64,000 bases of DNA from Halorubrum vacuolatum (GTDB lineage Archaea; Halobacteriota; Halobacteria; Halobacteriales; Haloferacaceae): positions 1 through 64,000 of the forward strand of contig NZ_FZNQ01000010.1 in the NCBI RefSeq assembly GCF_900188065.1, in the 5' to 3' direction. Within the stretch, counting starts at the first letter, position 1, and each line of letters begins with the position of its first letter. Shown piece by piece: positions 1 to 64,000 of this stretch. The notes below the pieces were generated by a model, which was not told the origin of the DNA, did no database searches, and was given only the letters and a program-made list of their open reading frames with translations. Made by a program: the position numbers and the translations under genes.

Positions 1-52
1 AATATCCAGCAGTGCCATCGAGTGTGGTTAGTGGAGGCGTTGTCGGCTGTAT

Positions 53-72
53 CCCCGCCCTGAAGGGCGGGG
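53..72. terminator. GC-rich hairpin followed by T-run
   Basis: An 8-bp perfect stem (CCCCGCCC / GGGCGGGG) with a TGAA loop is followed by TTTTAG. It lies downstream of the minus-strand psd gene, in an otherwise gene-free stretch (1-186). Very similar hairpins are known at the right ends of haloarchaeal IS200/IS605-type (TnpB-only) elements, so this may be the end of such an element lying mostly outside the window. No TnpB coding sequence is visible here. Confidence 0.4.
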
Positions 73-186
73 TTTTAGCCTTGCAACTTCCATAATTCTA
101 CTCCCCGCGTCAGGGCTTCGATCGACTGACGGGGACTCGGGCGAAACGATCCGTAAGGACACAGCCGCGACGTTCCGTGAAGACAC

Positions 187-816
187 TCAGTCGCGACGTT
201 CCGCGATGATCGTCTCACCCGCCCGGACCGAGTCACCCTCCTCGACGAGCAGATCCGAGCGATCGACGTCCGATGGTAATACCACGTCCGCACGCGACCC
301 GAACGAGACGTGTCCCACGCGTTCGCCTCGATCGAGAACGTCGCCGGCCTCGACGGCGGGGTGGATCCGGCGGGCGAACCACCCGGCGATGATCAGCAGT
401 TCGTACTCGTCGCAGTCGATGGCGACCTGCTCGTTGCGCTCGGACTCCTTCGAGAAGGCCGGTCGGTTCGCGCCGGGTCGGTGCCGGACCTCCCGGACCG
501 TCCCCGGCAGCGGCGCACGGTTGACGTGCACGTCGGTCACGTTCATGAAGACGCCGACGCGGAGCCGCTCGCCCTCCCTTCGGATGACCGAGACCGTGCC
601 ATCGGCCGGGGAGACGACCCCCGTATCCGGCGGGACTCGGTCCGGGTCGCGATGAAACCAGAGGATCCCGAGCGTGAGCGCGACGAGCGCGGCGCCGATC
701 GGCGGGACGAGCGGAAGGAGGACGGCCGCCGCGAGCCCCGTGACGAGTGCGAGCCGCCACGCCTCGTCGACGACCGGGAACGGGAGGACGCGCGCGAGGG
801 GCGGATTGCGTCCCAT
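187..816 (-). CDS. asd: archaetidylserine/phosphatidylserine decarboxylase
   Basis: Decarboxylates the serine headgroup of archaetidylserine to the ethanolamine lipid at the membrane. The 209-aa protein has an N-terminal hydrophobic stretch (about residues 18-45), the SPADG motif, the FMNVTDVHVNR block and the C-terminal FGSRADVVLP region. In this family the pyruvoyl-forming autocleavage occurs at a GS(S/T/R) site. The start at 816 was chosen over an in-frame ATG 60 bp upstream because it lies 2 nt after the rfcC stop, giving a tight operon. Size matches the short archaeal-type decarboxylases. Confidence 0.85.
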   Translation of the reverse strand: MGRNPPLARVLPFPVVDEAWRLALVTGLAAAVLLPLVPPIGAALVALTLGILWFHRDPDRVPPDTGVVSPADGTVSVIRREGERLRVGVFMNVTDVHVNRAPLPGTVREVRHRPGANRPAFSKESERNEQVAIDCDEYELLIIAGWFARRIHPAVEAGDVLDRGERVGHVSFGSRADVVLPSDVDRSDLLVEEGDSVRAGETIIAERRD

Positions 817-818
817 GA

Positions 819-1919
819 TCAGGCCTCCACGGGATCGTGAAACGGCGGTTTGAGTTCGGTTCGGCCGGCCGCCCACGCCGCGAGGAGGTGGGTGAGGTGG
901 ATCCGGTCGTCCAAGCCGACCGAGAGGTCCATATCGGCCTCGCCCGCGAGCGCATGGAGGCGGGCGAGGTCCTCGCCGCTGTACGCCGCGCCGGCACGGG
1001 CGACCCGAAGCGTCTCCGCGAGGAGGTCCGGCCCGTCATAGCCCGCCGAGAGGAGGTCGTCGAGCGTCTTCCTCGCCCCTTTTAAATCGCCCTCACGGGC
1101 GGCCGCCAACGCCTCACGGATCTCGTCATCGTCGCCGATCTCGCCGAGCGTCTCGTAGGCCGCGGTCATCGTGATCTCCTCGGCCTCGGTCGCCGTCGCC
1201 TGCGCGGAGAGGATCGCCCGACGCAGGTCGCCGCCGGCCGCGCTGGCGACGAACTCCAGCCCGTCGGCCTCGTACGGCACGTCCTCGCGGTCACAGATCG
1301 TCTCCAACACGTCTATCGTCTCGTCGGTCGTCGGCGCCCGGAGTTGGACCGGGAAGCACCGCGAGCGGATCGGCGCGATGAGCTTCGAGGGCTGGCGGGT
1401 GGTGAAGACGAACTGGGTCGTCCGGTGGTGTTGCTCCATCACGCGCCGGAGCGTCTGCTGGAAGTCCTCGCGGATCGCCTCGGCGTTGTCCAACACGAGC
1501 GTCTTGTACGTGCCGCTTGCGGGCGCATAGGCGGCGTACTCTTTCAAAATATGTGCGACCATGTCGGCCTTCGAGAGGTCGCGTTTGTACTGGTTGCGCT
1601 TGTCCGTGCCGCGTCGGTACTGCTTCGAGAACGCGGTCTGACCCTGCAGGAACCCCTCGAATCGGGGGTCGGTTCGGATCTCCTTTTTGCTCCGGTCGAA
1701 GAAGTCGGCGACGTTGATCTCGATCAGGTCGGCGTCCGGATCGTCGTGTGCGGCCCGGGCAAGCGCCCGCGTCGCGGCGGTCTTGCCGACACCCGCCGGA
1801 CCCTGCACGACGAGGTTCATCGGCTCTTCGACCGCCCGCGAAAGTCGATCGCGGGCCGCGGACTGCCGGATCTCGCCGAGTTCGGGCGCGTGTGTGTCTA
1901 TCCAGAGCGGTCCGTCCAT
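819..1919 (-). CDS. rfcC: replication factor C small subunit, RfcC-type AAA+ ATPase
   Basis: Clamp-loader subunit that helps load PCNA on primed DNA. The 366-aa protein has Walker A GPAGVGKT (about residues 40-47), a Walker B-like LVLDNAE and the SRC motif (IRSRC) that supplies an arginine finger, followed by the RFC collar domain. Walker B reads DNAE instead of DEAD, so the essential acidic residue is replaced. This points to the second, non-hydrolysing small subunit of haloarchaea rather than the main RfcA. It overlaps nothing and is followed 2 nt later by asd. Confidence 0.8.
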   Translation of the reverse strand: MDGPLWIDTHAPELGEIRQSAARDRLSRAVEEPMNLVVQGPAGVGKTAATRALARAAHDDPDADLIEINVADFFDRSKKEIRTDPRFEGFLQGQTAFSKQYRRGTDKRNQYKRDLSKADMVAHILKEYAAYAPASGTYKTLVLDNAEAIREDFQQTLRRVMEQHHRTTQFVFTTRQPSKLIAPIRSRCFPVQLRAPTTDETIDVLETICDREDVPYEADGLEFVASAAGGDLRRAILSAQATATEAEEITMTAAYETLGEIGDDDEIREALAAAREGDLKGARKTLDDLLSAGYDGPDLLAETLRVARAGAAYSGEDLARLHALAGEADMDLSVGLDDRIHLTHLLAAWAAGRTELKPPFHDPVEA

Positions 1920-2022
1920 TACCCACCGCTCCGCGCTCCGCGCTCAAGAATCGGTCGGTCCGGGGAAACGTCCCACGACGTGGGGCCCGAGATGCTCGGC
2001 GCCGTCGCGGTCGCCAACCGGA

Positions 2023-2433
2023 TCACTCCCGGATCCGCTCGACCTCGCGACGGACGTTCTCGCGGACCTGATCGGTGACGGTGCCCTCACGCTCGACGGG
2101 GGTGGCGTCCTCGGTTTCGAGGAGCCGATCCAGCTTGCGCTCGAAGGTCTCCTCGTCGATCTCGCCGCGGGCGTATCGCTCCCGGAGGGCATCGAGGGCG
2201 GTGTCGCCCGTCCGGCTCCGGTGGCGGTCGTCGTCGCCCTCGGGTATCGGTTTCGCGAGCGTGTGGGCCAACGGGAGGAGAATGAAGAGTCCGAGGAACC
2301 AGACGAGCGGAAGGGTCCACCAGAGGCCGGTGAGGAAGGGCGCGAGGACGCCGGCACCGATCACGAGGAGCGCGAAGACGCGCCGCCAGCGTCGGCGGAG
2401 GTTCCAGCCGACGCGGTGGAGGAGTCCGCTCAT
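2023..2433 (-). CDS. SHOCT-domain membrane protein
   Basis: A 136-aa protein with two adjacent membrane segments (about residues 17-56) and a C-terminal SHOCT motif (ALDALRERYARGEIDEETF). SHOCT domains are short C-terminal oligomerisation modules, and the function of these haloarchaeal proteins is unknown. The start at MSGLLHRVGW was preferred over one 78 bp upstream because the extra residues are low-complexity and unlike the family. It lies downstream of the DUF192 gene on the same strand. Confidence 0.75.
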   Translation of the reverse strand: MSGLLHRVGWNLRRRWRRVFALLVIGAGVLAPFLTGLWWTLPLVWFLGLFILLPLAHTLAKPIPEGDDDRHRSRTGDTALDALRERYARGEIDEETFERKLDRLLETEDATPVEREGTVTDQVRENVRREVERIRE

Positions 2434-2511
2434 ACTCGGGGGAAAACCCGGGAGCGACGAAAGGGTTTCGTCGGCCGGAAGCGATTCGTTCGGCCGGGAT
2501 GGCGGCCACAT

Positions 2512-2985
2512 TTAGGGAAGATCGAACTCGATCCGGTCGCCTTCGGTGACGTCGTTGGCCTCGCTCCAGCCCATCGGAACCTCAAGGACGTACTGTCCCT
2601 GACCCTCATACACCGTGAGCGGCCTGGATTCGGGTTCGGCCTCGTAGATCGCCGTCACCGTGCCGTCGGCGTCGATGAAGATGATGTCGATGGCGAAGGC
2701 CATGTCGCGCATGACGTAGCCGTACTCGCCGGGCTCGTCGTGGACGAAGAGCATCCCCTCGTCGGGACCGAGGTCGTCGGTGTCCGAGAGTCCCACGTAC
2801 CGCTTCGGCTGGGTGTCGGCGATGCGCACGTCGGCGGTCGCGAGCGGTTCGTCGGTCTCGCCGTCGACGGCCTCGACGGTCGTGGTGTCGTAGCCCGTGA
2901 TAAGCAGTCCGGGGTTCGAGGCGACCGCGAGCACGAGGAGGAGGCCGATGGCGAGCGCGAGGAGCGTTGCGTGACGGCGGTTCAC
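2512..2985 (-). CDS. DUF192 family secreted protein
   Basis: A 157-aa protein with an N-terminal hydrophobic signal/anchor (about residues 8-25) and a DUF192 domain. Recognisable blocks are RYVGLSDTDDL, GMLFVH, MRDMAFAIDIIFID and YVLEVPMGWSEAN. DUF192 proteins are small exported beta-rich proteins of unknown role in bacteria and archaea. The last base of its start codon lies about 60 bp from the tRNA-Val gene, which is transcribed in the opposite direction. Confidence 0.85.
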   Translation of the reverse strand: MNRRHATLLALAIGLLLVLAVASNPGLLITGYDTTTVEAVDGETDEPLATADVRIADTQPKRYVGLSDTDDLGPDEGMLFVHDEPGEYGYVMRDMAFAIDIIFIDADGTVTAIYEAEPESRPLTVYEGQGQYVLEVPMGWSEANDVTEGDRIEFDLP

Positions 2986-3046
2986 GCGGTCCGTTGGCGG
3001 CGCGGAAAGAAACCCTTTTTCGCTCGCGGTGGGTGAGGGCAGGTGA

Positions 3047-3120
3047 GGGCTCGTGGTCTAGCTGGTTATGACGCGGCCTTTACAAGGCTGAGGTCGGTGG
3101 TTCGAATCCGCCCGAGCCCA
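3047..3120 (+). tRNA. tRNA-Val (anticodon UAC)
   Basis: Full cloverleaf: acceptor GGGCTCG/CGAGCCC with discriminator A; anticodon stem CGGCC/GGCTG enclosing loop TTTACAA (anticodon TAC); T-arm with TTCGAAT loop; no CCA encoded. Its 3' end, from the T-arm on, is the attachment site of the integrated element. The gene stays intact because the element's left end rebuilds the same 3' sequence. The T-run TCTTTTT just after the gene is element DNA and probably now ends the transcript. Confidence 0.96.
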
Positions 3121-3121
3121 T
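3096..3121 (+). repeat. attL (tRNA-Val 3' end)
   Basis: Left copy of the 26-bp core shared with 22877-22902. It spans the T-arm and 3' acceptor strand of tRNA-Val. Sequence diverges immediately on both sides of the 26 bp. Confidence 0.93.
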
Positions 3122-3266
3122 CTTTTTAGTGGTGGTCTGGAATCGTTGTACAGCGCCGGGGTTAGGCCCTTATTCACCAGTCCGAATCGGGCGAGTCGAA
3201 CTACTGCGTGGTTGCTCCTCCACAGCGTCCTGCGATTCACTAAGATATGTGCGGGCGAGATACTTC

Positions 3267-3315
3267 AAACCGTAGCTCAGTGTGTTGAACTTTCCTGTTG
3301 TCTGAGCTACAGTTT
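3267..3315. promoter_or_regulatory. 14-bp inverted repeat upstream of the first element operon
   Basis: Arms 3267-3280 and 3302-3315 are complementary at 13 of 14 positions, with a perfect GTAGCTCAG/CTGAGCTAC core and 21 bp between them. The right arm runs into TTTAATAA (3313-3320), a plausible TATA box about 30 bp before the ATG at 3352. This looks like an operator, or a pair of half-sites, for the left operon. The rest of 3122-3351 shows no gene. Confidence 0.5.
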
Positions 3316-3351
3316 AATAACCACTCAGAACCAACTATCAGGTGGGTTTAG

Positions 3352-3609
3352 ATGGTCGATGATAACGAGGATTCCGAGAGTGGCAACGATACTCAAAAGC
3401 CGAAGCCGAAGACGGTGAAGCCAAACAGACTGAGAATCCAGGCTTGCGACCTTGAGGTAGAAGCCGAGAGCAACGAGGAGTCCGTTGAAGAGATGATGGA
3501 ATACCTCAGCCCCGAGATGGAGTCCCTGATGAGACATCACTTAGCCGGGGAATACGAGGTTATTGAGGAGGAGGACTTGTTCGCCCAGATTTTCGGGGGA
3601 AACCGGTGA
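3352..3609 (+). CDS. small acidic protein of unknown function
   Basis: 85 aa, strongly acidic, with a lysine/proline-rich patch (residues 16-24) followed by a predicted helical segment rich in Glu (SNEESVEEMMEYLSPEM). No membrane segment. I do not recognise the family. It is first in a compact four-gene operon (3352-4952) with a 4-nt gap to the next gene. The start is supported by the TATA-like sequence at about -35. Confidence 0.65.
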   Translation: MVDDNEDSESGNDTQKPKPKTVKPNRLRIQACDLEVEAESNEESVEEMMEYLSPEMESLMRHHLAGEYEVIEEEDLFAQIFGGNR

Positions 3610-3613
3610 GAGA

Positions 3614-3835
3614 ATGTTTGGATATGACCTTCTCGTCTATCCTGCCGTTGCTATCTGGTTGGCCGTGTTCTACTTTTTTTACTCGCTACTTGGATTCATC
3701 TGGTCAGTCTTCTATTTTCTGCTCGCTTCGTCCGTGATTTACTTGATGTGGACTGGAGCGAGTACGGTATTAATCGGCATCTATCTGGGATTGATGACGC
3801 TGCCAATTTGGTATGCGGGGGTGTTCGGTAGATGA
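3614..3835 (+). CDS. small multi-pass membrane protein
   Basis: 73 aa, almost entirely hydrophobic, with two or three membrane segments (about residues 8-28, 30-45 and 48-68). Function unknown. The start at 3614, 4 nt after the upstream stop, is preferred over an upstream start inside the previous gene. Its stop overlaps the next start as ATGA, so translation of the pair is probably coupled. Confidence 0.7.
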   Translation: MFGYDLLVYPAVAIWLAVFYFFYSLLGFIWSVFYFLLASSVIYLMWTGASTVLIGIYLGLMTLPIWYAGVFGR

Positions 3836-4179
3836 TTCTACGGGGGTCTCAGATTCTTCTGTTGGTACTGCTGGTTCTGGGTTTTGGCTACTTTGTGGTC
3901 GAACTATACGAGACACCAGACTCCGAGTATGTTGAGTCAATCAGTCAAGGAGAAGTAACTGAGCAACTTCACATTCGGTTCGTATCTGACACCGACAAGC
4001 GAACCGAAGTCGGTGGATATGGCGTTGTAACCGAGGACAGGAACCTCTATGAATTCAACTCAATGGACGCTCGTTTGCCCAGGCAATCTATTGATTATCC
4101 GCCCGACGAAGACACAGTGATATTCGTCCTCTGGGATGTCGACGGCGAAGTAATGGAGACACACGAGGTTGACCTGTAA
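3832..4179 (+). CDS. membrane-anchored protein, unknown function
   Basis: 115 aa with an N-terminal hydrophobic anchor or signal (residues 8-24) and a soluble domain ending in DTVIFVLWDVDGEVMETHEV. A similar ending (FEHLIFVVLDDDEVVYTSGAV) occurs in the element's 8726-9316 protein, so the two soluble domains may be related. Overlaps the upstream gene by 4 nt and the next gene follows 2 nt later. Confidence 0.7.
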   Translation: MILRGSQILLLVLLVLGFGYFVVELYETPDSEYVESISQGEVTEQLHIRFVSDTDKRTEVGGYGVVTEDRNLYEFNSMDARLPRQSIDYPPDEDTVIFVLWDVDGEVMETHEVDL

Positions 4180-4181
4180 AA

Positions 4182-4952
4182 ATGAAACGAAGGCAATACC
4201 TACAATCGGCGGCTGGCATCGGTATCGGACTACCCTTCATCGAGACAGTAGCAAGTGAACAACAGACGCTTGAGGACAACTTGGAGCGATTGTTCCCTCA
4301 ACGAATCGGGGATTATGAACGCTTGAGAGTGGACTCTGAGATAATCGTCTATTCAGCGGAGTCTGGCGGTCATATGAAGGTCTACAACCACAGGGAAGGC
4401 CAGCAACATCTGGATGTTGTTGTGGACTCAATCAGGTATCAGGCGTTTTCGTTTGGACAGGCGTCTCGTTTACTCCATGCGTATGTAAGTAATGTTAATT
4501 ATGAATATGAGGATGGAGACTCAATCTATACTGGGGATGACTGGCAAGTCGTGTATCGGTATCATACGGTGGATTATCAGAGTCCAGAGGCGGAACGGGA
4601 GTATGACAAAGAAGACCTTGATGTTCATCCATTGAAACTCGCAGGCAGTCTCGTGGAATCGAGTGTGGATGCGATGTGGGAAATCAGGCAGGAATATCGG
4701 GAGGTATCTACTCCGTTCTACGACGACTGGAATGCGGAGTCAATTCCAGAGGGGACGAGGTATTTCCTGCGACTGGATGAACTCTGCTTTGAGTACCGAT
4801 TATACGATTCTGAGTCGATACTGTATGTCTATACGGTATCGGAGTCAGGAGAAGTTGGAAAATTAGACCGTAACAGAGTAGACTCCCATGAGCAAGCCCG
4901 TCAGTTGGTGCAGCATTACCTACATTATAATCCTCAGTATCGCATAGTCTGA
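4182..4952 (+). CDS. Tat-signal secreted protein, unknown function
   Basis: 256 aa starting MKRRQYLQSAAGIGIGLP, a twin-arginine signal with a hydrophobic h-region, so the mature protein is probably folded before export. The mature part is rich in Tyr, Asp and Glu and has no C-terminal anchor. Family not recognised. Last gene of the 3352-4952 operon. The following 75 bp hold the operator and promoter of the next gene. Confidence 0.7.
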   Translation: MKRRQYLQSAAGIGIGLPFIETVASEQQTLEDNLERLFPQRIGDYERLRVDSEIIVYSAESGGHMKVYNHREGQQHLDVVVDSIRYQAFSFGQASRLLHAYVSNVNYEYEDGDSIYTGDDWQVVYRYHTVDYQSPEAEREYDKEDLDVHPLKLAGSLVESSVDAMWEIRQEYREVSTPFYDDWNAESIPEGTRYFLRLDELCFEYRLYDSESILYVYTVSESGEVGKLDRNRVDSHEQARQLVQHYLHYNPQYRIV

Positions 4953-4974
4953 CTCATCCTTACTTTGGTACCTC

Positions 4975-5002
4975 TTTGTACTCACTACAAAAGATTTATA
5001 AG
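4975..5002 (+). promoter_or_regulatory. TTTGTA-N5-TACAAA operator and TATA box
   Basis: A 17-bp palindrome at 4975-4991 is followed directly by the TATA-like ATTTATAAG (4994-5002). The ATG at 5028 lies where transcription should begin, so the mRNA is probably leaderless. The same palindrome-TATA arrangement recurs at 16686-16702 and 21541-21557 on the minus strand, and a fourth palindrome lies at 16726-16742. Confidence 0.75.
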
Positions 5003-5027
5003 GGTGGGTATTGAATACATAGACGCA

Positions 5028-5384
5028 ATGTCATATCAAAAGCCACGACGAAATTATTTCGTGAAACTGACGCATGGTACAGGACAGGTTGCCGTTCCAA
5101 CGCAACCATCAGAAGAAGAGATAGAGGAGTTCTACATATACGAAGGCTCAGACCTTGAGGGCAATACAGTCCTCTTGTATCACACATACGATTACTCTGA
5201 GGTTGATGATGTAGACGAGGTAGAGTACACCCGCAAATACAACGGCAGACAAACCACAGTCCCAGCTGCAATCCGAGAGGACGACTGGGAGGGCTTTGTC
5301 GTTGAGATTTACGAGAACGCCCACGGCACTATATTTGCGTACTATCCAGAAACAGACGATGAGGAATCTAACCAAGGTGAATAA
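5028..5384 (+). CDS. AbrB-like DNA-binding protein candidate
   Basis: 118 aa. The C-terminal half contains YTRKYNGRQTTVPAAIRE followed by a short hydrophobic/acidic strand region, the layout of SpoVT-AbrB swapped-hairpin domains. The N-terminal half (YFVKLTHGTGQVAVP) looks like a weaker second copy, so one chain could form the usual two-hairpin unit. It has its own operator-bearing promoter, so it may regulate itself and the other TTTGTA-N5-TACAAA promoters. The start at 5028 is set by the promoter spacing. The DNA-binding role is inferred. Confidence 0.55.
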   Translation: MSYQKPRRNYFVKLTHGTGQVAVPTQPSEEEIEEFYIYEGSDLEGNTVLLYHTYDYSEVDDVDEVEYTRKYNGRQTTVPAAIREDDWEGFVVEIYENAHGTIFAYYPETDDEESNQGE

Positions 5385-5419
5385 ACTATGAAAGGAAAAA
5401 GTCAAGCATATAGTACTAT

Positions 5420-5438
5420 ATTACCAAAGGTTATAAAA
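5420..5438 (+). promoter_or_regulatory. ATTAC-N5-GTTAT site overlapping TATA box
   Basis: The imperfect palindrome at 5420-5434 runs into GTTATAAAAG. It is the promoter of the RHH-MCM pair and a member of the ATAAC-N5-GTTAT family (8269, 17066, 19340). Expected transcription start is about 5460, leaving a short leader with a GGTGGGGGTG ribosome-binding site just before the ATG at 5491. Confidence 0.65.
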
Positions 5439-5490
5439 GTATCGACCGTCGAACAGGAACGAGTAGTGGTACCGTCCACTGGTGGGGGTG

Positions 5491-6006
5491 ATGAGTGAAA
5501 CAGAAGTCTACTCCATCTCAGCTCCTCAGGACCTGATGGATAGGGTTGAAACTGTCTCTGGAAATCGAAGTGAAGCAGTTCGGGAAGCCCTCGAAAACTA
5601 CCTCCAAGCCAACTCATCTGGTGAGCAACGCATCGAGCAAATTGAAGAAGAAATCGCTGAGATTGAAGCAGAACAGGAGCAACTTGAGAAGCGGAAACAG
5701 GGACTCCTCGCCGAGCGAGAACAGATTCAGGCAGAGATTGAACGAGAAGAAGAAGAGCAGGAAGCCTACGAGAAGTTAGTCGATGAACTTGCCGAGCTGA
5801 AGGCGAACGGAGGACGAGTTCTTGAATCCAGTAAGTTCAAACGAGCCGTATCACTGTGCGAATGGCAGGGAGAACTGGCTGTTGAAAAAGTACTGGAGGA
5901 AGTCCGAGACCGAGCAGGAGTACAGGACACACAAACAGACACAGAGGTGATTACCGAGACAACAGACGACTACGACTTTGAACTAAACACAGGTGATGAC
6001 AAATGA
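5491..6006 (+). CDS. ribbon-helix-helix protein with long coiled coil
   Basis: 171 aa. Residues 1-40 (EVYSISAPQDLMDRVETV..NRSEAVREALENYL) match the ribbon-helix-helix DNA-binding fold. Residues 45-105 form a Glu/Gln-rich coiled coil, and the tail is acidic. RHH proteins bind palindromes as dimers, and the coiled coil suggests stable dimers or higher oligomers. The stop overlaps the mcm start (ATGA), so it may be an origin-binding or initiator partner of the helicase or the repressor of this promoter. Both roles are inference. Start chosen at the ATG directly behind the ribosome-binding site. Confidence 0.75.
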   Translation: MSETEVYSISAPQDLMDRVETVSGNRSEAVREALENYLQANSSGEQRIEQIEEEIAEIEAEQEQLEKRKQGLLAEREQIQAEIEREEEEQEAYEKLVDELAELKANGGRVLESSKFKRAVSLCEWQGELAVEKVLEEVRDRAGVQDTQTDTEVITETTDDYDFELNTGDDK

Positions 6007-8015
6007 GAACACAAAGACCACAACGAGACCCAAGAACGATACACTATGCAATAGACCTCATCAACGAATACGGAACAGACTTGTTTGGATTTGACGCCGA
6101 ACAGAGAACTCTATCATTGGATATTGAAAAAATACGAGAAGCAGAAGGAAAGGACGACGGGTTGTCAAAGATGGTCGCAGAGGAGCCAGATAAGGCGATG
6201 TATAATATCCAGTGTGCAGTAGAAGAACACCCAGACCTTGATATCGATGATGAGAGGGGAGTTGATATTGTTGCTGTTAAAAACGCCCCAAAGAGGACTG
6301 TTGGAGATGTTAAAGCCGAAGACTTCCAGACTGCCCGAAACCTCACAGTAGACATCACCGAACTCTCAAGCCAATACGCTCAACTAATGCTGGCAGATTT
6401 TCAATGCCTGTATTGTAATCACAAGACTCGCATGGTACAGGACCCCATGACGGACGAGATAGACGAACCACACCACTGTCCTAACGATGACTGCGGGCGT
6501 TCCAATTTCGGTCAAATACCAATTCAACATGCCGACAGTCAGAGTGCTATCGTGCAAGACCTACCAGAAGCAAGTTTAAATCCGCAAGAGATGGAAGCCC
6601 GATTTTTCGGGGAGGATGTCAACCAATTCGATGCGGGCGACCGTGTACATCTCACCGTCATTGTTCGGACCCAATCCGACGACAAGTCTTCGAGGGAATA
6701 TCCAATTCTGGAAGTTCTACACGCAGAGAAGGAGGAAGAGAAAGCAAGTGTTGAACTCGAAGAAGATGAAATCGAGTCGTTTGAAGAAACCGCTGACGAA
6801 GAGGATATGTTGGAGTTACTCCTTGAGTCATACGCTCCACACCTCGAAGGCGAAGAAATCAAAGCCGCACGAGAAGGAATGTTGCTCACCTTGTTCTCTG
6901 GAGACCTCGGAGTGAGTGATGGAGTTCGGGACACAATCCACACCGCTCACATCGGAGACCCTTCAACTGGCAAGTCCGACCTCCTCGAAGAAGCCCGAAA
7001 GGTTGCTCCACACCATGCGTTCGCCTCTGGACTCAACGCTTCAAAGGCGGGCGTCTCTGCTGGTCTGGAGCGACAGAGCAAACTGGAGAGTGAAGATTGG
7101 ACACTCAAAGCAGGTACGATGGTTAGGGCCAACGATGGAGTAGCCCTTATTGACGAGTTGGATAAACTCGGAGACTCAGCCGTTCGTTCGCTCTACGACC
7201 CACTCGCAAGACAGACAGTCAAGATTGACAAGATTATCAGCAAGGAACTGAAGGCAAACCCAGCGACCGCAATCGCAAGCAATCCGAAAAACGAGCGATT
7301 CAACTTGGACAATCCAATTGGAGAACAACTCAACTACCCGCCTGCTCTACTGTCACGGTTCGACCTCATCTTCACCGTCTTAGATTCCAACGAGGCAGAT
7401 GAACTCAAGGCGGATGCGATGACTCAGAAGTTCATGGCGGTCTCCACAGACGGGTCTGGATTTGAGACTCCATTCACGAACGAGGAGATGCGGAAAATCA
7501 TCTACTACGCTCGGAACAACTACCAGCCAACGATAACCTCGGAAGCGGCTGAATACCTCAAGGGCAAGTGGACTGAACTCCGAGACTCCATGGAAGCACA
7601 GGCGGGCGTTTCAATCGACACTCGACAGTATGAGTCTCTGCTGACCATCGCACTCACATACGCACGCATCCGACTCTCTGAAGAAGCCGAAATTCAAGAC
7701 GCCGAACGAGCATGGAATATTACACGGAAGTCCTTCAGCGACATCAATCGATTCGGAGACAACGATACCTTCGATGTTACAATGCTCTACGCTGGAGAGT
7801 CCACATCACAGGCTGAACGGCGTGAGGATGTCCTCAGTAAGATTCGAGAACTCGATGAGGGCGAGAACACATATGCAAATGAAGAACTCGTTGCTGATGC
7901 CCTGAGCGAGAAATACGAAGCAGATGAGGTCAAGGCAGAGATTGAACTACTCAAAGAGAAGGGCAAGGTCTTTCCGATGAGTGGTGAACTCAAGGTCTCA
8001 GACCAATCCCAATAA
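6003..8015 (+). CDS. mcm: MCM replicative helicase (element-encoded)
   Basis: 670 aa. The N-terminal domain has a zinc site (C135, C138, C159, C164) and an OB region; an acidic linker occupies about residues 245-275. The AAA+ core has Walker A GDPSTGKS (318-325), Walker B ALIDELDK (381-388) and arginine finger SRFDLIF (R452), with a C-terminal winged-helix region. All catalytic motifs are intact, so it should unwind DNA for element replication. Mobile-element MCMs are known in haloarchaea (for example in BJ1-type proviruses). It overlaps the RHH gene by 4 nt and is followed at once by AT-rich repeat A, a plausible origin. Confidence 0.93.
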   Translation: MRTQRPQRDPRTIHYAIDLINEYGTDLFGFDAEQRTLSLDIEKIREAEGKDDGLSKMVAEEPDKAMYNIQCAVEEHPDLDIDDERGVDIVAVKNAPKRTVGDVKAEDFQTARNLTVDITELSSQYAQLMLADFQCLYCNHKTRMVQDPMTDEIDEPHHCPNDDCGRSNFGQIPIQHADSQSAIVQDLPEASLNPQEMEARFFGEDVNQFDAGDRVHLTVIVRTQSDDKSSREYPILEVLHAEKEEEKASVELEEDEIESFEETADEEDMLELLLESYAPHLEGEEIKAAREGMLLTLFSGDLGVSDGVRDTIHTAHIGDPSTGKSDLLEEARKVAPHHAFASGLNASKAGVSAGLERQSKLESEDWTLKAGTMVRANDGVALIDELDKLGDSAVRSLYDPLARQTVKIDKIISKELKANPATAIASNPKNERFNLDNPIGEQLNYPPALLSRFDLIFTVLDSNEADELKADAMTQKFMAVSTDGSGFETPFTNEEMRKIIYYARNNYQPTITSEAAEYLKGKWTELRDSMEAQAGVSIDTRQYESLLTIALTYARIRLSEEAEIQDAERAWNITRKSFSDINRFGDNDTFDVTMLYAGESTSQAERREDVLSKIRELDEGENTYANEELVADALSEKYEADEVKAEIELLKEKGKVFPMSGELKVSDQSQ

Positions 8016-8030
8016 CAGGGTACCATCTTG

Positions 8031-8141
8031 TTATTAGTAGTATTATTAATTTATTAAAAAAGTTATTAATTAATAAGATTATTAGTAAGTTAGTAGTATA
8101 CTATTAGAAGTAGTAGTATAGGGTTAGAATAGGTTGAAGTC
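8031..8141 (+). repeat. AT-rich repeat A (origin candidate)
   Basis: Positions 8031-8098 are identical to 20966-21033 (copy C, direct), and 8042-8141 are the perfect reverse complement of 16915-17014 (copy B). The sequence is nearly all A/T with repeated TTATTA and TAGTAG words. It lies immediately after mcm. Nothing in 8016-8318 looks protein coding. Confidence 0.85.
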
Positions 8142-8183
8142 TCCTTTTCCCTGTTGTCAACACACTACTTTTCAGGACTTGGA

Positions 8184-8236
8184 ATAGCGTCTTAGTCTAT
8201 GCGGGTTGTTAACAAGGCGATATAATCAGGCGCTAT
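8184..8236. repeat. segment inverted relative to copy C
   Basis: Arms ATAGCG (8184-8189) and CGCTAT (8231-8236) enclose 41 bp. The same arms at 21120-21125 and 21168-21173 enclose a homologous segment in the opposite orientation (first 15 bp identical after reverse complementing). Confidence 0.7.
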
Positions 8237-8268
8237 GTTTTCGGTTGGTTTCAGGGGTGTTTGTGTGT

Positions 8269-8286
8269 ATAACCAGTAGTTATAAA
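8269..8286 (+). promoter_or_regulatory. ATAAC-N5-GTTAT site at TATA box of structural operon
   Basis: The perfect inverted repeat at 8269-8283 overlaps GTTATAAAAGG. Predicted transcription start about 8309, ten bases before the ATG at 8319. It drives the overlapping gene run 8319-12422. Confidence 0.7.
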
Positions 8287-8318
8287 AGGTTGTGTTTGTA
8301 TTATTTATTTGTATTATC

Positions 8319-8606
8319 ATGTTGGATAGAATTAAACAACGATTTGGGATGAATAGTACTTCTCAGGCAGGCGGGCGTCCGTCTCTACTTCGATTAGCCG
8401 TAATTGCGATTATTTTATGGATGGTCTTGGGGGCGGTGGTTTCGATTCTGATTGGAACGATTGAGGCTATCTCGGGAGTCCTTGCGTTTGGATTGCTGAT
8501 TGGGGTGGGAATCGTGGCGTTTTATGTTGGGTATCAGGCGTGTGGCTGGGTAGTTAGTGTAACGCTGGGCAGTGGACAGTACGACTTCTCGTTAAGACGA
8601 CGGTGA
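8319..8606 (+). CDS. small membrane protein (matrix-protein candidate)
   Basis: 95 aa with two strong membrane segments (about residues 22-46 and 52-76) and a short charged tail. It is first in an operon that ends in a P-loop ATPase. In pleolipoviruses a small multi-span membrane protein (VP3) opens the corresponding module, so an envelope matrix role is possible, but sequence similarity was not tested. The start at 8319 fits the promoter, and an earlier in-frame codon would lie before the transcription start. Confidence 0.65.
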   Translation: MLDRIKQRFGMNSTSQAGGRPSLLRLAVIAIILWMVLGAVVSILIGTIEAISGVLAFGLLIGVGIVAFYVGYQACGWVVSVTLGSGQYDFSLRRR

Positions 8607-8612
8607 TTCAGT

Positions 8613-8729
8613 ATGACGGGTATTAGACAAAAGTTAGAGAAGTATCGTGCGAGCCTACGAGATAGTAGTCCAAATTGGCTGGATGACTTGGTTAGAGGTG
8701 ATTCTCAGGGCGAGGGTGATTCGAAATGA
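8613..8729 (+). CDS. 38-aa microprotein
   Basis: Short open frame beginning MTGIRQKLEKYRASLRDSS and ending in a Gly/Asp/Ser tail; its N-terminal half is basic and helical. It starts 6 nt after the upstream stop and its stop overlaps the next start (ATGA), exactly like its neighbours, which is the main evidence that it is a gene. Function unknown. Confidence 0.55.
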   Translation: MTGIRQKLEKYRASLRDSSPNWLDDLVRGDSQGEGDSK

Positions 8730-9316
8730 AACACCGATTGCGAGTTTTACTGGCTCTTGTAGTTGTGGTTATTTTTGGGTCGGTATTGATGCTCGGAGTC
8801 TCTGGGTCTGTTGATGCCTCTGATTCAGATTTTAATGACCAAGATGCTGTAATCGAATTTGAAATCTTGGAACTGGAGCCTGAGTCTATCGAACCAACAG
8901 ATGTTACGGGAGACCGCTATGTGGAAGTTTATGCTGTTTCTTTAAATGATGACGGGTTTGTTACTGAGGATGAGTATTTGTATACTTCCCGAGGAGACGT
9001 CTCTGTACTGTATTCGACTTGGGAACAGGTCAAGCAGTCCGCTGACTTTGAGTTTGAGCATCTGATTTTTGTTGTACTGGATGATGACGAGGTGGTCTAC
9101 ACATCGGGAGCGGTGAGTTATGAGTTACCGATAGACCAGACGCTTGAGTATAGCGTTGATTCTGAGGACGAGTACATCATCGTGGATGCAGAGCAGGAGG
9201 AGGATGATGGTGAAGGCTGGTTTAGGTTTGGTATTTTGGTCTTAATCGCTATCCCGTGGATTGCTGTCTTGCTTGCTGGGTACGCTGTGTTTAGACGGCG
9301 GGGTGGTTTCAGATGA
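8726..9316 (+). CDS. secreted protein with C-terminal membrane anchor
   Basis: 196 aa with an N-terminal signal (residues 5-28), an acidic extracellular domain and a C-terminal membrane segment (about 167-188) followed by RRRGGFR on the cytoplasmic side. This topology matches envelope proteins of membrane-bounded haloarchaeal viruses. The domain segment LIFVVLDDDEVVYTSG resembles the end of the 3832-4179 protein. Overlaps both neighbours by 4 nt. Confidence 0.7.
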   Translation: MKHRLRVLLALVVVVIFGSVLMLGVSGSVDASDSDFNDQDAVIEFEILELEPESIEPTDVTGDRYVEVYAVSLNDDGFVTEDEYLYTSRGDVSVLYSTWEQVKQSADFEFEHLIFVVLDDDEVVYTSGAVSYELPIDQTLEYSVDSEDEYIIVDAEQEEDDGEGWFRFGILVLIAIPWIAVLLAGYAVFRRRGGFR

Positions 9317-10821
9317 ACCGAGCCTTCTCTCTACTGGTCGTTTCACTCCTGTTGGTCTCGACTATTGGGATGCCTGTGTTTGCGTCTGGAGTTGCCTCTG
9401 CTGAGGAATCAGAGATAGAAGAACCAGTTGACGAAGACGAGATGGTCATAGATGAATCTGACCTGATTGAAGCCGACCGAGTATTCCTGAACGGAGTTCG
9501 TCTGAATGAACTTGACCACGAACCAGAACTGGCTAAGTTTGAACTCCAGAATCCGACCGATAGCGTTGCACGAGTTGTGGTGAATCCTGGTGGAACAGAC
9601 GAGCAACTGTTTGTACGACTCCGACCGGGAGAAACCGAGGAAATCCATGTTGAGGTAACTCCATCTGGAATCAATCAGGAGTGGAGTCTTACCGTTTCTT
9701 CAGAGATTGGCACGGACGAGTTTGACGAGGTGGTTGAAGCTGGTGGTACGACCAGCCAAGCCCAGTATACTATCTCCGAGGAGTGGCGGGTGATTAATCA
9801 TGCTCCTGATGTTGGGCATCCGATTGTCATCGTCCTTGTTGGTGGTGCCAATATATTCCTGCTGCTTTTTGCGGTGATTGGATGGGACAGTCGTGTTAGT
9901 CGGATGGCCATTCCAGTCAACGCTCCATCCCGTGGTATCTTTGACGAAAGGAAGGAATTCTCGCCAGAACAGGGTCGGTTAGAAAGAGCGTTGGAGTTTG
10001 CTTCTGGTTGGATTAAAGGATGGGGATTGATAGTTGTGAGTCTCTCCCTGTTTGTACTTGGAGGTCTCCATTTTGTCGATGCGAGTCCTATCGAGTCTAC
10101 TCTCATCGCTGGGTCGACGGTGTACTTGATGTACGGTCAATTAATCTTCGCCGCTCCAGCTGGTGCGTTAGGATTCTGGATTGCTCGAAAACGGTTTGTA
10201 GAGATTCACGATATCAATCCAGCCAACGGGGATAATTGGCTCTGGTTGCTCTCCCCACAACGGTTTGCTCAGATGAAGGTGATGAGAGAGGTAGAAGACC
10301 CAGACACGGGCGAACAAATAGTGTTTGAAGTGGACAAGGATTGGCTCTACTCGATTAACGCTGAGAGTCCACGAGAGGCATATGAAGTTGAGAAGTACGA
10401 CCCTGTGAATAATGTTGCTTGGGTCTCTTGGTCTGGTGAGGTCGCCCAAATCAAACCACGAGACCTCCGCAAGCACCAGAGACTGGTTCCGTGGATTCAG
10501 GATACAGCCTCCTATGTTTTCGACCAACTAAATATACTGAGAGACTTTTATGTCGAGGATGTCCGACAGGAGGCTGAGTACCTAAACGCCCGACAAACAG
10601 CGGTCATGGAAGAAGAGGTAATGGGTGGCATGGGGTCTACCCGAGAACGGTTGAAAAGCAGAATGCGAGACCGTGGAAATGGAGACCTCCTCGAAGGGAA
10701 CGAAGCATCGTTAATGGATGAAGCGTCCGAGTCGGTAGACAACTACGACCCACGAGAGAATCAGAAACAACAGGCGAACAAGCGGATGGGTAAGCGTGTA
10801 GATTCTGGTGATAACCAATGA
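9313..10821 (+). CDS. large membrane protein of the envelope/ATPase module
   Basis: 502 aa with a signal peptide (about 1-26), an extracellular beta-rich domain (35-165), three membrane segments (about 174-196, 236-256 and 267-293) and a large cytoplasmic part with two SH3-like strand-rich stretches (EVEKYDPVNNVAWVSW) and a basic tail. The downstream ATPase overlaps by 4 nt and probably works with this cytoplasmic domain. Position and topology recall the ORF6/ORF7-type membrane proteins beside VP8 in pleolipoviruses. No enzymatic motif seen. Confidence 0.7.
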   Translation: MNRAFSLLVVSLLLVSTIGMPVFASGVASAEESEIEEPVDEDEMVIDESDLIEADRVFLNGVRLNELDHEPELAKFELQNPTDSVARVVVNPGGTDEQLFVRLRPGETEEIHVEVTPSGINQEWSLTVSSEIGTDEFDEVVEAGGTTSQAQYTISEEWRVINHAPDVGHPIVIVLVGGANIFLLLFAVIGWDSRVSRMAIPVNAPSRGIFDERKEFSPEQGRLERALEFASGWIKGWGLIVVSLSLFVLGGLHFVDASPIESTLIAGSTVYLMYGQLIFAAPAGALGFWIARKRFVEIHDINPANGDNWLWLLSPQRFAQMKVMREVEDPDTGEQIVFEVDKDWLYSINAESPREAYEVEKYDPVNNVAWVSWSGEVAQIKPRDLRKHQRLVPWIQDTASYVFDQLNILRDFYVEDVRQEAEYLNARQTAVMEEEVMGGMGSTRERLKSRMRDRGNGDLLEGNEASLMDEASESVDNYDPRENQKQQANKRMGKRVDSGDNQ

Positions 10822-12422
10822 TAGAACTACTCGATTACTTTTGGATTTTCTTCGCCTTGTTCCTCGTGGGGATGGCTAAATCCGAAGGCAAAGGGATGGG
10901 CCGAGACATCTCCACGATTAAGTCCTCAGCTGAAAAAGACGACGAGAGTTTTCTCTATGAGTGGATTGTCAAAATCCGAGATGAAGGTCTCCAGCGAGTA
11001 CTGGCGGATAAAAAAGAGTCGTGGGAACGATGGAAAGGAGAACTCGGGTTTGAGATTCCGTATGAAGCAACAGAAGAGTTCCGACGAGTCATATCCAAAC
11101 ACACCTCGCTCTCAGCCACGGAAGCGGTGGATAAAGAAAAATGGGCGTTGATGAGATATTTCGGAGCCGACGCTGAAGACCCGAAACTCAAGCACTTCAA
11201 GTTGGTTAAGTGGTTCATTCAGTATGTCCAGAATCGAACTCGTGAAGTTCTTCAGATATACCTGATTGGTGAGCAAGGAGCGGGGAAGACAGACTTTGCG
11301 TTGTTGATTGCCGAGGTATGGCTACTGGTTCATCCAAAAGGTCGAATCGTTACCAACATCAAATCCGCTGCTAAATCTAACGAGCGGTTTGTTTACACGC
11401 CTAACCAAGATGCTCTCGACCAGTGGCTTCAAGACCACAACCACCCGTTTCTCTTTGTCTTTGACGAAGCCAACAAACACGCCAGCGGAATTGGTGGCGA
11501 GGAAGTCATCGAGCAACTCTATCCACTCCTAACGCTCATCCGAAAACACGAAGGGAATATCATAATCATCGGTCACACCAGCAAGGACATCCACGGCTGG
11601 GTTCGAGAACTCTGCGACTTCATTATCAAAGAGGGCAAGAAGACAGCGAGAGTCTATGAGGATAACGAGGACGGCGAGGGCAAACATCTCAAGCGGGCAC
11701 TCCGAGCGATTCCGAAGACGACCTTCGAGTACGATTCATTGAACGACGAGGGTGAATGGAGTTGGAGTTCTGAGCGAGAGACGAAGTGCTTTGGAACCAA
11801 TAAGGAAGGTGAGCGTTGTAGTACTGTCTGTCGGTCTGACTACGGAGATGAACATGAGTACCTCTGTTCAAGCCATCAAGACCAAGACGAACCTCACGAG
11901 GATGTCAAACCAATCGAACTCTATGGAACTCCGTTTGAAGAGTACATCGAGGACGATGAATGGGAGCCAGTTGATGAGGTTGAGTATGAGATATTCGACT
12001 TAGAGGATGAGGAAGAAGAGGAAGACGATAATGAAGATACAGAACCACCAGCACTCCTCCCAGCCCCAGAAATTGAACCAGAACTGTATGAGCGTATTAT
12101 TTCTGGCGGTGAAGATGAGAGCGATATAGAAGCCCGTGAATCGTCTGAGGAAACAACGAACCCTACCCGTCGAGAGTTTATCAGCGGATTCAGAGACAGA
12201 GGAAAAGAGGTGATGGATGCTGTTGATGAGAAACTTGTGGAACGGGCTGATGAATCCAAGGCGGATGACGAGCCGCCGTTAGATGATGTCCCTGAAGAGT
12301 ACTGGGATAAACTCAGAGAACGGACTGGAGGAATCACGAAACACGATGTCGAGGACTTAGCCCATCTTGAACAATTACTGTCGGATAGGCAGTTCAACCG
12401 ATTGATGAACAGGATTGAGTAG
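10818..12422 (+). CDS. P-loop ATPase, VP8-like or secretion/packaging ATPase candidate
   Basis: 534 aa with an N-terminal membrane segment (about 5-20). The ATPase core has Walker A GEQGAGKT (151-158) and Walker B FLFVFDEANK (D216, E217). After it comes a small zinc-finger-like stretch (CFGTNKEGERC, then CRSD and YLCSSH), followed by long acidic linkers and a charged helical C-terminus. It terminates the envelope-gene run, as the conserved ATPase VP8 does in pleolipoviruses. It could drive DNA loading or vesicle release. Assignment rests on motifs and position. Confidence 0.75.
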   Translation: MIELLDYFWIFFALFLVGMAKSEGKGMGRDISTIKSSAEKDDESFLYEWIVKIRDEGLQRVLADKKESWERWKGELGFEIPYEATEEFRRVISKHTSLSATEAVDKEKWALMRYFGADAEDPKLKHFKLVKWFIQYVQNRTREVLQIYLIGEQGAGKTDFALLIAEVWLLVHPKGRIVTNIKSAAKSNERFVYTPNQDALDQWLQDHNHPFLFVFDEANKHASGIGGEEVIEQLYPLLTLIRKHEGNIIIIGHTSKDIHGWVRELCDFIIKEGKKTARVYEDNEDGEGKHLKRALRAIPKTTFEYDSLNDEGEWSWSSERETKCFGTNKEGERCSTVCRSDYGDEHEYLCSSHQDQDEPHEDVKPIELYGTPFEEYIEDDEWEPVDEVEYEIFDLEDEEEEEDDNEDTEPPALLPAPEIEPELYERIISGGEDESDIEARESSEETTNPTRREFISGFRDRGKEVMDAVDEKLVERADESKADDEPPLDDVPEEYWDKLRERTGGITKHDVEDLAHLEQLLSDRQFNRLMNRIE

Positions 12423-12458
12423 GTTAAAGAACGCAGTTGATGATATTGGAACTATCCG

Positions 12459-12992
12459 ATGGTGGAGATTGTGAATATATCCGCAGGCGGCGACATTCAT
12501 CGAGAGGTAGACCTTGAAGCAGTCAGAGATGCTGTTGATTTGGCATTGGTTGACTATCATGATACAGTAAGCCGATTGCTACTGAGATACGAAGAAGATG
12601 GCCCGCTGTTCATCCTCTTCCGAACTGGCAAATTTATTCTACGAGGTGGTGATTCATATGAGGGATGTTACGAAGCTAGAGATACATTCTATGAAATTCT
12701 GGAAGATTACGGTGTCATTGATTCGACCGAGGGGATTGACTTCAATATCGAGAATGTCGTGTGTGTTGGCGACTTAAATCAGGAATTGGATTTGTCTGAC
12801 CTTGCTGTGGTATTGGGCTTAGATTACACAGAGTATGAGCCAGAACAGTTTCCAGGACTGATTTACCGGCCACCAGATTGCGACCCGACAATGAACATCT
12901 ATGGAACTGGTAAATTAACCATCACCGGGAGTCGGACAGTTGAAGAAGCGGAGGATGCGATGGACAGGTTACGAGAGCGGATTACTGATTGA
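12459..12992 (+). CDS. divergent TATA-binding protein (TBP)
   Basis: 177 aa, the size of the TBP core, made of two imperfect halves (about 1-88 and 89-177). The second half carries the TBP hallmarks: FNIENVVCVGDLNQELDL, YEPEQFPGLIYR and IYGTGKLTITGSRTVEEAE. The first half keeps VNISAGGDIHREVDLEAV and FRTGKFILRG but has lost the EQFPGLVYR block. One DNA-inserting Phe is Tyr in IYGTGK. It should bind promoter DNA and recruit TFB, possibly favouring the element's own promoters. Preceded by its own TATA-like GTTAAAGA about 35 bp upstream. Confidence 0.85.
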   Translation: MVEIVNISAGGDIHREVDLEAVRDAVDLALVDYHDTVSRLLLRYEEDGPLFILFRTGKFILRGGDSYEGCYEARDTFYEILEDYGVIDSTEGIDFNIENVVCVGDLNQELDLSDLAVVLGLDYTEYEPEQFPGLIYRPPDCDPTMNIYGTGKLTITGSRTVEEAEDAMDRLRERITD

Positions 12993-13060
12993 ATCTCAGA
13001 TACAGTTTCCACTCTTATACTTCCGTTAAAGCTTTATCATTTGACACAAGGGGAAATAAT

Positions 13061-13723
13061 GTGTCTGACGAAGACGAATTTAAATTGACTGAAGATGAGC
13101 GGGAACGCTTAGTTGCTGAAGATGTCGAGGAGTTCCCGTTTGACACACCAAAGTACACCACTTACCTCCTTAACCCAGCAATCAATCTCTCTCAATCCAA
13201 TCGACCTCATGTGGTTGGGCAGATGAGCGATATCGTGGAAGAGTTCCGGCAAGAACACCCAGAAGGGACATTTGACGATTGGGTGAATTACTACAAGGAT
13301 GAGTACGACGGCGATGAGCGGCTTGAGGAAGCAACCAAGATGGCGTATCCTATGGTGGAGAGGATGCGGGAGGCGTTCGAGCAGATTGATGAAGAGATGA
13401 CTCGGCAATATCTCCGTGATTTAGTCCTATTCAAGACATACGAAGGCTTTGACATCCAAGAAGCAATCCTGAAGAAACTGGGAGAGATGTACAGTTTGGA
13501 AGTCCACAGAGCTGATGCTCAAGATGAAAGCAAAGGCATTGATGGATACCTCGGAGACCAACCTGTCCAAGTAAAACCAGTTACCTACAAGGACAATCTT
13601 CCAGAGAGCATCGAGGTCCCAATTATATTCTACGACGAAAACAAGTCCAATAAGACGATGAAAGTCGATATCTCCGAATTGAAAGAAGAGATGGACCTCG
13701 GAGGTCGGGACGGAGACGACTGA
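13061..13723 (+). CDS. type II restriction endonuclease, MjaI-like
   Basis: 220 aa from a GTG start. The C-terminal part has YEGFDIQEAILKKL, then SKGIDGYLGDQPVQVKPVTYK, a PD-(D/E)XK-type site with D and QVK, the pattern of the MjaI family (CTAG cutters). The GTG is preferred over a TTG at 12989 because it sits about 25 bp after a TATA-like GCTTTATCAT, implying a leaderless message. The downstream methyltransferase completes a restriction-modification pair. CTAG specificity is inferred from the family. Confidence 0.7.
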   Translation: MSDEDEFKLTEDERERLVAEDVEEFPFDTPKYTTYLLNPAINLSQSNRPHVVGQMSDIVEEFRQEHPEGTFDDWVNYYKDEYDGDERLEEATKMAYPMVERMREAFEQIDEEMTRQYLRDLVLFKTYEGFDIQEAILKKLGEMYSLEVHRADAQDESKGIDGYLGDQPVQVKPVTYKDNLPESIEVPIIFYDENKSNKTMKVDISELKEEMDLGGRDGDD

Positions 13724-13767
13724 CTCTCAGCCTCATCAATAACTACAAACACCCGCATGAACAACTT

Positions 13768-14886
13768 ATGTCTATGGAGACTGCCCACGATGTTTTTATC
13801 GGCAACTCAAACTCGCTTTCAGAGATAGAAGACGATGGAGTTGAACTCGTTGTAACTTCTCCACCGTACCCGATGATAGAGATGTGGGATGACCTCTTTG
13901 CTTCTCTCAATATAGATATAGATACGGCTCTCCAGGAAGGCGATGGACGGAAAGCCTTTGAGCTGATGCACGAGGAACTCAACAAAACTTGGGATGAAAT
14001 CAATCGGGTCCTCGTGGATGGTGGAATAGCCTGTATCAATATCGGAGATGCGACTCGCAAGGTGGACGACAGTTTCAGAGTCTACCAGAACCACGCACAC
14101 ATAACTGAATACTTCGACAACCTTGGGTTTGAACCACTCCCTGATATCCTTTGGCGGAAGCCAACTAACTCTGCGGCGAAGTTCATGGGTAGCGGGATGA
14201 TGCCACCAAACGCCTACGCCACTCTGGAACACGAATACCTTCTTATATTCCGAAACGGGAAACAGAGCCGAAAGTTCCCCTCTGGAAATGATGTTCGGTA
14301 TGAGTCGGCATACTTCTGGGAAGAACGGAACGAGTGGTTTTCCGATATGTGGGAAGGCATTAAGGGCACCTTTCAGCAGTTAGAGAACACAGACAAAGAA
14401 CTCAGAGACCGGTCAGCGGCGTACCCATTGGAAGTCCCATACAGACTCATCAATATGTACAGCGTCTACGGCGACACCGTTCTCGACCCATTCTGGGGGA
14501 CTGGAACAACATCTCTGGCAGCGATGATTGCTGGTCGCAACTCTGTCGGATACGAAATACAAGAGAAGTTCACTGATGTCTTCGACGCCGAGGTCTCCGA
14601 AGTCAAAGGCCTCGCACACGCTACAGTATCTAAACGAATCCAGCGGCACGAGCAATTTGTAGCACAACGCTTGGACGATGGAAAGGAATTCAAATACGAT
14701 GCCGAAAACTACGATTTCCCAGTTACGACGAAGCAGGAGATACCACTCCAACTCTACACCATCGATGAAGTGGAACAAACAGATACTGGATACTATGTAA
14801 CGCACTCACCGTACAATGAGTCCGAGTCAATTGAGCTAGATTCAGGGACTCAAGGACAAGCAACACTGGGCAGTCAATTCCAGTAG
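13768..14886 (+). CDS. DNA methyltransferase (N4-cytosine/N6-adenine, beta class)
   Basis: 372 aa. Catalytic motif TSPPYP near residue 30 and S-adenosylmethionine-binding motif DPFWGTGTT in the C-terminal half; this motif order is the beta class. A Ser in the first position of (S/D)PPY favours N4-methylcytosine, as in CTAG methylases such as M.MjaI. It modifies the site cut by the endonuclease gene 45 bp upstream. About 110 residues after the SAM motif form a variable C-terminal region. 14887-15002 is a convergent intergenic stretch with no gene seen. Confidence 0.85.
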   Translation: MSMETAHDVFIGNSNSLSEIEDDGVELVVTSPPYPMIEMWDDLFASLNIDIDTALQEGDGRKAFELMHEELNKTWDEINRVLVDGGIACINIGDATRKVDDSFRVYQNHAHITEYFDNLGFEPLPDILWRKPTNSAAKFMGSGMMPPNAYATLEHEYLLIFRNGKQSRKFPSGNDVRYESAYFWEERNEWFSDMWEGIKGTFQQLENTDKELRDRSAAYPLEVPYRLINMYSVYGDTVLDPFWGTGTTSLAAMIAGRNSVGYEIQEKFTDVFDAEVSEVKGLAHATVSKRIQRHEQFVAQRLDDGKEFKYDAENYDFPVTTKQEIPLQLYTIDEVEQTDTGYYVTHSPYNESESIELDSGTQGQATLGSQFQ

Positions 14887-15002
14887 GACACTCACACAGG
14901 CGACAATATACTACCGCCTGCTCGCACACCCAAACCCCCACCAATCACACTATACACCCACCTCACGGCTCCATATGTACACCCAGACGGGGGGAGGACT
15001 AA

Positions 15003-15491
15003 TCACACGAAGACAAAATAGAGTGCGAACAGAATCGCTCCGATACCAAGCAACCAGAGAACCCAATTCCCCAAGAACGAGTTCGCTGAAATCCTCCCCG
15101 AATGTCTCCGCTGAGACAACGGCTGATATGGTCTGATACCCGCTGGAGTGATAGCGTCAGCGAATAGATGAGCGACGATACTGAACACTCCAACGAATCC
15201 GAGGAACAACACCACGATTTGAACATCAACTCCAATCCAAATCAGAATCGGAGCGAGTATCATTCCAACGAGGGCCATCCCGAGACCGACGAGAGAAGCA
15301 AACCAAATGGTGTGAGTAAATCCTCGATGCGGGAGGAGTGGAATGCCCTGGTCTTTGTCCGGTAACATCACGAGTCCCATGCCAAGGACGAGTCCGAGTA
15401 GAGCAAACACATACAACTCCATCCAGAGCAACACCACTAAGACTGGAGCGTACAGAATCAATAGCATCCCCTTGTGTCCTCGGCGGTACAT
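15003..15491 (-). CDS. DUF457/YdjM-type membrane-bound metal-dependent hydrolase
   Basis: 162 aa with four or five membrane segments and the family motifs MYRRGHKGM, LPHRGFTHT and HLFADAITPAGIRPYQPLS, whose His and Asp residues are proposed metal ligands. DUF457/YdjM proteins are widespread in haloarchaea and often found in proviruses and plasmids; substrate unknown. Its start overlaps the stop of the upstream wHTH gene by 1 nt (TGATG), so the two form a unit. Confidence 0.85.
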   Translation of the reverse strand: MYRRGHKGMLLILYAPVLVVLLWMELYVFALLGLVLGMGLVMLPDKDQGIPLLPHRGFTHTIWFASLVGLGMALVGMILAPILIWIGVDVQIVVLFLGFVGVFSIVAHLFADAITPAGIRPYQPLSQRRHSGRISANSFLGNWVLWLLGIGAILFALYFVFV

Positions 15492-15718
15492 CAGAGACTC
15501 ACCTGTTTTAGCGTGTACCTCTCCTGAGCCGTGTGTTCGAGTTTACAAATCAATCCCTTCTCTTCCAAAGCCGAGACCACCGAATAGGTCTTAGAAATCT
15601 GGAAGTCCAACACAGAAGCCAGTTGGTCTATCGTCGCCGTTCCTACTCTGTGAAGATACATCAAGACAAGTTTCCCGCCGTCGCTACTACATTCAGATAA
15701 CAGTTCGTTCAATTCCAT
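15491..15718 (-). CDS. winged-helix transcriptional regulator
   Basis: 75 aa, a single winged helix-turn-helix (LMYLHRVGTATIDQLASVLDFQISKTYSVVSALEEKGLI), TrmB/MarR-like. Its promoter region holds a perfect 15-bp palindrome (15745-15759) over the probable TATA box, which suggests autoregulation. Co-transcribed with the DUF457 gene. Confidence 0.75.
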   Translation of the reverse strand: MELNELLSECSSDGGKLVLMYLHRVGTATIDQLASVLDFQISKTYSVVSALEEKGLICKLEHTAQERYTLKQVSL

Positions 15719-15744
15719 AACTACCAGTTATATATTCAAAATAA

Positions 15745-15759
15745 GTTATTAAATAACTG
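15745..15759 (-). promoter_or_regulatory. perfect 15-bp palindrome at promoter
   Basis: AGTTATT-A-AATAACT is a perfect palindrome covering a TATA-like stretch 27-41 bp before the ATG at 15718. The half-site GTTAT is also used, in the opposite arrangement, by the ATAAC-N5-GTTAT family. Confidence 0.6.
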
Positions 15760-15830
15760 TCGGAAGGTGAATAAAAATAGACTACTCGTCCGTCTTCTTG
15801 TTCACCATTTGTATTGCATCAGTTTAATTT

Positions 15831-15950
15831 TTAGAACCAACTGTAGTTTCTTAGTTTCTTTTTTCTAACCTCTTCTTCGGTTTCTTCAGAGCAAGATATC
15901 TTGACCAGTTGTCCAGATACCTCAACCCATTCGTATTCTTTTTTTGCCAT
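15831..15950 (-). CDS. 39-aa microprotein
   Basis: Open frame beginning MAKKEYEWVEVSGQLVKISC and ending KKLRNYSWF. Charged, with no signal or membrane segment and no recognised family. It is the third gene of the minus-strand operon that starts at 16652. The space between it and the preceding gene carries a T-arm-like hairpin. Confidence 0.5.
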   Translation of the reverse strand: MAKKEYEWVEVSGQLVKISCSEETEEEVRKKKLRNYSWF

Positions 15951-15988
15951 GTTTCAATTAGTTTAGAGCCATTTCGGGCCAAGGGCGT

Positions 15989-16028
15989 CCCAAGAATTGA
16001 ACTTGGGTCGAATCACCAGACACGCCTA
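15989..16028 (-). other. tRNA T-arm-like hairpin between genes (copy 1)
   Basis: On the minus strand the 19-nt TAGGCGTGTCTGGTGATTC (16028-16010; TAG is the stop codon of the upstream gene) is followed by a 6-bp stem with loop TTCAATT (16007-15989). That loop fits the T-loop consensus TTCRANY, and the stem is followed by GACGCC. GGCGT can pair with ACGCC to form an acceptor-like helix. The same 19 nt and a second T-arm-like hairpin occur at 16256-16218. Confidence 0.6.
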
Positions 16029-16208
16029 TCGTAATCCATACTGTTCGAGAGTGTACCTCTCCACTCCCGCTTGGATTTCCATCTCAACTTCCCGCTCAGA
16101 ATCACCCGTTCGTTGTGAGATGTGGTTGATGGCTTCATCCAAGTCTATTTCTCCATCCCGTACTCTATCGATTTCTTCGTCGTATATGTCGTAGTTTTTA
16201 TTTGACAT
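16026..16208 (-). CDS. small charged protein, unknown function
   Basis: 60 aa starting MSNKNYDIYDEEIDRVRDGE, acidic and helical, resembling small haloarchaeal proteins with an ISQRTGDSEREVEMEIQAG segment. Family not recognised. The start at 16208 follows the second T-arm-like hairpin by about 9 nt and is preferred over an ATG that would lie within the hairpin region. Second gene of the operon starting at 16652. Confidence 0.6.
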   Translation of the reverse strand: MSNKNYDIYDEEIDRVRDGEIDLDEAINHISQRTGDSEREVEMEIQAGVERYTLEQYGLR

Positions 16209-16217
16209 AATGGACGC

Positions 16218-16256
16218 CAGAGGAATCGAACCCCTGAGAATCACCAGACACGCCTA
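16218..16256 (-). other. tRNA T-arm-like hairpin between genes (copy 2)
   Basis: The same 19 nt as copy 1 (16256-16238, including the TAG stop of the upstream gene) is followed by a 6-bp stem (one G-U pair) with loop TTCGATT (16236-16218) and GGCGTCC, like the 3' end of a tRNA. GGATGT in the coding end just upstream could pair with GCGTCC. No full cloverleaf can be drawn. Confidence 0.6.
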
Positions 16257-16652
16257 CATCCTCGCTAAACCGATACGGCCAACCATCTCTTCCCGCAGGT
16301 AATCTTCGATTTCCTCGTATTCTATCTCCTCAGTATCTACTCCAGTAACCTGTCCGTCGTCATCTCGGTGAACCCGATTCAGAATCCAGTACTGTCGCTT
16401 CTCGTTATTCCAGCTGTCATCCCGCACTTCATACACATATCCTTCTTCCAGTTCAGACGCTGGGACATACAGTTTACCAGTCTTTCCAGAATGGGATGTG
16501 TCTCCTTTCTCAGAAATAAATTCTCGGTCGAAATTGTACTTCTCGTGGAGGTCTGTGATTCGGGCGACATAGTTTGTCTTTCCGAAATTAACATGAACTC
16601 CATCGTTGTCTTCTGTGCGAATCCAGTCGGACAGTTTTGTATTACCTGTCAT
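16254..16652 (-). CDS. 132-aa protein of unknown function
   Basis: Soluble mixed alpha/beta protein beginning MTGNTKLSDWIRTEDNDGVHVN; rich in Asp, Glu, Tyr and Trp; possible beta domain in the middle (YVPASELEEGYVYEVRDDSW). Family not recognised. Transcribed from a promoter with two TTTGTA-N5-TACAAA palindromes spaced 40 bp apart, so it is probably among the most tightly controlled genes of the element. TATA box to ATG spacing of about 25 bp implies a leaderless mRNA. Confidence 0.65.
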   Translation of the reverse strand: MTGNTKLSDWIRTEDNDGVHVNFGKTNYVARITDLHEKYNFDREFISEKGDTSHSGKTGKLYVPASELEEGYVYEVRDDSWNNEKRQYWILNRVHRDDDGQVTGVDTEEIEYEEIEDYLREEMVGRIGLARM

Positions 16653-16674
16653 ACATAATACATGGATGGCAGGG

Positions 16675-16742
16675 GTTATATATCTTTTGTACTTACTACA
16701 AAATCATGGAATTAGGGTATTATATTTTGTACTAATTACAAA
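16675..16742 (-). promoter_or_regulatory. double TTTGTA-N5-TACAAA operator and TATA box
   Basis: Palindromes at 16686-16702 and 16726-16742 (start-to-start 40 bp, near four helical turns), then GATATATAAC on the minus strand as TATA box (16675-16684). The arrangement suggests cooperative binding of a dimeric repressor. Confidence 0.75.
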
Positions 16743-16914
16743 AAGAGAATCAACACAGACGGGCATAGATGCAGTAAATCACCCGGAATTTGGCACGGAA
16801 ACTCTCTCATGCCCAGGGACCGGACCAGAGAAGAATTTCGACCTCCAGAAACACCCAAAACACGCCCACAATCACAAGGTCGGAAAACAGGGATTTTCAG
16901 GAACAGGAGGATGG

Positions 16915-17014
16915 GACTTCAACCTATTCTAACCCTATACTACTACTTCTAATAGTATACTACTAACTTACTAATAATCTTATTAATTAATAACTTTTTT
17001 AATAAATTAATAAT
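16915..17014 (-). repeat. AT-rich repeat B (inverted copy)
   Basis: Perfect 100-bp reverse complement of 8042-8141. It lies between the divergent genes 16652 (-) and 17109 (+). The side facing lower coordinates (to about 16880) keeps traces of the extended similarity seen between A and C (CCTGTTCCTGAAA). The stretch 16743-16914 shows no convincing gene. Confidence 0.85.
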
Positions 17015-17065
17015 CTAACTGTAATAACACGGGTATGCTGCTCCTGTATTTTCTTGATATATATG

Positions 17066-17085
17066 ATAACAGAAGGTTATTTAAT
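17066..17085 (+). promoter_or_regulatory. ATAAC-N5-GTTAT site at TATA box of surface gene 1
   Basis: The perfect inverted repeat at 17066-17080 overlaps GGTTATTTAATG. The ATG at 17109 is at or near the predicted transcription start. Confidence 0.65.
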
Positions 17086-17108
17086 GATTGACATTATAAC
17101 TCTAAGTA

Positions 17109-18413
17109 ATGGTTTTGAAATTAACAATCAGAGCCCTGATGATGCTTATTTTAGTCGTCGGCATTGCGGCTGGACTGATGTATCTCGGGCTCGGAGAAGT
17201 GGCAGCACAAGATAACGAATACGAACTGTCCGAAGAGGATGATTACACAATTGTGTATGAGTCAGATGAGGAATTGAGAGTGTGGAATTACCAAGATGGA
17301 TACGAGTGGATAACCACATATCCGAACGAAGAACCAACTAATAATGGGTTCTATTTTGATGGTAATTATATTTATGCTTGGACTTGGGGACTCAGCGACG
17401 ACCCTGTGTATATGGATGTATACTCTACAGACGGGACGTTAGTCGATAGTTCTGAATTGGATGAAAATAAGTTCCAAAATCAGAGAGACCATCAAATTGA
17501 AGATTTGACCGTCAGTAATGGTCAGGTCTACTCTGTGGATACAAGCGGTGGTATAACGACATGGGAAGCAGGGAGTGCGATTACATATGATAACTCCGAT
17601 GTTGTCGTGGATTTTGATGACGACAGCAGTGCCAGTCAACTTGATTCTGCTGACGGAACAGTATATTACAGCGAGTACAACCCAAGTGTTGACGAACCAG
17701 CTGAAATCGGATATTTAAACGAAGATGGTGAGCAAGTACCAATCACCGACGAAGGTTTAGGATATATTCATGCCGACGATACTGGAGTATACTACTTCGA
17801 TAATCGGGATACAGATGAAATTGAACTGAGTAAATTTGGCGAGTGGACTGTAACTCTGACTGACGGTTCTGAAGATGAAATCTCTCTCGAACACATTGAT
17901 ACAGTTGACAACCACATTATAGTTGATGATGAGGAAATTTTCGGGTCAGCGTATGCGATACCATTTGACGACATTGAAAATGGAGATGAAGTTGAATTGA
18001 ATGATAACGATAACCGTTCTTTTTCAGTTTCTTACAATGATAGGGCAGACACAAGTCAAAAATTTATTTACTGGAATCGAACTGTCAAGGACATATACGG
18101 TAACGATTTGCACACCAGAGATACGACGGGATATGAGCAGACATATTTGATTAATGAGGATATTGATTTCAGCTCGGACGAGACCGAGGATGAGTCGGAC
18201 GAGGACGATTCAAATAATTTCAATGAACTCGATGACGATGATACAGAATCAACAGATGACGGAATCATAATTGGAGATAGCGGTGGAGACGAGACCTCCA
18301 GCGATGGAGTTAATGATGTAATACTACTCCTCGGTGGGACTATGGCCGTCGCAGGTGGACTTGGACTGTGGTACTTACTCGGTGGCGGGGAAGTAACTCG
18401 GCGTCGAGTCTGA
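17109..18413 (+). CDS. secreted beta-propeller-like surface protein with C-terminal anchor
   Basis: 434 aa with a signal peptide (about 1-34), then repeated blade-like segments (GNYIYAWTWG, GQVYSVDTSGGITTW, DDTGVYYFDN) suggesting a beta-propeller. An acidic Asp/Glu/Ser stalk (about 355-400) follows, then a C-terminal membrane helix and a basic RRRV tail. This is the architecture of spike or S-layer-like receptor-binding proteins on haloarchaeal membrane viruses and vesicles. The propeller call is from repeat pattern only. A wHTH gene follows 53 bp later. Confidence 0.7.
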   Translation: MVLKLTIRALMMLILVVGIAAGLMYLGLGEVAAQDNEYELSEEDDYTIVYESDEELRVWNYQDGYEWITTYPNEEPTNNGFYFDGNYIYAWTWGLSDDPVYMDVYSTDGTLVDSSELDENKFQNQRDHQIEDLTVSNGQVYSVDTSGGITTWEAGSAITYDNSDVVVDFDDDSSASQLDSADGTVYYSEYNPSVDEPAEIGYLNEDGEQVPITDEGLGYIHADDTGVYYFDNRDTDEIELSKFGEWTVTLTDGSEDEISLEHIDTVDNHIIVDDEEIFGSAYAIPFDDIENGDEVELNDNDNRSFSVSYNDRADTSQKFIYWNRTVKDIYGNDLHTRDTTGYEQTYLINEDIDFSSDETEDESDEDDSNNFNELDDDDTESTDDGIIIGDSGGDETSSDGVNDVILLLGGTMAVAGGLGLWYLLGGGEVTRRRV

Positions 18414-18466
18414 AAGTCTGACCCGTGAGAGAAAAACCTTAAACATCTTACAATTACTGTCTATAC

Positions 18467-18712
18467 ATGGCACAGTCAGTTGAACGAGCGTTAATCGTGA
18501 TGGAGATTATGGATAAGTACCAGCGGGTGGGCGAGCCTGTTTCTGTTTCCGAGGTCGAGGATAAGGTTGACTTTTCTGAGGATACGGTGAGGCGGAGACT
18601 CGATGACTTAGTAAAGCGGGGATGGGCGTATAAGAAAGGAGAGTTCTATTTCCCGATGTTCCAACTCGGAAAGTCTGGTTTTTATAAGCCCGACAAGGCT
18701 GATTTTTCCTAG
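18467..18712 (+). CDS. winged-helix DNA-binding protein
   Basis: 81 aa with a winged helix (PVSVSEVEDKVDFSEDTVRRRLDDLVKRGWAYKKGEFYF). Probable local regulator of the two surface-protein genes on either side. A TATA-like CTTAAAC lies about 27 bp upstream of the ATG, so it can be transcribed separately and leaderless. Confidence 0.75.
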   Translation: MAQSVERALIVMEIMDKYQRVGEPVSVSEVEDKVDFSEDTVRRRLDDLVKRGWAYKKGEFYFPMFQLGKSGFYKPDKADFS

Positions 18713-18801
18713 GATTTTACAGGGGTCTTAGTAGCGATAGTGAGACGATTTTTTGCGGTTAGAAATATCAACAGGTGCAGGTGAGGATTGGCTACCGACA
18801 A

Positions 18802-18851
18802 CCCCCTATTGGGGGCTTGTTTCAATACCGACTCCAGTCTCAAAATGAAAC
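18802..18851. other. paired hairpins in a 300-bp gene-free stretch
   Basis: CCCCC-TATT-GGGGG (18802-18815) is followed by GTTTCA (18819-18824) and its complement TGAAAC (18846-18851). The rest of 18713-19026 has no convincing gene. Downstream is a TATA-like ACATATAAAAAATAC (near 18875). It could hold a terminator for the wHTH gene or a small RNA; not decidable by eye. Confidence 0.35.
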
Positions 18852-19026
18852 ACCGAGCCACCCCTGTGGAACATATAAAAAATACAATTCCGTGGGCTGG
18901 GCTGATAGTGAATAATAGAGACTGACTCTGGGTGTAGAAACTATTCCAATAGTGGGGCGGTGTCGATGATAACTCTACACGAGAACACTCTCAAAGTGAA
19001 TCAAGGAAGGTGGGTTGAATTATCGA

Positions 19027-19227
19027 CTACAAGAAATACCAATACGGACTCCCCGATTTGTGATTCATGACATCCAACTCTACCAACGAGTTAAACACAT
19101 TTCGCACGGTGTATCTGGAAACACGACCGTCGCACTCTGAAACCATCTCGTCCACAGTCCACGCTATTTTATCCTCCGATTCCAACAGATTTGAAAACAC
19201 AATATCCCTCGCAGTTGGTTCAACCAT
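19027..19227 (-). CDS. winged-helix DNA-binding protein
   Basis: 66 aa consisting of a single winged helix (WTVDEMVSECDGRVSRYTVRNVFNSLVELDVM) ending SGSPYWYF. Divergent from the 19383 operon, with about 155 bp of shared promoter DNA between them, so it may control that operon. AT-rich TATA-like sequence precedes its start. Confidence 0.7.
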   Translation of the reverse strand: MVEPTARDIVFSNLLESEDKIAWTVDEMVSECDGRVSRYTVRNVFNSLVELDVMNHKSGSPYWYFL

Positions 19228-19339
19228 ATTATTACTATTATTTATATTCTATGTCTAAATAATTACTGGAGCAGAAGACAGTCCTGATAACAAGGGTATG
19301 AGTTCGTACTGTGTTGTTGTAATATTTTAACCCCATAGT

Positions 19340-19357
19340 ATAACCAAAAGTTATAAA
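19340..19357 (+). promoter_or_regulatory. ATAAC-N5-GTTAT site at TATA box of surface operon 2
   Basis: The perfect inverted repeat at 19340-19354 overlaps GTTATAAAACC. The TATA-proximal sequence closely matches the structural-operon promoter at 8269 (TATAACCA..AGTTATAAAA). The predicted start is close to the ATG at 19383. Confidence 0.7.
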
Positions 19358-19382
19358 ACCCTATATTACGCATAGTTATAGT

Positions 19383-19604
19383 ATGGGACATTTTGATGGG
19401 CTGACAGTAGGACTCGGGCTCGGAATGGCTGTAACAACGCTGTACACCTTGGTGTATAGTCTCAGTCTCCTCGTGTCAGGGTCGATAGTCGGCGTGATGT
19501 TTGGGCTACTCGGCTTGCTGACGGTCGGCACCATCGGTTGGATTGGATTCCAGTTGTCCCCGTATCGAAATTCAAACATCACAAACCTTACACTAAAACC
19601 ATGA
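19383..19604 (+). CDS. small two-span membrane protein
   Basis: 73 aa with two membrane segments (about 8-29 and 33-56). It is paired with the following surface protein through an ATGA overlap. A small membrane protein ahead of a larger anchored protein repeats the arrangement seen at 8319-9316. Function unknown. Confidence 0.65.
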   Translation: MGHFDGLTVGLGLGMAVTTLYTLVYSLSLLVSGSIVGVMFGLLGLLTVGTIGWIGFQLSPYRNSNITNLTLKP

Positions 19605-20890
19605 ATGTAATTGGTAAAATCCGAGGAAACTCGGGAACGAACGGACTCGGACCTAAACTCGTCGCTCTTGTAGTTGCGAGTATGGTCTTGATGTCTATGG
19701 TAGCGATGCCCGTTGCCGCCGCATCATTTGTTGCAGTTACAGATGTCGACGGCGAAGACGGCGAACAAACCTGGGAAATCGAACTCGATGGTGAAACCCA
19801 ATCGGGAGAGGAAATCCGAATCGTAACCTTTGACGATTCTGGAGACGAAATCGATTACTCCAATGCTGAAGTCTCTACTAATCTGAATGACGATAACCTC
19901 ATTCACTTTAGTGATGGAGATTCTGACCTATTCGTTGAATATCAAGTCCAAGAAGAGGACATCGGAGATACGCTTGAAGTAACAGTCGAAGGTATCGAGG
20001 TGTCGGCTGATGGAGAAGAGAATTATAGTGTCCAGTTAATCGACTCTGACGAGGAGGAAGAACTATCCGAAAGTACTTTCGACTACTTCGTGTCTGAAGA
20101 CTCTGATAACGGAGACGAGGAGGCTGATGAGTACACTGTAACCTTCGAAGTGGATGATGAAGATGGTAACGCAATCGAAGGTGCTGATGTCTCTGTCGCT
20201 GGAGTTCAAGAAACCACAGACGCTGATGGTGTTGTAACATACGACCTCGAAGACGGGTCATACCATTACAGCGTATCCGCTGATGGGTATGTTGATATTG
20301 TGTCAGATGATGACGATTCAGTTGAACCCTTTGAGATTGCTGGAGAGGATAAAACAGTCTCTGTGACACTCGAACAGCAGACGACAGTATACGAGTTTGA
20401 GGTTGTAGATGGCGAGGATTCCGTTGAGGAGTTTGACTTCGCTATGTACGATGCTGAGGACTCTCTTGTCGGAGGTGAGATGGTCGAAGTAGATGACGGT
20501 AGTACGATTACTGTCGATGGGGTCACTGTCAATGACGAGTACACTGTTGAGGTTACAGTAGATGAAGAAGACGAGGATGGTGAAACTCAAGAAGTAACCT
20601 ACTCGGAGTCTTTCTCTGCTGAAGAAGTCGCTGACGGTGAAGAGTATGTATCCATGACGCTCGACCTTGGTGAGTTAGAACAGGTGGAAGATGGCAGCGT
20701 TATTCCTATTGGAGACGCTGGTGAGACTGCTTCAGGTTGGTTCGACTCCTTAGTTGAAGAACTTGAAGACCTTGGACTCGGCGCTAATCTCTCAGTTATT
20801 CTCGGTGGAGTTATCGCTATCCTTGTTGCCATTGGTGGTGCTATCTTTGTTGTTAGTGGTACTCGTGGCGTCTTCAATACAGTACGATAA
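19601..20890 (+). CDS. secreted surface protein with C-terminal anchor
   Basis: 429 aa with a signal peptide (about 15-42), acidic Ig-like beta domains including a carboxypeptidase-regulatory/PEGA-like unit (VDDEDGNAIEGADVSVAG..TTDADGVVTYDLEDGSY), an amphipathic segment (ASGWFDSLVEELEDLG), a C-terminal membrane helix (about 400-423) and a short basic end. A second spike candidate beside the propeller protein at 17109. The start at 19601 overlaps the upstream stop; an in-frame start at 19538 would lie inside the upstream gene and before the signal peptide. Confidence 0.75.
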   Translation: MNVIGKIRGNSGTNGLGPKLVALVVASMVLMSMVAMPVAAASFVAVTDVDGEDGEQTWEIELDGETQSGEEIRIVTFDDSGDEIDYSNAEVSTNLNDDNLIHFSDGDSDLFVEYQVQEEDIGDTLEVTVEGIEVSADGEENYSVQLIDSDEEEELSESTFDYFVSEDSDNGDEEADEYTVTFEVDDEDGNAIEGADVSVAGVQETTDADGVVTYDLEDGSYHYSVSADGYVDIVSDDDDSVEPFEIAGEDKTVSVTLEQQTTVYEFEVVDGEDSVEEFDFAMYDAEDSLVGGEMVEVDDGSTITVDGVTVNDEYTVEVTVDEEDEDGETQEVTYSESFSAEEVADGEEYVSMTLDLGELEQVEDGSVIPIGDAGETASGWFDSLVEELEDLGLGANLSVILGGVIAILVAIGGAIFVVSGTRGVFNTVR

Positions 20891-20965
20891 GGTATAGCCA
20901 TTCAACCAGTTTTCTTTATTAAACAGACAAGGAGAGAGGTATCTACTCAGAAGGGGACACCAGTA

Positions 20966-21033
20966 TTATTAGTAGTATTATTAATTTATTAAAAAAGTTA
21001 TTAATTAATAAGATTATTAGTAAGTTAGTAGTA
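20966..21033 (+). repeat. AT-rich repeat C (direct copy)
   Basis: Identical over 68 bp to 8031-8098. Weaker similarity continues to about 21206 (CCTGTT, CAGG, GGGTGTTTGAGTGTATAAC). It lies between convergent genes ending at 20890 and 21231; no gene is seen in this stretch. Confidence 0.85.
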
Positions 21034-21119
21034 GTATAGTAATAGTAGTAGTATTAGTTTGAAATGAGTTGGAAGTTCCATCTTCCCTGTTCCTGAAACT
21101 CGACTTTACAGGCTCTGAC

Positions 21120-21173
21120 ATAGCGTTCGGGTTATAGAGCCTTGGTAACAATCCGCATAGACTAAGACGCTAT
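21120..21173. repeat. inverted counterpart of segment 8184-8236
   Basis: ATAGCG and CGCTAT arms enclose 42 bp that are homologous to the 41 bp of copy A when reverse complemented, while the surrounding repeat is in direct orientation. Confidence 0.7.
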
Positions 21174-21230
21174 GCGAACTCCGGTCTATGGGTGTTTGAG
21201 TGTATAACAGCGGGTGAAAAGAGAGAGTGT

Positions 21231-21503
21231 TTAGAATGCGTATGCCTCTTCGATTTCGTTGAAGGCTTCGGCGTGTTCTCGTTCTTCTGGTGTTTGGACG
21301 ATTTGGATGAGTTCGTGGAGTGCTTCGAGTCCATCTGATTCGATGCTTGCTCCGTATCGTGCTTTTTGTTCTTCGTTGAGGTTTTCGATTTCGTCTTGGA
21401 CTGATTCTACGGTTTCGATTAGGTCATTGATTTCGTCCATTTCGTCGGCTGTGAATGTTTGTTCTTCAATCCGTGCTTCGATTTCTTTCATACTCAAAGT
21501 CAT
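21231..21503 (-). CDS. small helical acidic protein
   Basis: 90 aa, nearly all helical and acidic (EIEARIEEQTFTADEMDEINDLIETVESVQDEIENL), coiled-coil-like, with no membrane segment. Family not recognised. The promoter has a TTTGTA-N5-TACAAA operator and a TATA box 28-35 bp before the ATG at 21503, which supports that start over a second ATG 12 bp downstream. Confidence 0.65.
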   Translation of the reverse strand: MTLSMKEIEARIEEQTFTADEMDEINDLIETVESVQDEIENLNEEQKARYGASIESDGLEALHELIQIVQTPEEREHAEAFNEIEEAYAF

Positions 21504-21530
21504 CTGTATACTATCCTACAATACCCACCC

Positions 21531-21557
21531 TTATATATCTTTTGTATCTACTACAAA
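21531..21557 (-). promoter_or_regulatory. TTTGTA-N5-TACAAA operator and TATA box
   Basis: Palindrome at 21541-21557; TATA-like ATATATAA at 21531-21538. On the minus strand the context (palindrome, AAGATATATAAGGGTGGGTATTG) is nearly the same as at 4975-5013, so more than the palindrome is shared. Confidence 0.75.
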
Positions 21558-21647
21558 ATTTTAGGGTTTTAAGTCAGGAACCAATAAATTTGGTTACTCA
21601 AAGTCGTCTAAGTTAGTTCTCGTTCTATGTGATTCTACAAGAACTGT

Positions 21648-21785
21648 TTACCAGCGGGGTTCCTGTTCTCGCTCTTCCATCCCGTATTCTTCAGGGGGTT
21701 CAGGTTCTGGTGCGTTGTCCTGAAGATAGTCGTAGTATTCTGCCTTTTCGACTTCCGCTTTCGTCGTATTGCCTTTCTTAGACAT
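21648..21785 (-). CDS. 45-aa microprotein
   Basis: Begins MSKKGNTTKAEVEKAEYYDY and continues with a Pro/Glu-rich tail ending EPRW. A TATA-like TTTAATATAATA about 25 bp upstream of the ATG supports expression. It lies between the integrase stop and the 21231-21503 gene; function unknown. Confidence 0.55.
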   Translation of the reverse strand: MSKKGNTTKAEVEKAEYYDYLQDNAPEPEPPEEYGMEEREQEPRW

Positions 21786-21857
21786 ACACTAATGTTAGTA
21801 TGATATTATATTAAAACCACCGATATTAACTCAAAAACTATATGTTCGTTATATTGG

Positions 21858-22844
21858 TTAGATGTTGTCTAAAAACGCCCTACGCTGGTTCATTTTCTCT
21901 AACTTGCTTCGGCTGTCGTAGTGCTTATCGAGTACATCTTCTGAAACATTCGCACGGTCGGAGACAACCTTCTCTGGTAATCCTTCCCTGAGGAAGTGGG
22001 TTATTGAACCTCGTCGGATGGCGTGTGGTGATACTGTGTCATCGCAACAGTAGGCTTGCTTGCTGTTGGTGTTACAGTCGCACTCGGTTGATTCTCCCCT
22101 GAACGAGGGACAGGTGAGTTGGTATGACCATCTCCGCATGGTGTTTCTATGTACACGCCCGTGTGGACTGGAAATGAAGGGGTTGCGTCCGTGTTGGTCT
22201 TCTACTTCGACTCGGTTGTGTTTGAGATAGTCGTCCAGTATAGTACAGGTTTCCTCTGACAGGGCAACAGGTCGTTCTCCCTGTACTCCATTCTTCAACT
22301 TCGTACCGTCCCGTTCTCGGTAGTAGATGTATTCCTCCTCTGGGTGGTAATCCTCTACATCCAGGGCCCGGAGTGAACTGATGCGGGCACTTGTCCTCCA
22401 CGCTAACAAAAACCAGATGTGTCGGACAGAGGCATAGTGGTATCTGTCCAGTGTCTCAAGGATTTCCCGAGCCTCGTCTGCGGGCACGATTCTGTCATTC
22501 CGTTCCTCACTGGGACTCATCGATACCTTTGGAACTGCCTCGTGAAGGTCGGGCTCAACCGCTCCAATTCTCTCCAGAAATTTGAGGAACACTCTGAGGG
22601 TGTCCATCTGACCTTTCATGCTCGCTTTAGTGAGGTCTCCATCGTGTCGACGCCAGTTGGCATAGTCATCTATCTCCGGGCGGGTGATTGTAGAGACATC
22701 TGTGATTCCGTTGAGTTCACACCATCGGACGAAGTGTTTGAGTCGGTAGTGGTGACTTTTGAGGGTTGATTCTCTGAGGTCGGTCTTTCGGCTTTCAAGA
22801 TATGTGGTCTTGGCTTGGTCTGGGTTTAATCCGGGGTTTGGCAT
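21858..22844 (-). CDS. int: tyrosine recombinase (integrase)
   Basis: 328 aa. N-terminal SAM-like core-binding domain (about 1-110). Catalytic domain with R in TSARISSLRALD, H-x-x-R in SPHAIRRGS and nucleophile Y in DKHYDSRS. A Cys-rich insertion (CPSF..ECDCN..YCCDD) is typical of haloarchaeal integrases. It catalyses recombination between attP and the tRNA-Val 3' end. It reads away from attR, which lies about 30 bp upstream of its start. All catalytic residues appear present, so excision may still be possible. Confidence 0.93.
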   Translation of the reverse strand: MPNPGLNPDQAKTTYLESRKTDLRESTLKSHHYRLKHFVRWCELNGITDVSTITRPEIDDYANWRRHDGDLTKASMKGQMDTLRVFLKFLERIGAVEPDLHEAVPKVSMSPSEERNDRIVPADEAREILETLDRYHYASVRHIWFLLAWRTSARISSLRALDVEDYHPEEEYIYYRERDGTKLKNGVQGERPVALSEETCTILDDYLKHNRVEVEDQHGRNPFISSPHGRVHRNTMRRWSYQLTCPSFRGESTECDCNTNSKQAYCCDDTVSPHAIRRGSITHFLREGLPEKVVSDRANVSEDVLDKHYDSRSKLEKMNQRRAFLDNI

Positions 22845-22876
22845 AGTGTATCATACTCCCGAATCGCAAGACCAGA

Positions 22877-22902
22877 GGTGGTTCGAATCCGCCCGAGCCC
22901 AT
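22877..22902 (+). repeat. attR (tRNA-Val 3' end copy)
   Basis: Right copy of the 26-bp core identical to 3096-3121. The upstream part of the tRNA is absent, so this is not a functional tRNA. Confidence 0.93.
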
Positions 22903-23257
22903 TTCTGGGACGAACGAAGTGAGTCACAGAACTGTCCGCGAGGGCGATTCGAATCAGGGAGCGGGAGGTGAGCGAGCAACGCGAGCGAACGGGAGCGACC
23001 GTGGTTCGAATCCGCTCAGAGCCCACATCCTGCGGCGAGCAATCTCGCGAGCCGTAGGTATGTACGTGAGACGGATTCGAACGATACTGAGGTTCTGTGA
23101 GCGGAGCGAGCAGGTTCTCAGGGGTGGTTCGAATCCGCTCAGAGCCCATTTCTGGGACGAACGAAGTGAGTCACAGAACTGTCCGCGAGGGCGGTTCGAA
23201 TCAGACGGCACCGAACGGAGTGAGGTGACGGCGTGGTTCGAGTCCGTCCAAAACCGA
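22895..23257 (+). repeat. array of tRNA-3'-end-like sequences downstream of attR
   Basis: Further T-arm/acceptor-like pieces occur at 23001-23025 and 23123-23149 (TGGTTCGAATCCGCTCAGAGCC) and about 23232-23256. A 63-bp unit at 22895-22957 is repeated at 23142-23204 with one difference. GTTCGAAT-like T-loops and short GAGCGA/GAACGA words alternate. No gene is seen here. These may be scars of earlier integrations or a chromosomal repeat family downstream of tRNA genes. Confidence 0.7.
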
Positions 23258-23291
23258 TGCGTGCAAACCGCCGCGGCCCGTCCTCCCTCCA

Positions 23292-24524
23292 ATGGAGCTT
23301 CGACTCCTCGGTGGCGCCCAGGAGATCGGGCGCAGCGCCGTCCTCGTGAACGACCGCCTCCTCCTCGATTTCGGGCTCTCGACGGACGACCCGCCCAGGC
23401 TGCCCGTCGGCGACGTCGATCCCGAGGCGGTCGTCGTCAGCCACGGCCATCTCGATCACGTCGGGTCGTTGCCCGTGTTGCTCTCGGGGACCGCCCGGCC
23501 GTCGATCCACTGGACGCCACCCACGCGCGACCTCGCGTTGCGGCTCGGCCGTGATACCCTGAAACTTCACGGCGGCTCCTACCGTTGTCCGTTCGTCAAG
23601 ACCGACTTACAGCGGGTCTCGGAGGTCTCCGTGACCCACGGCTACGGCGAGCCCTTTGCGGCCGCCGGCCACGAGGTCACCCTCTACCCGGCCGGACACA
23701 TCCCCGGGAGCGCACACGTGCTGGTCGATGACGGGGAGACACGCCTGCTCTACACCGCGGACTTTCACACCGATGACCAGCGGCTCGTCGCCGGGACGAC
23801 CGCCCGGCCGGACGCCGATGTCGTCCTCTGTGAGAGCACGTACGCGGACGTCGAGCACGAGCCGCGCGAGGCGGTGGAGGCGGGGTTCGTTCGGCGGGTC
23901 GAGCAAACGCTGTGGGAGGGCGGCACCGTCGTCGTTCCCGCGTTTGCGATCGGGCGCACACAGGAGCTACTGTTGGTCTGTGCCGCCCACGACGTTCCGT
24001 GTTACGTCGATGGGATGGGCACGGAGATCACCGAGCTGCTTCTCTCGTACCCGGAGTACGTCCGTGATCCCGAGGCGCTTCGGCGGGCGAAGGGCCACGC
24101 GCGGTTCGTCACGGGGCGGGACGGGCAACGCGAGCGGATCGCGGATCAGCCCGCCGCGATCATCACGACGAGCGGCATGCTCTCGGGGGGCCCGGCGATG
24201 ACCTACCTTCCGCTCGTCGCGCCCGATCCGACAAATGCGGTGACGATGACGGGCTATCAGGTGCAGGGGACGCCCGGTCGGGAGCTGTTGGAAACCGGTG
24301 GGGCGGAGATCGACGGCCGGCGGCTGACCGCCAGCGCGACCGTCGAGGCGTACGATTTCTCGGCGCATGCCGATCGGAGTGGGTTACGGTCGTTTTTAAG
24401 GGAGTATGAAGGCGCTCAGGTGCTTATCAATCACGGCGACCGGTGTGTCGAGTTCGCGGCCGACCTCCGCGAGGACGGGTTCGATGCGAGCGCGCCCGCG
24501 TTGGACGAGCGGATCGTGGTGTGA
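23292..24524 (+). CDS. beta-CASP metallo-beta-lactamase nuclease (aCPSF2-like)
   Basis: 410 aa. The N-terminal metallo-beta-lactamase fold has the zinc motif SHGHLDH and GHIPGSAH, the beta-CASP inserted domain includes FAIGRTQELL and TTSGMLSGGPAM, and the C-terminal histidine lies in DFSAHAD. Such archaeal enzymes are 5'-3' exo- or endoribonucleases for RNA processing and decay. The lack of KH domains separates it from aCPSF1. It follows the tRNA-like repeat array, whose RNAs could be substrates, though that is speculation. Confidence 0.85.
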   Translation: MELRLLGGAQEIGRSAVLVNDRLLLDFGLSTDDPPRLPVGDVDPEAVVVSHGHLDHVGSLPVLLSGTARPSIHWTPPTRDLALRLGRDTLKLHGGSYRCPFVKTDLQRVSEVSVTHGYGEPFAAAGHEVTLYPAGHIPGSAHVLVDDGETRLLYTADFHTDDQRLVAGTTARPDADVVLCESTYADVEHEPREAVEAGFVRRVEQTLWEGGTVVVPAFAIGRTQELLLVCAAHDVPCYVDGMGTEITELLLSYPEYVRDPEALRRAKGHARFVTGRDGQRERIADQPAAIITTSGMLSGGPAMTYLPLVAPDPTNAVTMTGYQVQGTPGRELLETGGAEIDGRRLTASATVEAYDFSAHADRSGLRSFLREYEGAQVLINHGDRCVEFAADLREDGFDASAPALDERIVV

Positions 24525-24622
24525 CGCTCCTGGCTGTGCTGCAGTGCTGATCAAGGCTTTATATACCGACCGGCAAAGCGTATGACGGTCACGGCGTCAT
24601 ATATAAAGAGAACGATCGGCCG

Positions 24623-25189
24623 TTAGTCGTCGTCCGCGTCATCGTCCGACGCCACGAACGATCGGTCGTGCACGTCGTTGGCCGTCAGGTCCGCGTCGAG
24701 GTCGACCTTGACGCCCTCGCTCGTGCGGACGTCATCGAATTCCCCTGCATCCCAGCCGGGATGGAAGAACGCGACGTCCTGGTTCGGGAACTCGATGGCG
24801 ACGACCTTCCAGTCCTCGCTGTCTTTATCCTCCTCATCGTCAGGTCCGTCAGCGAGGATGTTCCGGAGGTTCCGGTCGTTCGGATTGATCTCCGCCTCCT
24901 CGGCTTCGAGATCGCTCGCGCTTGAGGCCTCCTTCGGTGGTGTCGGCTTCTGCCAGACGATGGCCTCGGCGTTCTCCTTGGATTGGATGGATGCTGCACC
25001 GGAGCTGTCGTCGGTTGTGAAGTCGAAGTTTGCGTTCGCAGCGTCGTTGTAGGTGACACCCACGATCTGTGGTTCCTTCGGCGTGCAGACGAGGTCGACG
25101 GAATGATGCGTGTTTCGATCTCCGAAGACAACAAAAACAGCCCCCCGGACGGGGACGGCGTTAATGTCGAGTCGTTCATGACATTTCAT
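24623..25189 (-). pseudogene. probable N-terminally truncated acidic protein
   Basis: The reliable-looking coding part covers 24623 to about 25095 (VDLVCTPKEPQIVGVTYNDAANANFDF ... ending in an Asp-rich tail). Upstream of that the frame stays open only as antisense of the neighbouring gene, and no signal peptide or convincing start is present. The family is unknown; the composition fits a haloarchaeal exported protein. It faces another truncated-looking gene head to head at about 25100. The start given is a guess. Confidence 0.4.
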
Positions 25190-26047
25190 AACGTCTTTGA
25201 GATCGAAAATCAGGGAACCCGATGTGTTTGTGTGAACTTCGGGTTCGATAGTGGTAGTGGGACCAGTGTTCCGAAGATCCCTGACGAAGCCGAGGTCCCG
25301 GACCACTTCGATTTCGAAGCCGGAAAAGACGATGCCGTCGTCTTTTATAAAGGAAGCGACGAGGACAACAAATTCGATCTGGAGAACACCGATCCGGACG
25401 ATGGGTTCGAGCTCTGTCCCGGTGAGTCACAGTGTATCGGGTTCAACGTGCGCGCGTTCGGCTTCGACTCTGGTAAGGATCTTCTCGACAACTTAGATCT
25501 GTCGTTCGTCGCGCACGCCGATGCCGATTGTCCATCGGGTGACGATGAAGAGGAAGACCCAGAACTTCCCGATGGACAGAATATCAGTTGGATCGCCCTC
25601 GCCGGCGACGATATTGATAAGCACTCCGTGAACCCTGACGAGGACTTCTCCGCCACGGTCAATGGAGACGATGATGTCGTCGAAGTCCACTGGGAAGCCG
25701 ACGAAGATGTCGACGAGGTGGTAGCCAAAGCGGGTCAGAACTACTTCCGCTTCGATGTGGATGGTGCTCGGGAGGGCACCGCGGTCAGCGACCCGGATGA
25801 TTCACGCGTCGATGCGAGCGCACAGCCCGAACCCGGAAGCGGTCAGACGTTTCTATTCGATTACGACCCTGAGGACGAGGGGAAGCGATGTCCAAGCGCG
25901 CCCTTCCTCAACAACATCTCGGGTGTGAAAGTCGATCTCAATGGTGACTCGTTCAAAAAGCCCGAGGGGATCGATGCGGACGCTACATGCGGCGGAGGGG
26001 ACAACGGAAACGGGAATGGTAACGGAAACGGCAACGGCAACAACTGA
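25103..26047 (+). CDS. DUF1102-like protein lacking its signal peptide
   Basis: 314 aa from the ATG pair at 25103. The region FHNVFEIENQGTRCVCVNF ... FELCPGESQCIGFNVRAFG resembles DUF1102-type haloarchaeal surface proteins, but in that family this block lies well inside the protein after a signal peptide that is missing here. The C-terminus is a Gly-Asn repeat (GNGNGNGN). Either an unusual short form or a 5'-truncated gene. TATA-like sequences at 24553 and 24595 precede the region but not this start. Confidence 0.5.
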   Translation: MMRVSISEDNKNSPPDGDGVNVESFMTFHNVFEIENQGTRCVCVNFGFDSGSGTSVPKIPDEAEVPDHFDFEAGKDDAVVFYKGSDEDNKFDLENTDPDDGFELCPGESQCIGFNVRAFGFDSGKDLLDNLDLSFVAHADADCPSGDDEEEDPELPDGQNISWIALAGDDIDKHSVNPDEDFSATVNGDDDVVEVHWEADEDVDEVVAKAGQNYFRFDVDGAREGTAVSDPDDSRVDASAQPEPGSGQTFLFDYDPEDEGKRCPSAPFLNNISGVKVDLNGDSFKKPEGIDADATCGGGDNGNGNGNGNGNGNN

Positions 26048-26100
26048 GTTCCTCGATCCCGTCGAGACCCGTTCTATATTAACCCGCCCGCTCCCCCGAC

Positions 26101-26985
26101 TCAATACCGCCCGCTGAACACCCGCGCTTCACAGTCCGGACAGTCCACGCTGACGCCGACGACCTGCGCTGAACAGCAGGTCTCACGGACGTTTTCGACC
26201 GGTTCGAGGGTCGCCTCACAGCTCGGACATCGTTCGAGGAACGCCCGCATCGACGCGATCAGCTGGGTCCGCCCAGCATCCCCGATCGACTCCCACGCCG
26301 GCAGCCACTCGTCGAGCGTCGGCTCGACCGCCAGGTCCGTATAAAAAGCGGCAGCCGAATCCCACGCCCCGACGGGCGTTCCGTCATACCTGACGGTAAA
26401 CCGTGGGCCATCGTCATCGAACGCCAGCAACTCGGGATCGACCTCCAGGAGCGCGCCGAGGTGGATGACGGCGGACGACTCGTCGTCGCGCAGCCGCCGA
26501 ATGCGTCGCCACCAGACCGACCGGAACCCCTCGGTGAGACAGAGGTCGTCGACCCCGTCACACTCCTCGACGACGCCCGCCGCTTTGAGCTGTGTCTCCG
26601 GGTCGATCGCGTCGGGATCGGAATCCGGAGGGGGCCGTGTCGAGTCCGGTTCACCGCCGACGCGATCCTGTTCGATGACCCCGGCCGCATCCGGCGGCTC
26701 CTTTCCGAAGCGTCGCAACAACCACGGCGGCATATATCGCTTCGTCAGCTCCGGCGTCCCGGGGATCAGGTAGCCCCGCAAGTAGATCGCCGCGAGGGAG
26801 AGACCGAACACGATCGCGCCGATAATTGGGTTGATAAAGGCGACACCGACCGCGAGGACCACCGCGATGCCCACGTTGAGAACGGTACACGGGAGACACC
26901 GGTTCTCCCCCGTATACTCCGGTTGCGTGAGTCTGCCGATCGATCCACCGATACCCGACATGAACCCGTATAACGACGCCAGCAT
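26101..26985 (-). CDS. membrane protein with C-terminal zinc ribbon, haloarchaeal hypothetical
   Basis: 294 aa with two membrane segments (about 35-72), a soluble region, and a C-terminal Cys-rich stretch (CPSCEATLEPVENVRETCCSAQVVGVSVDCPDCEARVF) with CxxC pairs likely binding zinc. Family function unknown. A single-gene unit. Confidence 0.7.
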   Translation of the reverse strand: MLASLYGFMSGIGGSIGRLTQPEYTGENRCLPCTVLNVGIAVVLAVGVAFINPIIGAIVFGLSLAAIYLRGYLIPGTPELTKRYMPPWLLRRFGKEPPDAAGVIEQDRVGGEPDSTRPPPDSDPDAIDPETQLKAAGVVEECDGVDDLCLTEGFRSVWWRRIRRLRDDESSAVIHLGALLEVDPELLAFDDDGPRFTVRYDGTPVGAWDSAAAFYTDLAVEPTLDEWLPAWESIGDAGRTQLIASMRAFLERCPSCEATLEPVENVRETCCSAQVVGVSVDCPDCEARVFSGRY

Positions 26986-27141
26986 CTAAGTATTGAGTTC
27001 CGTACGCCAGTTTTCGGTGTCGGTGATCGGTCCTCGTCGCCGATCCCATCGAATGAGAACGGCGGCTTCCCGGATCACGAGGGGCCCTCAACCCGCATCG
27101 TGGACTCATTACTTTCGACGCCGGGTCTCCTCGTACGTCGT

Positions 27142-27351
27142 ATGCGACCACCCCGCACGACGACCCTCTTCGCCGCCCTCGCCGTGGCGATCCTCCTCCT
27201 CGCGGCGCTCACGTTCGCGCCCGGCGTCGAGGTCCCCGAGGACTTCGCGCCGCCGATGGAGACCGCGGGGCTCGTGAACGCCCTCGGCGTGCTCTCGCTC
27301 GTGGCGATCGTCGTCCTCACGCTCCTGCTGTTACGTCGGATGCCGCGGTAG
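27142..27351 (+). CDS. two-span membrane protein
   Basis: 69 aa starting MRPPRTTTLFAALAV, with membrane segments at about 8-25 and 44-64 and a basic end. Resembles small haloarchaeal membrane proteins of unknown role. The start at 27142 is preferred because it directly precedes the basic-hydrophobic N-terminus. Confidence 0.6.
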   Translation: MRPPRTTTLFAALAVAILLLAALTFAPGVEVPEDFAPPMETAGLVNALGVLSLVAIVVLTLLLLRRMPR

Positions 27352-27396
27352 CGACCGAGTGGGGCGGGTCGAGTTCGATCACGTGCCGAACGGGAG

Positions 27397-27426
27397 TATG
27401 CAGACGATCATATGATCGTCTGCATA
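27397..27426. promoter_or_regulatory. 30-bp perfect palindrome
   Basis: Two perfectly complementary 15-nt arms (TATGCAGACGATCAT and its complement) meet without a spacer. It lies in the gene-poor stretch 27352-27700, upstream of a decayed gene fragment. It could be a strong operator or a relic of a mobile element end. Confidence 0.6.
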
Positions 27427-27482
27427 ATGGATGACCAAGACTCCTCGCGAATCCCGAGACGGTAGCGTCGATGGTCCGATAG

Positions 27483-27623
27483 CGCGGCGACGATCGCCGC
27501 AGTACCTATGCGGTATTTTCCCGCAGCGGCTTCACTGACGAACTCGTCGACATCGCTCGGAAGCGGTCGGACGTCCACTTATATACGCCCGCGGACCTCG
27601 ATGAGGCGTTTCGGTCACGCTGA
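27483..27623 (+). pseudogene. C-terminal remnant of archaeal ATPase/DUF234 protein
   Basis: The open stretch after a stop at 27480-27482 reads STYAVFSRSGFTDELVDIAR and then DVHLYTPADLDEAF before a stop. The pattern FSRSGFT-x-ELxxxA...LYxxxDL is typical of the C-terminal nuclease-fold part of archaeal ATPase_2/DUF234 proteins. No upstream ATPase remains, so this is the tail of a deleted gene. Confidence 0.45.
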
Positions 27624-27700
27624 GTTTCCCGCTCCTCATGGTCACCGCTCATCGCTCGAAGAACGGACTACCAACGACACACCGCCGAAACCCCGCCGAC

Positions 27701-27958
27701 CTACTCGCCGCCGTCGGTGTAGGCGAACCCGTCGAGCACGCGGTCGGCGACGTCGTTCGCCTCCGCCGGGGAGGGCCGCTCGCCGTCGACGACGCGGGTC
27801 GTCAGGTCGCCCGCGACCGCATAGACCGCCGTCCCGTCCGCCCGTTCGGCGACCCGCTCGAAGGTGGGACGGTAGCCCGCGGCGCTCCGGTGACCCTCCT
27901 CATCAAGCGTGGCGTCGATAACGTACTCGAGCTGACGGACGGCTTCTTCTGGTTCCAT
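27701..27958 (-). CDS. small haloarchaeal hypothetical protein
   Basis: 85 aa starting MEPEEAVRQLEYVIDATLDEEG, acidic, with no membrane segment. It looks like a small conserved haloarchaeal protein of unknown role. The start at 27958 is preferred over an ATG about 100 bp upstream because the extra residues are basic and unlike the rest. Confidence 0.65.
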   Translation of the reverse strand: MEPEEAVRQLEYVIDATLDEEGHRSAAGYRPTFERVAERADGTAVYAVAGDLTTRVVDGERPSPAEANDVADRVLDGFAYTDGGE

Positions 27959-28132
27959 GGAGGTAGCTATCGGCCGTTCACCCTTAAAGGTACTCGAATT
28001 CGGAAGCGAGTTAAATTCGACGCGGCCCGGCGATCGGTTCCGGATCCGACAGCGCGCCAAGAGGGACTCGGGGCCGCCCCGCGCCGCGGCGTGGATCGAC
28101 GCGTATACCGGGCCGGAGGACCGATCCGAGCC

Positions 28133-28984
28133 ATGACCGATCGTGAGTCCCCGAACGCATCCAGCCCGTCGTCACCGCCGACCGTCGGACGCGACGAAGC
28201 GTCCCGTGTCGCCGTCGCGGAGGCCGCGGCCCACGCCGGCGCGCGCGTCGCCCACGATCAGTTCCAAAGCGGCATCGACGTGGAACAAAAGGGCGAACTC
28301 GACGTCGTCACCGAGGCCGACCGTGCCGCCCAGCGCGCCGTCATCGCGCGGATCCGCGAGTCCTTCCCGGACGACGCCGTCGTCGGCGAGGAGGAGGACG
28401 AACGCAAGACGGTTCCGCCAACCGGCCCCGCGTGGGTCGTCGACCCGATCGACGGTACGCACAACTACGTCCGCGGCATCCGCACGTGGGCGACCGCGGT
28501 CGCAGCCGTCATCGACGGCGAACCCGTCGCCGCCGCCATCGTCTGTCCCGCCCTCGGCGACGTCTACCTCGCGGACGAGGAGGACGCCTCTCGTAACGGC
28601 GAGCCGATCGCGGTGAGCGGGATGACCGATCCGCGGAAGGCGACGGTCGACCCGACGATCTGGTGGGACTTCGATTCCCGCGACGAGTATGCCCGCGCCT
28701 GTGAGGCGATCGTCACCCGCTTCGGCGACATGCGCCGGTTCGGCTCCGCACAGGTCGTGCTCCCGCTGGTCGCCGCCGGCGGGCTGGAGGCGACGATCAC
28801 CAACGTCGCGGTCAACCCGTGGGACAGCGTCGCCGGCGTCCACGTCGTGCGAAACGCGGGCGGGAAGGTAACCGACCTCGACGGCGACCGCTGGCGACAC
28901 GACTCGATCGGACTGGTCGCCTCGAACGGCCACCTCCACGAGGAGGCGCTCGCGGCCGCCCGCGAGATCGGAGACGGCGGCTAG
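28133..28984 (+). CDS. inositol monophosphatase family protein
   Basis: 283 aa. Metal-binding motifs: GEEED near residue 86, DPIDGTHNY, and NPWDSVAG in the C-terminal half. Mg-dependent phosphatases of this family act on inositol phosphate, or in archaea also on fructose-1,6-bisphosphate; substrate not decidable. The Ser/Pro-rich first 20 residues vary in the family. The start is the first ATG in the compact frame, with the preceding in-frame sequence of unlike composition. Confidence 0.85.
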   Translation: MTDRESPNASSPSSPPTVGRDEASRVAVAEAAAHAGARVAHDQFQSGIDVEQKGELDVVTEADRAAQRAVIARIRESFPDDAVVGEEEDERKTVPPTGPAWVVDPIDGTHNYVRGIRTWATAVAAVIDGEPVAAAIVCPALGDVYLADEEDASRNGEPIAVSGMTDPRKATVDPTIWWDFDSRDEYARACEAIVTRFGDMRRFGSAQVVLPLVAAGGLEATITNVAVNPWDSVAGVHVVRNAGGKVTDLDGDRWRHDSIGLVASNGHLHEEALAAAREIGDGG

Positions 28985-29014
28985 GTCGCCTTCACTCCGT
29001 CCACCCCTTCCCGA

Positions 29015-29755
29015 CTATCGCGTCGCTTTCTTCCACTCGCGGAGCCCGAGCCGAGCGCCGTTCAGCTCCTCTGCGGGGGCCTCGGTGGCCGCCCAGACGA
29101 AAAGCGGCGCGACGCTCTCGGGATCACGCGCACGCTCCATCCCCGTGAGGTCGGTCGCGACGAGGCCCGGATCCACAACGCCGACGGCCTGCTCGACGTC
29201 GGCGGCGAAACCACGGGCGACCGCCTCGGCGGCGGCCTTCGAGACCGCATACGCGCCCATCCCCGGCTTCGACTCCGCGGCGACCGACCCCGACGGGACG
29301 ATCATTCGGCCGTCGTCCGCGAGGTGTGGAAGGGCCTCGCGAAGCGTCGAGAACACCCCGCGCGCGTTCGTCCGCATCGTGTCGTCATAGCGGGCGTAGG
29401 ACGTCTCGTCGCTAGGGTTCTCGCCGGGCACGCCGTGAAAGACGGCGGCGTTCGCGAACACGACGTCGATGGGGCCGTGCTCCTTGGCGACCCGCTCGAA
29501 GAACCGTTCGAGGTCGTACTCGTCGCGAACGTCGGCGCGCATCCCCCATGCCCGGCCGCTGGTCCCGTCGCCGCTCTCGTCTGCGTCGTCCACGTCTCCG
29601 TCGCCCGCTGCGTCGTTCAACGCGGCGACCGTCTCCTCGACCGCGTCGCCGTCGCGTCCGGAGACGGCGACGAAGGCGCCGGCCTCGACGAACGCCGCCG
29701 CCACCGCCCGTCCGATCCCGCGCGTCGCACCCGTGACCGCCACCGTGAGGTCCAT
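29015..29755 (-). CDS. short-chain dehydrogenase/reductase
   Basis: 246 aa. NAD(P)-binding TGATRGIG near the N-terminus, a Ser-containing strand (VPSGSVAAES) and active-site YAVSK. An Asp/Gly-rich insertion (GDGDVDDADESGDG) sits in the first third. Substrate unknown. Convergent with the phosphatase gene and divergent from the amidase gene. Confidence 0.85.
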   Translation of the reverse strand: MDLTVAVTGATRGIGRAVAAAFVEAGAFVAVSGRDGDAVEETVAALNDAAGDGDVDDADESGDGTSGRAWGMRADVRDEYDLERFFERVAKEHGPIDVVFANAAVFHGVPGENPSDETSYARYDDTMRTNARGVFSTLREALPHLADDGRMIVPSGSVAAESKPGMGAYAVSKAAAEAVARGFAADVEQAVGVVDPGLVATDLTGMERARDPESVAPLFVWAATEAPAEELNGARLGLREWKKATR

Positions 29756-29878
29756 TACTGATCCCGGTTTGGGGCGACACCGACTTAGGCGTATCCGCCG
29801 GTCCGGATCAGACGATCCGCCCGCTCCGCATCGCCGGGACGGAAACGTTGAACTCCCGTGCCCCGCAGTCTCTTTGGC

Positions 29879-31405
29879 ATGACGAACGACGCCGACGGGA
29901 ACGACGTGCCGGCCGGGGACGACGGCTTCGACCCGGTGGAGGCGACCATCGGGGAGATCCACGGGGCGTTCGCCGCGGGCACGCTCACCGCGACGGCGCT
30001 CGTCGAGACGACCCTCGATCGGATCGACCGATACGACGCTGACCTCGCCGCATATATCCACGTCAACGAGCACGCCCGCGACCGGGCCCGCGACCTCGAC
30101 GATCGATACGCGGAAAGTGGCCTCACGGGGCCGCTCCATGGGATCCCGGTCGCCGTCAAGGACAACCATGATACGGCCGACATGCCGACGAGCGTGGGAT
30201 CGGCGGCGCTCGCCGAGGTCGTTCCACCCCGCGATGCGACCGTCATCAGCCGCCTGCGCGACGCGGGAGCGATCGTGATCGGAAAAACGAACCTGCAGGA
30301 GCTCTCCTTCGGCACGGACACGATCAGCTCCGCCCGGGGGGCGACGCGAAACCCCTACGACACCGACCGCCGGCCCTCGGGCTCAAGCGGCGGTACGGCG
30401 GTCGCGGTCGCGGCCACCCTCGCGACGGTCGGAACGGGAACCGACACCTGCTCGTCGGTCCGCTCGCCGCCGGCGTTCACGAACCTCGTCGGCGTCCGTC
30501 CCACCATGGGGCTCGTCAGCCGGACGGGGATCGCCCCGCTCTCGCTCACCCAGGACACCGCCGGCCCGATCGCGAGAACGGTCACGGACGCCGCACGCAC
30601 GCTGGAGGCCATGGTCGGCTATGACCCCGAGGACCCGCTCACCGCCCGCGGGGTCGGGAACGTCCCCGAACGTGGCTATGCGGCGGCCCTTGACCCCGAC
30701 GCCCTCGACGGCGCGCGGATCGGCGTCGTCCGGAAGTGGTTCGAGCCGACCGATCCCGGGAACGTGCCGAAGGGGGCCGCCGAAGGGATCGCCGAGACGC
30801 TCGACGCCGCGCTGGAGGCGATGGCGGACGCGGGTGCGACACTTGTGGACCCGGTCGACGTCGTCGATGACGATGAACTCGACGCGGCGCGGGTCGTCGG
30901 CTTCGAGTTCATGCGTGATGTCGACCGCTATCTGGACGAACTGGGCGAGACCACGCCCGTTGACTCGCTCGAAGCGCTCGTCGAGACGGGCACGATGGCC
31001 GACAGCATCGAGAGACGGATCCGCGACGGGGGGATCCTCTCGGTCGACGTCGACGGCCTCGATACCGATCCGGACTATCTCCGCGCGCTCGCCCTCCGTG
31101 AGCGGCTTCGGACGGAGACGATCGATCGGCTCGTCCGCGACGACCTCGATGCGGTCGTCTATCCGCCGGCGACCGTTCCCCCGGTTCGGATACCCGACCT
31201 CCAGCCGTTCGAGGAGATGCGCTGTCAGCTCTCGGCACATACCGGGTTGCCGGCGGTCGTCGTGCAGGCCGGGTTCACCGACGACGGCCTTCCCGTGGGG
31301 ATCGAGTTGCTGGGTCGCCCGTTCGATGAACGTCGGCTGCTCGCACTCGCGTTCGCGTATGAAGCGAAAACGGACCATCGACGGCCGCCCGACGCGTTTT
31401 CGTGA
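29879..31405 (+). CDS. amidase signature family protein with altered nucleophile motif
   Basis: 508 aa. The signature region carries the catalytic Lys (PVAVKDN) and the SGSSGG stretch with the bridging Ser. The nucleophile motif, normally DTGGS(I/V)R, reads DTCSSVR: the Ser nucleophile position is kept but both Gly are replaced. The fold is intact over normal length, so this is either a specialised amidase or one with weakened activity. Start at MTNDADG follows a TATA-like region; it is a monocistronic gene. Confidence 0.8.
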   Translation: MTNDADGNDVPAGDDGFDPVEATIGEIHGAFAAGTLTATALVETTLDRIDRYDADLAAYIHVNEHARDRARDLDDRYAESGLTGPLHGIPVAVKDNHDTADMPTSVGSAALAEVVPPRDATVISRLRDAGAIVIGKTNLQELSFGTDTISSARGATRNPYDTDRRPSGSSGGTAVAVAATLATVGTGTDTCSSVRSPPAFTNLVGVRPTMGLVSRTGIAPLSLTQDTAGPIARTVTDAARTLEAMVGYDPEDPLTARGVGNVPERGYAAALDPDALDGARIGVVRKWFEPTDPGNVPKGAAEGIAETLDAALEAMADAGATLVDPVDVVDDDELDAARVVGFEFMRDVDRYLDELGETTPVDSLEALVETGTMADSIERRIRDGGILSVDVDGLDTDPDYLRALALRERLRTETIDRLVRDDLDAVVYPPATVPPVRIPDLQPFEEMRCQLSAHTGLPAVVVQAGFTDDGLPVGIELLGRPFDERRLLALAFAYEAKTDHRRPPDAFS

Positions 31406-31484
31406 GCCGCCGTTGATCGACCTCCGCCGTTCGGACGCGGTCGTCCCGCCGGCATTTATATTCATGCTCCCCTACCGATCATCT

Positions 31485-33056
31485 ATGGATACGGCCCCGG
31501 ACTTCGACGCCGTGGCCGGCGAATCCGTCGTGGTTATCGGCGGCGGATTCGGCGGCCTCTCGACGGCCTGTTACCTCGCCGACGCCGGCGCGGACGTCAC
31601 CCTCCTCGAAAAGAACGAACAGCTTGGCGGGCGCGCGAGCACCCTCGAAACGGACGGCTTCCGCTTCGATATGGGTCCCTCGTGGTACCTCATGCCCGAC
31701 GTCTTCGAGCGCTTCTTCGGTCACTTCGGCCGCTCCCCCGACGACTACTACACGCTCTCGCGGCTCGATCCGCACTACCGCATCTTCTGGAAGGACGGCG
31801 ACCAAGTCGACCTCGTTCCCGACCTCGACACGAATCGCGAGCTGTTCGAGTCCTACGAACCGGGGGCGGGCGACGCGCTCGATGCGTACCTCGCGGAGTC
31901 GAAACGGACCTACGAGATCGGGATGGAACACTTCGTCTACGAGGACCGACCCCGCCTTCGCGATTACGTCGACCGCGACGTCCTCCGGTACTCGTGGGGG
32001 CTCTCGCTGCTCGGGAAAATGCAGGGACACGTCGAGGACTACTTCGAACACCCCAAACTCCAGCAGATCATGCAGTACACGCTGGTCTTTCTCGGCGGAT
32101 CGCCGACGAACACGCCGGCGTTATACAACCTGATGAGCCACGTCGATTTCAACATGGGCGTCTACTATCCCGACGGCGGCATCGGGGCGGTCGTCGACGG
32201 CATCGTCGAACTCGGCGAGGAACTCGGGGTCGAGTTCGTCACCGACGCCGAGGTCGTCGGCATCGAGGGCCGACGCGGCGCGTTCGCGGTCGACGTCGCG
32301 GGCGGCCCCGGCGGCGTCGTCGGCGGCGCACCCGGCGAGGCGGCGGTCGCCGATGTCTCCGCCGACGGTGGCGCAACCACCCGCTACCTCGCCGACCTCG
32401 TCGTCTCGAACGCCGACTACGTCCACACTGAACAGGCGCTGCTCCCGCCGAAGAAGCGGCAGTACACCGAGGAATACTGGGAGTCACGGACCTATGCACC
32501 GTCGGCGTTCCTGCTGTATCTCGGCGTCGAGGGCGACGTCGACGCGCTCGAACACCACACCCTGGTGCTGCCACCGAATTGGGACCCCCACTTCGCACAG
32601 ATCTTCGATGACCCCGAGTGGCCGGACGACCCCGCCTACTACCTCTGTGTGCCCTCGAAGACCGACGAGACGGTCGCCCCCGAGGGGCACAGCAACCTCT
32701 TCGCGCTCGTCCCGATCGCGCCCGGGCTGGAGGACACCCCCGAGATCCGCGCGGAGTACCGCGACCTCGTCCTCGATGACATCGCCGAGCACACGGGAAC
32801 CGACCTTCGCGACCGGATCGTCTTCGAAAAGACGTTCTGTGTCGAGGACTTCGCCGACCGATACAACAGCTATCAGGGCTCGGCGCTCGGGCTCGCCCAT
32901 ACGCTTCGACAGACCTCGCTGTTCCGTCCGCCGCACGCCTCCGAGGCCGTCGACGGCCTGTACTTTACGGGATCGACGACCACGCCCGGGATCGGCGTCC
33001 CGATGTGTCTCATCAGCGGCGAGATCACCGCCGAACGCGTCGCCGAAACGTCGTGA
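31485..33056 (+). CDS. crtD: carotenoid 3,4-desaturase (phytoene desaturase family)
   Basis: 523 aa. FAD-binding VVVIGGGFGGLSTACYLA at the N-terminus and the C-terminal family signature DGLYFTGSTTTPGIGVP. The order desaturase-UbiA elongase-CruF equals the crtD-lyeJ-cruF bacterioruberin cluster characterised in Haloarcula japonica, so it most likely introduces the 3,4 double bonds of the C50 carotenoid at the membrane. A Gly/Ala-rich insertion lies near residues 270-300. Its stop overlaps the lyeJ GTG start. Confidence 0.85.
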   Translation: MDTAPDFDAVAGESVVVIGGGFGGLSTACYLADAGADVTLLEKNEQLGGRASTLETDGFRFDMGPSWYLMPDVFERFFGHFGRSPDDYYTLSRLDPHYRIFWKDGDQVDLVPDLDTNRELFESYEPGAGDALDAYLAESKRTYEIGMEHFVYEDRPRLRDYVDRDVLRYSWGLSLLGKMQGHVEDYFEHPKLQQIMQYTLVFLGGSPTNTPALYNLMSHVDFNMGVYYPDGGIGAVVDGIVELGEELGVEFVTDAEVVGIEGRRGAFAVDVAGGPGGVVGGAPGEAAVADVSADGGATTRYLADLVVSNADYVHTEQALLPPKKRQYTEEYWESRTYAPSAFLLYLGVEGDVDALEHHTLVLPPNWDPHFAQIFDDPEWPDDPAYYLCVPSKTDETVAPEGHSNLFALVPIAPGLEDTPEIRAEYRDLVLDDIAEHTGTDLRDRIVFEKTFCVEDFADRYNSYQGSALGLAHTLRQTSLFRPPHASEAVDGLYFTGSTTTPGIGVPMCLISGEITAERVAETS

Positions 33057-33994
33057 GTGAACCCGTGATCGGGACCGGAGCCGACCCATCGGATGGGCAC
33101 GGAGACGGAGGGTACGGCGAGCATCGCGGCTCCACGGGGCTCCGCGAGCGCCTTCGGTATCTGATCGTCCTCTCGCGCCCGCGGTTTTGGCTCTACCTCG
33201 CGGGCCCGGTCGCCGTCGGGGTCACCTACGGGATCGCGGACGTCTCCGGGCTATTCACGGCGACGACGGTGGCACTCGCGCTGTATTTCCTCGTCCCGGC
33301 GAACGTCCTCCTGTATGGCGTCAACGACATCTACGACGCGGATATCGACGCGTTGAACCCGAAGAAGGCCGGCGATAGAGAGGAGCGGTGGCACGGCGAC
33401 CGATTCGTCCTTCTCGCCGTCGTCGCCACCGGCGCGCTCGGTCTCGCCACCTTCGCCATCACGCCGACGGTTGCGTGGCCATACCTCGTCGGGTTCTTCA
33501 TCCTCGCGGTCGGTTATAGCGCCCCGCCGTTACGGTTTAAAACGACCCCGTTCGCGGACTCCGTCTCGAACGGGCTGTATATCCTCCCCGGCGCGGCGGC
33601 GTATGCGACCGTCGCCGGGACACATCCACCGGTCGCCGCGATCGTCGGCGCGTGGCTGTGGACGATGGGGATGCACACCTTCTCGGCGATTCCGGACATC
33701 GAGCCGGACCGAACGGCGGGGATCCGGACGACCGCGACCGTCCTCGGCGAGTCGCGGACGTACGGCTACTGTCTCGTCGTGTGGCTCGGCGCCGCCCTCG
33801 CGTTCGCGGCCGTCGACGTTCGCCTCGGCGCGTTACTCGCGATCTACCCCGTCTTCGTCGCGTGGGTCGCGCGCTCGTCCATCGATGTCGCACGCGCTTA
33901 CTGGTGGTTCCCGGCGGTGAACACCGTCGTCGGCACGCTGCTCGCGATGGGCGGGCTCTGGCGTGTCTACCCGCTCTGGGAGGTGATCGGATGA
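33053..33994 (+). CDS. lyeJ: lycopene elongase/1,2-hydratase (UbiA prenyltransferase)
   Basis: 313 aa from a GTG start that overlaps the crtD stop (GTGA). Multi-pass membrane protein with the two Asp-rich motifs of UbiA enzymes: NDIYDADIDALN and DIEPDRTAG. It adds C5 units to lycopene and hydrates the ends during bacterioruberin synthesis. The overlap with both neighbours indicates a single operon. Confidence 0.88.
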   Translation: MSEPVIGTGADPSDGHGDGGYGEHRGSTGLRERLRYLIVLSRPRFWLYLAGPVAVGVTYGIADVSGLFTATTVALALYFLVPANVLLYGVNDIYDADIDALNPKKAGDREERWHGDRFVLLAVVATGALGLATFAITPTVAWPYLVGFFILAVGYSAPPLRFKTTPFADSVSNGLYILPGAAAYATVAGTHPPVAAIVGAWLWTMGMHTFSAIPDIEPDRTAGIRTTATVLGESRTYGYCLVVWLGAALAFAAVDVRLGALLAIYPVFVAWVARSSIDVARAYWWFPAVNTVVGTLLAMGGLWRVYPLWEVIG

Positions 33995-34995
33995 CGGACG
34001 CGGAGGCCGGGGGAACGACCGGCAAGAGCCAGGGGACAACCGGCAAGAGCCAGGGGACAACCGGCAAGAGCCAGGGGACAACCGGCAAGAGTCAAGGAGC
34101 AACCGGCAAGAGTCAAGGAGCAACCGGCGGGGCCGACGACGCGACCGGGGAGACGGAGACGCTTCTCGACCGACTGCCGGAGACCCGAGGGGAGCTGCAG
34201 ACGCTCCTCGATCGGATCGTCCGGGAGAACCGGTTCACCATCGCCGTGGTATTCCCGGCGGTCGGCGCGGTGACCCTCGTCGCCAGCGCGGAGGGGTGGC
34301 TGCCCGATCCGCTCGCGTTCAACCCGTGGTTCGTCCTCTTCGGCGTCCTCGTGATGCGCTCGCCGCTCATCGTCGGCGTCCTGCCGCTTTTCACCCGGCG
34401 GGCGGTCGGCTGGGTCGGCGTGTTGGTCGCGTACACGTACTTCATCGAACACCTCGGCGTGCGGACGGGGTGGCCCTACGGGACCTTCGAGTACACGATC
34501 AGCCTCGGACCGATGCTCGGCGGCGTGCCGCTGGCGCTGCCCGTCTTTTTCATCCCGCTCGTGATGAACGCCTACCTGCTCTGTCTCCTGCTTTTGGGGT
34601 CGCGGGCGGCGAACGGGTGGATACGGCTGCTCGTCGTGATCCCCGCGGTCGTGACGATGGACGTCGTGCTCGATCCCGGGGCGGTCGCGCTTGGCTTCTG
34701 GGATTTCGGCGGCGGAGCGTTCTACGACGTGCCGCTTTCGAACTACGCGGGGTGGGTGCTCTCGGCGACGGTCGCGGTGATCACCCTCGATCGCGCCTTC
34801 GATCGCATCGGGCTCCGCGAGCGGTTGGAGAACTGCGAGTTTATCCTCGATGACATGGTCAGTTTCGTCATCCTCTGGGGGGCGATCAACGTCTGGTTCG
34901 GCAACCTCGTGCCCGCGGTCGTCGCGCTCCTGATCGGGATCGGACTCGTTCGCACGGATCGGTTCGACTCGGCGCTTTTGAACCCACGCCGGTGA
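33991..34995 (+). CDS. cruF: bisanhydrobacterioruberin hydratase (CruF)
   Basis: 334 aa, multi-pass membrane protein with CruF/carotene-hydratase signatures (TYFIEHLGVRTGWPYGTFEYT, LDPGAVALGFWDF). It adds water to the C50 precursor to give bacterioruberin. The hydrophilic N-terminus carries five tandem copies of a 7-residue unit (TGKSQGT/A) from a 21-bp repeat. ATGA overlap with lyeJ. Confidence 0.88.
   Translation: MTDAEAGGTTGKSQGTTGKSQGTTGKSQGTTGKSQGATGKSQGATGGADDATGETETLLDRLPETRGELQTLLDRIVRENRFTIAVVFPAVGAVTLVASAEGWLPDPLAFNPWFVLFGVLVMRSPLIVGVLPLFTRRAVGWVGVLVAYTYFIEHLGVRTGWPYGTFEYTISLGPMLGGVPLALPVFFIPLVMNAYLLCLLLLGSRAANGWIRLLVVIPAVVTMDVVLDPGAVALGFWDFGGGAFYDVPLSNYAGWVLSATVAVITLDRAFDRIGLRERLENCEFILDDMVSFVILWGAINVWFGNLVPAVVALLIGIGLVRTDRFDSALLNPRR
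34018..34122 (+). repeat. five 21-bp tandem repeats in cruF
   Basis: Units of 21 bp, the first three nearly identical and the last two with a GCC to GTC and GGGAC to GGAGC change. They keep the reading frame and encode a flexible N-terminal tail. Confidence 0.85.
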
Positions 34996-35057
34996 GGATC
35001 GCACGCTGCCAGCTTTTCACCCGTGGTATCCAACTGACCTTTCTCCTCATAAACTAC

Positions 35058-35080
35058 TGTTTGGTAACTATTAGCAAACA
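35058..35080 (+). promoter_or_regulatory. inverted repeat upstream of eutB
   Basis: TGTTTG (35058-35063) and CAAACA (35075-35080) lie in an unusually AT-rich 40 bp upstream of the eutB ATG at 35119, beside a TATA-like CATAAACT (35048-35055). Candidate site for the bat-type regulator at 39110. Confidence 0.45.
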
Positions 35081-35118
35081 TTCAATCACCTGCCCGTTCC
35101 ATCACCGAGGGAAGCCGC

Positions 35119-36480
35119 ATGTCCACACCTATCACGGACGCGGAGCCACCTCACCGGTTCGACTCCATCAGGGAGGTGCTGGCGAAAGCCAGCGAGGAGA
35201 AGACCGGGGACCAACTGGCGGGGGTCGCCGCGGATTCGGAGGCCGAACGGGTCGCCGCCAAGCGTGCGCTCAGCGCCACCACGCTCGAAACGCTTCGGGA
35301 ACATCCCGTCGTGCCGTACGAGGACGACGAAGTCACGCGGGTCATTCAGGACGCGGTTCGCGAGCCGGTGTATGACCGAATCGGCGACTGGACCGTCGCT
35401 GATCTCCGGGAGTTCCTCGTCGACGAGCGGACGACGGAGCGCGATATCCGCGCGATCCGCCCCGGGCTCACGAGCGAGATGATCGCCGCCGTCACGAAGA
35501 TCATGTCGAACATGGATCTCGTGTTGGCCACCTCGAAGATGGAGGTGACCGCGCGCTGTAACGGCACGGTCGGCGGCGAGGGGACCCTCGCCTTCCGACT
35601 CCAGCCGAACGATCCCGCCGACGACGTCGAACACATCATCGACGCGACCCGGGAGGGGCTCGCGTACGGCGTCGGCGACGCGGTGATCGGGGTCAACCCC
35701 GTCGAGGACGGCGTCGGGACGGTGACCGATATCCTCGAGGCGACCCACGAGTTCATCGAGGAGTGGGGGGTTCCCACACAGAACTGCTGTCTCGCCCACG
35801 TGACGACCCAGATGGAGGCCATCCGTGAGGGTGCGCCGGCCGACCTCGTCTTTCAAAGCCTCGCGGGAACGGCGGCCGGCAACGACGAGTTCGGCGTCGA
35901 CGTCGACCTGCTCGATACGGCCCACGACCTCGCGAAGCGCCGCTGCACCTCAAGTGGCCCAAACGTCATGTACTTCGAGACCGGGCAGGGCGCGGAGCTG
36001 TCCGGCGACGCCCACGAGGGGGTCGATCAGCTCACGCTCGAGGCGCGGTGTTACGGGCTCGCCAAGCGCTATGATCCCTTCCTCGTCAACACGGTCGTCG
36101 GGTTCATCGGCCCGGAATATCTCTACGACGGCCGGCAGGTGATCCGTGCCGGCCTCGAGGACGTGTTTATGGGCCAACTCCACGGCATCTCGATGGGGAT
36201 CGACGCCTGCTACACGAACCACATCCAGGCCGATCAGAACGACATCGAGAACCTCGCGGTCCTGCTCGCGGCCGCCGGGGCGAACTTCTTCATCACCGTC
36301 CCGATGGGCGATGACGTGATGTTGAACTACCAATCGAACAGCTACCACGACGCCGCCGCCCTCCGACAGATATTCGATCTCGATCCGGCCCCCGAGTTCC
36401 ACGAGTGGCTCGAACGGATGGGGGTCTGGCGTGACGGAAAGCTCACGGCACAGGCCGGCGATCCGACGATCTTCACCTGA
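35119..36480 (+). CDS. eutB: ethanolamine ammonia-lyase large subunit
   Basis: 453 aa, normal length. Conserved blocks include GLTSEMIAAVTKIMSNMDL, GDAVIGVNPVEDGV, LVFQSLAGT, VMYFETGQGAELS, NTVVGFIGPEYLYDGRQVIRAGLEDVFMG and DDVMLNYQSNSYHD. The adenosylcobalamin-dependent enzyme converts ethanolamine to acetaldehyde and ammonia. Followed 22 nt later by eutC; reactivase eutA is convergent. No microcompartment shell genes are present nearby, so the acetaldehyde is probably handled in the cytosol. Asd in this window makes ethanolamine lipids, a possible ethanolamine source. Confidence 0.93.
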   Translation: MSTPITDAEPPHRFDSIREVLAKASEEKTGDQLAGVAADSEAERVAAKRALSATTLETLREHPVVPYEDDEVTRVIQDAVREPVYDRIGDWTVADLREFLVDERTTERDIRAIRPGLTSEMIAAVTKIMSNMDLVLATSKMEVTARCNGTVGGEGTLAFRLQPNDPADDVEHIIDATREGLAYGVGDAVIGVNPVEDGVGTVTDILEATHEFIEEWGVPTQNCCLAHVTTQMEAIREGAPADLVFQSLAGTAAGNDEFGVDVDLLDTAHDLAKRRCTSSGPNVMYFETGQGAELSGDAHEGVDQLTLEARCYGLAKRYDPFLVNTVVGFIGPEYLYDGRQVIRAGLEDVFMGQLHGISMGIDACYTNHIQADQNDIENLAVLLAAAGANFFITVPMGDDVMLNYQSNSYHDAAALRQIFDLDPAPEFHEWLERMGVWRDGKLTAQAGDPTIFT

Positions 36481-36502
36481 CCGACCAACCACGGTTCCAT
36501 TC

Positions 36503-37423
36503 ATGCACACACCAGACACTGATCGCACTGACACGAATCGAACGGACCGGACAAACCGAACGGAACGGACGGACCGAACGGAACGGACGGACCGGACGGA
36601 TCGATCGAACCGAACAGCAACCCATGCGGGAGGATCCGGACCGGTGGCCCTCCCCGACGGTGGCACCGATCGGGAGCCGCCGAGCGGGATCCGGTCCCCG
36701 CGGGACGCCGATGCACTCGAACGGCTGATCGAACGGAACCCATCACGGCTCGGCGTCGGACGCGCAGGGCCGCGACCGACGACGGAGACCCTGCTGCGCT
36801 TCCGGCAGGATCACGGCCTCGCCCGCGACGCCGTCTTGACGATGGTCGATCCGGCGCTCATCGACGATCTCGACCTCGTGACGGTTCGGACCCTCGTCAC
36901 GGAGAAGGACGAGTATCTCGCCCGACCGGATCTCGGTCGAGAGATCTCCGAAGAGACCGCGACATCCCTTCGCGAGCAGTGTCGGGTCGGCCCCCAGATA
37001 CAGGTGATCGCCAGCGACGGGCTCAGCTCCACGGCCATCGAGACGAACCTCCCCGACCTGCTTCCTGCCCTCATGGACGGGTTGGCGGCTCACGACCTCG
37101 ACGTCGGTACCCCGATCTTCGTCGAATTCGGTCGCGTCGACGTGATGGACGCGATCGGCGAGGAGCTCGAGGCCGACTGTTGTGTCATCCTCATCGGTGA
37201 GCGGCCCGGACTCGGTTCCGCGGATAGCCTGAGCGCGTACATGGTGTATGGCCCGGAACGCGGCGCGCCCACCGCGAAGAAGTCGGTGATCTCGAATATC
37301 CATGCGGGCGGGCTCCCGCCCGTCGAGGCCGGGGCGACGATCGCGGACCGGATCGCCGAAATGTGTGAACACCAGGCGAGTGGGCTCGAACTCACCGAGG
37401 ACGACCGGGAGTTTCAGAAGTGA
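36503..37423 (+). CDS. eutC: ethanolamine ammonia-lyase small subunit
   Basis: 306 aa. Core from about residue 70 with RLGVGRAGPRPTTETLLRFR, DEYLARPDLGR, VQ/QVIASDGLSS, LIGERPGLGSADSLSAYMVYGP and SNIHAGGLPPVEA. The N-terminal 40 residues are a repetitive Arg-Thr-Asp/Glu/Asn tract of DNA repeats not expected in the family, so either it is a disordered extension or the real start is later. The 3' end overlaps convergent eutA by 10 bp. Confidence 0.92.
   Translation: MHTPDTDRTDTNRTDRTNRTERTDRTERTDRTDRSNRTATHAGGSGPVALPDGGTDREPPSGIRSPRDADALERLIERNPSRLGVGRAGPRPTTETLLRFRQDHGLARDAVLTMVDPALIDDLDLVTVRTLVTEKDEYLARPDLGREISEETATSLREQCRVGPQIQVIASDGLSSTAIETNLPDLLPALMDGLAAHDLDVGTPIFVEFGRVDVMDAIGEELEADCCVILIGERPGLGSADSLSAYMVYGPERGAPTAKKSVISNIHAGGLPPVEAGATIADRIAEMCEHQASGLELTEDDREFQK
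36527..36615 (+). repeat. repetitive CGGACCGAACGGA tract in eutC
   Basis: Reiterated GGAC/GAAC-type words encode RTD, RTE and RTN triplets. The reading frame is kept. Confidence 0.7.
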
Positions 37424-38967
37424 CCTTCGCCGAACGCCAGCGTCTTCGTGACGACCGGCACCGCGTCACGGCCGGCGAGCGGCTCACCGATGTCAAGCCG
37501 GTCGTCCGCCGTCAGCTCCAACTCGTCGATGACGAGATACGGGGCGTCCAATCGCCCGTGTAGCGCCTGTCCGAGCGCCTTCGCACAGTTCTGTCGCGTC
37601 ACGATGACCAGCGGGAGGGTGGTCGGATATCCCGTCGCGGCGAGGGCGTGTGCCAACGCGTCCGCGACTCGCTGCAGGGTCCCGTAGGTGAGTGATCCGA
37701 TTTCTCCGATATAGAGACCGAGTGCATCGGGGGCCGTATCGCCATCGGCCTGCTCGGCATCGAGGCCGTACAGGTCCGTGGCGGTCGCAAGCGCCTGGAG
37801 AAATTTCGAAGTCGGCGTATCGGGGTCCGACGATTCCGGGCCGTCGGCCACGGAGCCGACCACAACGATCGGCACGTCACGGAGGGGAAGCAGCGACGGA
37901 TCGAGCCAGATGGTCCGTCCGCTGAACGTCGTCGCCTCGGTTCCCACGCCGACGACCGTCGCCCGGAGGTCCTCATCGAGCGCGATCAGGTCCACGTCGG
38001 GGAGCCGCTCCGCAAGCGCGGTCCGAAGCTCGGCCGCGAGGAGCGGACCGAGGTCGCCGTGACGGAAGGGATCCACATTCGCATCCGCGTTGTCCGCATC
38101 CGCGTTCAGGGAGTGCTCGTTCATGATGGCTCCGACGCCACCCGTGACGACGACGGCGTCGAGATCGATCCGTGCGGATGGCCGCTCACCGATCAGGAGT
38201 GCCTCGGTACGGAGGTCGAACGGCGGCCCGGCGAGGAGGTCGGCGATCAGCTGCGCCGCGTTCCGTGCGACGGGACGGAGGGCCCCGTCGCTCGCCTCGT
38301 CGCCGATGGCGAGGTCGAGCCCGCTGGAGCGATCGAGCCCGTTGGAGCTATCGAGCCCGTTGGACGCGATCAGTTCCGTCACCTGTGGAGCGATCGCACT
38401 GATCCTGGCGTCGGTCACACGGACCAGGCGTGCGCCGACATCGAGACACCGCGTCTCCACCACGCGATCGCCTTCGAAGATCGCGACGTTCGTCGTCCCG
38501 CCACCGACGTCGACGTTCGCGACCGTCTCGCCGGTCTCCGCCGCCCGAGTCGCCGCTCCCGATCCCCGTCCCGCGAGTACCGCCTCGAACGACGCGCCGG
38601 CGGCGGCGGCGACGAAGTCGCCTGCATCCGCCGCGATCCGGTGGACGAGCCGCTCCGCATTCTCGCGTTTTGCGGCCTCGCCGGTCACGATGACCGCACC
38701 GGTGTCGATGTCGGCGGGTGAGCGATCCACGGCGGCGAGCGCCGTCTCGACGACGGCCGCGACGGCGACGACGTCCACGGTCTCCGGGTCGACGAGCGGC
38801 GTCTCGACGATCGGGCTGCGATGGATGACCGCACGCTCCCGGATCTCCGGCCGGAGCGCTGCGTCGCTCGCTGGTGGGTTCGACACCCGCAGTCGACTCA
38901 CGACGACCTGCGTGGTCGTCGTCCCCACGTCTACCCCGACGCTCTCTACCCACTCATCCGGAGGCAT
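37414..38967 (-). CDS. eutA: ethanolamine ammonia-lyase reactivating factor
   Basis: 517 aa of the actin/Hsp70-like ATPase fold: phosphate-1 loop VGVDVGTTTTQVVVS, GGGTTN (NVDVGGGTTNVAIF) and VVVTGG. It exchanges damaged cobalamin from EutBC. A small repeat (SNGLDSSNGLDRSSGLD) lies near the middle. The start at MPPDEW was chosen over one 66 bp upstream because of its match to family length. Convergent, overlapping the eutC end. Confidence 0.88.
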   Translation of the reverse strand: MPPDEWVESVGVDVGTTTTQVVVSRLRVSNPPASDAALRPEIRERAVIHRSPIVETPLVDPETVDVVAVAAVVETALAAVDRSPADIDTGAVIVTGEAAKRENAERLVHRIAADAGDFVAAAAGASFEAVLAGRGSGAATRAAETGETVANVDVGGGTTNVAIFEGDRVVETRCLDVGARLVRVTDARISAIAPQVTELIASNGLDSSNGLDRSSGLDLAIGDEASDGALRPVARNAAQLIADLLAGPPFDLRTEALLIGERPSARIDLDAVVVTGGVGAIMNEHSLNADADNADANVDPFRHGDLGPLLAAELRTALAERLPDVDLIALDEDLRATVVGVGTEATTFSGRTIWLDPSLLPLRDVPIVVVGSVADGPESSDPDTPTSKFLQALATATDLYGLDAEQADGDTAPDALGLYIGEIGSLTYGTLQRVADALAHALAATGYPTTLPLVIVTRQNCAKALGQALHGRLDAPYLVIDELELTADDRLDIGEPLAGRDAVPVVTKTLAFGEGHF

Positions 38968-39109
38968 ACATCGGTCCTGTCGACGGCGACGAGGGTAGCC
39001 GTTTCTCCGGGTGACCTGTTCGAGTTCGAACACCGTGATGACCGGATCGGCCTCGTGACGGACGGATCGACGATCGGCGACAGATCGTGGACGCGTCGGT
39101 GTTCGACGA

Positions 39110-39853
39110 TCATCCCCGTGTCGACATCCGCTCGATCGCCGGACCGAGAAGCTTCGCTTCCGATTTGCGGAGGTGTTCGAGCAGGGTCGTCTTCGAGATG
39201 CCGGCCTTCTCCGCGAGTTCTCTCGTCGTCACCTCCCGCGGCCACGAGTAGTAGCCGTGCTCGCAGGCGAGTTCGAACACCTCCCGTTGCCGTGGCGACA
39301 GCAGCGAGAGCCGTACCGGCTCGCTCGTGCTCGCGTTCGTCCGTGTCGTGATCTTGGTCACGGTGATCTCTGCATCCTGTGTTTCGGCCACCTTATCGAG
39401 CCGTTCGTGGAGCCTCTCACGGTCGGTGTCGCTGACGAACACCGACCAGTGCTCGATGCCGTCCGACACGCGCACCGGGCCGTCCTGGATGAATCCCCGG
39501 GAGGCGAGCGCATCGCTGATCGTATTGACCGGGTCGTACTCGACGAACAGCTCCCGCGTCGCGTAGCCGAGAAGCGATCCGGGATCCGTGTATCCGGTCC
39601 GACGCTGCATCACGACGACCGATTCGGTCAACGGCGAGGCGCGGGTCTCCTCGATCAACGATTCGATCTCGTCGATCGAGCTCCCATACACGGTGAAATG
39701 TCCCTTCACTCGGCCGTCGGTGGCGTTGTATACCGTGTGCGCCAACAGTCCACCCGGCGCCCCCATGGTCACCTCGAGCGTCCAGCAGTTCGGGTGCCAT
39801 AGTTCGAGGGTCAGACGGGCCCCGCTCGATGCGGCCGTGCTGAGGGATCCCAT
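39110..39853 (-). CDS. bat-type HTH_10 transcriptional regulator
   Basis: 247 aa. The N-terminal sensor-like domain is followed by a C-terminal HTH_10 (bacterio-opsin activator type): LSPRQREVFELACEHGYYSWPREVTTRELAEKAGISKTTLLEHLRKSEAKLL. Probably regulates the neighbouring eut genes, inferred from position. Its own promoter region has a perfect ATGTATATACAT palindrome 21-32 bp before the ATG. Confidence 0.85.
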   Translation of the reverse strand: MGSLSTAASSGARLTLELWHPNCWTLEVTMGAPGGLLAHTVYNATDGRVKGHFTVYGSSIDEIESLIEETRASPLTESVVVMQRRTGYTDPGSLLGYATRELFVEYDPVNTISDALASRGFIQDGPVRVSDGIEHWSVFVSDTDRERLHERLDKVAETQDAEITVTKITTRTNASTSEPVRLSLLSPRQREVFELACEHGYYSWPREVTTRELAEKAGISKTTLLEHLRKSEAKLLGPAIERMSTRG

Positions 39854-39873
39854 ACCACACAACGTTCCTGATT

Positions 39874-39885
39874 ATGTATATACAT
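39874..39885 (-). promoter_or_regulatory. 12-bp palindrome over TATA region of the bat-type regulator
   Basis: ATGTATATACAT is perfectly symmetrical and sits where the TATA box for a near-leaderless start at 39853 should be. It may serve both as core promoter and operator. Confidence 0.5.
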
Positions 39886-39981
39886 GATCCCGACCATGGA
39901 AAGTACATCCCCCGTGAATCGAGTATCGGGGTGTGGATTTCCCCAAGAACGGGTGGGCCCCCGCCATCTGCCGCCCTCAGA

Positions 39982-40080
39982 TCACTCCCGCTCCGTGCCC
40001 ATCGCGCCGATCATCGCCATTAGGAAGCCGAACCGACTTCCCCACTGTGCACGCGCGGTCTTTGTTTCAGCGGTTGCCAT
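39982..40080 (-). pseudogene. N-terminal remnant of SNF-family sodium-dependent transporter
   Basis: 32 codons ending with RAQWGSRFGFLMAMIGAM, then a few unrelated residues and a stop. W-x-S/T-R-x-GF-x-x-A/M-x-x-G is the invariant start of neurotransmitter:sodium symporters, normally continuing VGLGNIWRFP. The rest of the transporter is absent. Lies in the otherwise gene-free 39886-40241. Confidence 0.5.
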
Positions 40081-40241
40081 GTGTGGCTCTATCACACGTG
40101 GTGTGAACCGATTGATAACAACCCCTCCGTCCATGGGAGGGGTTCCGCCGATCGATGGGTGATCTCCCCCCACCGACCGTTTCGAGTGTCACCTTTAGGG
40201 CGACCAAGCTCCGATCCACCTTTAGGGCGACCGAGCTCCGA

Positions 40242-40862
40242 TCACTCTCCGCGTGCATCGTGTGCGGAAATAAAGGGTACGCCGGCACGCTCGGCGGTGA
40301 TCGCGTCCCGTTCGGAGTCCCCGATGAAGACGGTACGTGCGGGATCGACACCGAGCGCGTCGATGGCGGCCAAAAGCGGCTCCGGGTCCGGCTTCCACGT
40401 CGATACCGTATCCCGTCCGACGACCGCATCCACCCCGCTCGCGAGGTCGTGTGTCTCCAACGCGATCCGGCAGGCGGCCTCGCAGTTGAGCGAGCAGACG
40501 GCGACCGGTGGTCCTTCGGTTCCCGACTCCCGGCCGGATTCGGACGGTGATTCGGATTCCGACGGTGATTCGGATTCCGACGGTCCTTCGAGGAGATCTG
40601 CGAGCGGTAGCCGGGTTGACCGTCGGGCACCCTCGCGCTCGTGGGCGGCGATCGCCTCCTCGACCGCCTCCGCGAGTCCATACTCGTCGGCGGCACCGAG
40701 CAACTCCCAGAGGTCGCTGCCGGGCGGTTTGACGGCGTGTTCGGCGTAGACGTCGATGACGTCCGCAGCCACCGCGTTCCAGTCGACCGCGAGGTGCACG
40801 AGAGTTCCATCGAGGTCGTAGACGACCGCGTCGTACGCAGCAGGGTCGAACGTCCCTGTCAT
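40242..40862 (-). CDS. HAD-superfamily phosphatase
   Basis: 206 aa. Motif I DLDGTLV near the N-terminus, motif II-like VCSLN, Lys in TWKPDPEP and motif IV FIGDSERDAITAERAGV. Phosphoglycolate-phosphatase-like; substrate unknown. A Ser-Glu repeat (SESESPSESESPSES) sits between cap and core. ATGA overlap with the acyl-CoA dehydrogenase gene upstream. Confidence 0.85.
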   Translation of the reverse strand: MTGTFDPAAYDAVVYDLDGTLVHLAVDWNAVAADVIDVYAEHAVKPPGSDLWELLGAADEYGLAEAVEEAIAAHEREGARRSTRLPLADLLEGPSESESPSESESPSESGRESGTEGPPVAVCSLNCEAACRIALETHDLASGVDAVVGRDTVSTWKPDPEPLLAAIDALGVDPARTVFIGDSERDAITAERAGVPFISAHDARGE

Positions 40863-42013
40863 TGCTCGTCCAGTACGCCCCGGGCGATGATCTCCTTTTG
40901 GATCTCGGTGGTTCCCTCGTAGATCTCCGTGATCTTCGCGTCCCGATAGAGCCGTTCGACGTCGAACTCGGTGACGTAGCCGTAGCCGCCGTGGATCTGG
41001 ATCGCCTCGTTCGTGGTCGACATGGCCGCGTCGCTCGCGGCGTACTTCGCCCGTGCGGCGGCGACGCGTGCGTCCTCGCCCGCCTCCGTCAGGCGACAGG
41101 CCTCCCTGACGAGCAGCCTCGCGGCCTCGACCTCCGTCGACATCTCGGCGATCTTGTGGCGTATCGTCTGGATCTCCGCGATCGGCTGACCGAACTGCTC
41201 GCGCTCGTGTGCGTACTGCCGGGCGGCATCGAGGGCGGCGTCCGCGACGCCCACGGCCTGTGCGGCGATGCCGATCCGCCCGCCGGTCAGGATCCGAAAC
41301 GCCGCCGAGAGCCCTTCGCCCTCCTCGGTGAGCCGGTTCGCCGCCGGGATCCGGCAGCCATCGAGGGTGATCTGCGTCGTATCGGAGGCGCGTAATCCGA
41401 GTTTCTCCTCCTTTCGACCGACCATGAAGCCGTCGACGTCCGTCGGGACGAGGAACTGCGTGATCGACCCGGCGTCGTCGGGGTCCGTTCGGGCGAAGAC
41501 GATGGCGACGCCGGCGCGCGAGCCGTTGGTGATCCACTGTTTCGTGCCGTCGAGGACGTACTCGTCGCCCTCGCGCGTCGCCGTCGTCGACATTTCGGCG
41601 GGATTCGACCCCGCGTGTGGCTCCGAGAGGCAGAACGCGCCGACCGGACGGCCGTCGACCATCTCCGGCAGCCACCGCTCCTGCTGGTCCTCGTCGCCGA
41701 ACGTCGCGATACAGGAGGTCGCGAGACAGTGAACCGAAAGCGCCGTGGCGACCGCGAGCGATCCGTACGCGAGCGCTTCGTTAACGACCGCGTACGTCGT
41801 CGCCTCGGCGTCGAACCCGCCGTACTGCTCCGGGATGGTCAGGCCCGTCAGGTCGAGTTCAGCGAGCGCGTCCCAGACGTCCTCCGGGAACGTCTCGGTC
41901 TCGTCGGCCTCCCGTGCGCCCGGGCGGATCTCCTCGACCGCGAACTCCCGAACGAGGTCCCGAATCGCCGACTCCTCGGCTGAAAGCGCCGATCCGACGC
42001 GTGCGCCAGTCAT
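40859..42013 (-). CDS. acyl-CoA dehydrogenase
   Basis: 384 aa, full length. Family signatures GAFCLSEPHAGSNPAEMSTTA and QIHGGYGYVTEFDVERLYRDAKITEIYEGTTEIQ, with the catalytic Glu in YEG. FAD enzyme that oxidises acyl-CoA thioesters to enoyl-CoA. Paired with the HAD gene by a 4-nt overlap; chain-length specificity not determinable. Confidence 0.92.
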   Translation of the reverse strand: MTGARVGSALSAEESAIRDLVREFAVEEIRPGAREADETETFPEDVWDALAELDLTGLTIPEQYGGFDAEATTYAVVNEALAYGSLAVATALSVHCLATSCIATFGDEDQQERWLPEMVDGRPVGAFCLSEPHAGSNPAEMSTTATREGDEYVLDGTKQWITNGSRAGVAIVFARTDPDDAGSITQFLVPTDVDGFMVGRKEEKLGLRASDTTQITLDGCRIPAANRLTEEGEGLSAAFRILTGGRIGIAAQAVGVADAALDAARQYAHEREQFGQPIAEIQTIRHKIAEMSTEVEAARLLVREACRLTEAGEDARVAAARAKYAASDAAMSTTNEAIQIHGGYGYVTEFDVERLYRDAKITEIYEGTTEIQKEIIARGVLDEQ

Positions 42014-42106
42014 GGATGACGCTTCGATCCCACATGGAAAAAGATGTGCGATCGGGAGGGGTATCCCCCTGCTCCGGCGACGCCCCTGATCGGCTTCCCG
42101 TTTTGC

Positions 42107-43087
42107 TCACGCCCAGAGCGGATAGCACGCGTCGCGCGGTGCTTCGCGGATCGTCTCGCCGTCGAGCACCACGGTTCCCGGTTCCTCATCCTCTTTCGGG
42201 ACCTGAACCTCCCCGATCACGGCTCCGTCGATGCCGGCCGACTTCAAGGCCTCCAGCGCCTCCTCGGCTCGCCCCTCGGGTACCGCCACGAGCAACGCGC
42301 CGGAGCCGAACGTCGCGAGCGGATCGACGTCCATCGCCGTACAGCAGGTCCGTGTCTCCGGTCGGATCGGGACGCGCTCGCGCTCGACCGAGAGGACGTG
42401 TCCGCCCGCGGCGGCCATCTCGACGAGCGCCGAGAGCAACCCGCCCTCGGTCGGATCGTGCATCGCGCTCGCAACATCCCTGAGGGCCCGGGCGTCCTCG
42501 ATGACGCTCACCTCGTCGAGAAAGGCGGCCGCCGCATCGAGCGTCTCCGCCGAGACGCCGGCGTCGAGACAGGCCTCCCGAAAGTCGGTCGCGAGGATCG
42601 CCGTCGCCTCGATGGCCGCTCCCTTCGTCAAGAGGAGCCGGTCGCCGGACGATGCGCCACCCGTTCGGAGAAACCGCTCCGTCGTACCGAGCGCCGTCAT
42701 CGAAAGCAGCGGCCGTTCCAACGCCGGCAACACCTCCGTGTGGCCGCCGACGATGGCCACCGACGCCTCCCGTGCTGCCCGGTCGACCTGTGTCGCGATC
42801 GTCTCCCGTGTCGTCCGGTCGTCGTCCGGCAGAAAGATCGTGTTCGTGAGCCACCGTGGATCCGCCCCGCTCGCGGCGACGTCGTTGCAGGCGACGTGTA
42901 CGGCGAGCCGTCCGACCGCCTCCGCGGCCAACGAGAGCGGGTCCGTGCTGACGACGAGGGTTTGATCGCCCAGATCGATCGCGGCCGCGTCCTCGCCGTA
43001 GGCGGCACCCTGTATTACCGCCGGATCGTCGACGCCGGTCGCCGAAAGCAGGTCGCGCAGGGCTGCCGCGTCGATCTTTCCGGTCAT
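42107..43087 (-). CDS. AIR synthase-related protein (HypE/ThiL-like fold)
   Basis: 326 aa with N-terminal Asp-rich ATP-site region (GEDAAAIDLGDQTLVVSTDPLS), ACNDVAASGADPRW and GGHTEVL, and a C-terminal half with HDPTEGGLLSALVEMAAA. The family uses ATP on carbonyl or carbamoyl groups; the specific reaction of this haloarchaeal type is unknown. The start overlaps the alaX stop (ATGA). Confidence 0.8.
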   Translation of the reverse strand: MTGKIDAAALRDLLSATGVDDPAVIQGAAYGEDAAAIDLGDQTLVVSTDPLSLAAEAVGRLAVHVACNDVAASGADPRWLTNTIFLPDDDRTTRETIATQVDRAAREASVAIVGGHTEVLPALERPLLSMTALGTTERFLRTGGASSGDRLLLTKGAAIEATAILATDFREACLDAGVSAETLDAAAAFLDEVSVIEDARALRDVASAMHDPTEGGLLSALVEMAAAGGHVLSVERERVPIRPETRTCCTAMDVDPLATFGSGALLVAVPEGRAEEALEALKSAGIDGAVIGEVQVPKEDEEPGTVVLDGETIREAPRDACYPLWA

Positions 43088-44352
43088 TCTCGCTCCCGGA
43101 GCCAGTCGACGATCCCCTCCGGATCCGCATCGAGCCCGCCGCCCTGCGCGAACGTCGGCCCGCCACCGCCGCCGCCGCCGAACTCGTCCGTGACGGCGTC
43201 GACGACCGCCCCCGCCTCGATGTCCGCGGACGCCTCGGGGTCGGCGGCGACGACGACGAACGGGGCCGGACCGGGACCGACCGCGACGAGCGCATCCGCC
43301 GGTGCGTCCCCGCCATCCCCAACAACCGTCTCGGCCGGTTCCCGGAGGTCGTTCGGGTCCACTCCGTCCACGGTCCCCACCGCGACACGCGCGCCGTCGA
43401 CGTCGGTCGTTTCGAACTCGCGGAGCCGAGACGTGAGCCGGGCGGCCGTCGCTTCCTGGAGTTCCGCCTCCAGCCGTTCGTTCTCCTCCCGTAAGCGATC
43501 GATGGACGAAACGAGCCCGTCGATGTCCGAGTTGACTACCTTCGCCGCGTTCAGGGCGGCGGCGTGGACGGCCGCGTCCCGGTCGATGGCGGTCGGCCCC
43601 ACGGCGAACTCGACACGCGTCACTCCCTTCCCGGGGTTCGACCGGTCGAGCGTCTCGATCGTCCCGATCTCGGCGGTGTTTTCGACGTGAGTCCCGCCAC
43701 AGGCGGCCACGTCCCAGCCCTCGACGGTGACGACGCGGACCCCCTCATCCGTTGTGCCCTCGCCCGTCGCTCCCTCGCCCGTCGCGCCCTCACCTTCGGC
43801 CATCGCCCCTTCCTCGGTCCGATCGTTGAACGCGATCCCCTCGATCGCGCGGGCCTCCGTGGCCGACATCGTCTCCCATCGCACCGAAAGCGAGTCCCAG
43901 ACCGCGCGGTTCGCCAGTCGCTCCAACTCGACGAGGTCGTCGTCATCGAGCGGCTCCTCGGCGGTCAGGTCCACCCGCACCTTCTCCGGGGAGATGTCGA
44001 ACCCGGCATACCCGAGTCCGTCACAGACCCGACGTGCCGCGCCGTAAAGCACGTGTGAAGCCGTGTGTGCCCGCATACAGTAGGTCCGAAAGTGATCGTC
44101 GATGACGCCGGCGACGCTGTCGCCGGTTACGACATCGGTCGGCTCCTCGGCGAGAACGTGGACGACCTCGCCGTCCCGTTCCTGCACGTCGTCGACGACG
44201 ATCCCGGCGAGGGTCCCCCGGTCGGCCGGCTGGCCGCCCGATTCGGCATAAAAGTACGTGTCCTCGAGGACTATCTCGTGGCCGTCGACGCGCTCGACGG
44301 CGGCTTCGAACTGGCGAACGGTCGGTTCGGCGGGCGCGCGTGAAGCGGTCAT
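43084..44352 (-). CDS. alaX: alanyl-tRNA editing protein AlaX-L / DHHA1 domain
   Basis: 422 aa. Editing-domain zinc ligands HTASH and CGGTH, and a C-terminal DHHA1-like domain with a Gly-rich end. It hydrolyses mischarged Ser- or Gly-tRNA(Ala). A repeat insertion (GEGATGEGATGEGTTDEG) from 15-bp units lies before the CGGTH part. Translationally coupled to the AIR synthase gene. Confidence 0.88.
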   Translation of the reverse strand: MTASRAPAEPTVRQFEAAVERVDGHEIVLEDTYFYAESGGQPADRGTLAGIVVDDVQERDGEVVHVLAEEPTDVVTGDSVAGVIDDHFRTYCMRAHTASHVLYGAARRVCDGLGYAGFDISPEKVRVDLTAEEPLDDDDLVELERLANRAVWDSLSVRWETMSATEARAIEGIAFNDRTEEGAMAEGEGATGEGATGEGTTDEGVRVVTVEGWDVAACGGTHVENTAEIGTIETLDRSNPGKGVTRVEFAVGPTAIDRDAAVHAAALNAAKVVNSDIDGLVSSIDRLREENERLEAELQEATAARLTSRLREFETTDVDGARVAVGTVDGVDPNDLREPAETVVGDGGDAPADALVAVGPGPAPFVVVAADPEASADIEAGAVVDAVTDEFGGGGGGGPTFAQGGGLDADPEGIVDWLRERE

Positions 44353-44461
44353 ATGTATTCGGGTGTCGCGCGGCGAGTAAATAGTTGGCCGCTGCGCTCG
44401 ACTCGCTTACATATCGCTCTTCGTTCCTTTTAACGAGGCCACCGCTGTGAAGACGAGCCGA

Positions 44462-47400
44462 TCACATGAAGTCGGCGATCCCTGACTGTTTGTTGGTGTC
44501 GTCCTCGAAGATCGACTCCAGCGCCTCCTGTAACACATAGAGGCGCTGTTTCGTGTAGGGTCGACAGTCGAACCGCTCGGCGACCTCGATCGCCGTCTCG
44601 ACGTACTTGCTCACCGACCCCTTATGAACGGTCAGGTTCACCCGACCGCCACACTCCCGGCAGTCGCCGGTAAGCGGCATCCGTCGGTACTTCTCGCCGC
44701 AGTCGAGACAGCGGGTCTCCTGTCTCGCGAACGCCCGAAGGTTACCGATGATGTCCGGCAGGAAGTGGTACTCGATGACTCGCTCTGCGACGTCCGTCTC
44801 GTCGACCGCACGGAGTTTCCGGGCCAGCTCCAACTGGGCGTCCATCTTCTCCATCATGTCGCCGAGGGTCTTGTACGCCGAGAGATCCGGCCCCATCGCG
44901 ATGTCCGTCGTGTCGTGGGTGTGATCGAAGCCGCGATACTCGTCGTCGGTGCCCAGGGTGTCCTCGCCGAGCTGTATCAGGTCCTCAACCTCGCCGGGAT
45001 CGGCCATCCGTCTGCTGGCTTCATACAGTTCGAGGGGATACCGCCTGACGATGTCCATGTTGTGCGCCTCGTCGTCGATCTCGGCGGGGTCGATCCGCGA
45101 GGACATCACGAGGGGTGCGTCCATTTTTCCACCTCTTTTGTTGGGCAAAAAAGTCTTTGAGAAGTTCAACAGCCCGTCCATGAGGAGCATCACGCAATCC
45201 TCATCGCCGTCGCACTGTCCCACCCACAGTCCGTTCGCCGCGAGCCGGTGGGTCTCCGCGACGGTGACACAGTACGTGTGATCGACGTCGCTTTCGATGT
45301 ACTCTACTGCGGCGACGCGATCGGTTCCGACGCCGCCGTCGGCGACGACAGCGGACACCTCACGCCGTTTTCGAGCCGTCTCCGCGTCACGTGTAGCCGG
45401 TTCGGAGCATCTGTTTGAGGGTATTGGTACCGCATCCCCTACAGACAGCTCGCTCGCGCGGACTTCTTGAAGTGCTCCATCCTCTATTCGAAGCATCGTG
45501 TGGTCGGGCGTCACGCGGATCGACCGACCACCCACGGTCTCGATCCGAACGAGATGCTCATGGCTTCGATGCTTCGACACCGCCGTCACGGGTTGTATCG
45601 TCGGTTTTCCTTGATCGTCGATGGAGCGAACGACGACATTGTCATCCAGCTCCGTGACCAGCGTACCGATAGCATCCGACTCGGGATCAGTCAGCCGCTC
45701 CTCGACGAACGTGCGGATCGACGTCGTATGCCATTCGTCGCCGTCGCGATAGTCGATCGCCGTCTCCGGATGGAAACAGTTCCGCCTTTTGGCCGCATGG
45801 AAGTACGGATGCGCGTAGCCGACCGCCGCCGAGGTGAACCCGATCACGCGGCCGACGGTCGCGGCGCTCGTGTGCGGGGCCATCCCGAAGACGAGTTCGC
45901 CGACGAGGTCGTCGCGCTCGTTCAGCTCATAAAAGCGATCGAGCTCGTAGAACTGTTCCAGGAGGTCGTCGACGAACGCCGCAGTCCGCATCATGTGTTC
46001 GGCCGCCCCGTCCGAGAGCACGATGTCCTGCACCTTCAACTCGACCAGCTGATCGTCGTGTCGCAGCGGCTCGCCGTCGATGTCGGTCTCGTAGCCCAGC
46101 TCGCGGAAGTGGCCGGCGGTGACGTCGAGCTCGATCGGCCGGACCGCCGTCACCGGGAGGTCGGTCATGTCGTAGCGAACCGTCCCGTCCTTGAACGAGG
46201 TGACGCCGTTTTTCGCGCGCAACACGCCCTTTTCGATCGCCTCGGGCGTCTTGTTCCGCGAGGTGAGTCCCTTCACCCCTTTTAATATCTTGAATGAACC
46301 CTCCCGCTCGCCGACCGCCTCCAACGCGGAGCGGTAGGCGTCGTTGAGGTCGACCACCTGATACGCCGCGGCAGTCACCTCCCACTCACAGCGCGGGCAC
46401 TCGACCCGGCCGGCTTCGTCAGGCGTACAGACGGTCCCGCAGTCACCGCACTCGTAGTGCGGTTCGGTGTGTGTCCCGCATTCGGGACAGTCCGCCCGGT
46501 AGCTGTGGGCGTCACAGTCGGGACAGCGCCGCTCGTTCACCTCAAGTTCGAGCCGGCCACGATGGCCCCGATCGTCCATCTGTCGGGCGGCCTTCGCGAC
46601 GTCCCGTTGGGAGCCGCCCGCCTCGCTGATCGGAAAGAGCGTGTGGACCGCCGGCGAGAGGTCGCGGCTCTCGGACTTCTCCGGTCGACCCATCCGGTTT
46701 CCGATCCGGGTCGGTCCCCGCTCGCGTACGGTAAACGGGGCGACCTCGTTGACGGCTTTCATCGCGTTCGCGCCGCCGTCCCACGTGCGGGCCGTCATCG
46801 AAAGCTCCGCCCACCCTTTCCGGAGGCCGTCGTCGATCCCGAGCGAACGCGCGAGCGGTCGCCAGGTCGGGATCCGGATCGCATCGGCGGTTCGCGTGTG
46901 TTCGACGAGCAGCGTCTCAAGCGCCGTCGTCGTTTCCGCGGTTCGCTCGATCGTCAACACCCCCTCGACGATCTCTCCCGCCGCGACCGCATCCGCAAGC
47001 GTCTCGAACCGATCGACTGAGAGGTCATGCCAGAGGTAGGTGTACTCGGGGTGTAACGGGCAGTCGTACTCGCTTGCCCACTCCAATGCGGACTCGACGG
47101 ACGGTCGTTCGAGGTCGACGTGAGGGTCGTCCGCAAGCGCCTGTACGTCCGCCCCCGCCGCCTCGAACTCCTGAACCCACCATTCATATACGTACGCCGC
47201 CGGCGCGAGCGCGTGGTTGTTCTCGACGAACTCCCCGAAGTTGACGAGGTACTCGCCGAGATCGAGGATCCGCTCGATCCCGTTTCGTATCTCCAGCGCC
47301 TCCTCCGGATCGTCGATCCGACGCACCTCGCCGGTCGCGAGCCGAACCGTCGGCCCCGCGATGGAGTCGACCGGCACGACGCCGTGCGCCTTCCCCGGTC

Positions 47401-48616
47401 GCTCGGTTTTGATCTGCGTGCCGGCCGCGAGGAAGTCGTCGACGATGTGCATCGTTGCGGGGTGCACCCCGCCGGTCGCAAAGCCGTGATTCCGTGCGCG
47501 ACCGTAACGGAGCCGGAAGCCGCCCGCCTCGGAGGGGTGGGTGAACACCGGCCGTCCGGCGATGAGGTCCCGGAGGAACTTCTCGGCGGGCTCCGCCCGT
47601 GGCGGACCGCCCGGTTCGGATCCGTTTTCCGGGGCCTCATCCGCTTCGTCCGGCTCGGACGCACCTCCGTCTCGGTTCCCTGCCGACGATTCCGCACCGG
47701 CGATGTCGCTCGCGTCCGTATCGTCGTCCTCCGTGGCGCTCGTGTCCTCCTCCCCGGTATCCGCGTCGCCATCCTCGCCGAGCGTTCCGTCGATCAGGTC
47801 CTGCAGCCAGGGCCAGTCCACCTCGTCGAGCTCGCGGGTGTATCGCTGGATCTTCGGCGCCTTCAACGCGATCCCTTCCGCGGCGACGAGACACATCCCG
47901 CCGCGGGCGGAGTTGGTGTCCACCCGCTCTAAATCGCGGTAGCCGGAGACCTCCTCGTCGCCGGTCGCCTCCCCGTCGAGCATGATGGGGATGTTCCTCG
48001 CGATGAACTTCGACTCCTTGTCCTTCGGGCTGTACTGGAGGCCGGTCTCCTTGTCATAGAGGGCGATCTCCTCCGCGTAGCGTTCGACCTCCTCCTGACG
48101 GGGTTGATACTCCTCGATCCCGAGCAACGATCGGGCGTAGTCGGCGACGAGCACCGAAAGCGCTTGGGCGGTCCCGCCAGCGGAGCGGATCGGTCCCGCG
48201 TAGTAGACGTTGACGAACTCCGTTCCGTCGTCGTTCGTGAGCAGTTCGACGCGGTCGATCCCCTCGATCGGCGCGGCCACGACACCCTCCGTGAGGAGCG
48301 CGACTGCCGTCCGGACTGCCCCCTCGATCTTTCCCTCCCGCGAGTCGTAGTCGCCGACGGTCCCCTCGACGAAGTCGGTGACGAGCGCGAGGGCGGCCTC
48401 CTCGCGCGACATCTCGCCCTCCAACTCCCGGACCCGTTCGGCGACGCCCTCGATACCGAGGATGTTCTCCACGCGGTCGGCCATGTCGCGGGCGACCGGG
48501 ATCTCGATCGCCGGCTCCGGATCCTTCCCTTGACCCTTTGCGGCCTCGGCGACCTCGAACGCCTCATCGAGCCGCTCCTCGATCCGCGCGAAATATCTCT
48601 CGTCGTCCGGCCTCAT
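44462..48616 (-). CDS. polC: DNA polymerase D large subunit DP2, intein-containing
   Basis: 1384 aa precursor. The protein has an N-terminal DP2 domain, an acidic Asp/Glu/Ser insertion (about 285-335), zinc ribbons (CPDCDAHSYRADCPECG, CGDCGTVC, CPRC, and CLDCG..CRECGG near the C-terminus) and the catalytic DxD region CDGDEDCVMLLMDG. Replicative polymerase with DP1. A 188-aa mini-intein interrupts exactly before the catalytic CDGDED. After splicing the mature subunit is about 1196 aa. The last gene of its unit; DUF296 gene lies 37 bp upstream. Confidence 0.95.
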   Translation of the reverse strand: MRPDDERYFARIEERLDEAFEVAEAAKGQGKDPEPAIEIPVARDMADRVENILGIEGVAERVRELEGEMSREEAALALVTDFVEGTVGDYDSREGKIEGAVRTAVALLTEGVVAAPIEGIDRVELLTNDDGTEFVNVYYAGPIRSAGGTAQALSVLVADYARSLLGIEEYQPRQEEVERYAEEIALYDKETGLQYSPKDKESKFIARNIPIMLDGEATGDEEVSGYRDLERVDTNSARGGMCLVAAEGIALKAPKIQRYTRELDEVDWPWLQDLIDGTLGEDGDADTGEEDTSATEDDDTDASDIAGAESSAGNRDGGASEPDEADEAPENGSEPGGPPRAEPAEKFLRDLIAGRPVFTHPSEAGGFRLRYGRARNHGFATGGVHPATMHIVDDFLAAGTQIKTERPGKAHGVVPVDSIAGPTVRLATGEVRRIDDPEEALEIRNGIERILDLGEYLVNFGEFVENNHALAPAAYVYEWWVQEFEAAGADVQALADDPHVDLERPSVESALEWASEYDCPLHPEYTYLWHDLSVDRFETLADAVAAGEIVEGVLTIERTAETTTALETLLVEHTRTADAIRIPTWRPLARSLGIDDGLRKGWAELSMTARTWDGGANAMKAVNEVAPFTVRERGPTRIGNRMGRPEKSESRDLSPAVHTLFPISEAGGSQRDVAKAARQMDDRGHRGRLELEVNERRCPDCDAHSYRADCPECGTHTEPHYECGDCGTVCTPDEAGRVECPRCEWEVTAAAYQVVDLNDAYRSALEAVGEREGSFKILKGVKGLTSRNKTPEAIEKGVLRAKNGVTSFKDGTVRYDMTDLPVTAVRPIELDVTAGHFRELGYETDIDGEPLRHDDQLVELKVQDIVLSDGAAEHMMRTAAFVDDLLEQFYELDRFYELNERDDLVGELVFGMAPHTSAATVGRVIGFTSAAVGYAHPYFHAAKRRNCFHPETAIDYRDGDEWHTTSIRTFVEERLTDPESDAIGTLVTELDDNVVVRSIDDQGKPTIQPVTAVSKHRSHEHLVRIETVGGRSIRVTPDHTMLRIEDGALQEVRASELSVGDAVPIPSNRCSEPATRDAETARKRREVSAVVADGGVGTDRVAAVEYIESDVDHTYCVTVAETHRLAANGLWVGQCDGDEDCVMLLMDGLLNFSKTFLPNKRGGKMDAPLVMSSRIDPAEIDDEAHNMDIVRRYPLELYEASRRMADPGEVEDLIQLGEDTLGTDDEYRGFDHTHDTTDIAMGPDLSAYKTLGDMMEKMDAQLELARKLRAVDETDVAERVIEYHFLPDIIGNLRAFARQETRCLDCGEKYRRMPLTGDCRECGGRVNLTVHKGSVSKYVETAIEVAERFDCRPYTKQRLYVLQEALESIFEDDTNKQSGIADFM
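45215..45778 (-). other. mini-intein in DP2 (C-terminal Gln)
   Basis: 188 codons from Cys (RRN/CFHPETAI) to Gln (AANGLWVGQ/CDGDED). Block B is GGRSIRVTPDHTM (TxxH) and block F is VDHTYCVTVAETH. No homing-endonuclease motif is present. The terminal residue is Gln in place of the usual Asn, as known for pyrococcal Pol-II inteins at the same insertion site. Confidence 0.9.
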
Positions 48617-48653
48617 CGGTCGTGTCCCCGTCGGAACGCCTCCCCGAGACGCA

Positions 48654-49073
48654 TTACAGCCACAGATCCAGATCCGTTACGGGGTCGTGTTCGCGCTCGA
48701 GCGGTTCCGTGAACGCTCGCAGGTGACACTCGCCGGCCCACACGGTCGCCGAATCGAGATGTCCGGCGAGTGCCTGGCCGCTCGGCCGCGACAACACTGC
48801 GTGCGTGTGCGCGAAGACCTCGCCGTCGAGCAGGGAGACGTTGCCGACGCACGCGGCAACCTCCAGCGGCTCATCGAACGTGACCGACCGATATTCGGTT
48901 TCCTCCTGATCGTAAAACCAGACGTCGGCGTCTTGAACCGCACCGAGCGCCGTGAACCAGCCGGCCTCGACGTCCTCGGCGCGCGCGAGCGACTCGATCT
49001 CCTCGCGCCAGTCGGCTCCCGTCTCGAACCGTGCGACGTACTCGGCGGTCGGCTCGACCTCCCGATAGTTCAT
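48654..49073 (-). CDS. PPC/DUF296 domain protein
   Basis: 139 aa. DUF296 features: GWFTALGAVQDADVWFYD, NVSLLDGEVFAHTHAVLS (metal-binding His) and HLDSATVWAGECHLRAF. Related domains occur in plant AT-hook proteins and bacterial trimeric proteins; the archaeal role is unknown. Same strand as polC and 37 bp upstream. Confidence 0.85.
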   Translation of the reverse strand: MNYREVEPTAEYVARFETGADWREEIESLARAEDVEAGWFTALGAVQDADVWFYDQEETEYRSVTFDEPLEVAACVGNVSLLDGEVFAHTHAVLSRPSGQALAGHLDSATVWAGECHLRAFTEPLEREHDPVTDLDLWL

Positions 49074-49286
49074 AGAGACCGTTCACGACCCACGCAGGCA
49101 AAAACCCTTACACTCGCTGGACTGATGCTCGGATATGGATTTCATATCGTGAAGTGTGGTTTATCAAGCGAAAACCGCTCCGCTCTTGAGTACGCCTTTT
49201 CAGCTACGTCGCTTTTCGAGACCCGTTTCCTGATGGTCGGCCGCTTCGCTCTCCGGGTGTTCGGTTATCGAAAACGCCGTGCCGTC

Positions 49287-49658
49287 TCAGAAGGGGGCCT
49301 GCGGTCCTTCGTCGTCCTCGCCGTCGCCCGTGGTTTCACCGGGGAAGGAGGGCGACATGCCGCCCGTTCCGCCGAGGTCGCCGTCGGCACCGGCACCCAT
49401 ACCGGTGTCGGCGTGGACCGTCTCTATCTCGGGGATCTCTTTCACCATCCGGGATTTGATCGCCTGGATCGTCATCGGCGAGATCCCGCACCCGGAGCAG
49501 GCGCCGCCGAGTTGGATATGAACCTCGCCCGTCTCGCGATCGAGGTGGCTGATCGCGGCGCTCCCGCCGTGCATCTGGATCTGCGGGAAGTTCCGCCGCA
49601 GGAAGTTCGTGATCCGCTCGCGGAGGTCGTTGTCCGCGTCGGTTGTCTCCGTACTCAT
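49287..49658 (-). CDS. NifU-like Fe-S scaffold protein
   Basis: 123 aa. The NifU C-terminal domain has the cluster-binding CSGCGIS (CxxC) after HGGSAAISHLDRETGEVHIQLGGA. A Gly/Asp-rich tail follows. Delivers iron-sulfur clusters. 49074-49286 upstream of the neighbouring DUF296 start shows no gene. Confidence 0.9.
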   Translation of the reverse strand: MSTETTDADNDLRERITNFLRRNFPQIQMHGGSAAISHLDRETGEVHIQLGGACSGCGISPMTIQAIKSRMVKEIPEIETVHADTGMGAGADGDLGGTGGMSPSFPGETTGDGEDDEGPQAPF

Positions 49659-49747
49659 GCCTCCGATTTGGCGGTCGCGGTTCTTATCTGTTTGGTTCAG
49701 TCGAACGGTGCAACGGTGTGTCCCCCGAGAACGGGTGAGAGTGGGTG

Positions 49748-50074
49748 CTACGCTGGGGGGTCCACGTGCAACGTTCGGTGAAGCTCGGTGACGATCCGCT
49801 CTCGATAGTCGGCGAGCACCTCCTCGAAGGTCTCCTCGTCGACGGACACACCCCTGAGACGGGCATGCGGGTTCTCCGGAAGCTCGATGCGGAACGTCCC
49901 GTCCTCGTAGAACGGCTCGGACTCGTTGAGCACCATCTGGTCGATGCCGTGGATCAGCTCGGAGTCATAGCGCTCGTTCATCTGGTTGAACGCGTTCTTA
50001 TACGCCCGCTGGAGCTCCGGAAAGTAGTGGACGTATTTGTCCTCGAACTTCTCGGGGTCGAACTCATCGGCCAT
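49748..50074 (-). CDS. DUF5783 family protein
   Basis: 108 aa starting MADEFDPEKFEDKYVHYFPELQRAYKNAF, with RIELPENPHARLRGVSVDEETFEEVL. A conserved haloarchaeal small protein of unknown function. The start at 50074 fits the family; an ATG 57 bp upstream would add an unrelated hydrophobic stretch. Confidence 0.8.
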   Translation of the reverse strand: MADEFDPEKFEDKYVHYFPELQRAYKNAFNQMNERYDSELIHGIDQMVLNESEPFYEDGTFRIELPENPHARLRGVSVDEETFEEVLADYRERIVTELHRTLHVDPPA

Positions 50075-50292
50075 GTCCATTCCTGTGCGATGGGCGGAAA
50101 AAAACCGGTCGATCCGGAATATAAATTTCATGTCGATATATAAAATTCAGCAACGCAGCTGGATTCCACAGGTTCGGGGCTCGCTCATGATGTGCGGCAC
50201 AGTCGAGGACCGGGTCCAAGATGCCTGCACAGCGATGTCTCTCATCCCAGTAGAATTTGCGAGGGAAGAACGCTCCGAGAGCGCCCTTCTGC

Positions 50293-50406
50293 ATTTGCGC
50301 GTGGTGACGCGCTCATGCGAGGGGAGGGATTTGAACCACGGTCGCGCCGGAGGCGCTCCCTGATTCAAATCCTCCCATCGTGCATTCGTGCGCGGTGACG
50401 CACTCA
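50293..50406. repeat. duplicated tRNA-Leu 3' end sequence
   Basis: The tRNA-Leu 3' part with flank (TGCGAGGGGAGGGATTTGAACC plus about 20 bp of similar GCGC-GTGACGC sequence) recurs about 90 bp away, at 50317-50338 versus 50407-50428. A further inverted T-loop-like piece (GATTCAAATCCTCCC) lies at about 50362-50376. The stretch 50075-50406 otherwise shows no gene. Confidence 0.65.
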
Positions 50407-50490
50407 TGCGAGGGGAGGGATTTGAACCCACGGACCTCTACAGGAGCGGATCTTGAGTCCGCCGCCGTTTCCGGGCTTGGCTACCCTCGC
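50407..50490 (-). tRNA. tRNA-Leu (anticodon CAA)
   Basis: Acceptor GCGAGGG/CCCTCGC, discriminator A, anticodon stem GCGGA/TCCGC with loop CTCAAGA (CAA), long variable arm and T-loop TTCAAAT. No CCA encoded. Reads UUG. Confidence 0.93.
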
Positions 50491-50610
50491 ACGCATCGGT
50501 TCGTTCGATCCCCCACAGATTTAACCCTCCGGTTTCGCCCGAACCGTTCGGCACCCATCCCGTCGTCCCGGATCGCCAACGGTTAGAGAGCCGGCCGCGT
50601 ATTCCGGGTC

Positions 50611-51192
50611 ATGGATGAACACACCCGCGATCCCGGGGTTGCGCCACCGCTGGGAAACCCGACCGGGTGGAACTCCGTCTCCACGGACCGTGATCCGGGT
50701 GATCCCTCTGCTGATACGTCGGAGACGCCATCGGAAGGGAGTGGATCGCCCCCCGACGCCGTGCTCGCTGGCGGCTACTGGGAGCACGCGACCCTTCGTC
50801 GGGCGACCGAACACGGTATTCGGCTGTTCAATGCGGGCGCTTTTCATGAGTCCCACGATTGCTTCGAGGACGAGTGGTACAACTATGGATCGGGGAGTAC
50901 GGAGTCCGCGTTTCTCCACGGGATGGTGCAGGTCGCCGCCGGCGCGTACAAACGCGCGGACTTCGAGAACGACGACGGGATGCGCTCGCTCTTCGAGACC
51001 GCACTCCAGTACCTCCACGGCGTTCCCGCGGACTTCTATGGGGTCGACGTGGAGGACGTCCGCGATCGGCTCCGTCGTGCGCTCGATTCCCCCGCAGCCA
51101 TCGACGACTGGCGGATCACGCTCGACGGCGCACAGCCGACCGCGTATCCGGCGGATTACGAGTACGCCGAGCGACTCGAACACGGTCCGTGA
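50611..51192 (+). CDS. DUF309 family protein
   Basis: 193 aa. The C-terminal two thirds carry the DUF309 signature [21 protein letters not shown] ... [15 protein letters not shown], with conserved His and Glu in HESHDCFE. Function unknown. The N-terminal 50 residues are low-complexity and may be a variable extension. Confidence 0.85.
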
Positions 51193-51272
51193 CTCCGGCT
51201 GCCGGCTCCGATCGCCACAGCAGAACGCACGCGATCCGAACACCACTTATCCATCGCCGTCTACGAAGTCGT

Positions 51273-52088
51273 ATGGACGTCATCGAGTTGGGCGAGGGAC
51301 GGCCGGAGGTCGCGGTCGTCGGCGCGATCCATGGCGACGAGCCGTGTGGCGCCCGTGCCATCGACCGACTCATTCGTGAGGGACCGATCGTCGAACGCGC
51401 CGTCAAGTTGATCATTGCCAATGAGGAGGCGCTCGCCGAAAACGAGCGCTACCTCGATGAGGACTTAAATCGGGCGTTTCCGGGCGATCCGAACGCCGAC
51501 ACACACGAGGGTCGATTGGCACACCGGATCCAATCGGAACTGACGGGCTGTACGACCCTCGCGATCCACTCGACGCAGTCGTACGCGGGGCCGTTCGCGG
51601 TCGTCGATTCGATGGACGAGGTGGCTCGCGGGATCGCGCCCCATCTCCCGGTCGACAGCATCATCCAGACCGACGCGTTCACCGAGGGTCGGCTGATCGA
51701 ACATCCACACACCTTGGAGGCCGAGGCGGGAATACAGGGCTCGGAGACGGCCGCGGACAACGCGTATCAGCTGGTCCGAGCCTTCCTCGCGGCAACCGGC
51801 GCGTTGGCGATGCCCGGAATGGGCGCGGAATCGACCGGCGTCATCGATCTCGGCACCCGTGAGAAGGTCGAGGTGTTCCGGTTACGGGATCGGATCCCGA
51901 AGCCGCCTGCCGAGGAATATGAGGTGTTCGCGAACAACTTCCGGCAAGTGGAGGACGGCGAGCGCTTCGCGGCCGCCGACGGCGAACCCCTCGTCGCGGA
52001 GGAGTCGTTCTATCCGGTGCTGCTCTCGGCGTACGGGTACGCCGATCAGTTCGGATACGTCGCGGAGAAGGTCGGCGTCGTCCACTGA
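51273..52088 (+). CDS. succinylglutamate desuccinylase/aspartoacylase family protein
   Basis: 271 aa zinc carboxypeptidase-like fold. The zinc motif GAIHGDEPCG (HxxE), ANEEAL, EDLNRAFPG and IHSTQSY with a further His are seen. Deacylase of unknown substrate in haloarchaea. The ATG at 51273 is the first in a frame with matching composition, following a TATA-like CACTTAT. Confidence 0.85.
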   Translation: MDVIELGEGRPEVAVVGAIHGDEPCGARAIDRLIREGPIVERAVKLIIANEEALAENERYLDEDLNRAFPGDPNADTHEGRLAHRIQSELTGCTTLAIHSTQSYAGPFAVVDSMDEVARGIAPHLPVDSIIQTDAFTEGRLIEHPHTLEAEAGIQGSETAADNAYQLVRAFLAATGALAMPGMGAESTGVIDLGTREKVEVFRLRDRIPKPPAEEYEVFANNFRQVEDGERFAAADGEPLVAEESFYPVLLSAYGYADQFGYVAEKVGVVH

Positions 52089-52136
52089 CGCCGCCGTCTC
52101 CGTGCGTTTTGCGATATGTAACAGATACATCGTAGC

Positions 52137-53267
52137 TCAGGCGATCTTCATCATCCGTCTCTCGAACTTCCCGACCCGGACTTTCACCCACCCGGCGAGT
52201 TCGGCGTCGAGTTCGGGGTCGTCGGTGTCGACTCTAAGGACGCGAACGGCGTCGAGTTTGGCCCTGGAGGCGACGATCCGCACGTCACACTCGCGGATCA
52301 CCGCCGGCGAGAGCTGGGGATTTCCACGGCCGAAGACGAACCCCTGTCCGCCGATCGGCGAGACGACGATGACGTTCTCCTCGCCGAGTGAATCGAGGAT
52401 CTCCCGCTCCGTGGCATCCTGTACGATGACCTCGCCGTCCCGCCAGACGTCGACGCCGATCGGCGACGGTTCGAAGCCGAGTTCGGCCTTGATCGCCCCG
52501 ACCGTCGAACCCGGTCCGAGCACGTAGGTGACGCCCGTCCCCGCCCTGATGTCGGTGGCGACGCCCTCGGCGAGCGACTCGACGGTGCCGCCGCCGAGCT
52601 GTTTCGACGATTGGAGATCCTCGGCAACGGGGACGTGTGCGACCGCGCGGAGCTCCGGATGGACCTCGCCCGCTCGGTACTCGTCCTCGTCGATGTCCAT
52701 CACTTCCCGGCGTTCCGTCCGCGAGAAGCTTGCGACGACCTCGGCGGCGTCCTCCGGGGAGACGGCGAAGACGGACGAGTAGACCTTCACGCCGGCCGGC
52801 ACCCCGAGCATCGGCGTGTCGGTTCCCTCCAGCGCCTCCGCGACGTCCGCGGCGGTTCCGTCGCCGCCGACGAACCAGACGAGGTCGACGCCGCGGTCGA
52901 GAAATCCTCGAACCGCCCGTTTCGTGTGCTCGGCGGTGGTTTCGGGTGCTTCGTGTGATTCGGTTGCCTCAACCCGGTCGTTCGGTTCGGTTGGCTCGGA
53001 GGATTGATCCCCCGTTCCACTATCGATAACTCCAGCGAGGGTGATTCCCGCCTCACGGACGAGCGAGGCACCCATGGGATCCGCGGCGGCCGTAACCTCG
53101 ACATCTGGACGGATCGTCGCGAGCCGTGCGAGCGCCCGGCGTGCCCGGTCCGGTGCCCGTGGCTCTGCACCCCGATCTATCGCCTCCGCGACCTTTCCGT
53201 CGGTCCCTTTTAATCCGACCCGGCCGCCCATCCCCGCGATGGGGTTCATCACGAACCCGATGTGCAT
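52137..53267 (-). CDS. ATP-NAD kinase family protein
   Basis: 376 aa. It begins MHIGFVMNPIAGMGGRVGLKGTDG and has FVGGDGTAADVAEAL (GGDGT), GVPAGVKVYSSVFA and SPIGGQGFVFGRGN. Phosphorylates NAD or a related nucleotide. A Glu/Thr-rich insertion lies at about residues 85-110. The start at MHIGF matches family N-termini. Confidence 0.85.
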   Translation of the reverse strand: MHIGFVMNPIAGMGGRVGLKGTDGKVAEAIDRGAEPRAPDRARRALARLATIRPDVEVTAAADPMGASLVREAGITLAGVIDSGTGDQSSEPTEPNDRVEATESHEAPETTAEHTKRAVRGFLDRGVDLVWFVGGDGTAADVAEALEGTDTPMLGVPAGVKVYSSVFAVSPEDAAEVVASFSRTERREVMDIDEDEYRAGEVHPELRAVAHVPVAEDLQSSKQLGGGTVESLAEGVATDIRAGTGVTYVLGPGSTVGAIKAELGFEPSPIGVDVWRDGEVIVQDATEREILDSLGEENVIVVSPIGGQGFVFGRGNPQLSPAVIRECDVRIVASRAKLDAVRVLRVDTDDPELDAELAGWVKVRVGKFERRMMKIA

Positions 53268-53364
53268 GGCTGGCTCTCGCCGCCCGTCGGTAATAAACAC
53301 GATGCGGCCGACCCGGATCGCGACCGAAGGATCAATCCTTAATAGGGGGCCGGGATAAGCATCG

Positions 53365-53481
53365 ATGATGATTCCGCTCGCCGTTCAGCCGGAGCCGCTT
53401 CCGATCAGCGCGACCGCGACCGTCGTGCTCATCGCGAGCCTGCTCCTCGTCGTGCTGTGGGTCGCGTACCTGTATCGCTGA
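53365..53481 (+). CDS. 38-aa single-span membrane protein
   Basis: Begins MMIPLAVQPEPLPISATA and continues with one membrane helix ending LYR. It has haloarchaeal codon use and a start about 30 bp after AT-rich sequence (CCTTAATAGG). Divergent from the NAD kinase gene. Small single-span proteins of this type are common near respiratory or transporter genes; function unknown. Confidence 0.5.
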   Translation: MMIPLAVQPEPLPISATATVVLIASLLLVVLWVAYLYR

Positions 53482-53535
53482 TCGACTACCGGGCTGTTGC
53501 GGCTCTCACCCCCCTTTCGGGTCGAACCGTTTCTT

Positions 53536-54234
53536 TCACCGCCCGCTCCGGGCCGGCGCCTTCGTTCGTTCCCGCAGCCAGGCGGCGGCCGCCTCGGCCT
53601 CGGTCGCGTCCTCGGCGGTGATCTTCACGGTGACGTGCTCGCCGGGATACGACCCAACGCGGACCGCGAACCGCTCCTGTATCCCGGTGAAGCGGTCGAG
53701 CAGTTCGCTCTCCGGCTCGGCGACGTTGACGGCGACGGTGTGCATCGGCTTTCCCTCGAACTCGTCGGCGATCGAGTCGAACATCGCTTTCATTTCGGCG
53801 GGTACCCCCGGAAGGATATATGCCGATTCGACGACCGCGCCGGGCGCGACGCCCTCGATGTTCGCGAGTGGTCGGCATCCCGTCGGGAGATGTGTCGTCT
53901 CCGCGGTGAGGTCTTCGGCGCTGTAGCCGCGCGCTTCGAGCCACTCGGCGGCCTGCTCGTTCGGCTCCACGTCGCGTCCGAACGCGGCGGCGACCGCCTC
54001 CATGGTCACGTCGTCGTGGGTCGGCCCGAGCCCGCCGGTGACGATCACCGCGTCGTATTCGGCGTGCTGTTCGTTGACGACGCGGGCGATCTCGGCGATC
54101 GAATCGGGGACGACGGTCACCCGACGAACCCGAACCCCTCGCTCCGAAAGCTGCCGGCAGAGCCACGTCGCGTTCGTGTTCTCGGTGTCCCCGACGAGCA
54201 ATTCGTCCCCGACGGTGACGATGGCGACGTCCAT
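53536..54234 (-). CDS. CinA/molybdopterin-binding domain protein
   Basis: 232 aa. It starts MDVAIVTVGDELLVGDTENTNATWL; the MoeA/MogA-like phosphate-binding motif is VTGGLGPTHDDVTMEAVA, and LPGVPAEMKAMF follows. CinA-type N-terminal domain without the C-terminal amidase. Nucleotide or cofactor-related hydrolase activity is known for the family; substrate here unknown. Confidence 0.85.
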   Translation of the reverse strand: MDVAIVTVGDELLVGDTENTNATWLCRQLSERGVRVRRVTVVPDSIAEIARVVNEQHAEYDAVIVTGGLGPTHDDVTMEAVAAAFGRDVEPNEQAAEWLEARGYSAEDLTAETTHLPTGCRPLANIEGVAPGAVVESAYILPGVPAEMKAMFDSIADEFEGKPMHTVAVNVAEPESELLDRFTGIQERFAVRVGSYPGEHVTVKITAEDATEAEAAAAWLRERTKAPARSGR

Positions 54235-54358
54235 ATCCGAACCCACGGGCGGATGCCTCAAAAGGCCGCTGGGAACGATTCGAGCGCGGACGTGGCAGCG
54301 ACGCCGCTGGCGACCCACGAGGTTGTACAGATCATCCTCGGGAAGCCTGCCGCCGACC

Positions 54359-54418
54359 GACGGCTACGTCCCGTCCTCGACGGCTACGTCCCGTCCTCGA
54401 CGGCTACGTCCCGTCCCC
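54359..54418. repeat. three 20-bp tandem repeats at a gene end
   Basis: The 20-bp unit GACGGCTACGTCCCGTCCTC is present three times (last copy altered at its end). The array reaches into the last codons and stop of the DUF5803 gene. Not a multiple of three, so expansion shifts the 3' end of the gene. Confidence 0.75.
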
Positions 54419-55183
54419 GTCGTCTTCGTCCTCGTAGACGCCGAGTCCCATCTCCATCCGCCGCGCCTTCAGCTCCTCGAGTTGTCGACGGAACCGGAGC
54501 GTCCCGGCGACGGCGACGATCCCGCCGATGAGCGCGATACCCGCGAAGATGACCAGGTCACGTTCACGGTACGACTGGACGACGATCGACCCGCTCGTCA
54601 CGGAGTCCCAGACGATCCGGTCGCGACCGTCGACCTCCTCGACGGCGTGGCCCCGCGGGGAGACGTGTCCGACGATCGGAATGTCCGTGCTGAAGCCCTC
54701 GGGCAGGGTGACCGCATACGAGCCGTGCACGTAGGTCAACATGGTGAACCGGCGCGGGGATCCCTCCCCGGAGAGGGCGACCGTACCGCCCTCCATGTCG
54801 TCCGCGAAGCGGATCCACACCTCGTCGGGTGTCTGATCGACTTCGCCACCGCGCTCTCGGAACTCGCTGCCGTTGATCACCGTCCCATCGGGGTACTGAT
54901 ATCGGAACGCCCGGAACTCGAGCGGCTGGTCGCCGGCGTAGACGGTGTCCTGATACAGCCTGAGGGAGTCCCGTTCGGAGACGTTATACACCACGGTGTA
55001 GGTCCCGTCGGCGGCGAGATCGAAGTCCGCGTCCCGGTCGGTGTCGAAGTCGTATTCCCGTGGCGGGTCCGCATCGAGGGTTTCGTCCGACATCTCCCCC
55101 CCGCCGGTGACGAACGCGAGACACCCGGCGGTCACGACGAGCAGGGCGACACAGGCGAGCGCGAGGACGAATCGACGGTTCAC
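54404..55183 (-). CDS. DUF5803-like membrane lipoprotein
   Basis: 259 aa. Signal with lipobox VTAGC (Cys about 21), extracellular beta-rich domain and a C-terminal membrane helix (about 212-231) followed by RFRRQLEELKARRMEMGLGVYEDED in the cytoplasm. A conserved haloarchaeal family of unknown role. First gene of a unit downstream of DUF2110/TFE. Confidence 0.75.
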   Translation of the reverse strand: MNRRFVLALACVALLVVTAGCLAFVTGGGEMSDETLDADPPREYDFDTDRDADFDLAADGTYTVVYNVSERDSLRLYQDTVYAGDQPLEFRAFRYQYPDGTVINGSEFRERGGEVDQTPDEVWIRFADDMEGGTVALSGEGSPRRFTMLTYVHGSYAVTLPEGFSTDIPIVGHVSPRGHAVEEVDGRDRIVWDSVTSGSIVVQSYRERDLVIFAGIALIGGIVAVAGTLRFRRQLEELKARRMEMGLGVYEDEDDGDGT

Positions 55184-55230
55184 GGGTGCTCGGTGTGACT
55201 CACGGGTCGGATAGGGTTATGCTCACGGTT

Positions 55231-55938
55231 TCAGACGACACATCGCATCTCGGCCGGCAGGTACCCCCCGATGGCGGCCAACAGTCCCGGCGGGTCGGTC
55301 CCCTCCGCACAGACGATGCTCTGTTCGAGCAGCCCGAGCCGCTCGACGGTGACGATGTCGCGGGCGTGACCGGCGCGGTTCACCGTCGCACGTACCTCCC
55401 CGCGCGTCGCGGAGTTGACGTTGACCCGGCCCGGGCCGCGTTGCCATTCGTAGAGCCGATCGCGTTCCCCGTCGGCGAGACGGGGTGTCCTCCCGTCCGC
55501 GTCGTCGGCAGTATTCCCTTCATCCTCGCCGTGGACGAAGCGCATCGGCAGGTGCTGGACGAGCCCGAATCGCTCGACGACCTGTTCGGGGGAGCCGACG
55601 CCGAGGCCGAGCCGATCGGCGGGGATCCGAACCTCCTCGCCGGCATCGAGGACGAAACCGTCGGCGTCCCACGCCTCGAGCGTCCCGACGTACTCCTCGC
55701 CGGCTTGGAGTCCCTCGTCGTGTGCGACGATCTCGCCCCACGTCTCCGCGAGGACGTTCCGGGCGACGGTGGCGTCCTCGCCGGTCACGTCGACCTGCAC
55801 GAAGTCGTCGCCACGGACGCCGACCTGCCAGTCGACTTCGAGGTCGCCGACCTCGTTGTCGACGAGTGAGTTCATGCCGTCCAGCGAGCGCTCGCTGGCA
55901 TCACCTTCGACATAGCACTTGGTTGCAAGCACGACCAT
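55231..55938 (-). CDS. DUF2110 family protein
   Basis: 235 aa. It starts MVVLATKCYVEGDASERSLDGM and contains the WGEIV/GL..GEEYVGTLEAWDADGFVLDAGEEVRIPADRLGLG block, an OB/S1-like segment. Function unknown, but in haloarchaea it is consistently found after tfe, as here with a 1-nt overlap (TGATG), suggesting a link to transcription. Confidence 0.85.
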   Translation of the reverse strand: MVVLATKCYVEGDASERSLDGMNSLVDNEVGDLEVDWQVGVRGDDFVQVDVTGEDATVARNVLAETWGEIVAHDEGLQAGEEYVGTLEAWDADGFVLDAGEEVRIPADRLGLGVGSPEQVVERFGLVQHLPMRFVHGEDEGNTADDADGRTPRLADGERDRLYEWQRGPGRVNVNSATRGEVRATVNRAGHARDIVTVERLGLLEQSIVCAEGTDPPGLLAAIGGYLPAEMRCVV

Positions 55939-56462
55939 CAGCCGGTCACGTCCACGTTGAGCTCGTCACGAACCTCCTCGACGCGACGGGCCATCGCCTC
56001 ACGGAGGCGCTCGTTGTCCATCGCCTCGACGGGCGAGCCGCATTCGGGACACTCGAAGCCGAAGTCCATCGCCTCGCCGAACTCGAAGCGGATCGAACAC
56101 ACCTCACAGAGGTAGAACTCGTGGGTCCGCTCGTACTCCTCACGCTCTTCGAGGGCATCCAACAGCCGGTACAGCTCCTCTTCGAGGTTCTCCGGGATGT
56201 TATCGTAGTGGAACGTCCAGAGATACGTCAGCCAGCCCGAATCCTCGTCGCGGACCCGTCGGTAGGTCGCGAGGTCGTTCTCATAGAGGATGAAAAGCGC
56301 CCGACGGACGTCGTTTAACTCCAAGCCAAGCTCCTCGGCCAGCTCCTCGTCGGTCACCTCGCCTTCGGGTGGTGCCGCAGCGACCGGCATCCCCGTCGGC
56401 CCGACCAGCTCGTGGAGGTACTTCTGGATGACGGGGTCGTTCAGCAGGTCCTCAAAAGCCAT
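55938..56462 (-). CDS. tfe: transcription factor E (TFE alpha)
   Basis: 174 aa. N-terminal winged helix (FEDLLNDPVIQKYLHELVGP ... LAEELGLELNDVRRALFILYENDL) and C-terminal zinc ribbon (CEVCSIRFEFGEAMDFGFECPECGSPV). It assists TBP and TFB in promoter opening. The start at MAFEDLL fits the family. Operon with DUF2110. Confidence 0.93.
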   Translation of the reverse strand: MAFEDLLNDPVIQKYLHELVGPTGMPVAAAPPEGEVTDEELAEELGLELNDVRRALFILYENDLATYRRVRDEDSGWLTYLWTFHYDNIPENLEEELYRLLDALEEREEYERTHEFYLCEVCSIRFEFGEAMDFGFECPECGSPVEAMDNERLREAMARRVEEVRDELNVDVTG

Positions 56463-56630
56463 TGCCGGAAATTCGGACAGCAGCGGGGTTAAAAGCTCCG
56501 GAAGGTCGACGTGTCCGTCGATGCGCACCGATCCGCGGCGCTGATCGATCCATCCCCGAGCGTGTCCAACTCGATGCCCCGGCGGCTCCTCCGGCAGACC
56601 TTTATTCCGATCGACCGACGACCATCACGT

Positions 56631-57707
56631 ATGTCGGATACGGGGACGGATCCCGCAGGCGAACCGGCCGACAGCCCCGCGCCCCGCTCGTCGACGGAGG
56701 CGACCGATTCGGCCGCGCAATCCGACCCCGATCCGCCTTCGGACCCGATCCCTGCTTCGATCACGTCCCTGCTTACCGAGCCGTCGCGCAGGCGATCGGC
56801 TCTCGGCCTCCTCGCGTTCGTGCTCGTTCCGGTCGTTCTCGCGACGCCCGTTGCCGTCCCGATCGCGCTCCTCGCCGGGTTCGGCCCGCTCGTCGGCCTC
56901 CTGCTCGCGCTCGTCGGGGGTCCCGCCGTCTCGGCCGCGGTCGGGCCGATCCTCCTCGATCGGCGGATCGATCGCCTCCCGGCGGCCGACCTCGAGGACC
57001 GGCCATCGGCGTTCATCGAACACCGCGTCTCCGAACTCGCCGGGTCGGTGGGCGTCGAGCCCCCGACGGTGCGGATCGTCCGTGGCACCGCGGCGAACGT
57101 CGCGGTCGCGGACGGCTATCGGGGAGCCACCCTCGTCGTCTCGACTCGCCTGCTCTCGTTGCCGCAGGACGACCGCGATGCCGCGTTACGACACGCCCTC
57201 GTGCGATTACAACGCCGGGAGGTCGCGATCACGACCGCGCTGTTACCGGCCGCCGTGGCCGTGGAGACGCTGGCGATCGTGGCGACGCTGCTCGTCGGGC
57301 GGCGAAACGATCGGGGCGATACCGACCGTCGTGTCAACCGGATTCACGGGTATGAACCGGAACGGGGGCGTGTCCCCGGTCCAGTCGCGGCCGCGGCCGG
57401 CGTGCTCCTGTGGATCCTTATCCTTCCGGCGTGGCTCCCGTTCGTCGTCGCCGACCGCTTCCACGTCGCCGAGGGGCGTCGTGCGGCGGACGTCGCCGTT
57501 TCGCGAGTCGGCAAGCCGGAGCGCGACGGCCTGGCGAACGCGCTCTCGTTCGCCCGCGAAGCCGCCGGTGCCGCCGACTGGCCCCCGCTTTTCGACCGAC
57601 TCTCGCTTCTCTCCATGGCCGACGAGACGACGGATCGCGTTCGCGGGACGACCCCCCAGGAGACGCGGATCCGCCTCGCACGGCTCCGTTCGAAGCGGGC
57701 CGTGTGA
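56631..57707 (+). CDS. M48-like membrane protein lacking the zinc motif
   Basis: 358 aa. Layout as in HtpX/M48 peptidases: membrane segments at about 55-105, a soluble domain with VRIVRGTAANVAVADGYRGATLVVSTRLL, then the helix where the protease has HExxH but this protein has HALVR, followed by further membrane segments. Glu and the second His are lost, so it should not be a metalloprotease. Acidic Ser/Pro-rich N-terminus of about 45 residues. A genuine HtpX lies 0.8 kb downstream. Confidence 0.75.
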   Translation: MSDTGTDPAGEPADSPAPRSSTEATDSAAQSDPDPPSDPIPASITSLLTEPSRRRSALGLLAFVLVPVVLATPVAVPIALLAGFGPLVGLLLALVGGPAVSAAVGPILLDRRIDRLPAADLEDRPSAFIEHRVSELAGSVGVEPPTVRIVRGTAANVAVADGYRGATLVVSTRLLSLPQDDRDAALRHALVRLQRREVAITTALLPAAVAVETLAIVATLLVGRRNDRGDTDRRVNRIHGYEPERGRVPGPVAAAAGVLLWILILPAWLPFVVADRFHVAEGRRAADVAVSRVGKPERDGLANALSFAREAAGAADWPPLFDRLSLLSMADETTDRVRGTTPQETRIRLARLRSKRAV

Positions 57708-57816
57708 GGCGTTCGCTCTACGCGCAATGTGAAGCGGTCGCTGATGCGGGCCATCTGCATCCCGTGTCCCCCCTATCGGGGAGACCCCGTCCTGACGCTT
57801 CCCACCGCTCCCACGG

Positions 57817-58401
57817 TTATTCGTCGTCGCGCTCGTCGTTATTCGCCCCTTTGACCTCGTTTTGAGCGTCCACAACCCGTTTTCCGGTCGCCATCGGGAC
57901 GACCCGTCGGTCGGCGTCAACCCACTCGCGATCGAGTTCGGCACCCTGAAAGAGCCGGTCGAGGAGGACGGCGAGTCCAGCGACCTCCGAGTGTGGTTGG
58001 TTCGTCACGGCGACGTTGAAATCCGCCCGCTCGTACAGCTCCCACGGTACCTTCTCGCCGCCGACGACGACGAGGAGGTCCGCCGATGGGCGACGATGGG
58101 TCTCGCGGATCGATGCCTCGACGGTCTGGATCGGCTCGCCGTACATCGTCAGGTGGACGACGGTCCCCCCGAAGTTCCGGACGGCCGCCTTCTGATCCGC
58201 GCGTAACTCGACCTCGAAGGGCCCCCCGAATCGATCGGTGATGTCGCGGATCGTCTCGGCGGGGCCGCCCGCGTTGTCCGGCAGCACCACGCGGTCGGCG
58301 CCGAGCGCGCGGGCGGTCAACCCGACGTGTGTCGTCATCCGGTCGTCGCGGCCCGGCCGGTGACCGTACCGGAGGACGACGACCTCGCCTCCATCGTGCA
58401 T
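57817..58401 (-). CDS. trm56: tRNA (cytidine(56)-2'-O)-methyltransferase
   Basis: 194 aa SPOUT-fold enzyme. VVVLRYGHRPGRDDRMTTHVGLTARALGA, HLTMYGEP and LLVVVGGEKVPWELYERADFNVAVTNQPHSEVAGLAVLLDR are conserved Trm56 blocks. It methylates C56 in the T-loop of archaeal tRNAs. Monocistronic. Confidence 0.92.
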   Translation of the reverse strand: MHDGGEVVVLRYGHRPGRDDRMTTHVGLTARALGADRVVLPDNAGGPAETIRDITDRFGGPFEVELRADQKAAVRNFGGTVVHLTMYGEPIQTVEASIRETHRRPSADLLVVVGGEKVPWELYERADFNVAVTNQPHSEVAGLAVLLDRLFQGAELDREWVDADRRVVPMATGKRVVDAQNEVKGANNDERDDE

Positions 58402-58488
58402 ACCCGCCGTGCGTGAGCGAGGCGGGTGGACCTTTCGGTCCGGCGGGCGGGTGTGAGTTCCAATGAGAAACCGATGGCTGCGGCCGGT

Positions 58489-59361
58489 TCAGGCCGTCGC
58501 CATCTCCTTTTCGAGCTCGCGGAGGCGCTCGATGCGCTTCTCGGTGGAGGGGTGCGTCGAGGCGAGCTTGCCGATGAACCCGGAGCGGATCGGGATGATG
58601 AAGAAGGCGTTCATCTCGGCCTCCTCGCGGAGGTCCTCCTTCGGCACCTTGTCCATCCTGCCACTGATGCTGACCAGCGCGGAGGCGAGCGCACCGGGGT
58701 TACCCGTGATGAGCGCCGCGCCGCGGTCCGCGGAGTACTCGCGGTACCGCGAGAGCGCGCGGATCAGGAGGAACGAGATGATCCAGACGGCAAGCGAGAC
58801 GGCGATGGCGACCCAAACCGGGGGCGCGTTGCGGTCGTTGCCCGCGAAGAGCCAGCCCCAGCGGACGATGAAGAAGGCGATGGTCGAGAGGAACGAGGCG
58901 ATGGTCATCACCATGACGTCGCGGTTTTTGATGTGTGCGAGCTCGTGTGCGAGCACGCCCTCCAGTTCCTCCGTGTTGAGCGTGCGGAGGATGCCGGTCG
59001 TCACGGCGACGGTCGCGTTCTTCTGGTTCCGGCCGGTCGCGAACGCGTTCGGGACCTGCGAGTCGGCGACGGCGACCTTCGGCTTCGGGAGGTCGGCCTG
59101 CTGGCTCAGCCGTTCGATCTGGCGGTGCAACTCGGGATACTCGTCGGCGGTGACCTCACGGGCGCCCATGCTGCGGAGCGCGAGCTTGTCGCTGAAGAAG
59201 TACTGGACGAGCGAGAACCCGCCGAGCATGATCAACACGGTGAGCATCCCCGCGTTGAACATCTGGACCAGAATGCCGACGAACACGAGGTAGAGGGCGA
59301 ACAACAGGAACATCGTGAACGCCATGCGCCCACGCAGTCCCCAGTCCGTGTTCCATTGCAT
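58489..59361 (-). CDS. htpX: HtpX-type M48 zinc metalloprotease
   Basis: 290 aa. Two N-terminal membrane segments (about 14-55), HELAH at 139-143 with the third ligand Glu in EYSADRGAALITG, two further membrane segments (about 152-200). Membrane protein quality control. Starts MQWNTDWGLRGRMAFTM. Confidence 0.92.
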   Translation of the reverse strand: MQWNTDWGLRGRMAFTMFLLFALYLVFVGILVQMFNAGMLTVLIMLGGFSLVQYFFSDKLALRSMGAREVTADEYPELHRQIERLSQQADLPKPKVAVADSQVPNAFATGRNQKNATVAVTTGILRTLNTEELEGVLAHELAHIKNRDVMVMTIASFLSTIAFFIVRWGWLFAGNDRNAPPVWVAIAVSLAVWIISFLLIRALSRYREYSADRGAALITGNPGALASALVSISGRMDKVPKEDLREEAEMNAFFIIPIRSGFIGKLASTHPSTEKRIERLRELEKEMATA

Positions 59362-59486
59362 ACATCGGGGTAGCCGTTGAGCGGCTTAAAAGCTGCCGGA
59401 GGCGGTCAGGTCGGGCGGGGCGTCCCCTCGGCGGTCGGCGCTTTTATATGGTCGTTTGGCATGCGGCGACGCCCGGTTCGGTCGGA

Positions 59487-59639
59487 TCAGTACCGGTACT
59501 CGTTGAACCAGACGGCGTGCCCCTCGAGGATCGGCACCCGGCCGTCTCCGGCGGTTTCGCCGTGTTCGCCGGTTTCGCCGTGTTCGCCGGTTTCGCCGTC
59601 CTCGGTGTCGTCGCCGGCGTCGTCATGCTTGCCCGGCAT
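59487..59639 (-). CDS. possible 50-aa protein with Gly-Glu repeats
   Basis: Starts MPGKHDDAGDDTEDG, then GETGEHGETGEHGET from 18-bp DNA repeats, and ends DGRVPILEGHAVWFNEYRY. The C-terminal sequence looks constrained, unlike a chance frame. No family recognised and no clear promoter. Confidence 0.35.
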   Translation of the reverse strand: MPGKHDDAGDDTEDGETGEHGETGEHGETAGDGRVPILEGHAVWFNEYRY

Positions 59640-59768
59640 GTCGCCGCCGGTGATCAACCCGCGCGACGCCGCACCATGGTTGTTAACGCCTCTCACAGCC
59701 GGGTAGAGGAAACGATTGCTTATAAATATTCATGCTTCCCGGGCGTCAGGTCGTTTCTTCGGCCTCCG

Positions 59769-59868
59769 TCTCGCCCGTTCGGTCGTATCCGTGCAGTCTC
59801 GCCCGTTCGGTCGTATCCGTGCAGTCTCGCCCGTTCGGTCGTATCCGTGCAGTCTCGCCCGTTCAGTC
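59769..59868. repeat. 28-bp tandem repeats (three and a half copies)
   Basis: Unit of 28 bp starting TCTCGCCCGTTCGGTCGTAT, at 59769, 59797, 59825 and (partial) 59853. It does not encode a clear protein. Confidence 0.85.
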
Positions 59869-59900
59869 GCCCTCGGCCTCGGTCCTCCCCAGCCTCGGCG

Positions 59901-59974
59901 GGCGGGCGCCGGGTGGTCCGGCGCCCGCCCACCTCCCTCGCGCGGTTGCTCCTCGCGCCCGTCCATACGGGCGC
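59901..59974. other. two strong hairpins in a structured gene-free region
   Basis: A 12-bp perfect stem with 5-nt loop (59901-59912 / 59918-59929) and an 8-bp perfect stem with CCAT loop (59955-59962 / 59967-59974). Minus-strand TATA-like GGTATATAACC (60019-60029) lies at the right distance to transcribe both hairpins. Candidate structured RNA; 59640-60097 has no clear protein gene. Confidence 0.4.
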
Positions 59975-60097
59975 TCGGAGGCGCGCGCCGACTGCGCTCG
60001 CTGGATTGCGCTAGCTGAGGTTATATACCTCGTTCGAGCTGTTATACACGCTCCCCGCGGGTTTATATACCGCCTCGGCCACGGACGTCGCTCCGGC

Positions 60098-60877
60098 TTA
60101 TCCGATCACGCGGTCGATCTCGCCGAGATGGTCGAGGACGTAATCCGGCTGGAGTTCGCTTTTCGCCAGCGTCTCCTCGTCGGTGATCCCCGACCGGACG
60201 AGCACCGTGGTCATGCCCGCGCGCTCGCCCAGCGCGATATCGGTGTCGAGCCGATCGCCGACGACGAGGCAGGCTTCCGGCGGGTGGGCGAGCCGCTCTC
60301 GGACGAACTCGACCGTGGGCTCGGAGGGCTTTCCGAGGACGATATCCGGTGCGCGGTCGGCGACGGCCGCCACGGATCGGATCATCGCCCCGGAGCCGGG
60401 CACGTCGCCCTCGGGCGCGGGAATGACGAGGTCCCGGTCCGTGCCGATAAATGGGATCCCCCGATCGAGCGCCCACAGCGCCGTTCGGAGGTCGTCGTAG
60501 CCGAACTCGCGGTCGATGGAGACGACGAGCGCGTCGGCGTCGCTGTGGGTGTCGGTGAGCGAGAGGCCTGCCGCCGTGAGCTGGTCCAAAAGCCCCTCCT
60601 CGCCGATCACGAGCAGGTCGTCCTCAGCATGATACTCCCTCAAGTACTTCGTCGTGAGCGTGCCCGCGGTGAACACGCGGTCGGCGTCGACATCGTATCC
60701 GGCCCGGCCGAGCCGATCGATGTACGCCGTCGCCGGCTTCGTCGGGTTGTTCGAGACGAAAAGCGGGTCGATACCCGCCCGCGTGAGCCGATCGAAGCCC
60801 TCGGGTGCGCCCGGGATCGGGTCGTTCCCGCGGACGACCGTGCCGTCCACGTCGAGGACCGCGCCACGGTATTCCAT
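60098..60877 (-). CDS. HAD-superfamily phosphatase, NagD-like
   Basis: 259 aa. Motif I LDVDGTVVRG, motif II VSNNPT, Lys in LGKPSEPTVEF, motif IV VVGDRLDTDIALGERAGM. Class IIA HAD phosphatases act on p-nitrophenyl phosphate and sugar or glycolytic phosphates; natural substrate unknown. The start at MEYRGAV precedes motif I by 9 residues as in the family. Confidence 0.9.
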   Translation of the reverse strand: MEYRGAVLDVDGTVVRGNDPIPGAPEGFDRLTRAGIDPLFVSNNPTKPATAYIDRLGRAGYDVDADRVFTAGTLTTKYLREYHAEDDLLVIGEEGLLDQLTAAGLSLTDTHSDADALVVSIDREFGYDDLRTALWALDRGIPFIGTDRDLVIPAPEGDVPGSGAMIRSVAAVADRAPDIVLGKPSEPTVEFVRERLAHPPEACLVVGDRLDTDIALGERAGMTTVLVRSGITDEETLAKSELQPDYVLDHLGEIDRVIG

Positions 60878-60981
60878 GTTCCGTTTTGGGGTGGATGCGA
60901 CCTGAGGGTTCCGACTCGGCGGTCCCACCCGACCCCGACACCGCGCGTCGCTCGCCGCATCGCCCCCATGCGATCGGCCAG

Positions 60982-61782
60982 TTAAAAATCGCCGAGCCCG
61001 GCCTGCTCGTTCGCCGCGAGCACGTCCGCACAGGTCGACCACGACCGTCTGGCACAGTCGGGGACGTCTCCGTGGTCGGCCACGTACGCCTCGAGGAAGC
61101 GACGTGTCGTCGGGTCGCTCGGGTAGCCGCTCCCAACGCCGTCATAGGCCGGGTACGCCGCGTCGATGGCGGCCATCCGGTCGTCCCGTACGACCTTCGC
61201 GACGACGCTGGCGGCCGCGACCACGGGATCGTCGGCGTCCGCGCCGTGTCGAGCGGTCACGTCGACGGTTCCTTTGGGGGCCGGGATCGGTTCGTCCGGG
61301 TCGGCCGCTGACCTTTCGGGGGTGTCGCGGCCGTGGCTCTCGACCGCCACGAACCGCTGGAGTACGGTCGCGCTGTCGGACGGTTCTGTGTCACCCGCTC
61401 CACCCTCGCCGATTACGTGGTCGCGAAGCCGCCGGGCGAACCGGTTCTCGCTCGTGTCGCCCGCGTCGGCGATCACGCGATCTTCCGGGTCCGCGACACT
61501 CCGCACAGCGGCCGCCTGTGCGAGGACGGTGAGCGTGTTCATGTCGGTCTCCGGCGAGTCGATAGCGGCCGGTTCGACGGTCGCGACGGCGACTCGCACG
61601 GTTGACCGACCGCGAAGTTCGGCGTCGATCGCCTCGCGTCTCGCGGGTGCGACACGCTTTGAATCGTCCACGTCATCCGGAAGATCGGCGGGATCCGCAC
61701 GGACGGCGGCGGCGATCATCGGCCCGAGCACCGGTCCCTTTCCGGCCTCGTCGACTCCGATATACACGTCATTTGCGTACAC
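60982..61782 (-). CDS. rnhB: ribonuclease HII
   Basis: 266 aa. Active-site motif GVDEAGKGPVLGPM, DSKRV, and C-terminal ASVVAKVVRDDRM. It removes ribonucleotides and RNA primers from DNA. An acidic insertion lies in the middle (GEGGAGDTEPSD). Divergent from rtcB with about 85 bp between. Confidence 0.92.
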   Translation of the reverse strand: MYANDVYIGVDEAGKGPVLGPMIAAAVRADPADLPDDVDDSKRVAPARREAIDAELRGRSTVRVAVATVEPAAIDSPETDMNTLTVLAQAAAVRSVADPEDRVIADAGDTSENRFARRLRDHVIGEGGAGDTEPSDSATVLQRFVAVESHGRDTPERSAADPDEPIPAPKGTVDVTARHGADADDPVVAAASVVAKVVRDDRMAAIDAAYPAYDGVGSGYPSDPTTRRFLEAYVADHGDVPDCARRSWSTCADVLAANEQAGLGDF

Positions 61783-61867
61783 ACCGCGGAATATATAGCT
61801 TCAGATGGGCGATCGGTGTTCGCTGCCGGACGCAACGCCCTTGAGTTCGGCCGGCGAACGCCGACGT

Positions 61868-63376
61868 ATGACCACACGCGAGTTCGACGGGATCCGACTG
61901 GAGAAGGTGCGCGAGCATGTCTGGGAGATCCCCCGCGAGGGAGGAATGAACGTGCCCGCACGCGTGCTCGCCAGCGAGCAGCTCCTGGAGGCCATCGCCG
62001 ACGACAAGACCCTCCAGCAGCTTCGAAACGCGACCCATCTCCCCGGTATCGTCGAACCGGCCATTTGCATGCCCGACGGCCACCAAGGCTACGGCTTCCC
62101 CGTCGGCGGGGTTGGGGCGATCGACGCCGAGGTCGGCTGTATCTCGCCCGGCGCGATCGGCTACGACATCAACTGTGGCGTCCGGATGGTTCGAACGGAC
62201 CTGACCTACGACGATGTCCGGGGACGCGAGGACGAACTGGTCGAGGCGCTCTTCGAGGCGGTCCCCTCCGGGCTCGGCGGCGGTGGCGTCATCACCGGCA
62301 CCGCGGACGCGATCGACGGCGCGCTCGAACGCGGCGTGGAGTGGGCCGTGGAGGCCGGCTACGGGATCGAATCCGACTGCACCAACTGTGAGGACGGCGG
62401 CCGCCGTCCGGACGCTCGCCCCGAGTTCGTCTCCCAGAAGGCGAAAGACCGCGGGCGCAACCAGATGGGGTCGCTCGGCTCGGGCAACCACTTCCTGGAG
62501 GTCCAGCGCGTCACCGACGTCTTCCGCCCGGACGTCGCCGAGGCCTACGGCCTCGCTGCCGACGGGATCGTCGTCCTGATCCACTGCGGCAGCCGTGGAC
62601 TCGGCCATCAGACCTGCAACGACTACCTCCGACGGATCGAACAGACACACGGCGACCTCCTCGCGGAGCTTCCGGACAAGGAGCTCGCGGCCGCGCCCGC
62701 CGGCTCGGACCTCGCCGAGGAGTACTACGGCGCGATGGGCGCGTGTATCAACTTCGCGTGGGTGAACCGCCAGCTGATCACCCACCGCACGCGCGAGGTC
62801 TTCGGCGAGGTCTTCGACGCCGATCCGATCGACGATCTCGGAATGACGCTCCTCTATGACGTCGCCCACAACATCGGCAAAAAGGAGACCCACGAGGTCG
62901 GCGTCGGCCCCGACGGCCTCCCCGCCGTCGGTAACGCGGTCGTCGACCGGACCGAACGCGATCTCTACGTCCATCGGAAGGGCGCGACTCGGGCGTTCCC
63001 GGCGGGCCACGAGGACGTCCCCGCGGCCTATCGCGAGGTCGGCCAGCCCGTCATCATTCCGGGCAGCATGGGCGCGGGTTCGTACGTCCTTCGCGGCGGC
63101 GCGGCGTCGATGGACGTCTCGTTCGGCTCGACCGCCCACGGTGCCGGCCGCCTCATGAGCCGAACGCAGGCGAAACGGGAGTTCCAGGGCGGCGACGTTC
63201 GACGGGAGCTCAGGGACGGGCAGGCGATCCACGTGAAAGCGCAGTCGGGTGCAACGATCGCCGAGGAGGCACCCGGCGTCTACAAAGACGTCGACGAGGT
63301 CGTCCGCGTCAGCGACGACCTCGGCATCGGCGACAAGGTCGTGCGCACGTTCCCCGTCTGTAACATCAAAGGTTGA
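61868..63376 (+). CDS. rtcB: RtcB RNA ligase
   Basis: 502 aa. PAICMPDGHQGYGFPVGGVGA, GYDINCGVRM, metal-binding GSLGSGNHFLEV, and the guanylylated His region GSTAHGAGRLMSRTQA. Mn/GTP-dependent ligase joining spliced tRNA halves. Start at MTTREFDGIRLEKV. Confidence 0.95.
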   Translation: MTTREFDGIRLEKVREHVWEIPREGGMNVPARVLASEQLLEAIADDKTLQQLRNATHLPGIVEPAICMPDGHQGYGFPVGGVGAIDAEVGCISPGAIGYDINCGVRMVRTDLTYDDVRGREDELVEALFEAVPSGLGGGGVITGTADAIDGALERGVEWAVEAGYGIESDCTNCEDGGRRPDARPEFVSQKAKDRGRNQMGSLGSGNHFLEVQRVTDVFRPDVAEAYGLAADGIVVLIHCGSRGLGHQTCNDYLRRIEQTHGDLLAELPDKELAAAPAGSDLAEEYYGAMGACINFAWVNRQLITHRTREVFGEVFDADPIDDLGMTLLYDVAHNIGKKETHEVGVGPDGLPAVGNAVVDRTERDLYVHRKGATRAFPAGHEDVPAAYREVGQPVIIPGSMGAGSYVLRGGAASMDVSFGSTAHGAGRLMSRTQAKREFQGGDVRRELRDGQAIHVKAQSGATIAEEAPGVYKDVDEVVRVSDDLGIGDKVVRTFPVCNIKG

Positions 63377-63433
63377 GCGTCCGCTCGCCCGAGCGACCTT
63401 TTATATCCGATACCGCGGCCAGTCCTGCCCGTC

Positions 63434-64000
63434 ATGTCCAGCACATCCGCCGGTTCGCCGGATCCGTCGGTCGCCTCAGCCATCGAAACCCCCTCACGTC
63501 GCACCGTTCTCGCCACCGGTGCCGGGTTCCTCGGTCTCGGAGGCGCGGGGATGGCGACGCTCGCGACAGTCCCCACTCCCGCGGTCGCCGTCGAGGGCGA
63601 CCCGGCCGCCTTCGAGGTCGGGGAGGCACCGACGGTGACGAGCAACGAGGGACGGATCTCCTCGGTATATCTCTCCCCCGAGATCGCCGTCACGTGGACG
63701 GACTTCAGCGACGGCGTGGAGACGGTCGAGGTGACCCTCGCGGCCGGCACCGACGAGGGTATCGACGTTATCTACGAGGAGACGCTCCATGCCGAACGGC
63801 CGGATGCGACCCCCGGCGATGTCGGTTCGATCTCGCCGCTGGAGGACGCCTTCGAGGATCCCGACGATCCCTCCATTCCCGATCTCGCAGCGGCGTTCGA
63901 CGCCGTCGACGGTGGGATCGTCGTCACCCTTGACCGTGCGGACGTGACCGAACGCGGCGAGACGGTCACAAGCGACGCGCTGAGCGACGCCACCCTCGCG
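63434..64000 (+). CDS. Tat-signal secreted protein (partial, runs off window)
   Basis: The 189 codons present start MSSTSAGSPD, with a twin-arginine signal (SRRTVLATGAGFLGLGG) and an extracellular acidic domain (ISSVYLSPEIAVTWTDFSDGVETVEVTLAAG). Looks like a haloarchaeal family with a conserved strand near VEVTL; function unknown. Continues beyond 64000. Confidence 0.7.
   Translation, partial: MSSTSAGSPDPSVASAIETPSRRTVLATGAGFLGLGGAGMATLATVPTPAVAVEGDPAAFEVGEAPTVTSNEGRISSVYLSPEIAVTWTDFSDGVETVEVTLAAGTDEGIDVIYEETLHAERPDATPGDVGSISPLEDAFEDPDDPSIPDLAAAFDAVDGGIVVTLDRADVTERGETVTSDALSDATLA

Follow-up and report, generated by a model that had tools for sequence, protein, structure and literature searches.

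Within the window (the whole 64,000-nucleotide stretch of Halorubrum vacuolatum DNA that was analyzed), an element of 19,781 bp, counting one att copy, has its insertion point precisely at the 3′ end of a tRNA-Val gene, with an integrase gene adjoining att (Table 1). The GC content is 0.67 in the flanks (about 0.67 on the left) and 0.40-0.53 between the two copies of the att repeat. In three genomes of the same genus (G108, G171, and G009) the site is empty: the left flank with its tRNA-Val joins the right flank, and 26 bp are common to both. A tRNA-Val att duplication and an intact integrase had been proposed in an earlier note on this DNA, and both are borne out by the exact direct repeat, the drop in GC, the empty site, and the Pfam match of the integrase. 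All the genes listed are open and intact. The features of a tRNA-integrating provirus with an SNJ2-like integrase are present, namely, an integrase homologous to that of the virus SNJ2, an att site at a tRNA 3′ end, and a known empty site.

Table 1. Features of the integrated element, with positions in the window.
Feature	Positions	Strand	Basis or remark
tRNA-Val(tac), integration target, 3′ end = attL	3047..3120	+	ARAGORN; empty-site comparison
att repeat copy 1	3096..3121	+	26 nt, exact
g01, 85 aa acidic protein, conserved in relatives	3352..3609	+	phmmer 1.2e-14 (G241c3), 5.8e-12 (G161)
g02, 73 aa multi-TM protein	3614..3835	+	sequence
g03, 115 aa, N-terminal hydrophobic segment	3832..4179	+	weak match G303 (1.4e-4)
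g04, 256 aa, Tat-like signal (MKRRQYLQS)	4182..4952	+	sequence
operator-like dyad TTTGTA-N5-TACAAA, upstream of g05	4975..4991		
g05, 118 aa, downstream of operator-like dyad	5028..5384	+	
g06, ribbon-helix-helix (RHH) + coiled-coil protein, overlaps MCM	5491..6006	+	RHH_1
g07, MCM replicative helicase (P-loop, lid, OB domains)	6003..8015	+	Pfam, PHROG, tree
AT-rich repeat A, just 3′ of MCM	8031..8225	+	palindrome TTATTAATTAATAA at 8063-8076
g08, 95 aa two-TM protein at VP3 position	8319..8606	+	position only
g09, 196 aa, signal peptide + C-terminal TM, spike position	8726..9316	+	position and topology only
g10, ORF6-ORF7 fusion (best reading), N half ORF6-like, C half ORF7-like	9313..10821	+	hhalign, ORF7 neighbours
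g11, pleolipovirus-type P-loop NTPase with C-terminal Cys/His motif	10818..12422	+	
g12, TATA-binding protein (TBP)	12459..12992	+	Pfam 2.5e-34
g13, MjaI-type restriction endonuclease	12989..13723	+	Pfam 3.5e-45
g14, type II DNA methyltransferase	13768..14886	+	Pfam N6_N4 methylase 2.1e-37
g15, YdjM-type membrane protein, conserved in 4/4 relatives	15003..15491	-	
g16, 132 aa, downstream of two operator-like dyads	16254..16652	-	
two operator-like dyads	16686..16742		16686-16702, 16726-16742
AT-rich repeat B, inverted relative to A	16875..17026	-	
g17, 434 aa secreted acidic protein, C-terminal anchor	17109..18413	+	
g18, winged-helix regulator	18467..18712	+	Pfam
g19, surface protein, Ig-like (CarboxypepD_reg) repeat, C-terminal TM	19601..20890	+	Pfam
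AT-rich repeat C	20966..21182	+	
g20, 90 aa acidic protein, downstream of operator-like dyad	21231..21503	-	
operator-like dyad upstream of g20	21541..21557		
g21, tyrosine integrase	21858..22844	-	Pfam; 38.6% identical to SNJ2 integrase
att repeat copy 2	22877..22902	+	26 nt, exact; empty-site comparison

The MCM, already recognized in the earlier note, matches Pfam PF00493 (3e-43) and has a PHROG match (3e-96). The RHH_1 match of the gene that overlaps it is weak in the window, and above cut-off in the homologues from G161 and G244, two of the relatives discussed below. Neither the Pfam scan of 20 proteins (all in Table 1 except g20, the 90-aa ORF at 21231) nor the PHROG scan of 19 revealed a rolling-circle Rep, Rep-Arvir, or PolB, and a local comparison with eight reference viruses found no RCRE, RepB, or PolB. 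The same two scans found no capsid, portal, or terminase, in agreement with the earlier note, which had reported these and a rolling-circle Rep as absent. Repeat A is a candidate origin, or else a candidate RHH site. Perfect palindromes occur at module borders in all four MCM carriers compared (the window element and three relatives), and they are largely particular to each element.

The structural block is an overlapping series of membrane and secreted protein genes that ends in an ATPase, as had been described. The ATPase is, by its profile matches, a member of the pleolipovirus NTPase family: it matches a local pleolipovirus NTPase profile with an E-value of 1.7e-63, His2 with 8e-24, and PHROG 1979 with 1.4e-47, and its matches include NTPases from the three recognized pleolipovirus genera. 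Together with the ATPases of G161, G244, and G303, it forms a four-member clade with support 100/100, across which the Cys/His motif is invariant. The 502-aa membrane protein that precedes it, g10, is best read from profile comparisons as a pleolipovirus ORF6 and ORF7 fused. When the alignment of its five-member family is compared using hhalign, successive halves match ORF6 (P 91.8) and ORF7 (P 97.6); the window protein alone reaches no better than 4.6e-4 against the ORF7 profile, the stronger values being those of the family alignment, and hmmsearch gives a weak ORF6 match in the relatives only, not in the window. The ORF7 half also retrieves ORF7 genes that adjoin pleolipovirus ATPases.

The earlier note had suggested profile searches of the structural genes against pleolipoviruses, and these searches uncover homology for the ATPase, ORF6, and ORF7, and none for VP3 and VP4. 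The VP3 profile matches neither g08 nor anything else in the window, nor anything in the relatives G161, G244, G303, and G241c3; the VP4 spike profile has no match in the window or in the same four relatives, and g09 has no profile match to the spike. The order of the block in the window (RHH gene, MCM, small TM protein, secreted protein, ORF6-7, ATPase) is that of another element, G241c2, in which a single block reads RHH-MCM-VP3-(secreted protein)-spike-ORF6-ORF7-ATPase, and in which the spike is a clear VP4 (profile 1.2e-110).

The two large anchored surface proteins, g17 and g19, are as described in the earlier note. g17 has no Pfam family, and homology to the large surface proteins of G161 and G244 was looked for and not found. 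In those two relatives, homologues of g19 form part of the structural block and immediately precede the small TM gene and g10. A resemblance of the g19 C-terminus to that of VP4 (P 63.5) dropped to 31 and 23 with more family members, and we gave it up as evidence because it was lost in this way. Single-sequence AlphaFold2 models are poor (mean pLDDT 48 for g19 and 37 for g17), and the matches found by Foldseek with the poor g19 model are below significance, the best being pilin Ig-like domains.

Four relatives from other genera (G161, G244, G303, and G241c3) have the g10 fusion and the ATPase as well as the YdjM gene; scans of collections of viral contigs and of genome contigs found no relatives. 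Elsewhere in the element, a homologue search in the relatives found none for g02, and g04 has similar-looking genes there, with weak phmmer matches (0.003-0.04) in G161/G241c3. Could the element derive from a pleolipovirus that became defective or was domesticated, one that has lost the VP4 fusogen and persists as an integrative plasmid replicated by MCM, with no infectious particle? VP3 and VP4 are undetectable in the window as in all four relatives, and a restriction-modification pair together with an MCM is plasmid-like. On the other hand, the genes are intact, the g10 fusion and ATPase are kept in five elements from five genera (window included), and a g19-type surface protein is kept in four of these five. 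Such retention across genera argues for function under selection, and we consider a derivative of this kind unlikely.

An operon of RHH coiled-coil gene and MCM is found in three of the four relatives with the g10 fusion; G303 has the structural block and no detected MCM. Altogether, an MCM is found on the window element and on five other pleolipovirus-like elements. In a tree with 16 outside rows and long branches, these six MCMs occupy one side of a 97/97 branch, present in 98% of bootstrap trees, and host, plasmid, and tailed-virus MCMs occupy the other. Judged by this grouping, the MCM is no isolated oddity. Several genera have MCM paired with a pleolipovirus block, and the six MCMs group together, so the association looks old. 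This speaks against a recent chimera in which an unrelated MCM plasmid gained the pleolipovirus genes in this strain only. The palindromic repeats between blocks could mediate such shuffling, and the G303 block has no detected MCM, but given the recurrence across genera we find this explanation the least credible of all.

How does the element compare with known systems? The family Pleolipoviridae comprises the genera Alpha-, Beta-, and Gammapleolipovirus and the proposed Delta- and Epsilonpleolipovirus (PMC10599561). The window element shares with it a VP8-type ATPase closing the structural block, an ORF7-like protein before the ATPase, an ORF6-like protein, preceding small TM and secreted proteins, the module order, an SNJ2-like integrase, integration at a tRNA, and a haloarchaeal host. 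It differs in that ORF6 and ORF7 are fused, the VP4 spike and VP3 are unrecognizable, and MCM replaces rolling-circle Rep (RCRE), Rep-Arvir, or protein-primed PolB; the same paper names MCM solely as encoded by other archaeal dsDNA viruses. The temperate betapleolipovirus SNJ2 is similar in its integrase, its ATPase homologue, and its provirus lifestyle, but it replicates by a Rep-Arvir protein (RepSNJ2) and has VP3- and spike-type proteins (PMC13107129). AvPV1, of the Thalassapleoviridae, is likewise a pleolipovirus-like provirus, of 17.9 kb and with a tRNA att, but it has a VP4-like fusogen, and its description has no mention of MCM (PMC10919331). The tailed viruses BJ1 and HJTV-4 and Natronosalvus plasmids also use MCM as replication gene, and in a plasmid of Natronosalvus amylolyticus a coiled-coil gene lies directly upstream of it, but their MCMs fall on the opposite side of the 97/97 branch.

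A different possibility is a plasmid of the pR1SE/apHPV type, spreading in plasmid vesicles that it encodes itself. The apHPVs integrate into host replicons, encode membrane proteins and an ATPase, and carry an MCM in 20 of 41 cases (PMC10818511). However, the S8 serine peptidase (apHPV ORF7), the only apHPV core gene compared, was not found among the Pfam-scanned proteins, and the ATPase and g10 have no relative in the plasmid collection, whereas the ATPase matches and groups with those of pleolipoviruses. This origin seems to us very improbable. The earlier note had held that the element fits neither pleolipoviruses nor pR1SE; the second half stands, given the missing peptidase, and the first does not, in view of the ATPase, ORF6, and ORF7 homologies and the module order. 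By its homologies the element is more clearly viral than that reading supposed. The wider claim holds in the literature examined: no genus described there matches an integrated replicon that combines MCM with an envelope module resembling that of a virus or vesicle.

Turning to the remaining genes, the TBP and the restriction-modification pair reported earlier are confirmed by Pfam, and the TBP is 40% identical to that of the tailed virus HRTV-9. The motif CTAG occurs 3 times in the element vs. 34 expected. We rejected the idea that the MjaI-type enzyme of the element causes this avoidance, as the flanking chromosome is depleted too (3 vs. 17 expected).

In our view, this is probably a provirus from a lineage that is related to Pleolipoviridae and apparently undescribed, one that uses MCM to replicate and leaves the cell in membrane vesicles. 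We regard the branch as apparently undescribed because packaging and membrane genes are paired with an MCM, and the spike is unrecognizable. In such a provirus, the integrase would excise a 19.8-kb circle, and the RHH coiled-coil protein would bind the dispersed palindromic AT-rich repeats and recruit the MCM. Host polymerases would then replicate the circle, with no need for an Orc1/Cdc6 of its own. The envelope proteins would drive non-lytic budding of membrane vesicles containing DNA, and the ATPase may help in DNA loading or assembly. Attachment and fusion could fall to g19, g17, and perhaps g09, standing in for a recognizable VP4. Expression is probably timed by the element's TBP and winged-helix protein together with the operator set, and stabilization or protection of the element may be the role of the restriction-modification pair.

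More tentatively, and with rather less confidence, the element may stand for an unrecognized lineage of enveloped archaeal elements that spans virus and vesicle-borne plasmid. In that lineage, the pleolipovirus core for budding and packaging (fused ORF6-7 and ATPase) would be kept, with VP4 exchanged for unrelated surface proteins, and would be joined to a dedicated RHH-MCM replicon with the dispersed palindromic repeats as Orc-independent origins.

The mode of replication varies among pleolipovirus genera; to these modes MCM is now added, found together with pleolipovirus-like blocks in at least six elements. The spike has been called the signature of the pleolipovirus group (PMC10919331), and the packaging core is shown here to occur where no recognizable spike is present. 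The element also bears on which proteins of a vesicle-like particle are essential, and on how replication starts in MCM replicons without Orc1/Cdc6.

The element is integrated at a tRNA-Val(tac) gene. It is a precise insertion of 19,781 bp, because the 3′ end of the tRNA is duplicated at 22877-22902 as an exact repeat of 26 nt, because GC is about 0.67 outside vs. 0.40-0.53 between the tRNA and its repeat copy, and because 3 congeneric genomes have the tRNA-Val-bearing left flank joined directly to the right flank, with the 26 bp in common. The att duplication, claimed in an earlier note from the sequence alone, is confirmed by that exact repeat and those uninterrupted flanks. Next to it, positions 22903-23260 hold an array of tRNA 3′-end-like pieces (GGTGGTTCGAATCCGCTCAGAGCCCA and variants) with a recurring TTTCTGGGACGAACGAAGTGAGTCACAGAACTGTCCGCGAGGGCG unit between them, and most genomes of the genus have similar pieces scattered over several sites.

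The element encodes an MCM, a TBP, an MjaI-type endonuclease with its methylase, a YdjM, a winged-helix protein and a tyrosine integrase, with support from Pfam, PHROGs and PADLOC annotation; the MCM, TBP, integrase and restriction-modification pair of the earlier note all hold. The integrase resembles that of the temperate pleolipovirus SNJ2, with 38.6% identity. We also observe a strong depletion of CTAG, both in the element (3 vs. 34 expected in 3122-22902) and in the flanking chromosome (3 vs. 17 expected).

The relationship of the element to pleolipoviruses is established by sequence comparison of its ATPase (g11) and of a 502-aa membrane protein (g10). In the phage collection, g11 matches pleolipoviruses only, among the 20 of 21 matching records that were listed; no relatives were found in the plasmid collection, and against a profile built from 51 pleolipovirus-type ATPases the protein scores an E-value of 1.7e-63. 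ATPase matches at 1e-10 occur in 130 of 391 genomes of the class, and among these 391 the close relatives of g11 are in three only (G303, G244 and G161, from other genera).

By tblastn, g10 has no match in the phage or plasmid collections, and a four-member g10 profile finds full-length relatives in G161, G244, G303 and, more distant, G241 only. The C-terminal half of that profile matches the ORF7 genes that adjoin ATPases. Moreover, in a profile-profile comparison of the five-member family, the N half aligns on ORF6 and the C half on ORF7. We read g10 as a putative ORF6-ORF7 fusion; this reading rests on the family, since the window sequence by itself scores weakly against the ORF7 profile (4.6e-4).

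For the spike (VP4) and VP3 of pleolipoviruses, profile searches found nothing in the window, G161, G244, G303 or the related element G241c3. The earlier note had the element fitting no known pleolipovirus. The HMM comparison of its structural proteins corrects this as to relationship, by the ATPase and the two halves of g10, and leaves it standing as to VP3, VP4 and the known replication genes. Because VP3, VP4 and those replication genes were searched for and not found, we do not claim formal membership in Pleolipoviridae. A homologue of the surface protein g19 lies just upstream of g10 in G161, G244 and G241c3, with a small two-TM gene between them in G161 and G244. In the window g19 is sited elsewhere, and the place before g10 is held by g09. 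Structure prediction for the surface proteins did not settle their fold.

The element MCM is separate from the host's own MCM, which is split by inserts that are probably inteins. The elements of G161, G244, G241c3 and G241c2 (a further pleolipovirus-like element) have genes for an RHH-coiled-coil protein and an MCM within them or nearby. In G241c3 the MCM is about 15 kb from the ATPase, both inside one low-GC stretch; in G052 an MCM is near the ATPase; and no MCM is present in the stretch read in G303. The six element MCMs form one side of a 97/97 branch in a tree of 22 MCMs, to be read with its long branches and modest sampling in mind. Nearly 50 neighbourhoods were read, and at least 6 have an MCM, a lower bound because each neighbourhood is of limited length. 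Between its MCM and its ATPase, G241c2 encodes a clear VP4 spike and a VP3, with the gene order of the window's block; it is apparently a pleolipovirus-like provirus having the classical spike and an MCM together. At its locus (L084) the block is contiguous: RHH-MCM-VP3-(522 aa secreted protein)-spike-ORF6-ORF7-ATPase.

The pleolipovirus replication types in PMC10599561 include no MCM lineage, and MCM is mentioned there for other dsDNA viruses only. SNJ2 has a described Rep-Arvir (PMC13107129), whereas the element has an MCM. On vesicle plasmids, MCM is present in 20 of 41 and is thought to be host-derived (PMC10818511). No MCM-bearing pleolipovirus-like provirus is described in the literature searched; since this lacked most subscription papers, absence is not proven.

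Coordinates of the integration target, AT-rich repeats and operator-like dyads (g05, g16 and g20 are the genes downstream of the dyads)
Feature	Position	Strand or orientation	Remark
tRNA-Val(tac)	3047-3120	+	integration target
Dyad TTTGTA-N5-TACAAA	4975-4991		upstream of g05
AT-rich repeat	8031-8225		perfect palindrome TTATTAATTAATAA
Dyad TTTGTA-N5-TACAAA	two copies in 16686-16742		upstream of g16
AT-rich repeat	16875-17026	inverted	perfect palindrome TTATTAATTAATAA
AT-rich repeat	20966-21182		perfect palindrome TTATTAATTAATAA
Dyad TTTGTA-N5-TACAAA	21541-21557		upstream of g20

All three AT-rich repeats share one palindrome, and the 34-bp core around it has no copy elsewhere in the 3.48-Mb assembly, allowing 3 mismatches. 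Comparable intergenic positions in the relatives hold different repeated palindromes (TTAGCAGCTGCTAA, 3 copies each in G161 and G244; AATAGCTAATTAGCTATT, 5 copies in G241c3); in G303 and G241c2 no palindrome is repeated. We infer that these repeats are origins or RHH sites; alternatively, they could be recombination sites for module shuffling. The dyad has 4 copies, all in the element and none elsewhere in the assembly (0.01 expected in the window), and the copies appear to be an element-specific, operator-like set.

The element would presumably excise, replicate by means of its MCM and form vesicles, with putative roles for its surface proteins. The restriction-methylase pair may travel with pleolipovirus-like elements, because close relatives (51% and 64%) lie at 1897-3675 of a locus in another genome (L088, in G217), near its pleolipovirus-like element. 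Finally, the TBP (12459-12992) is about 40% identical to the TBPs of the tailed haloviruses HRTV-9 and HJTV-2, a likeness which suggests that virus-borne TBPs are a shared tool.
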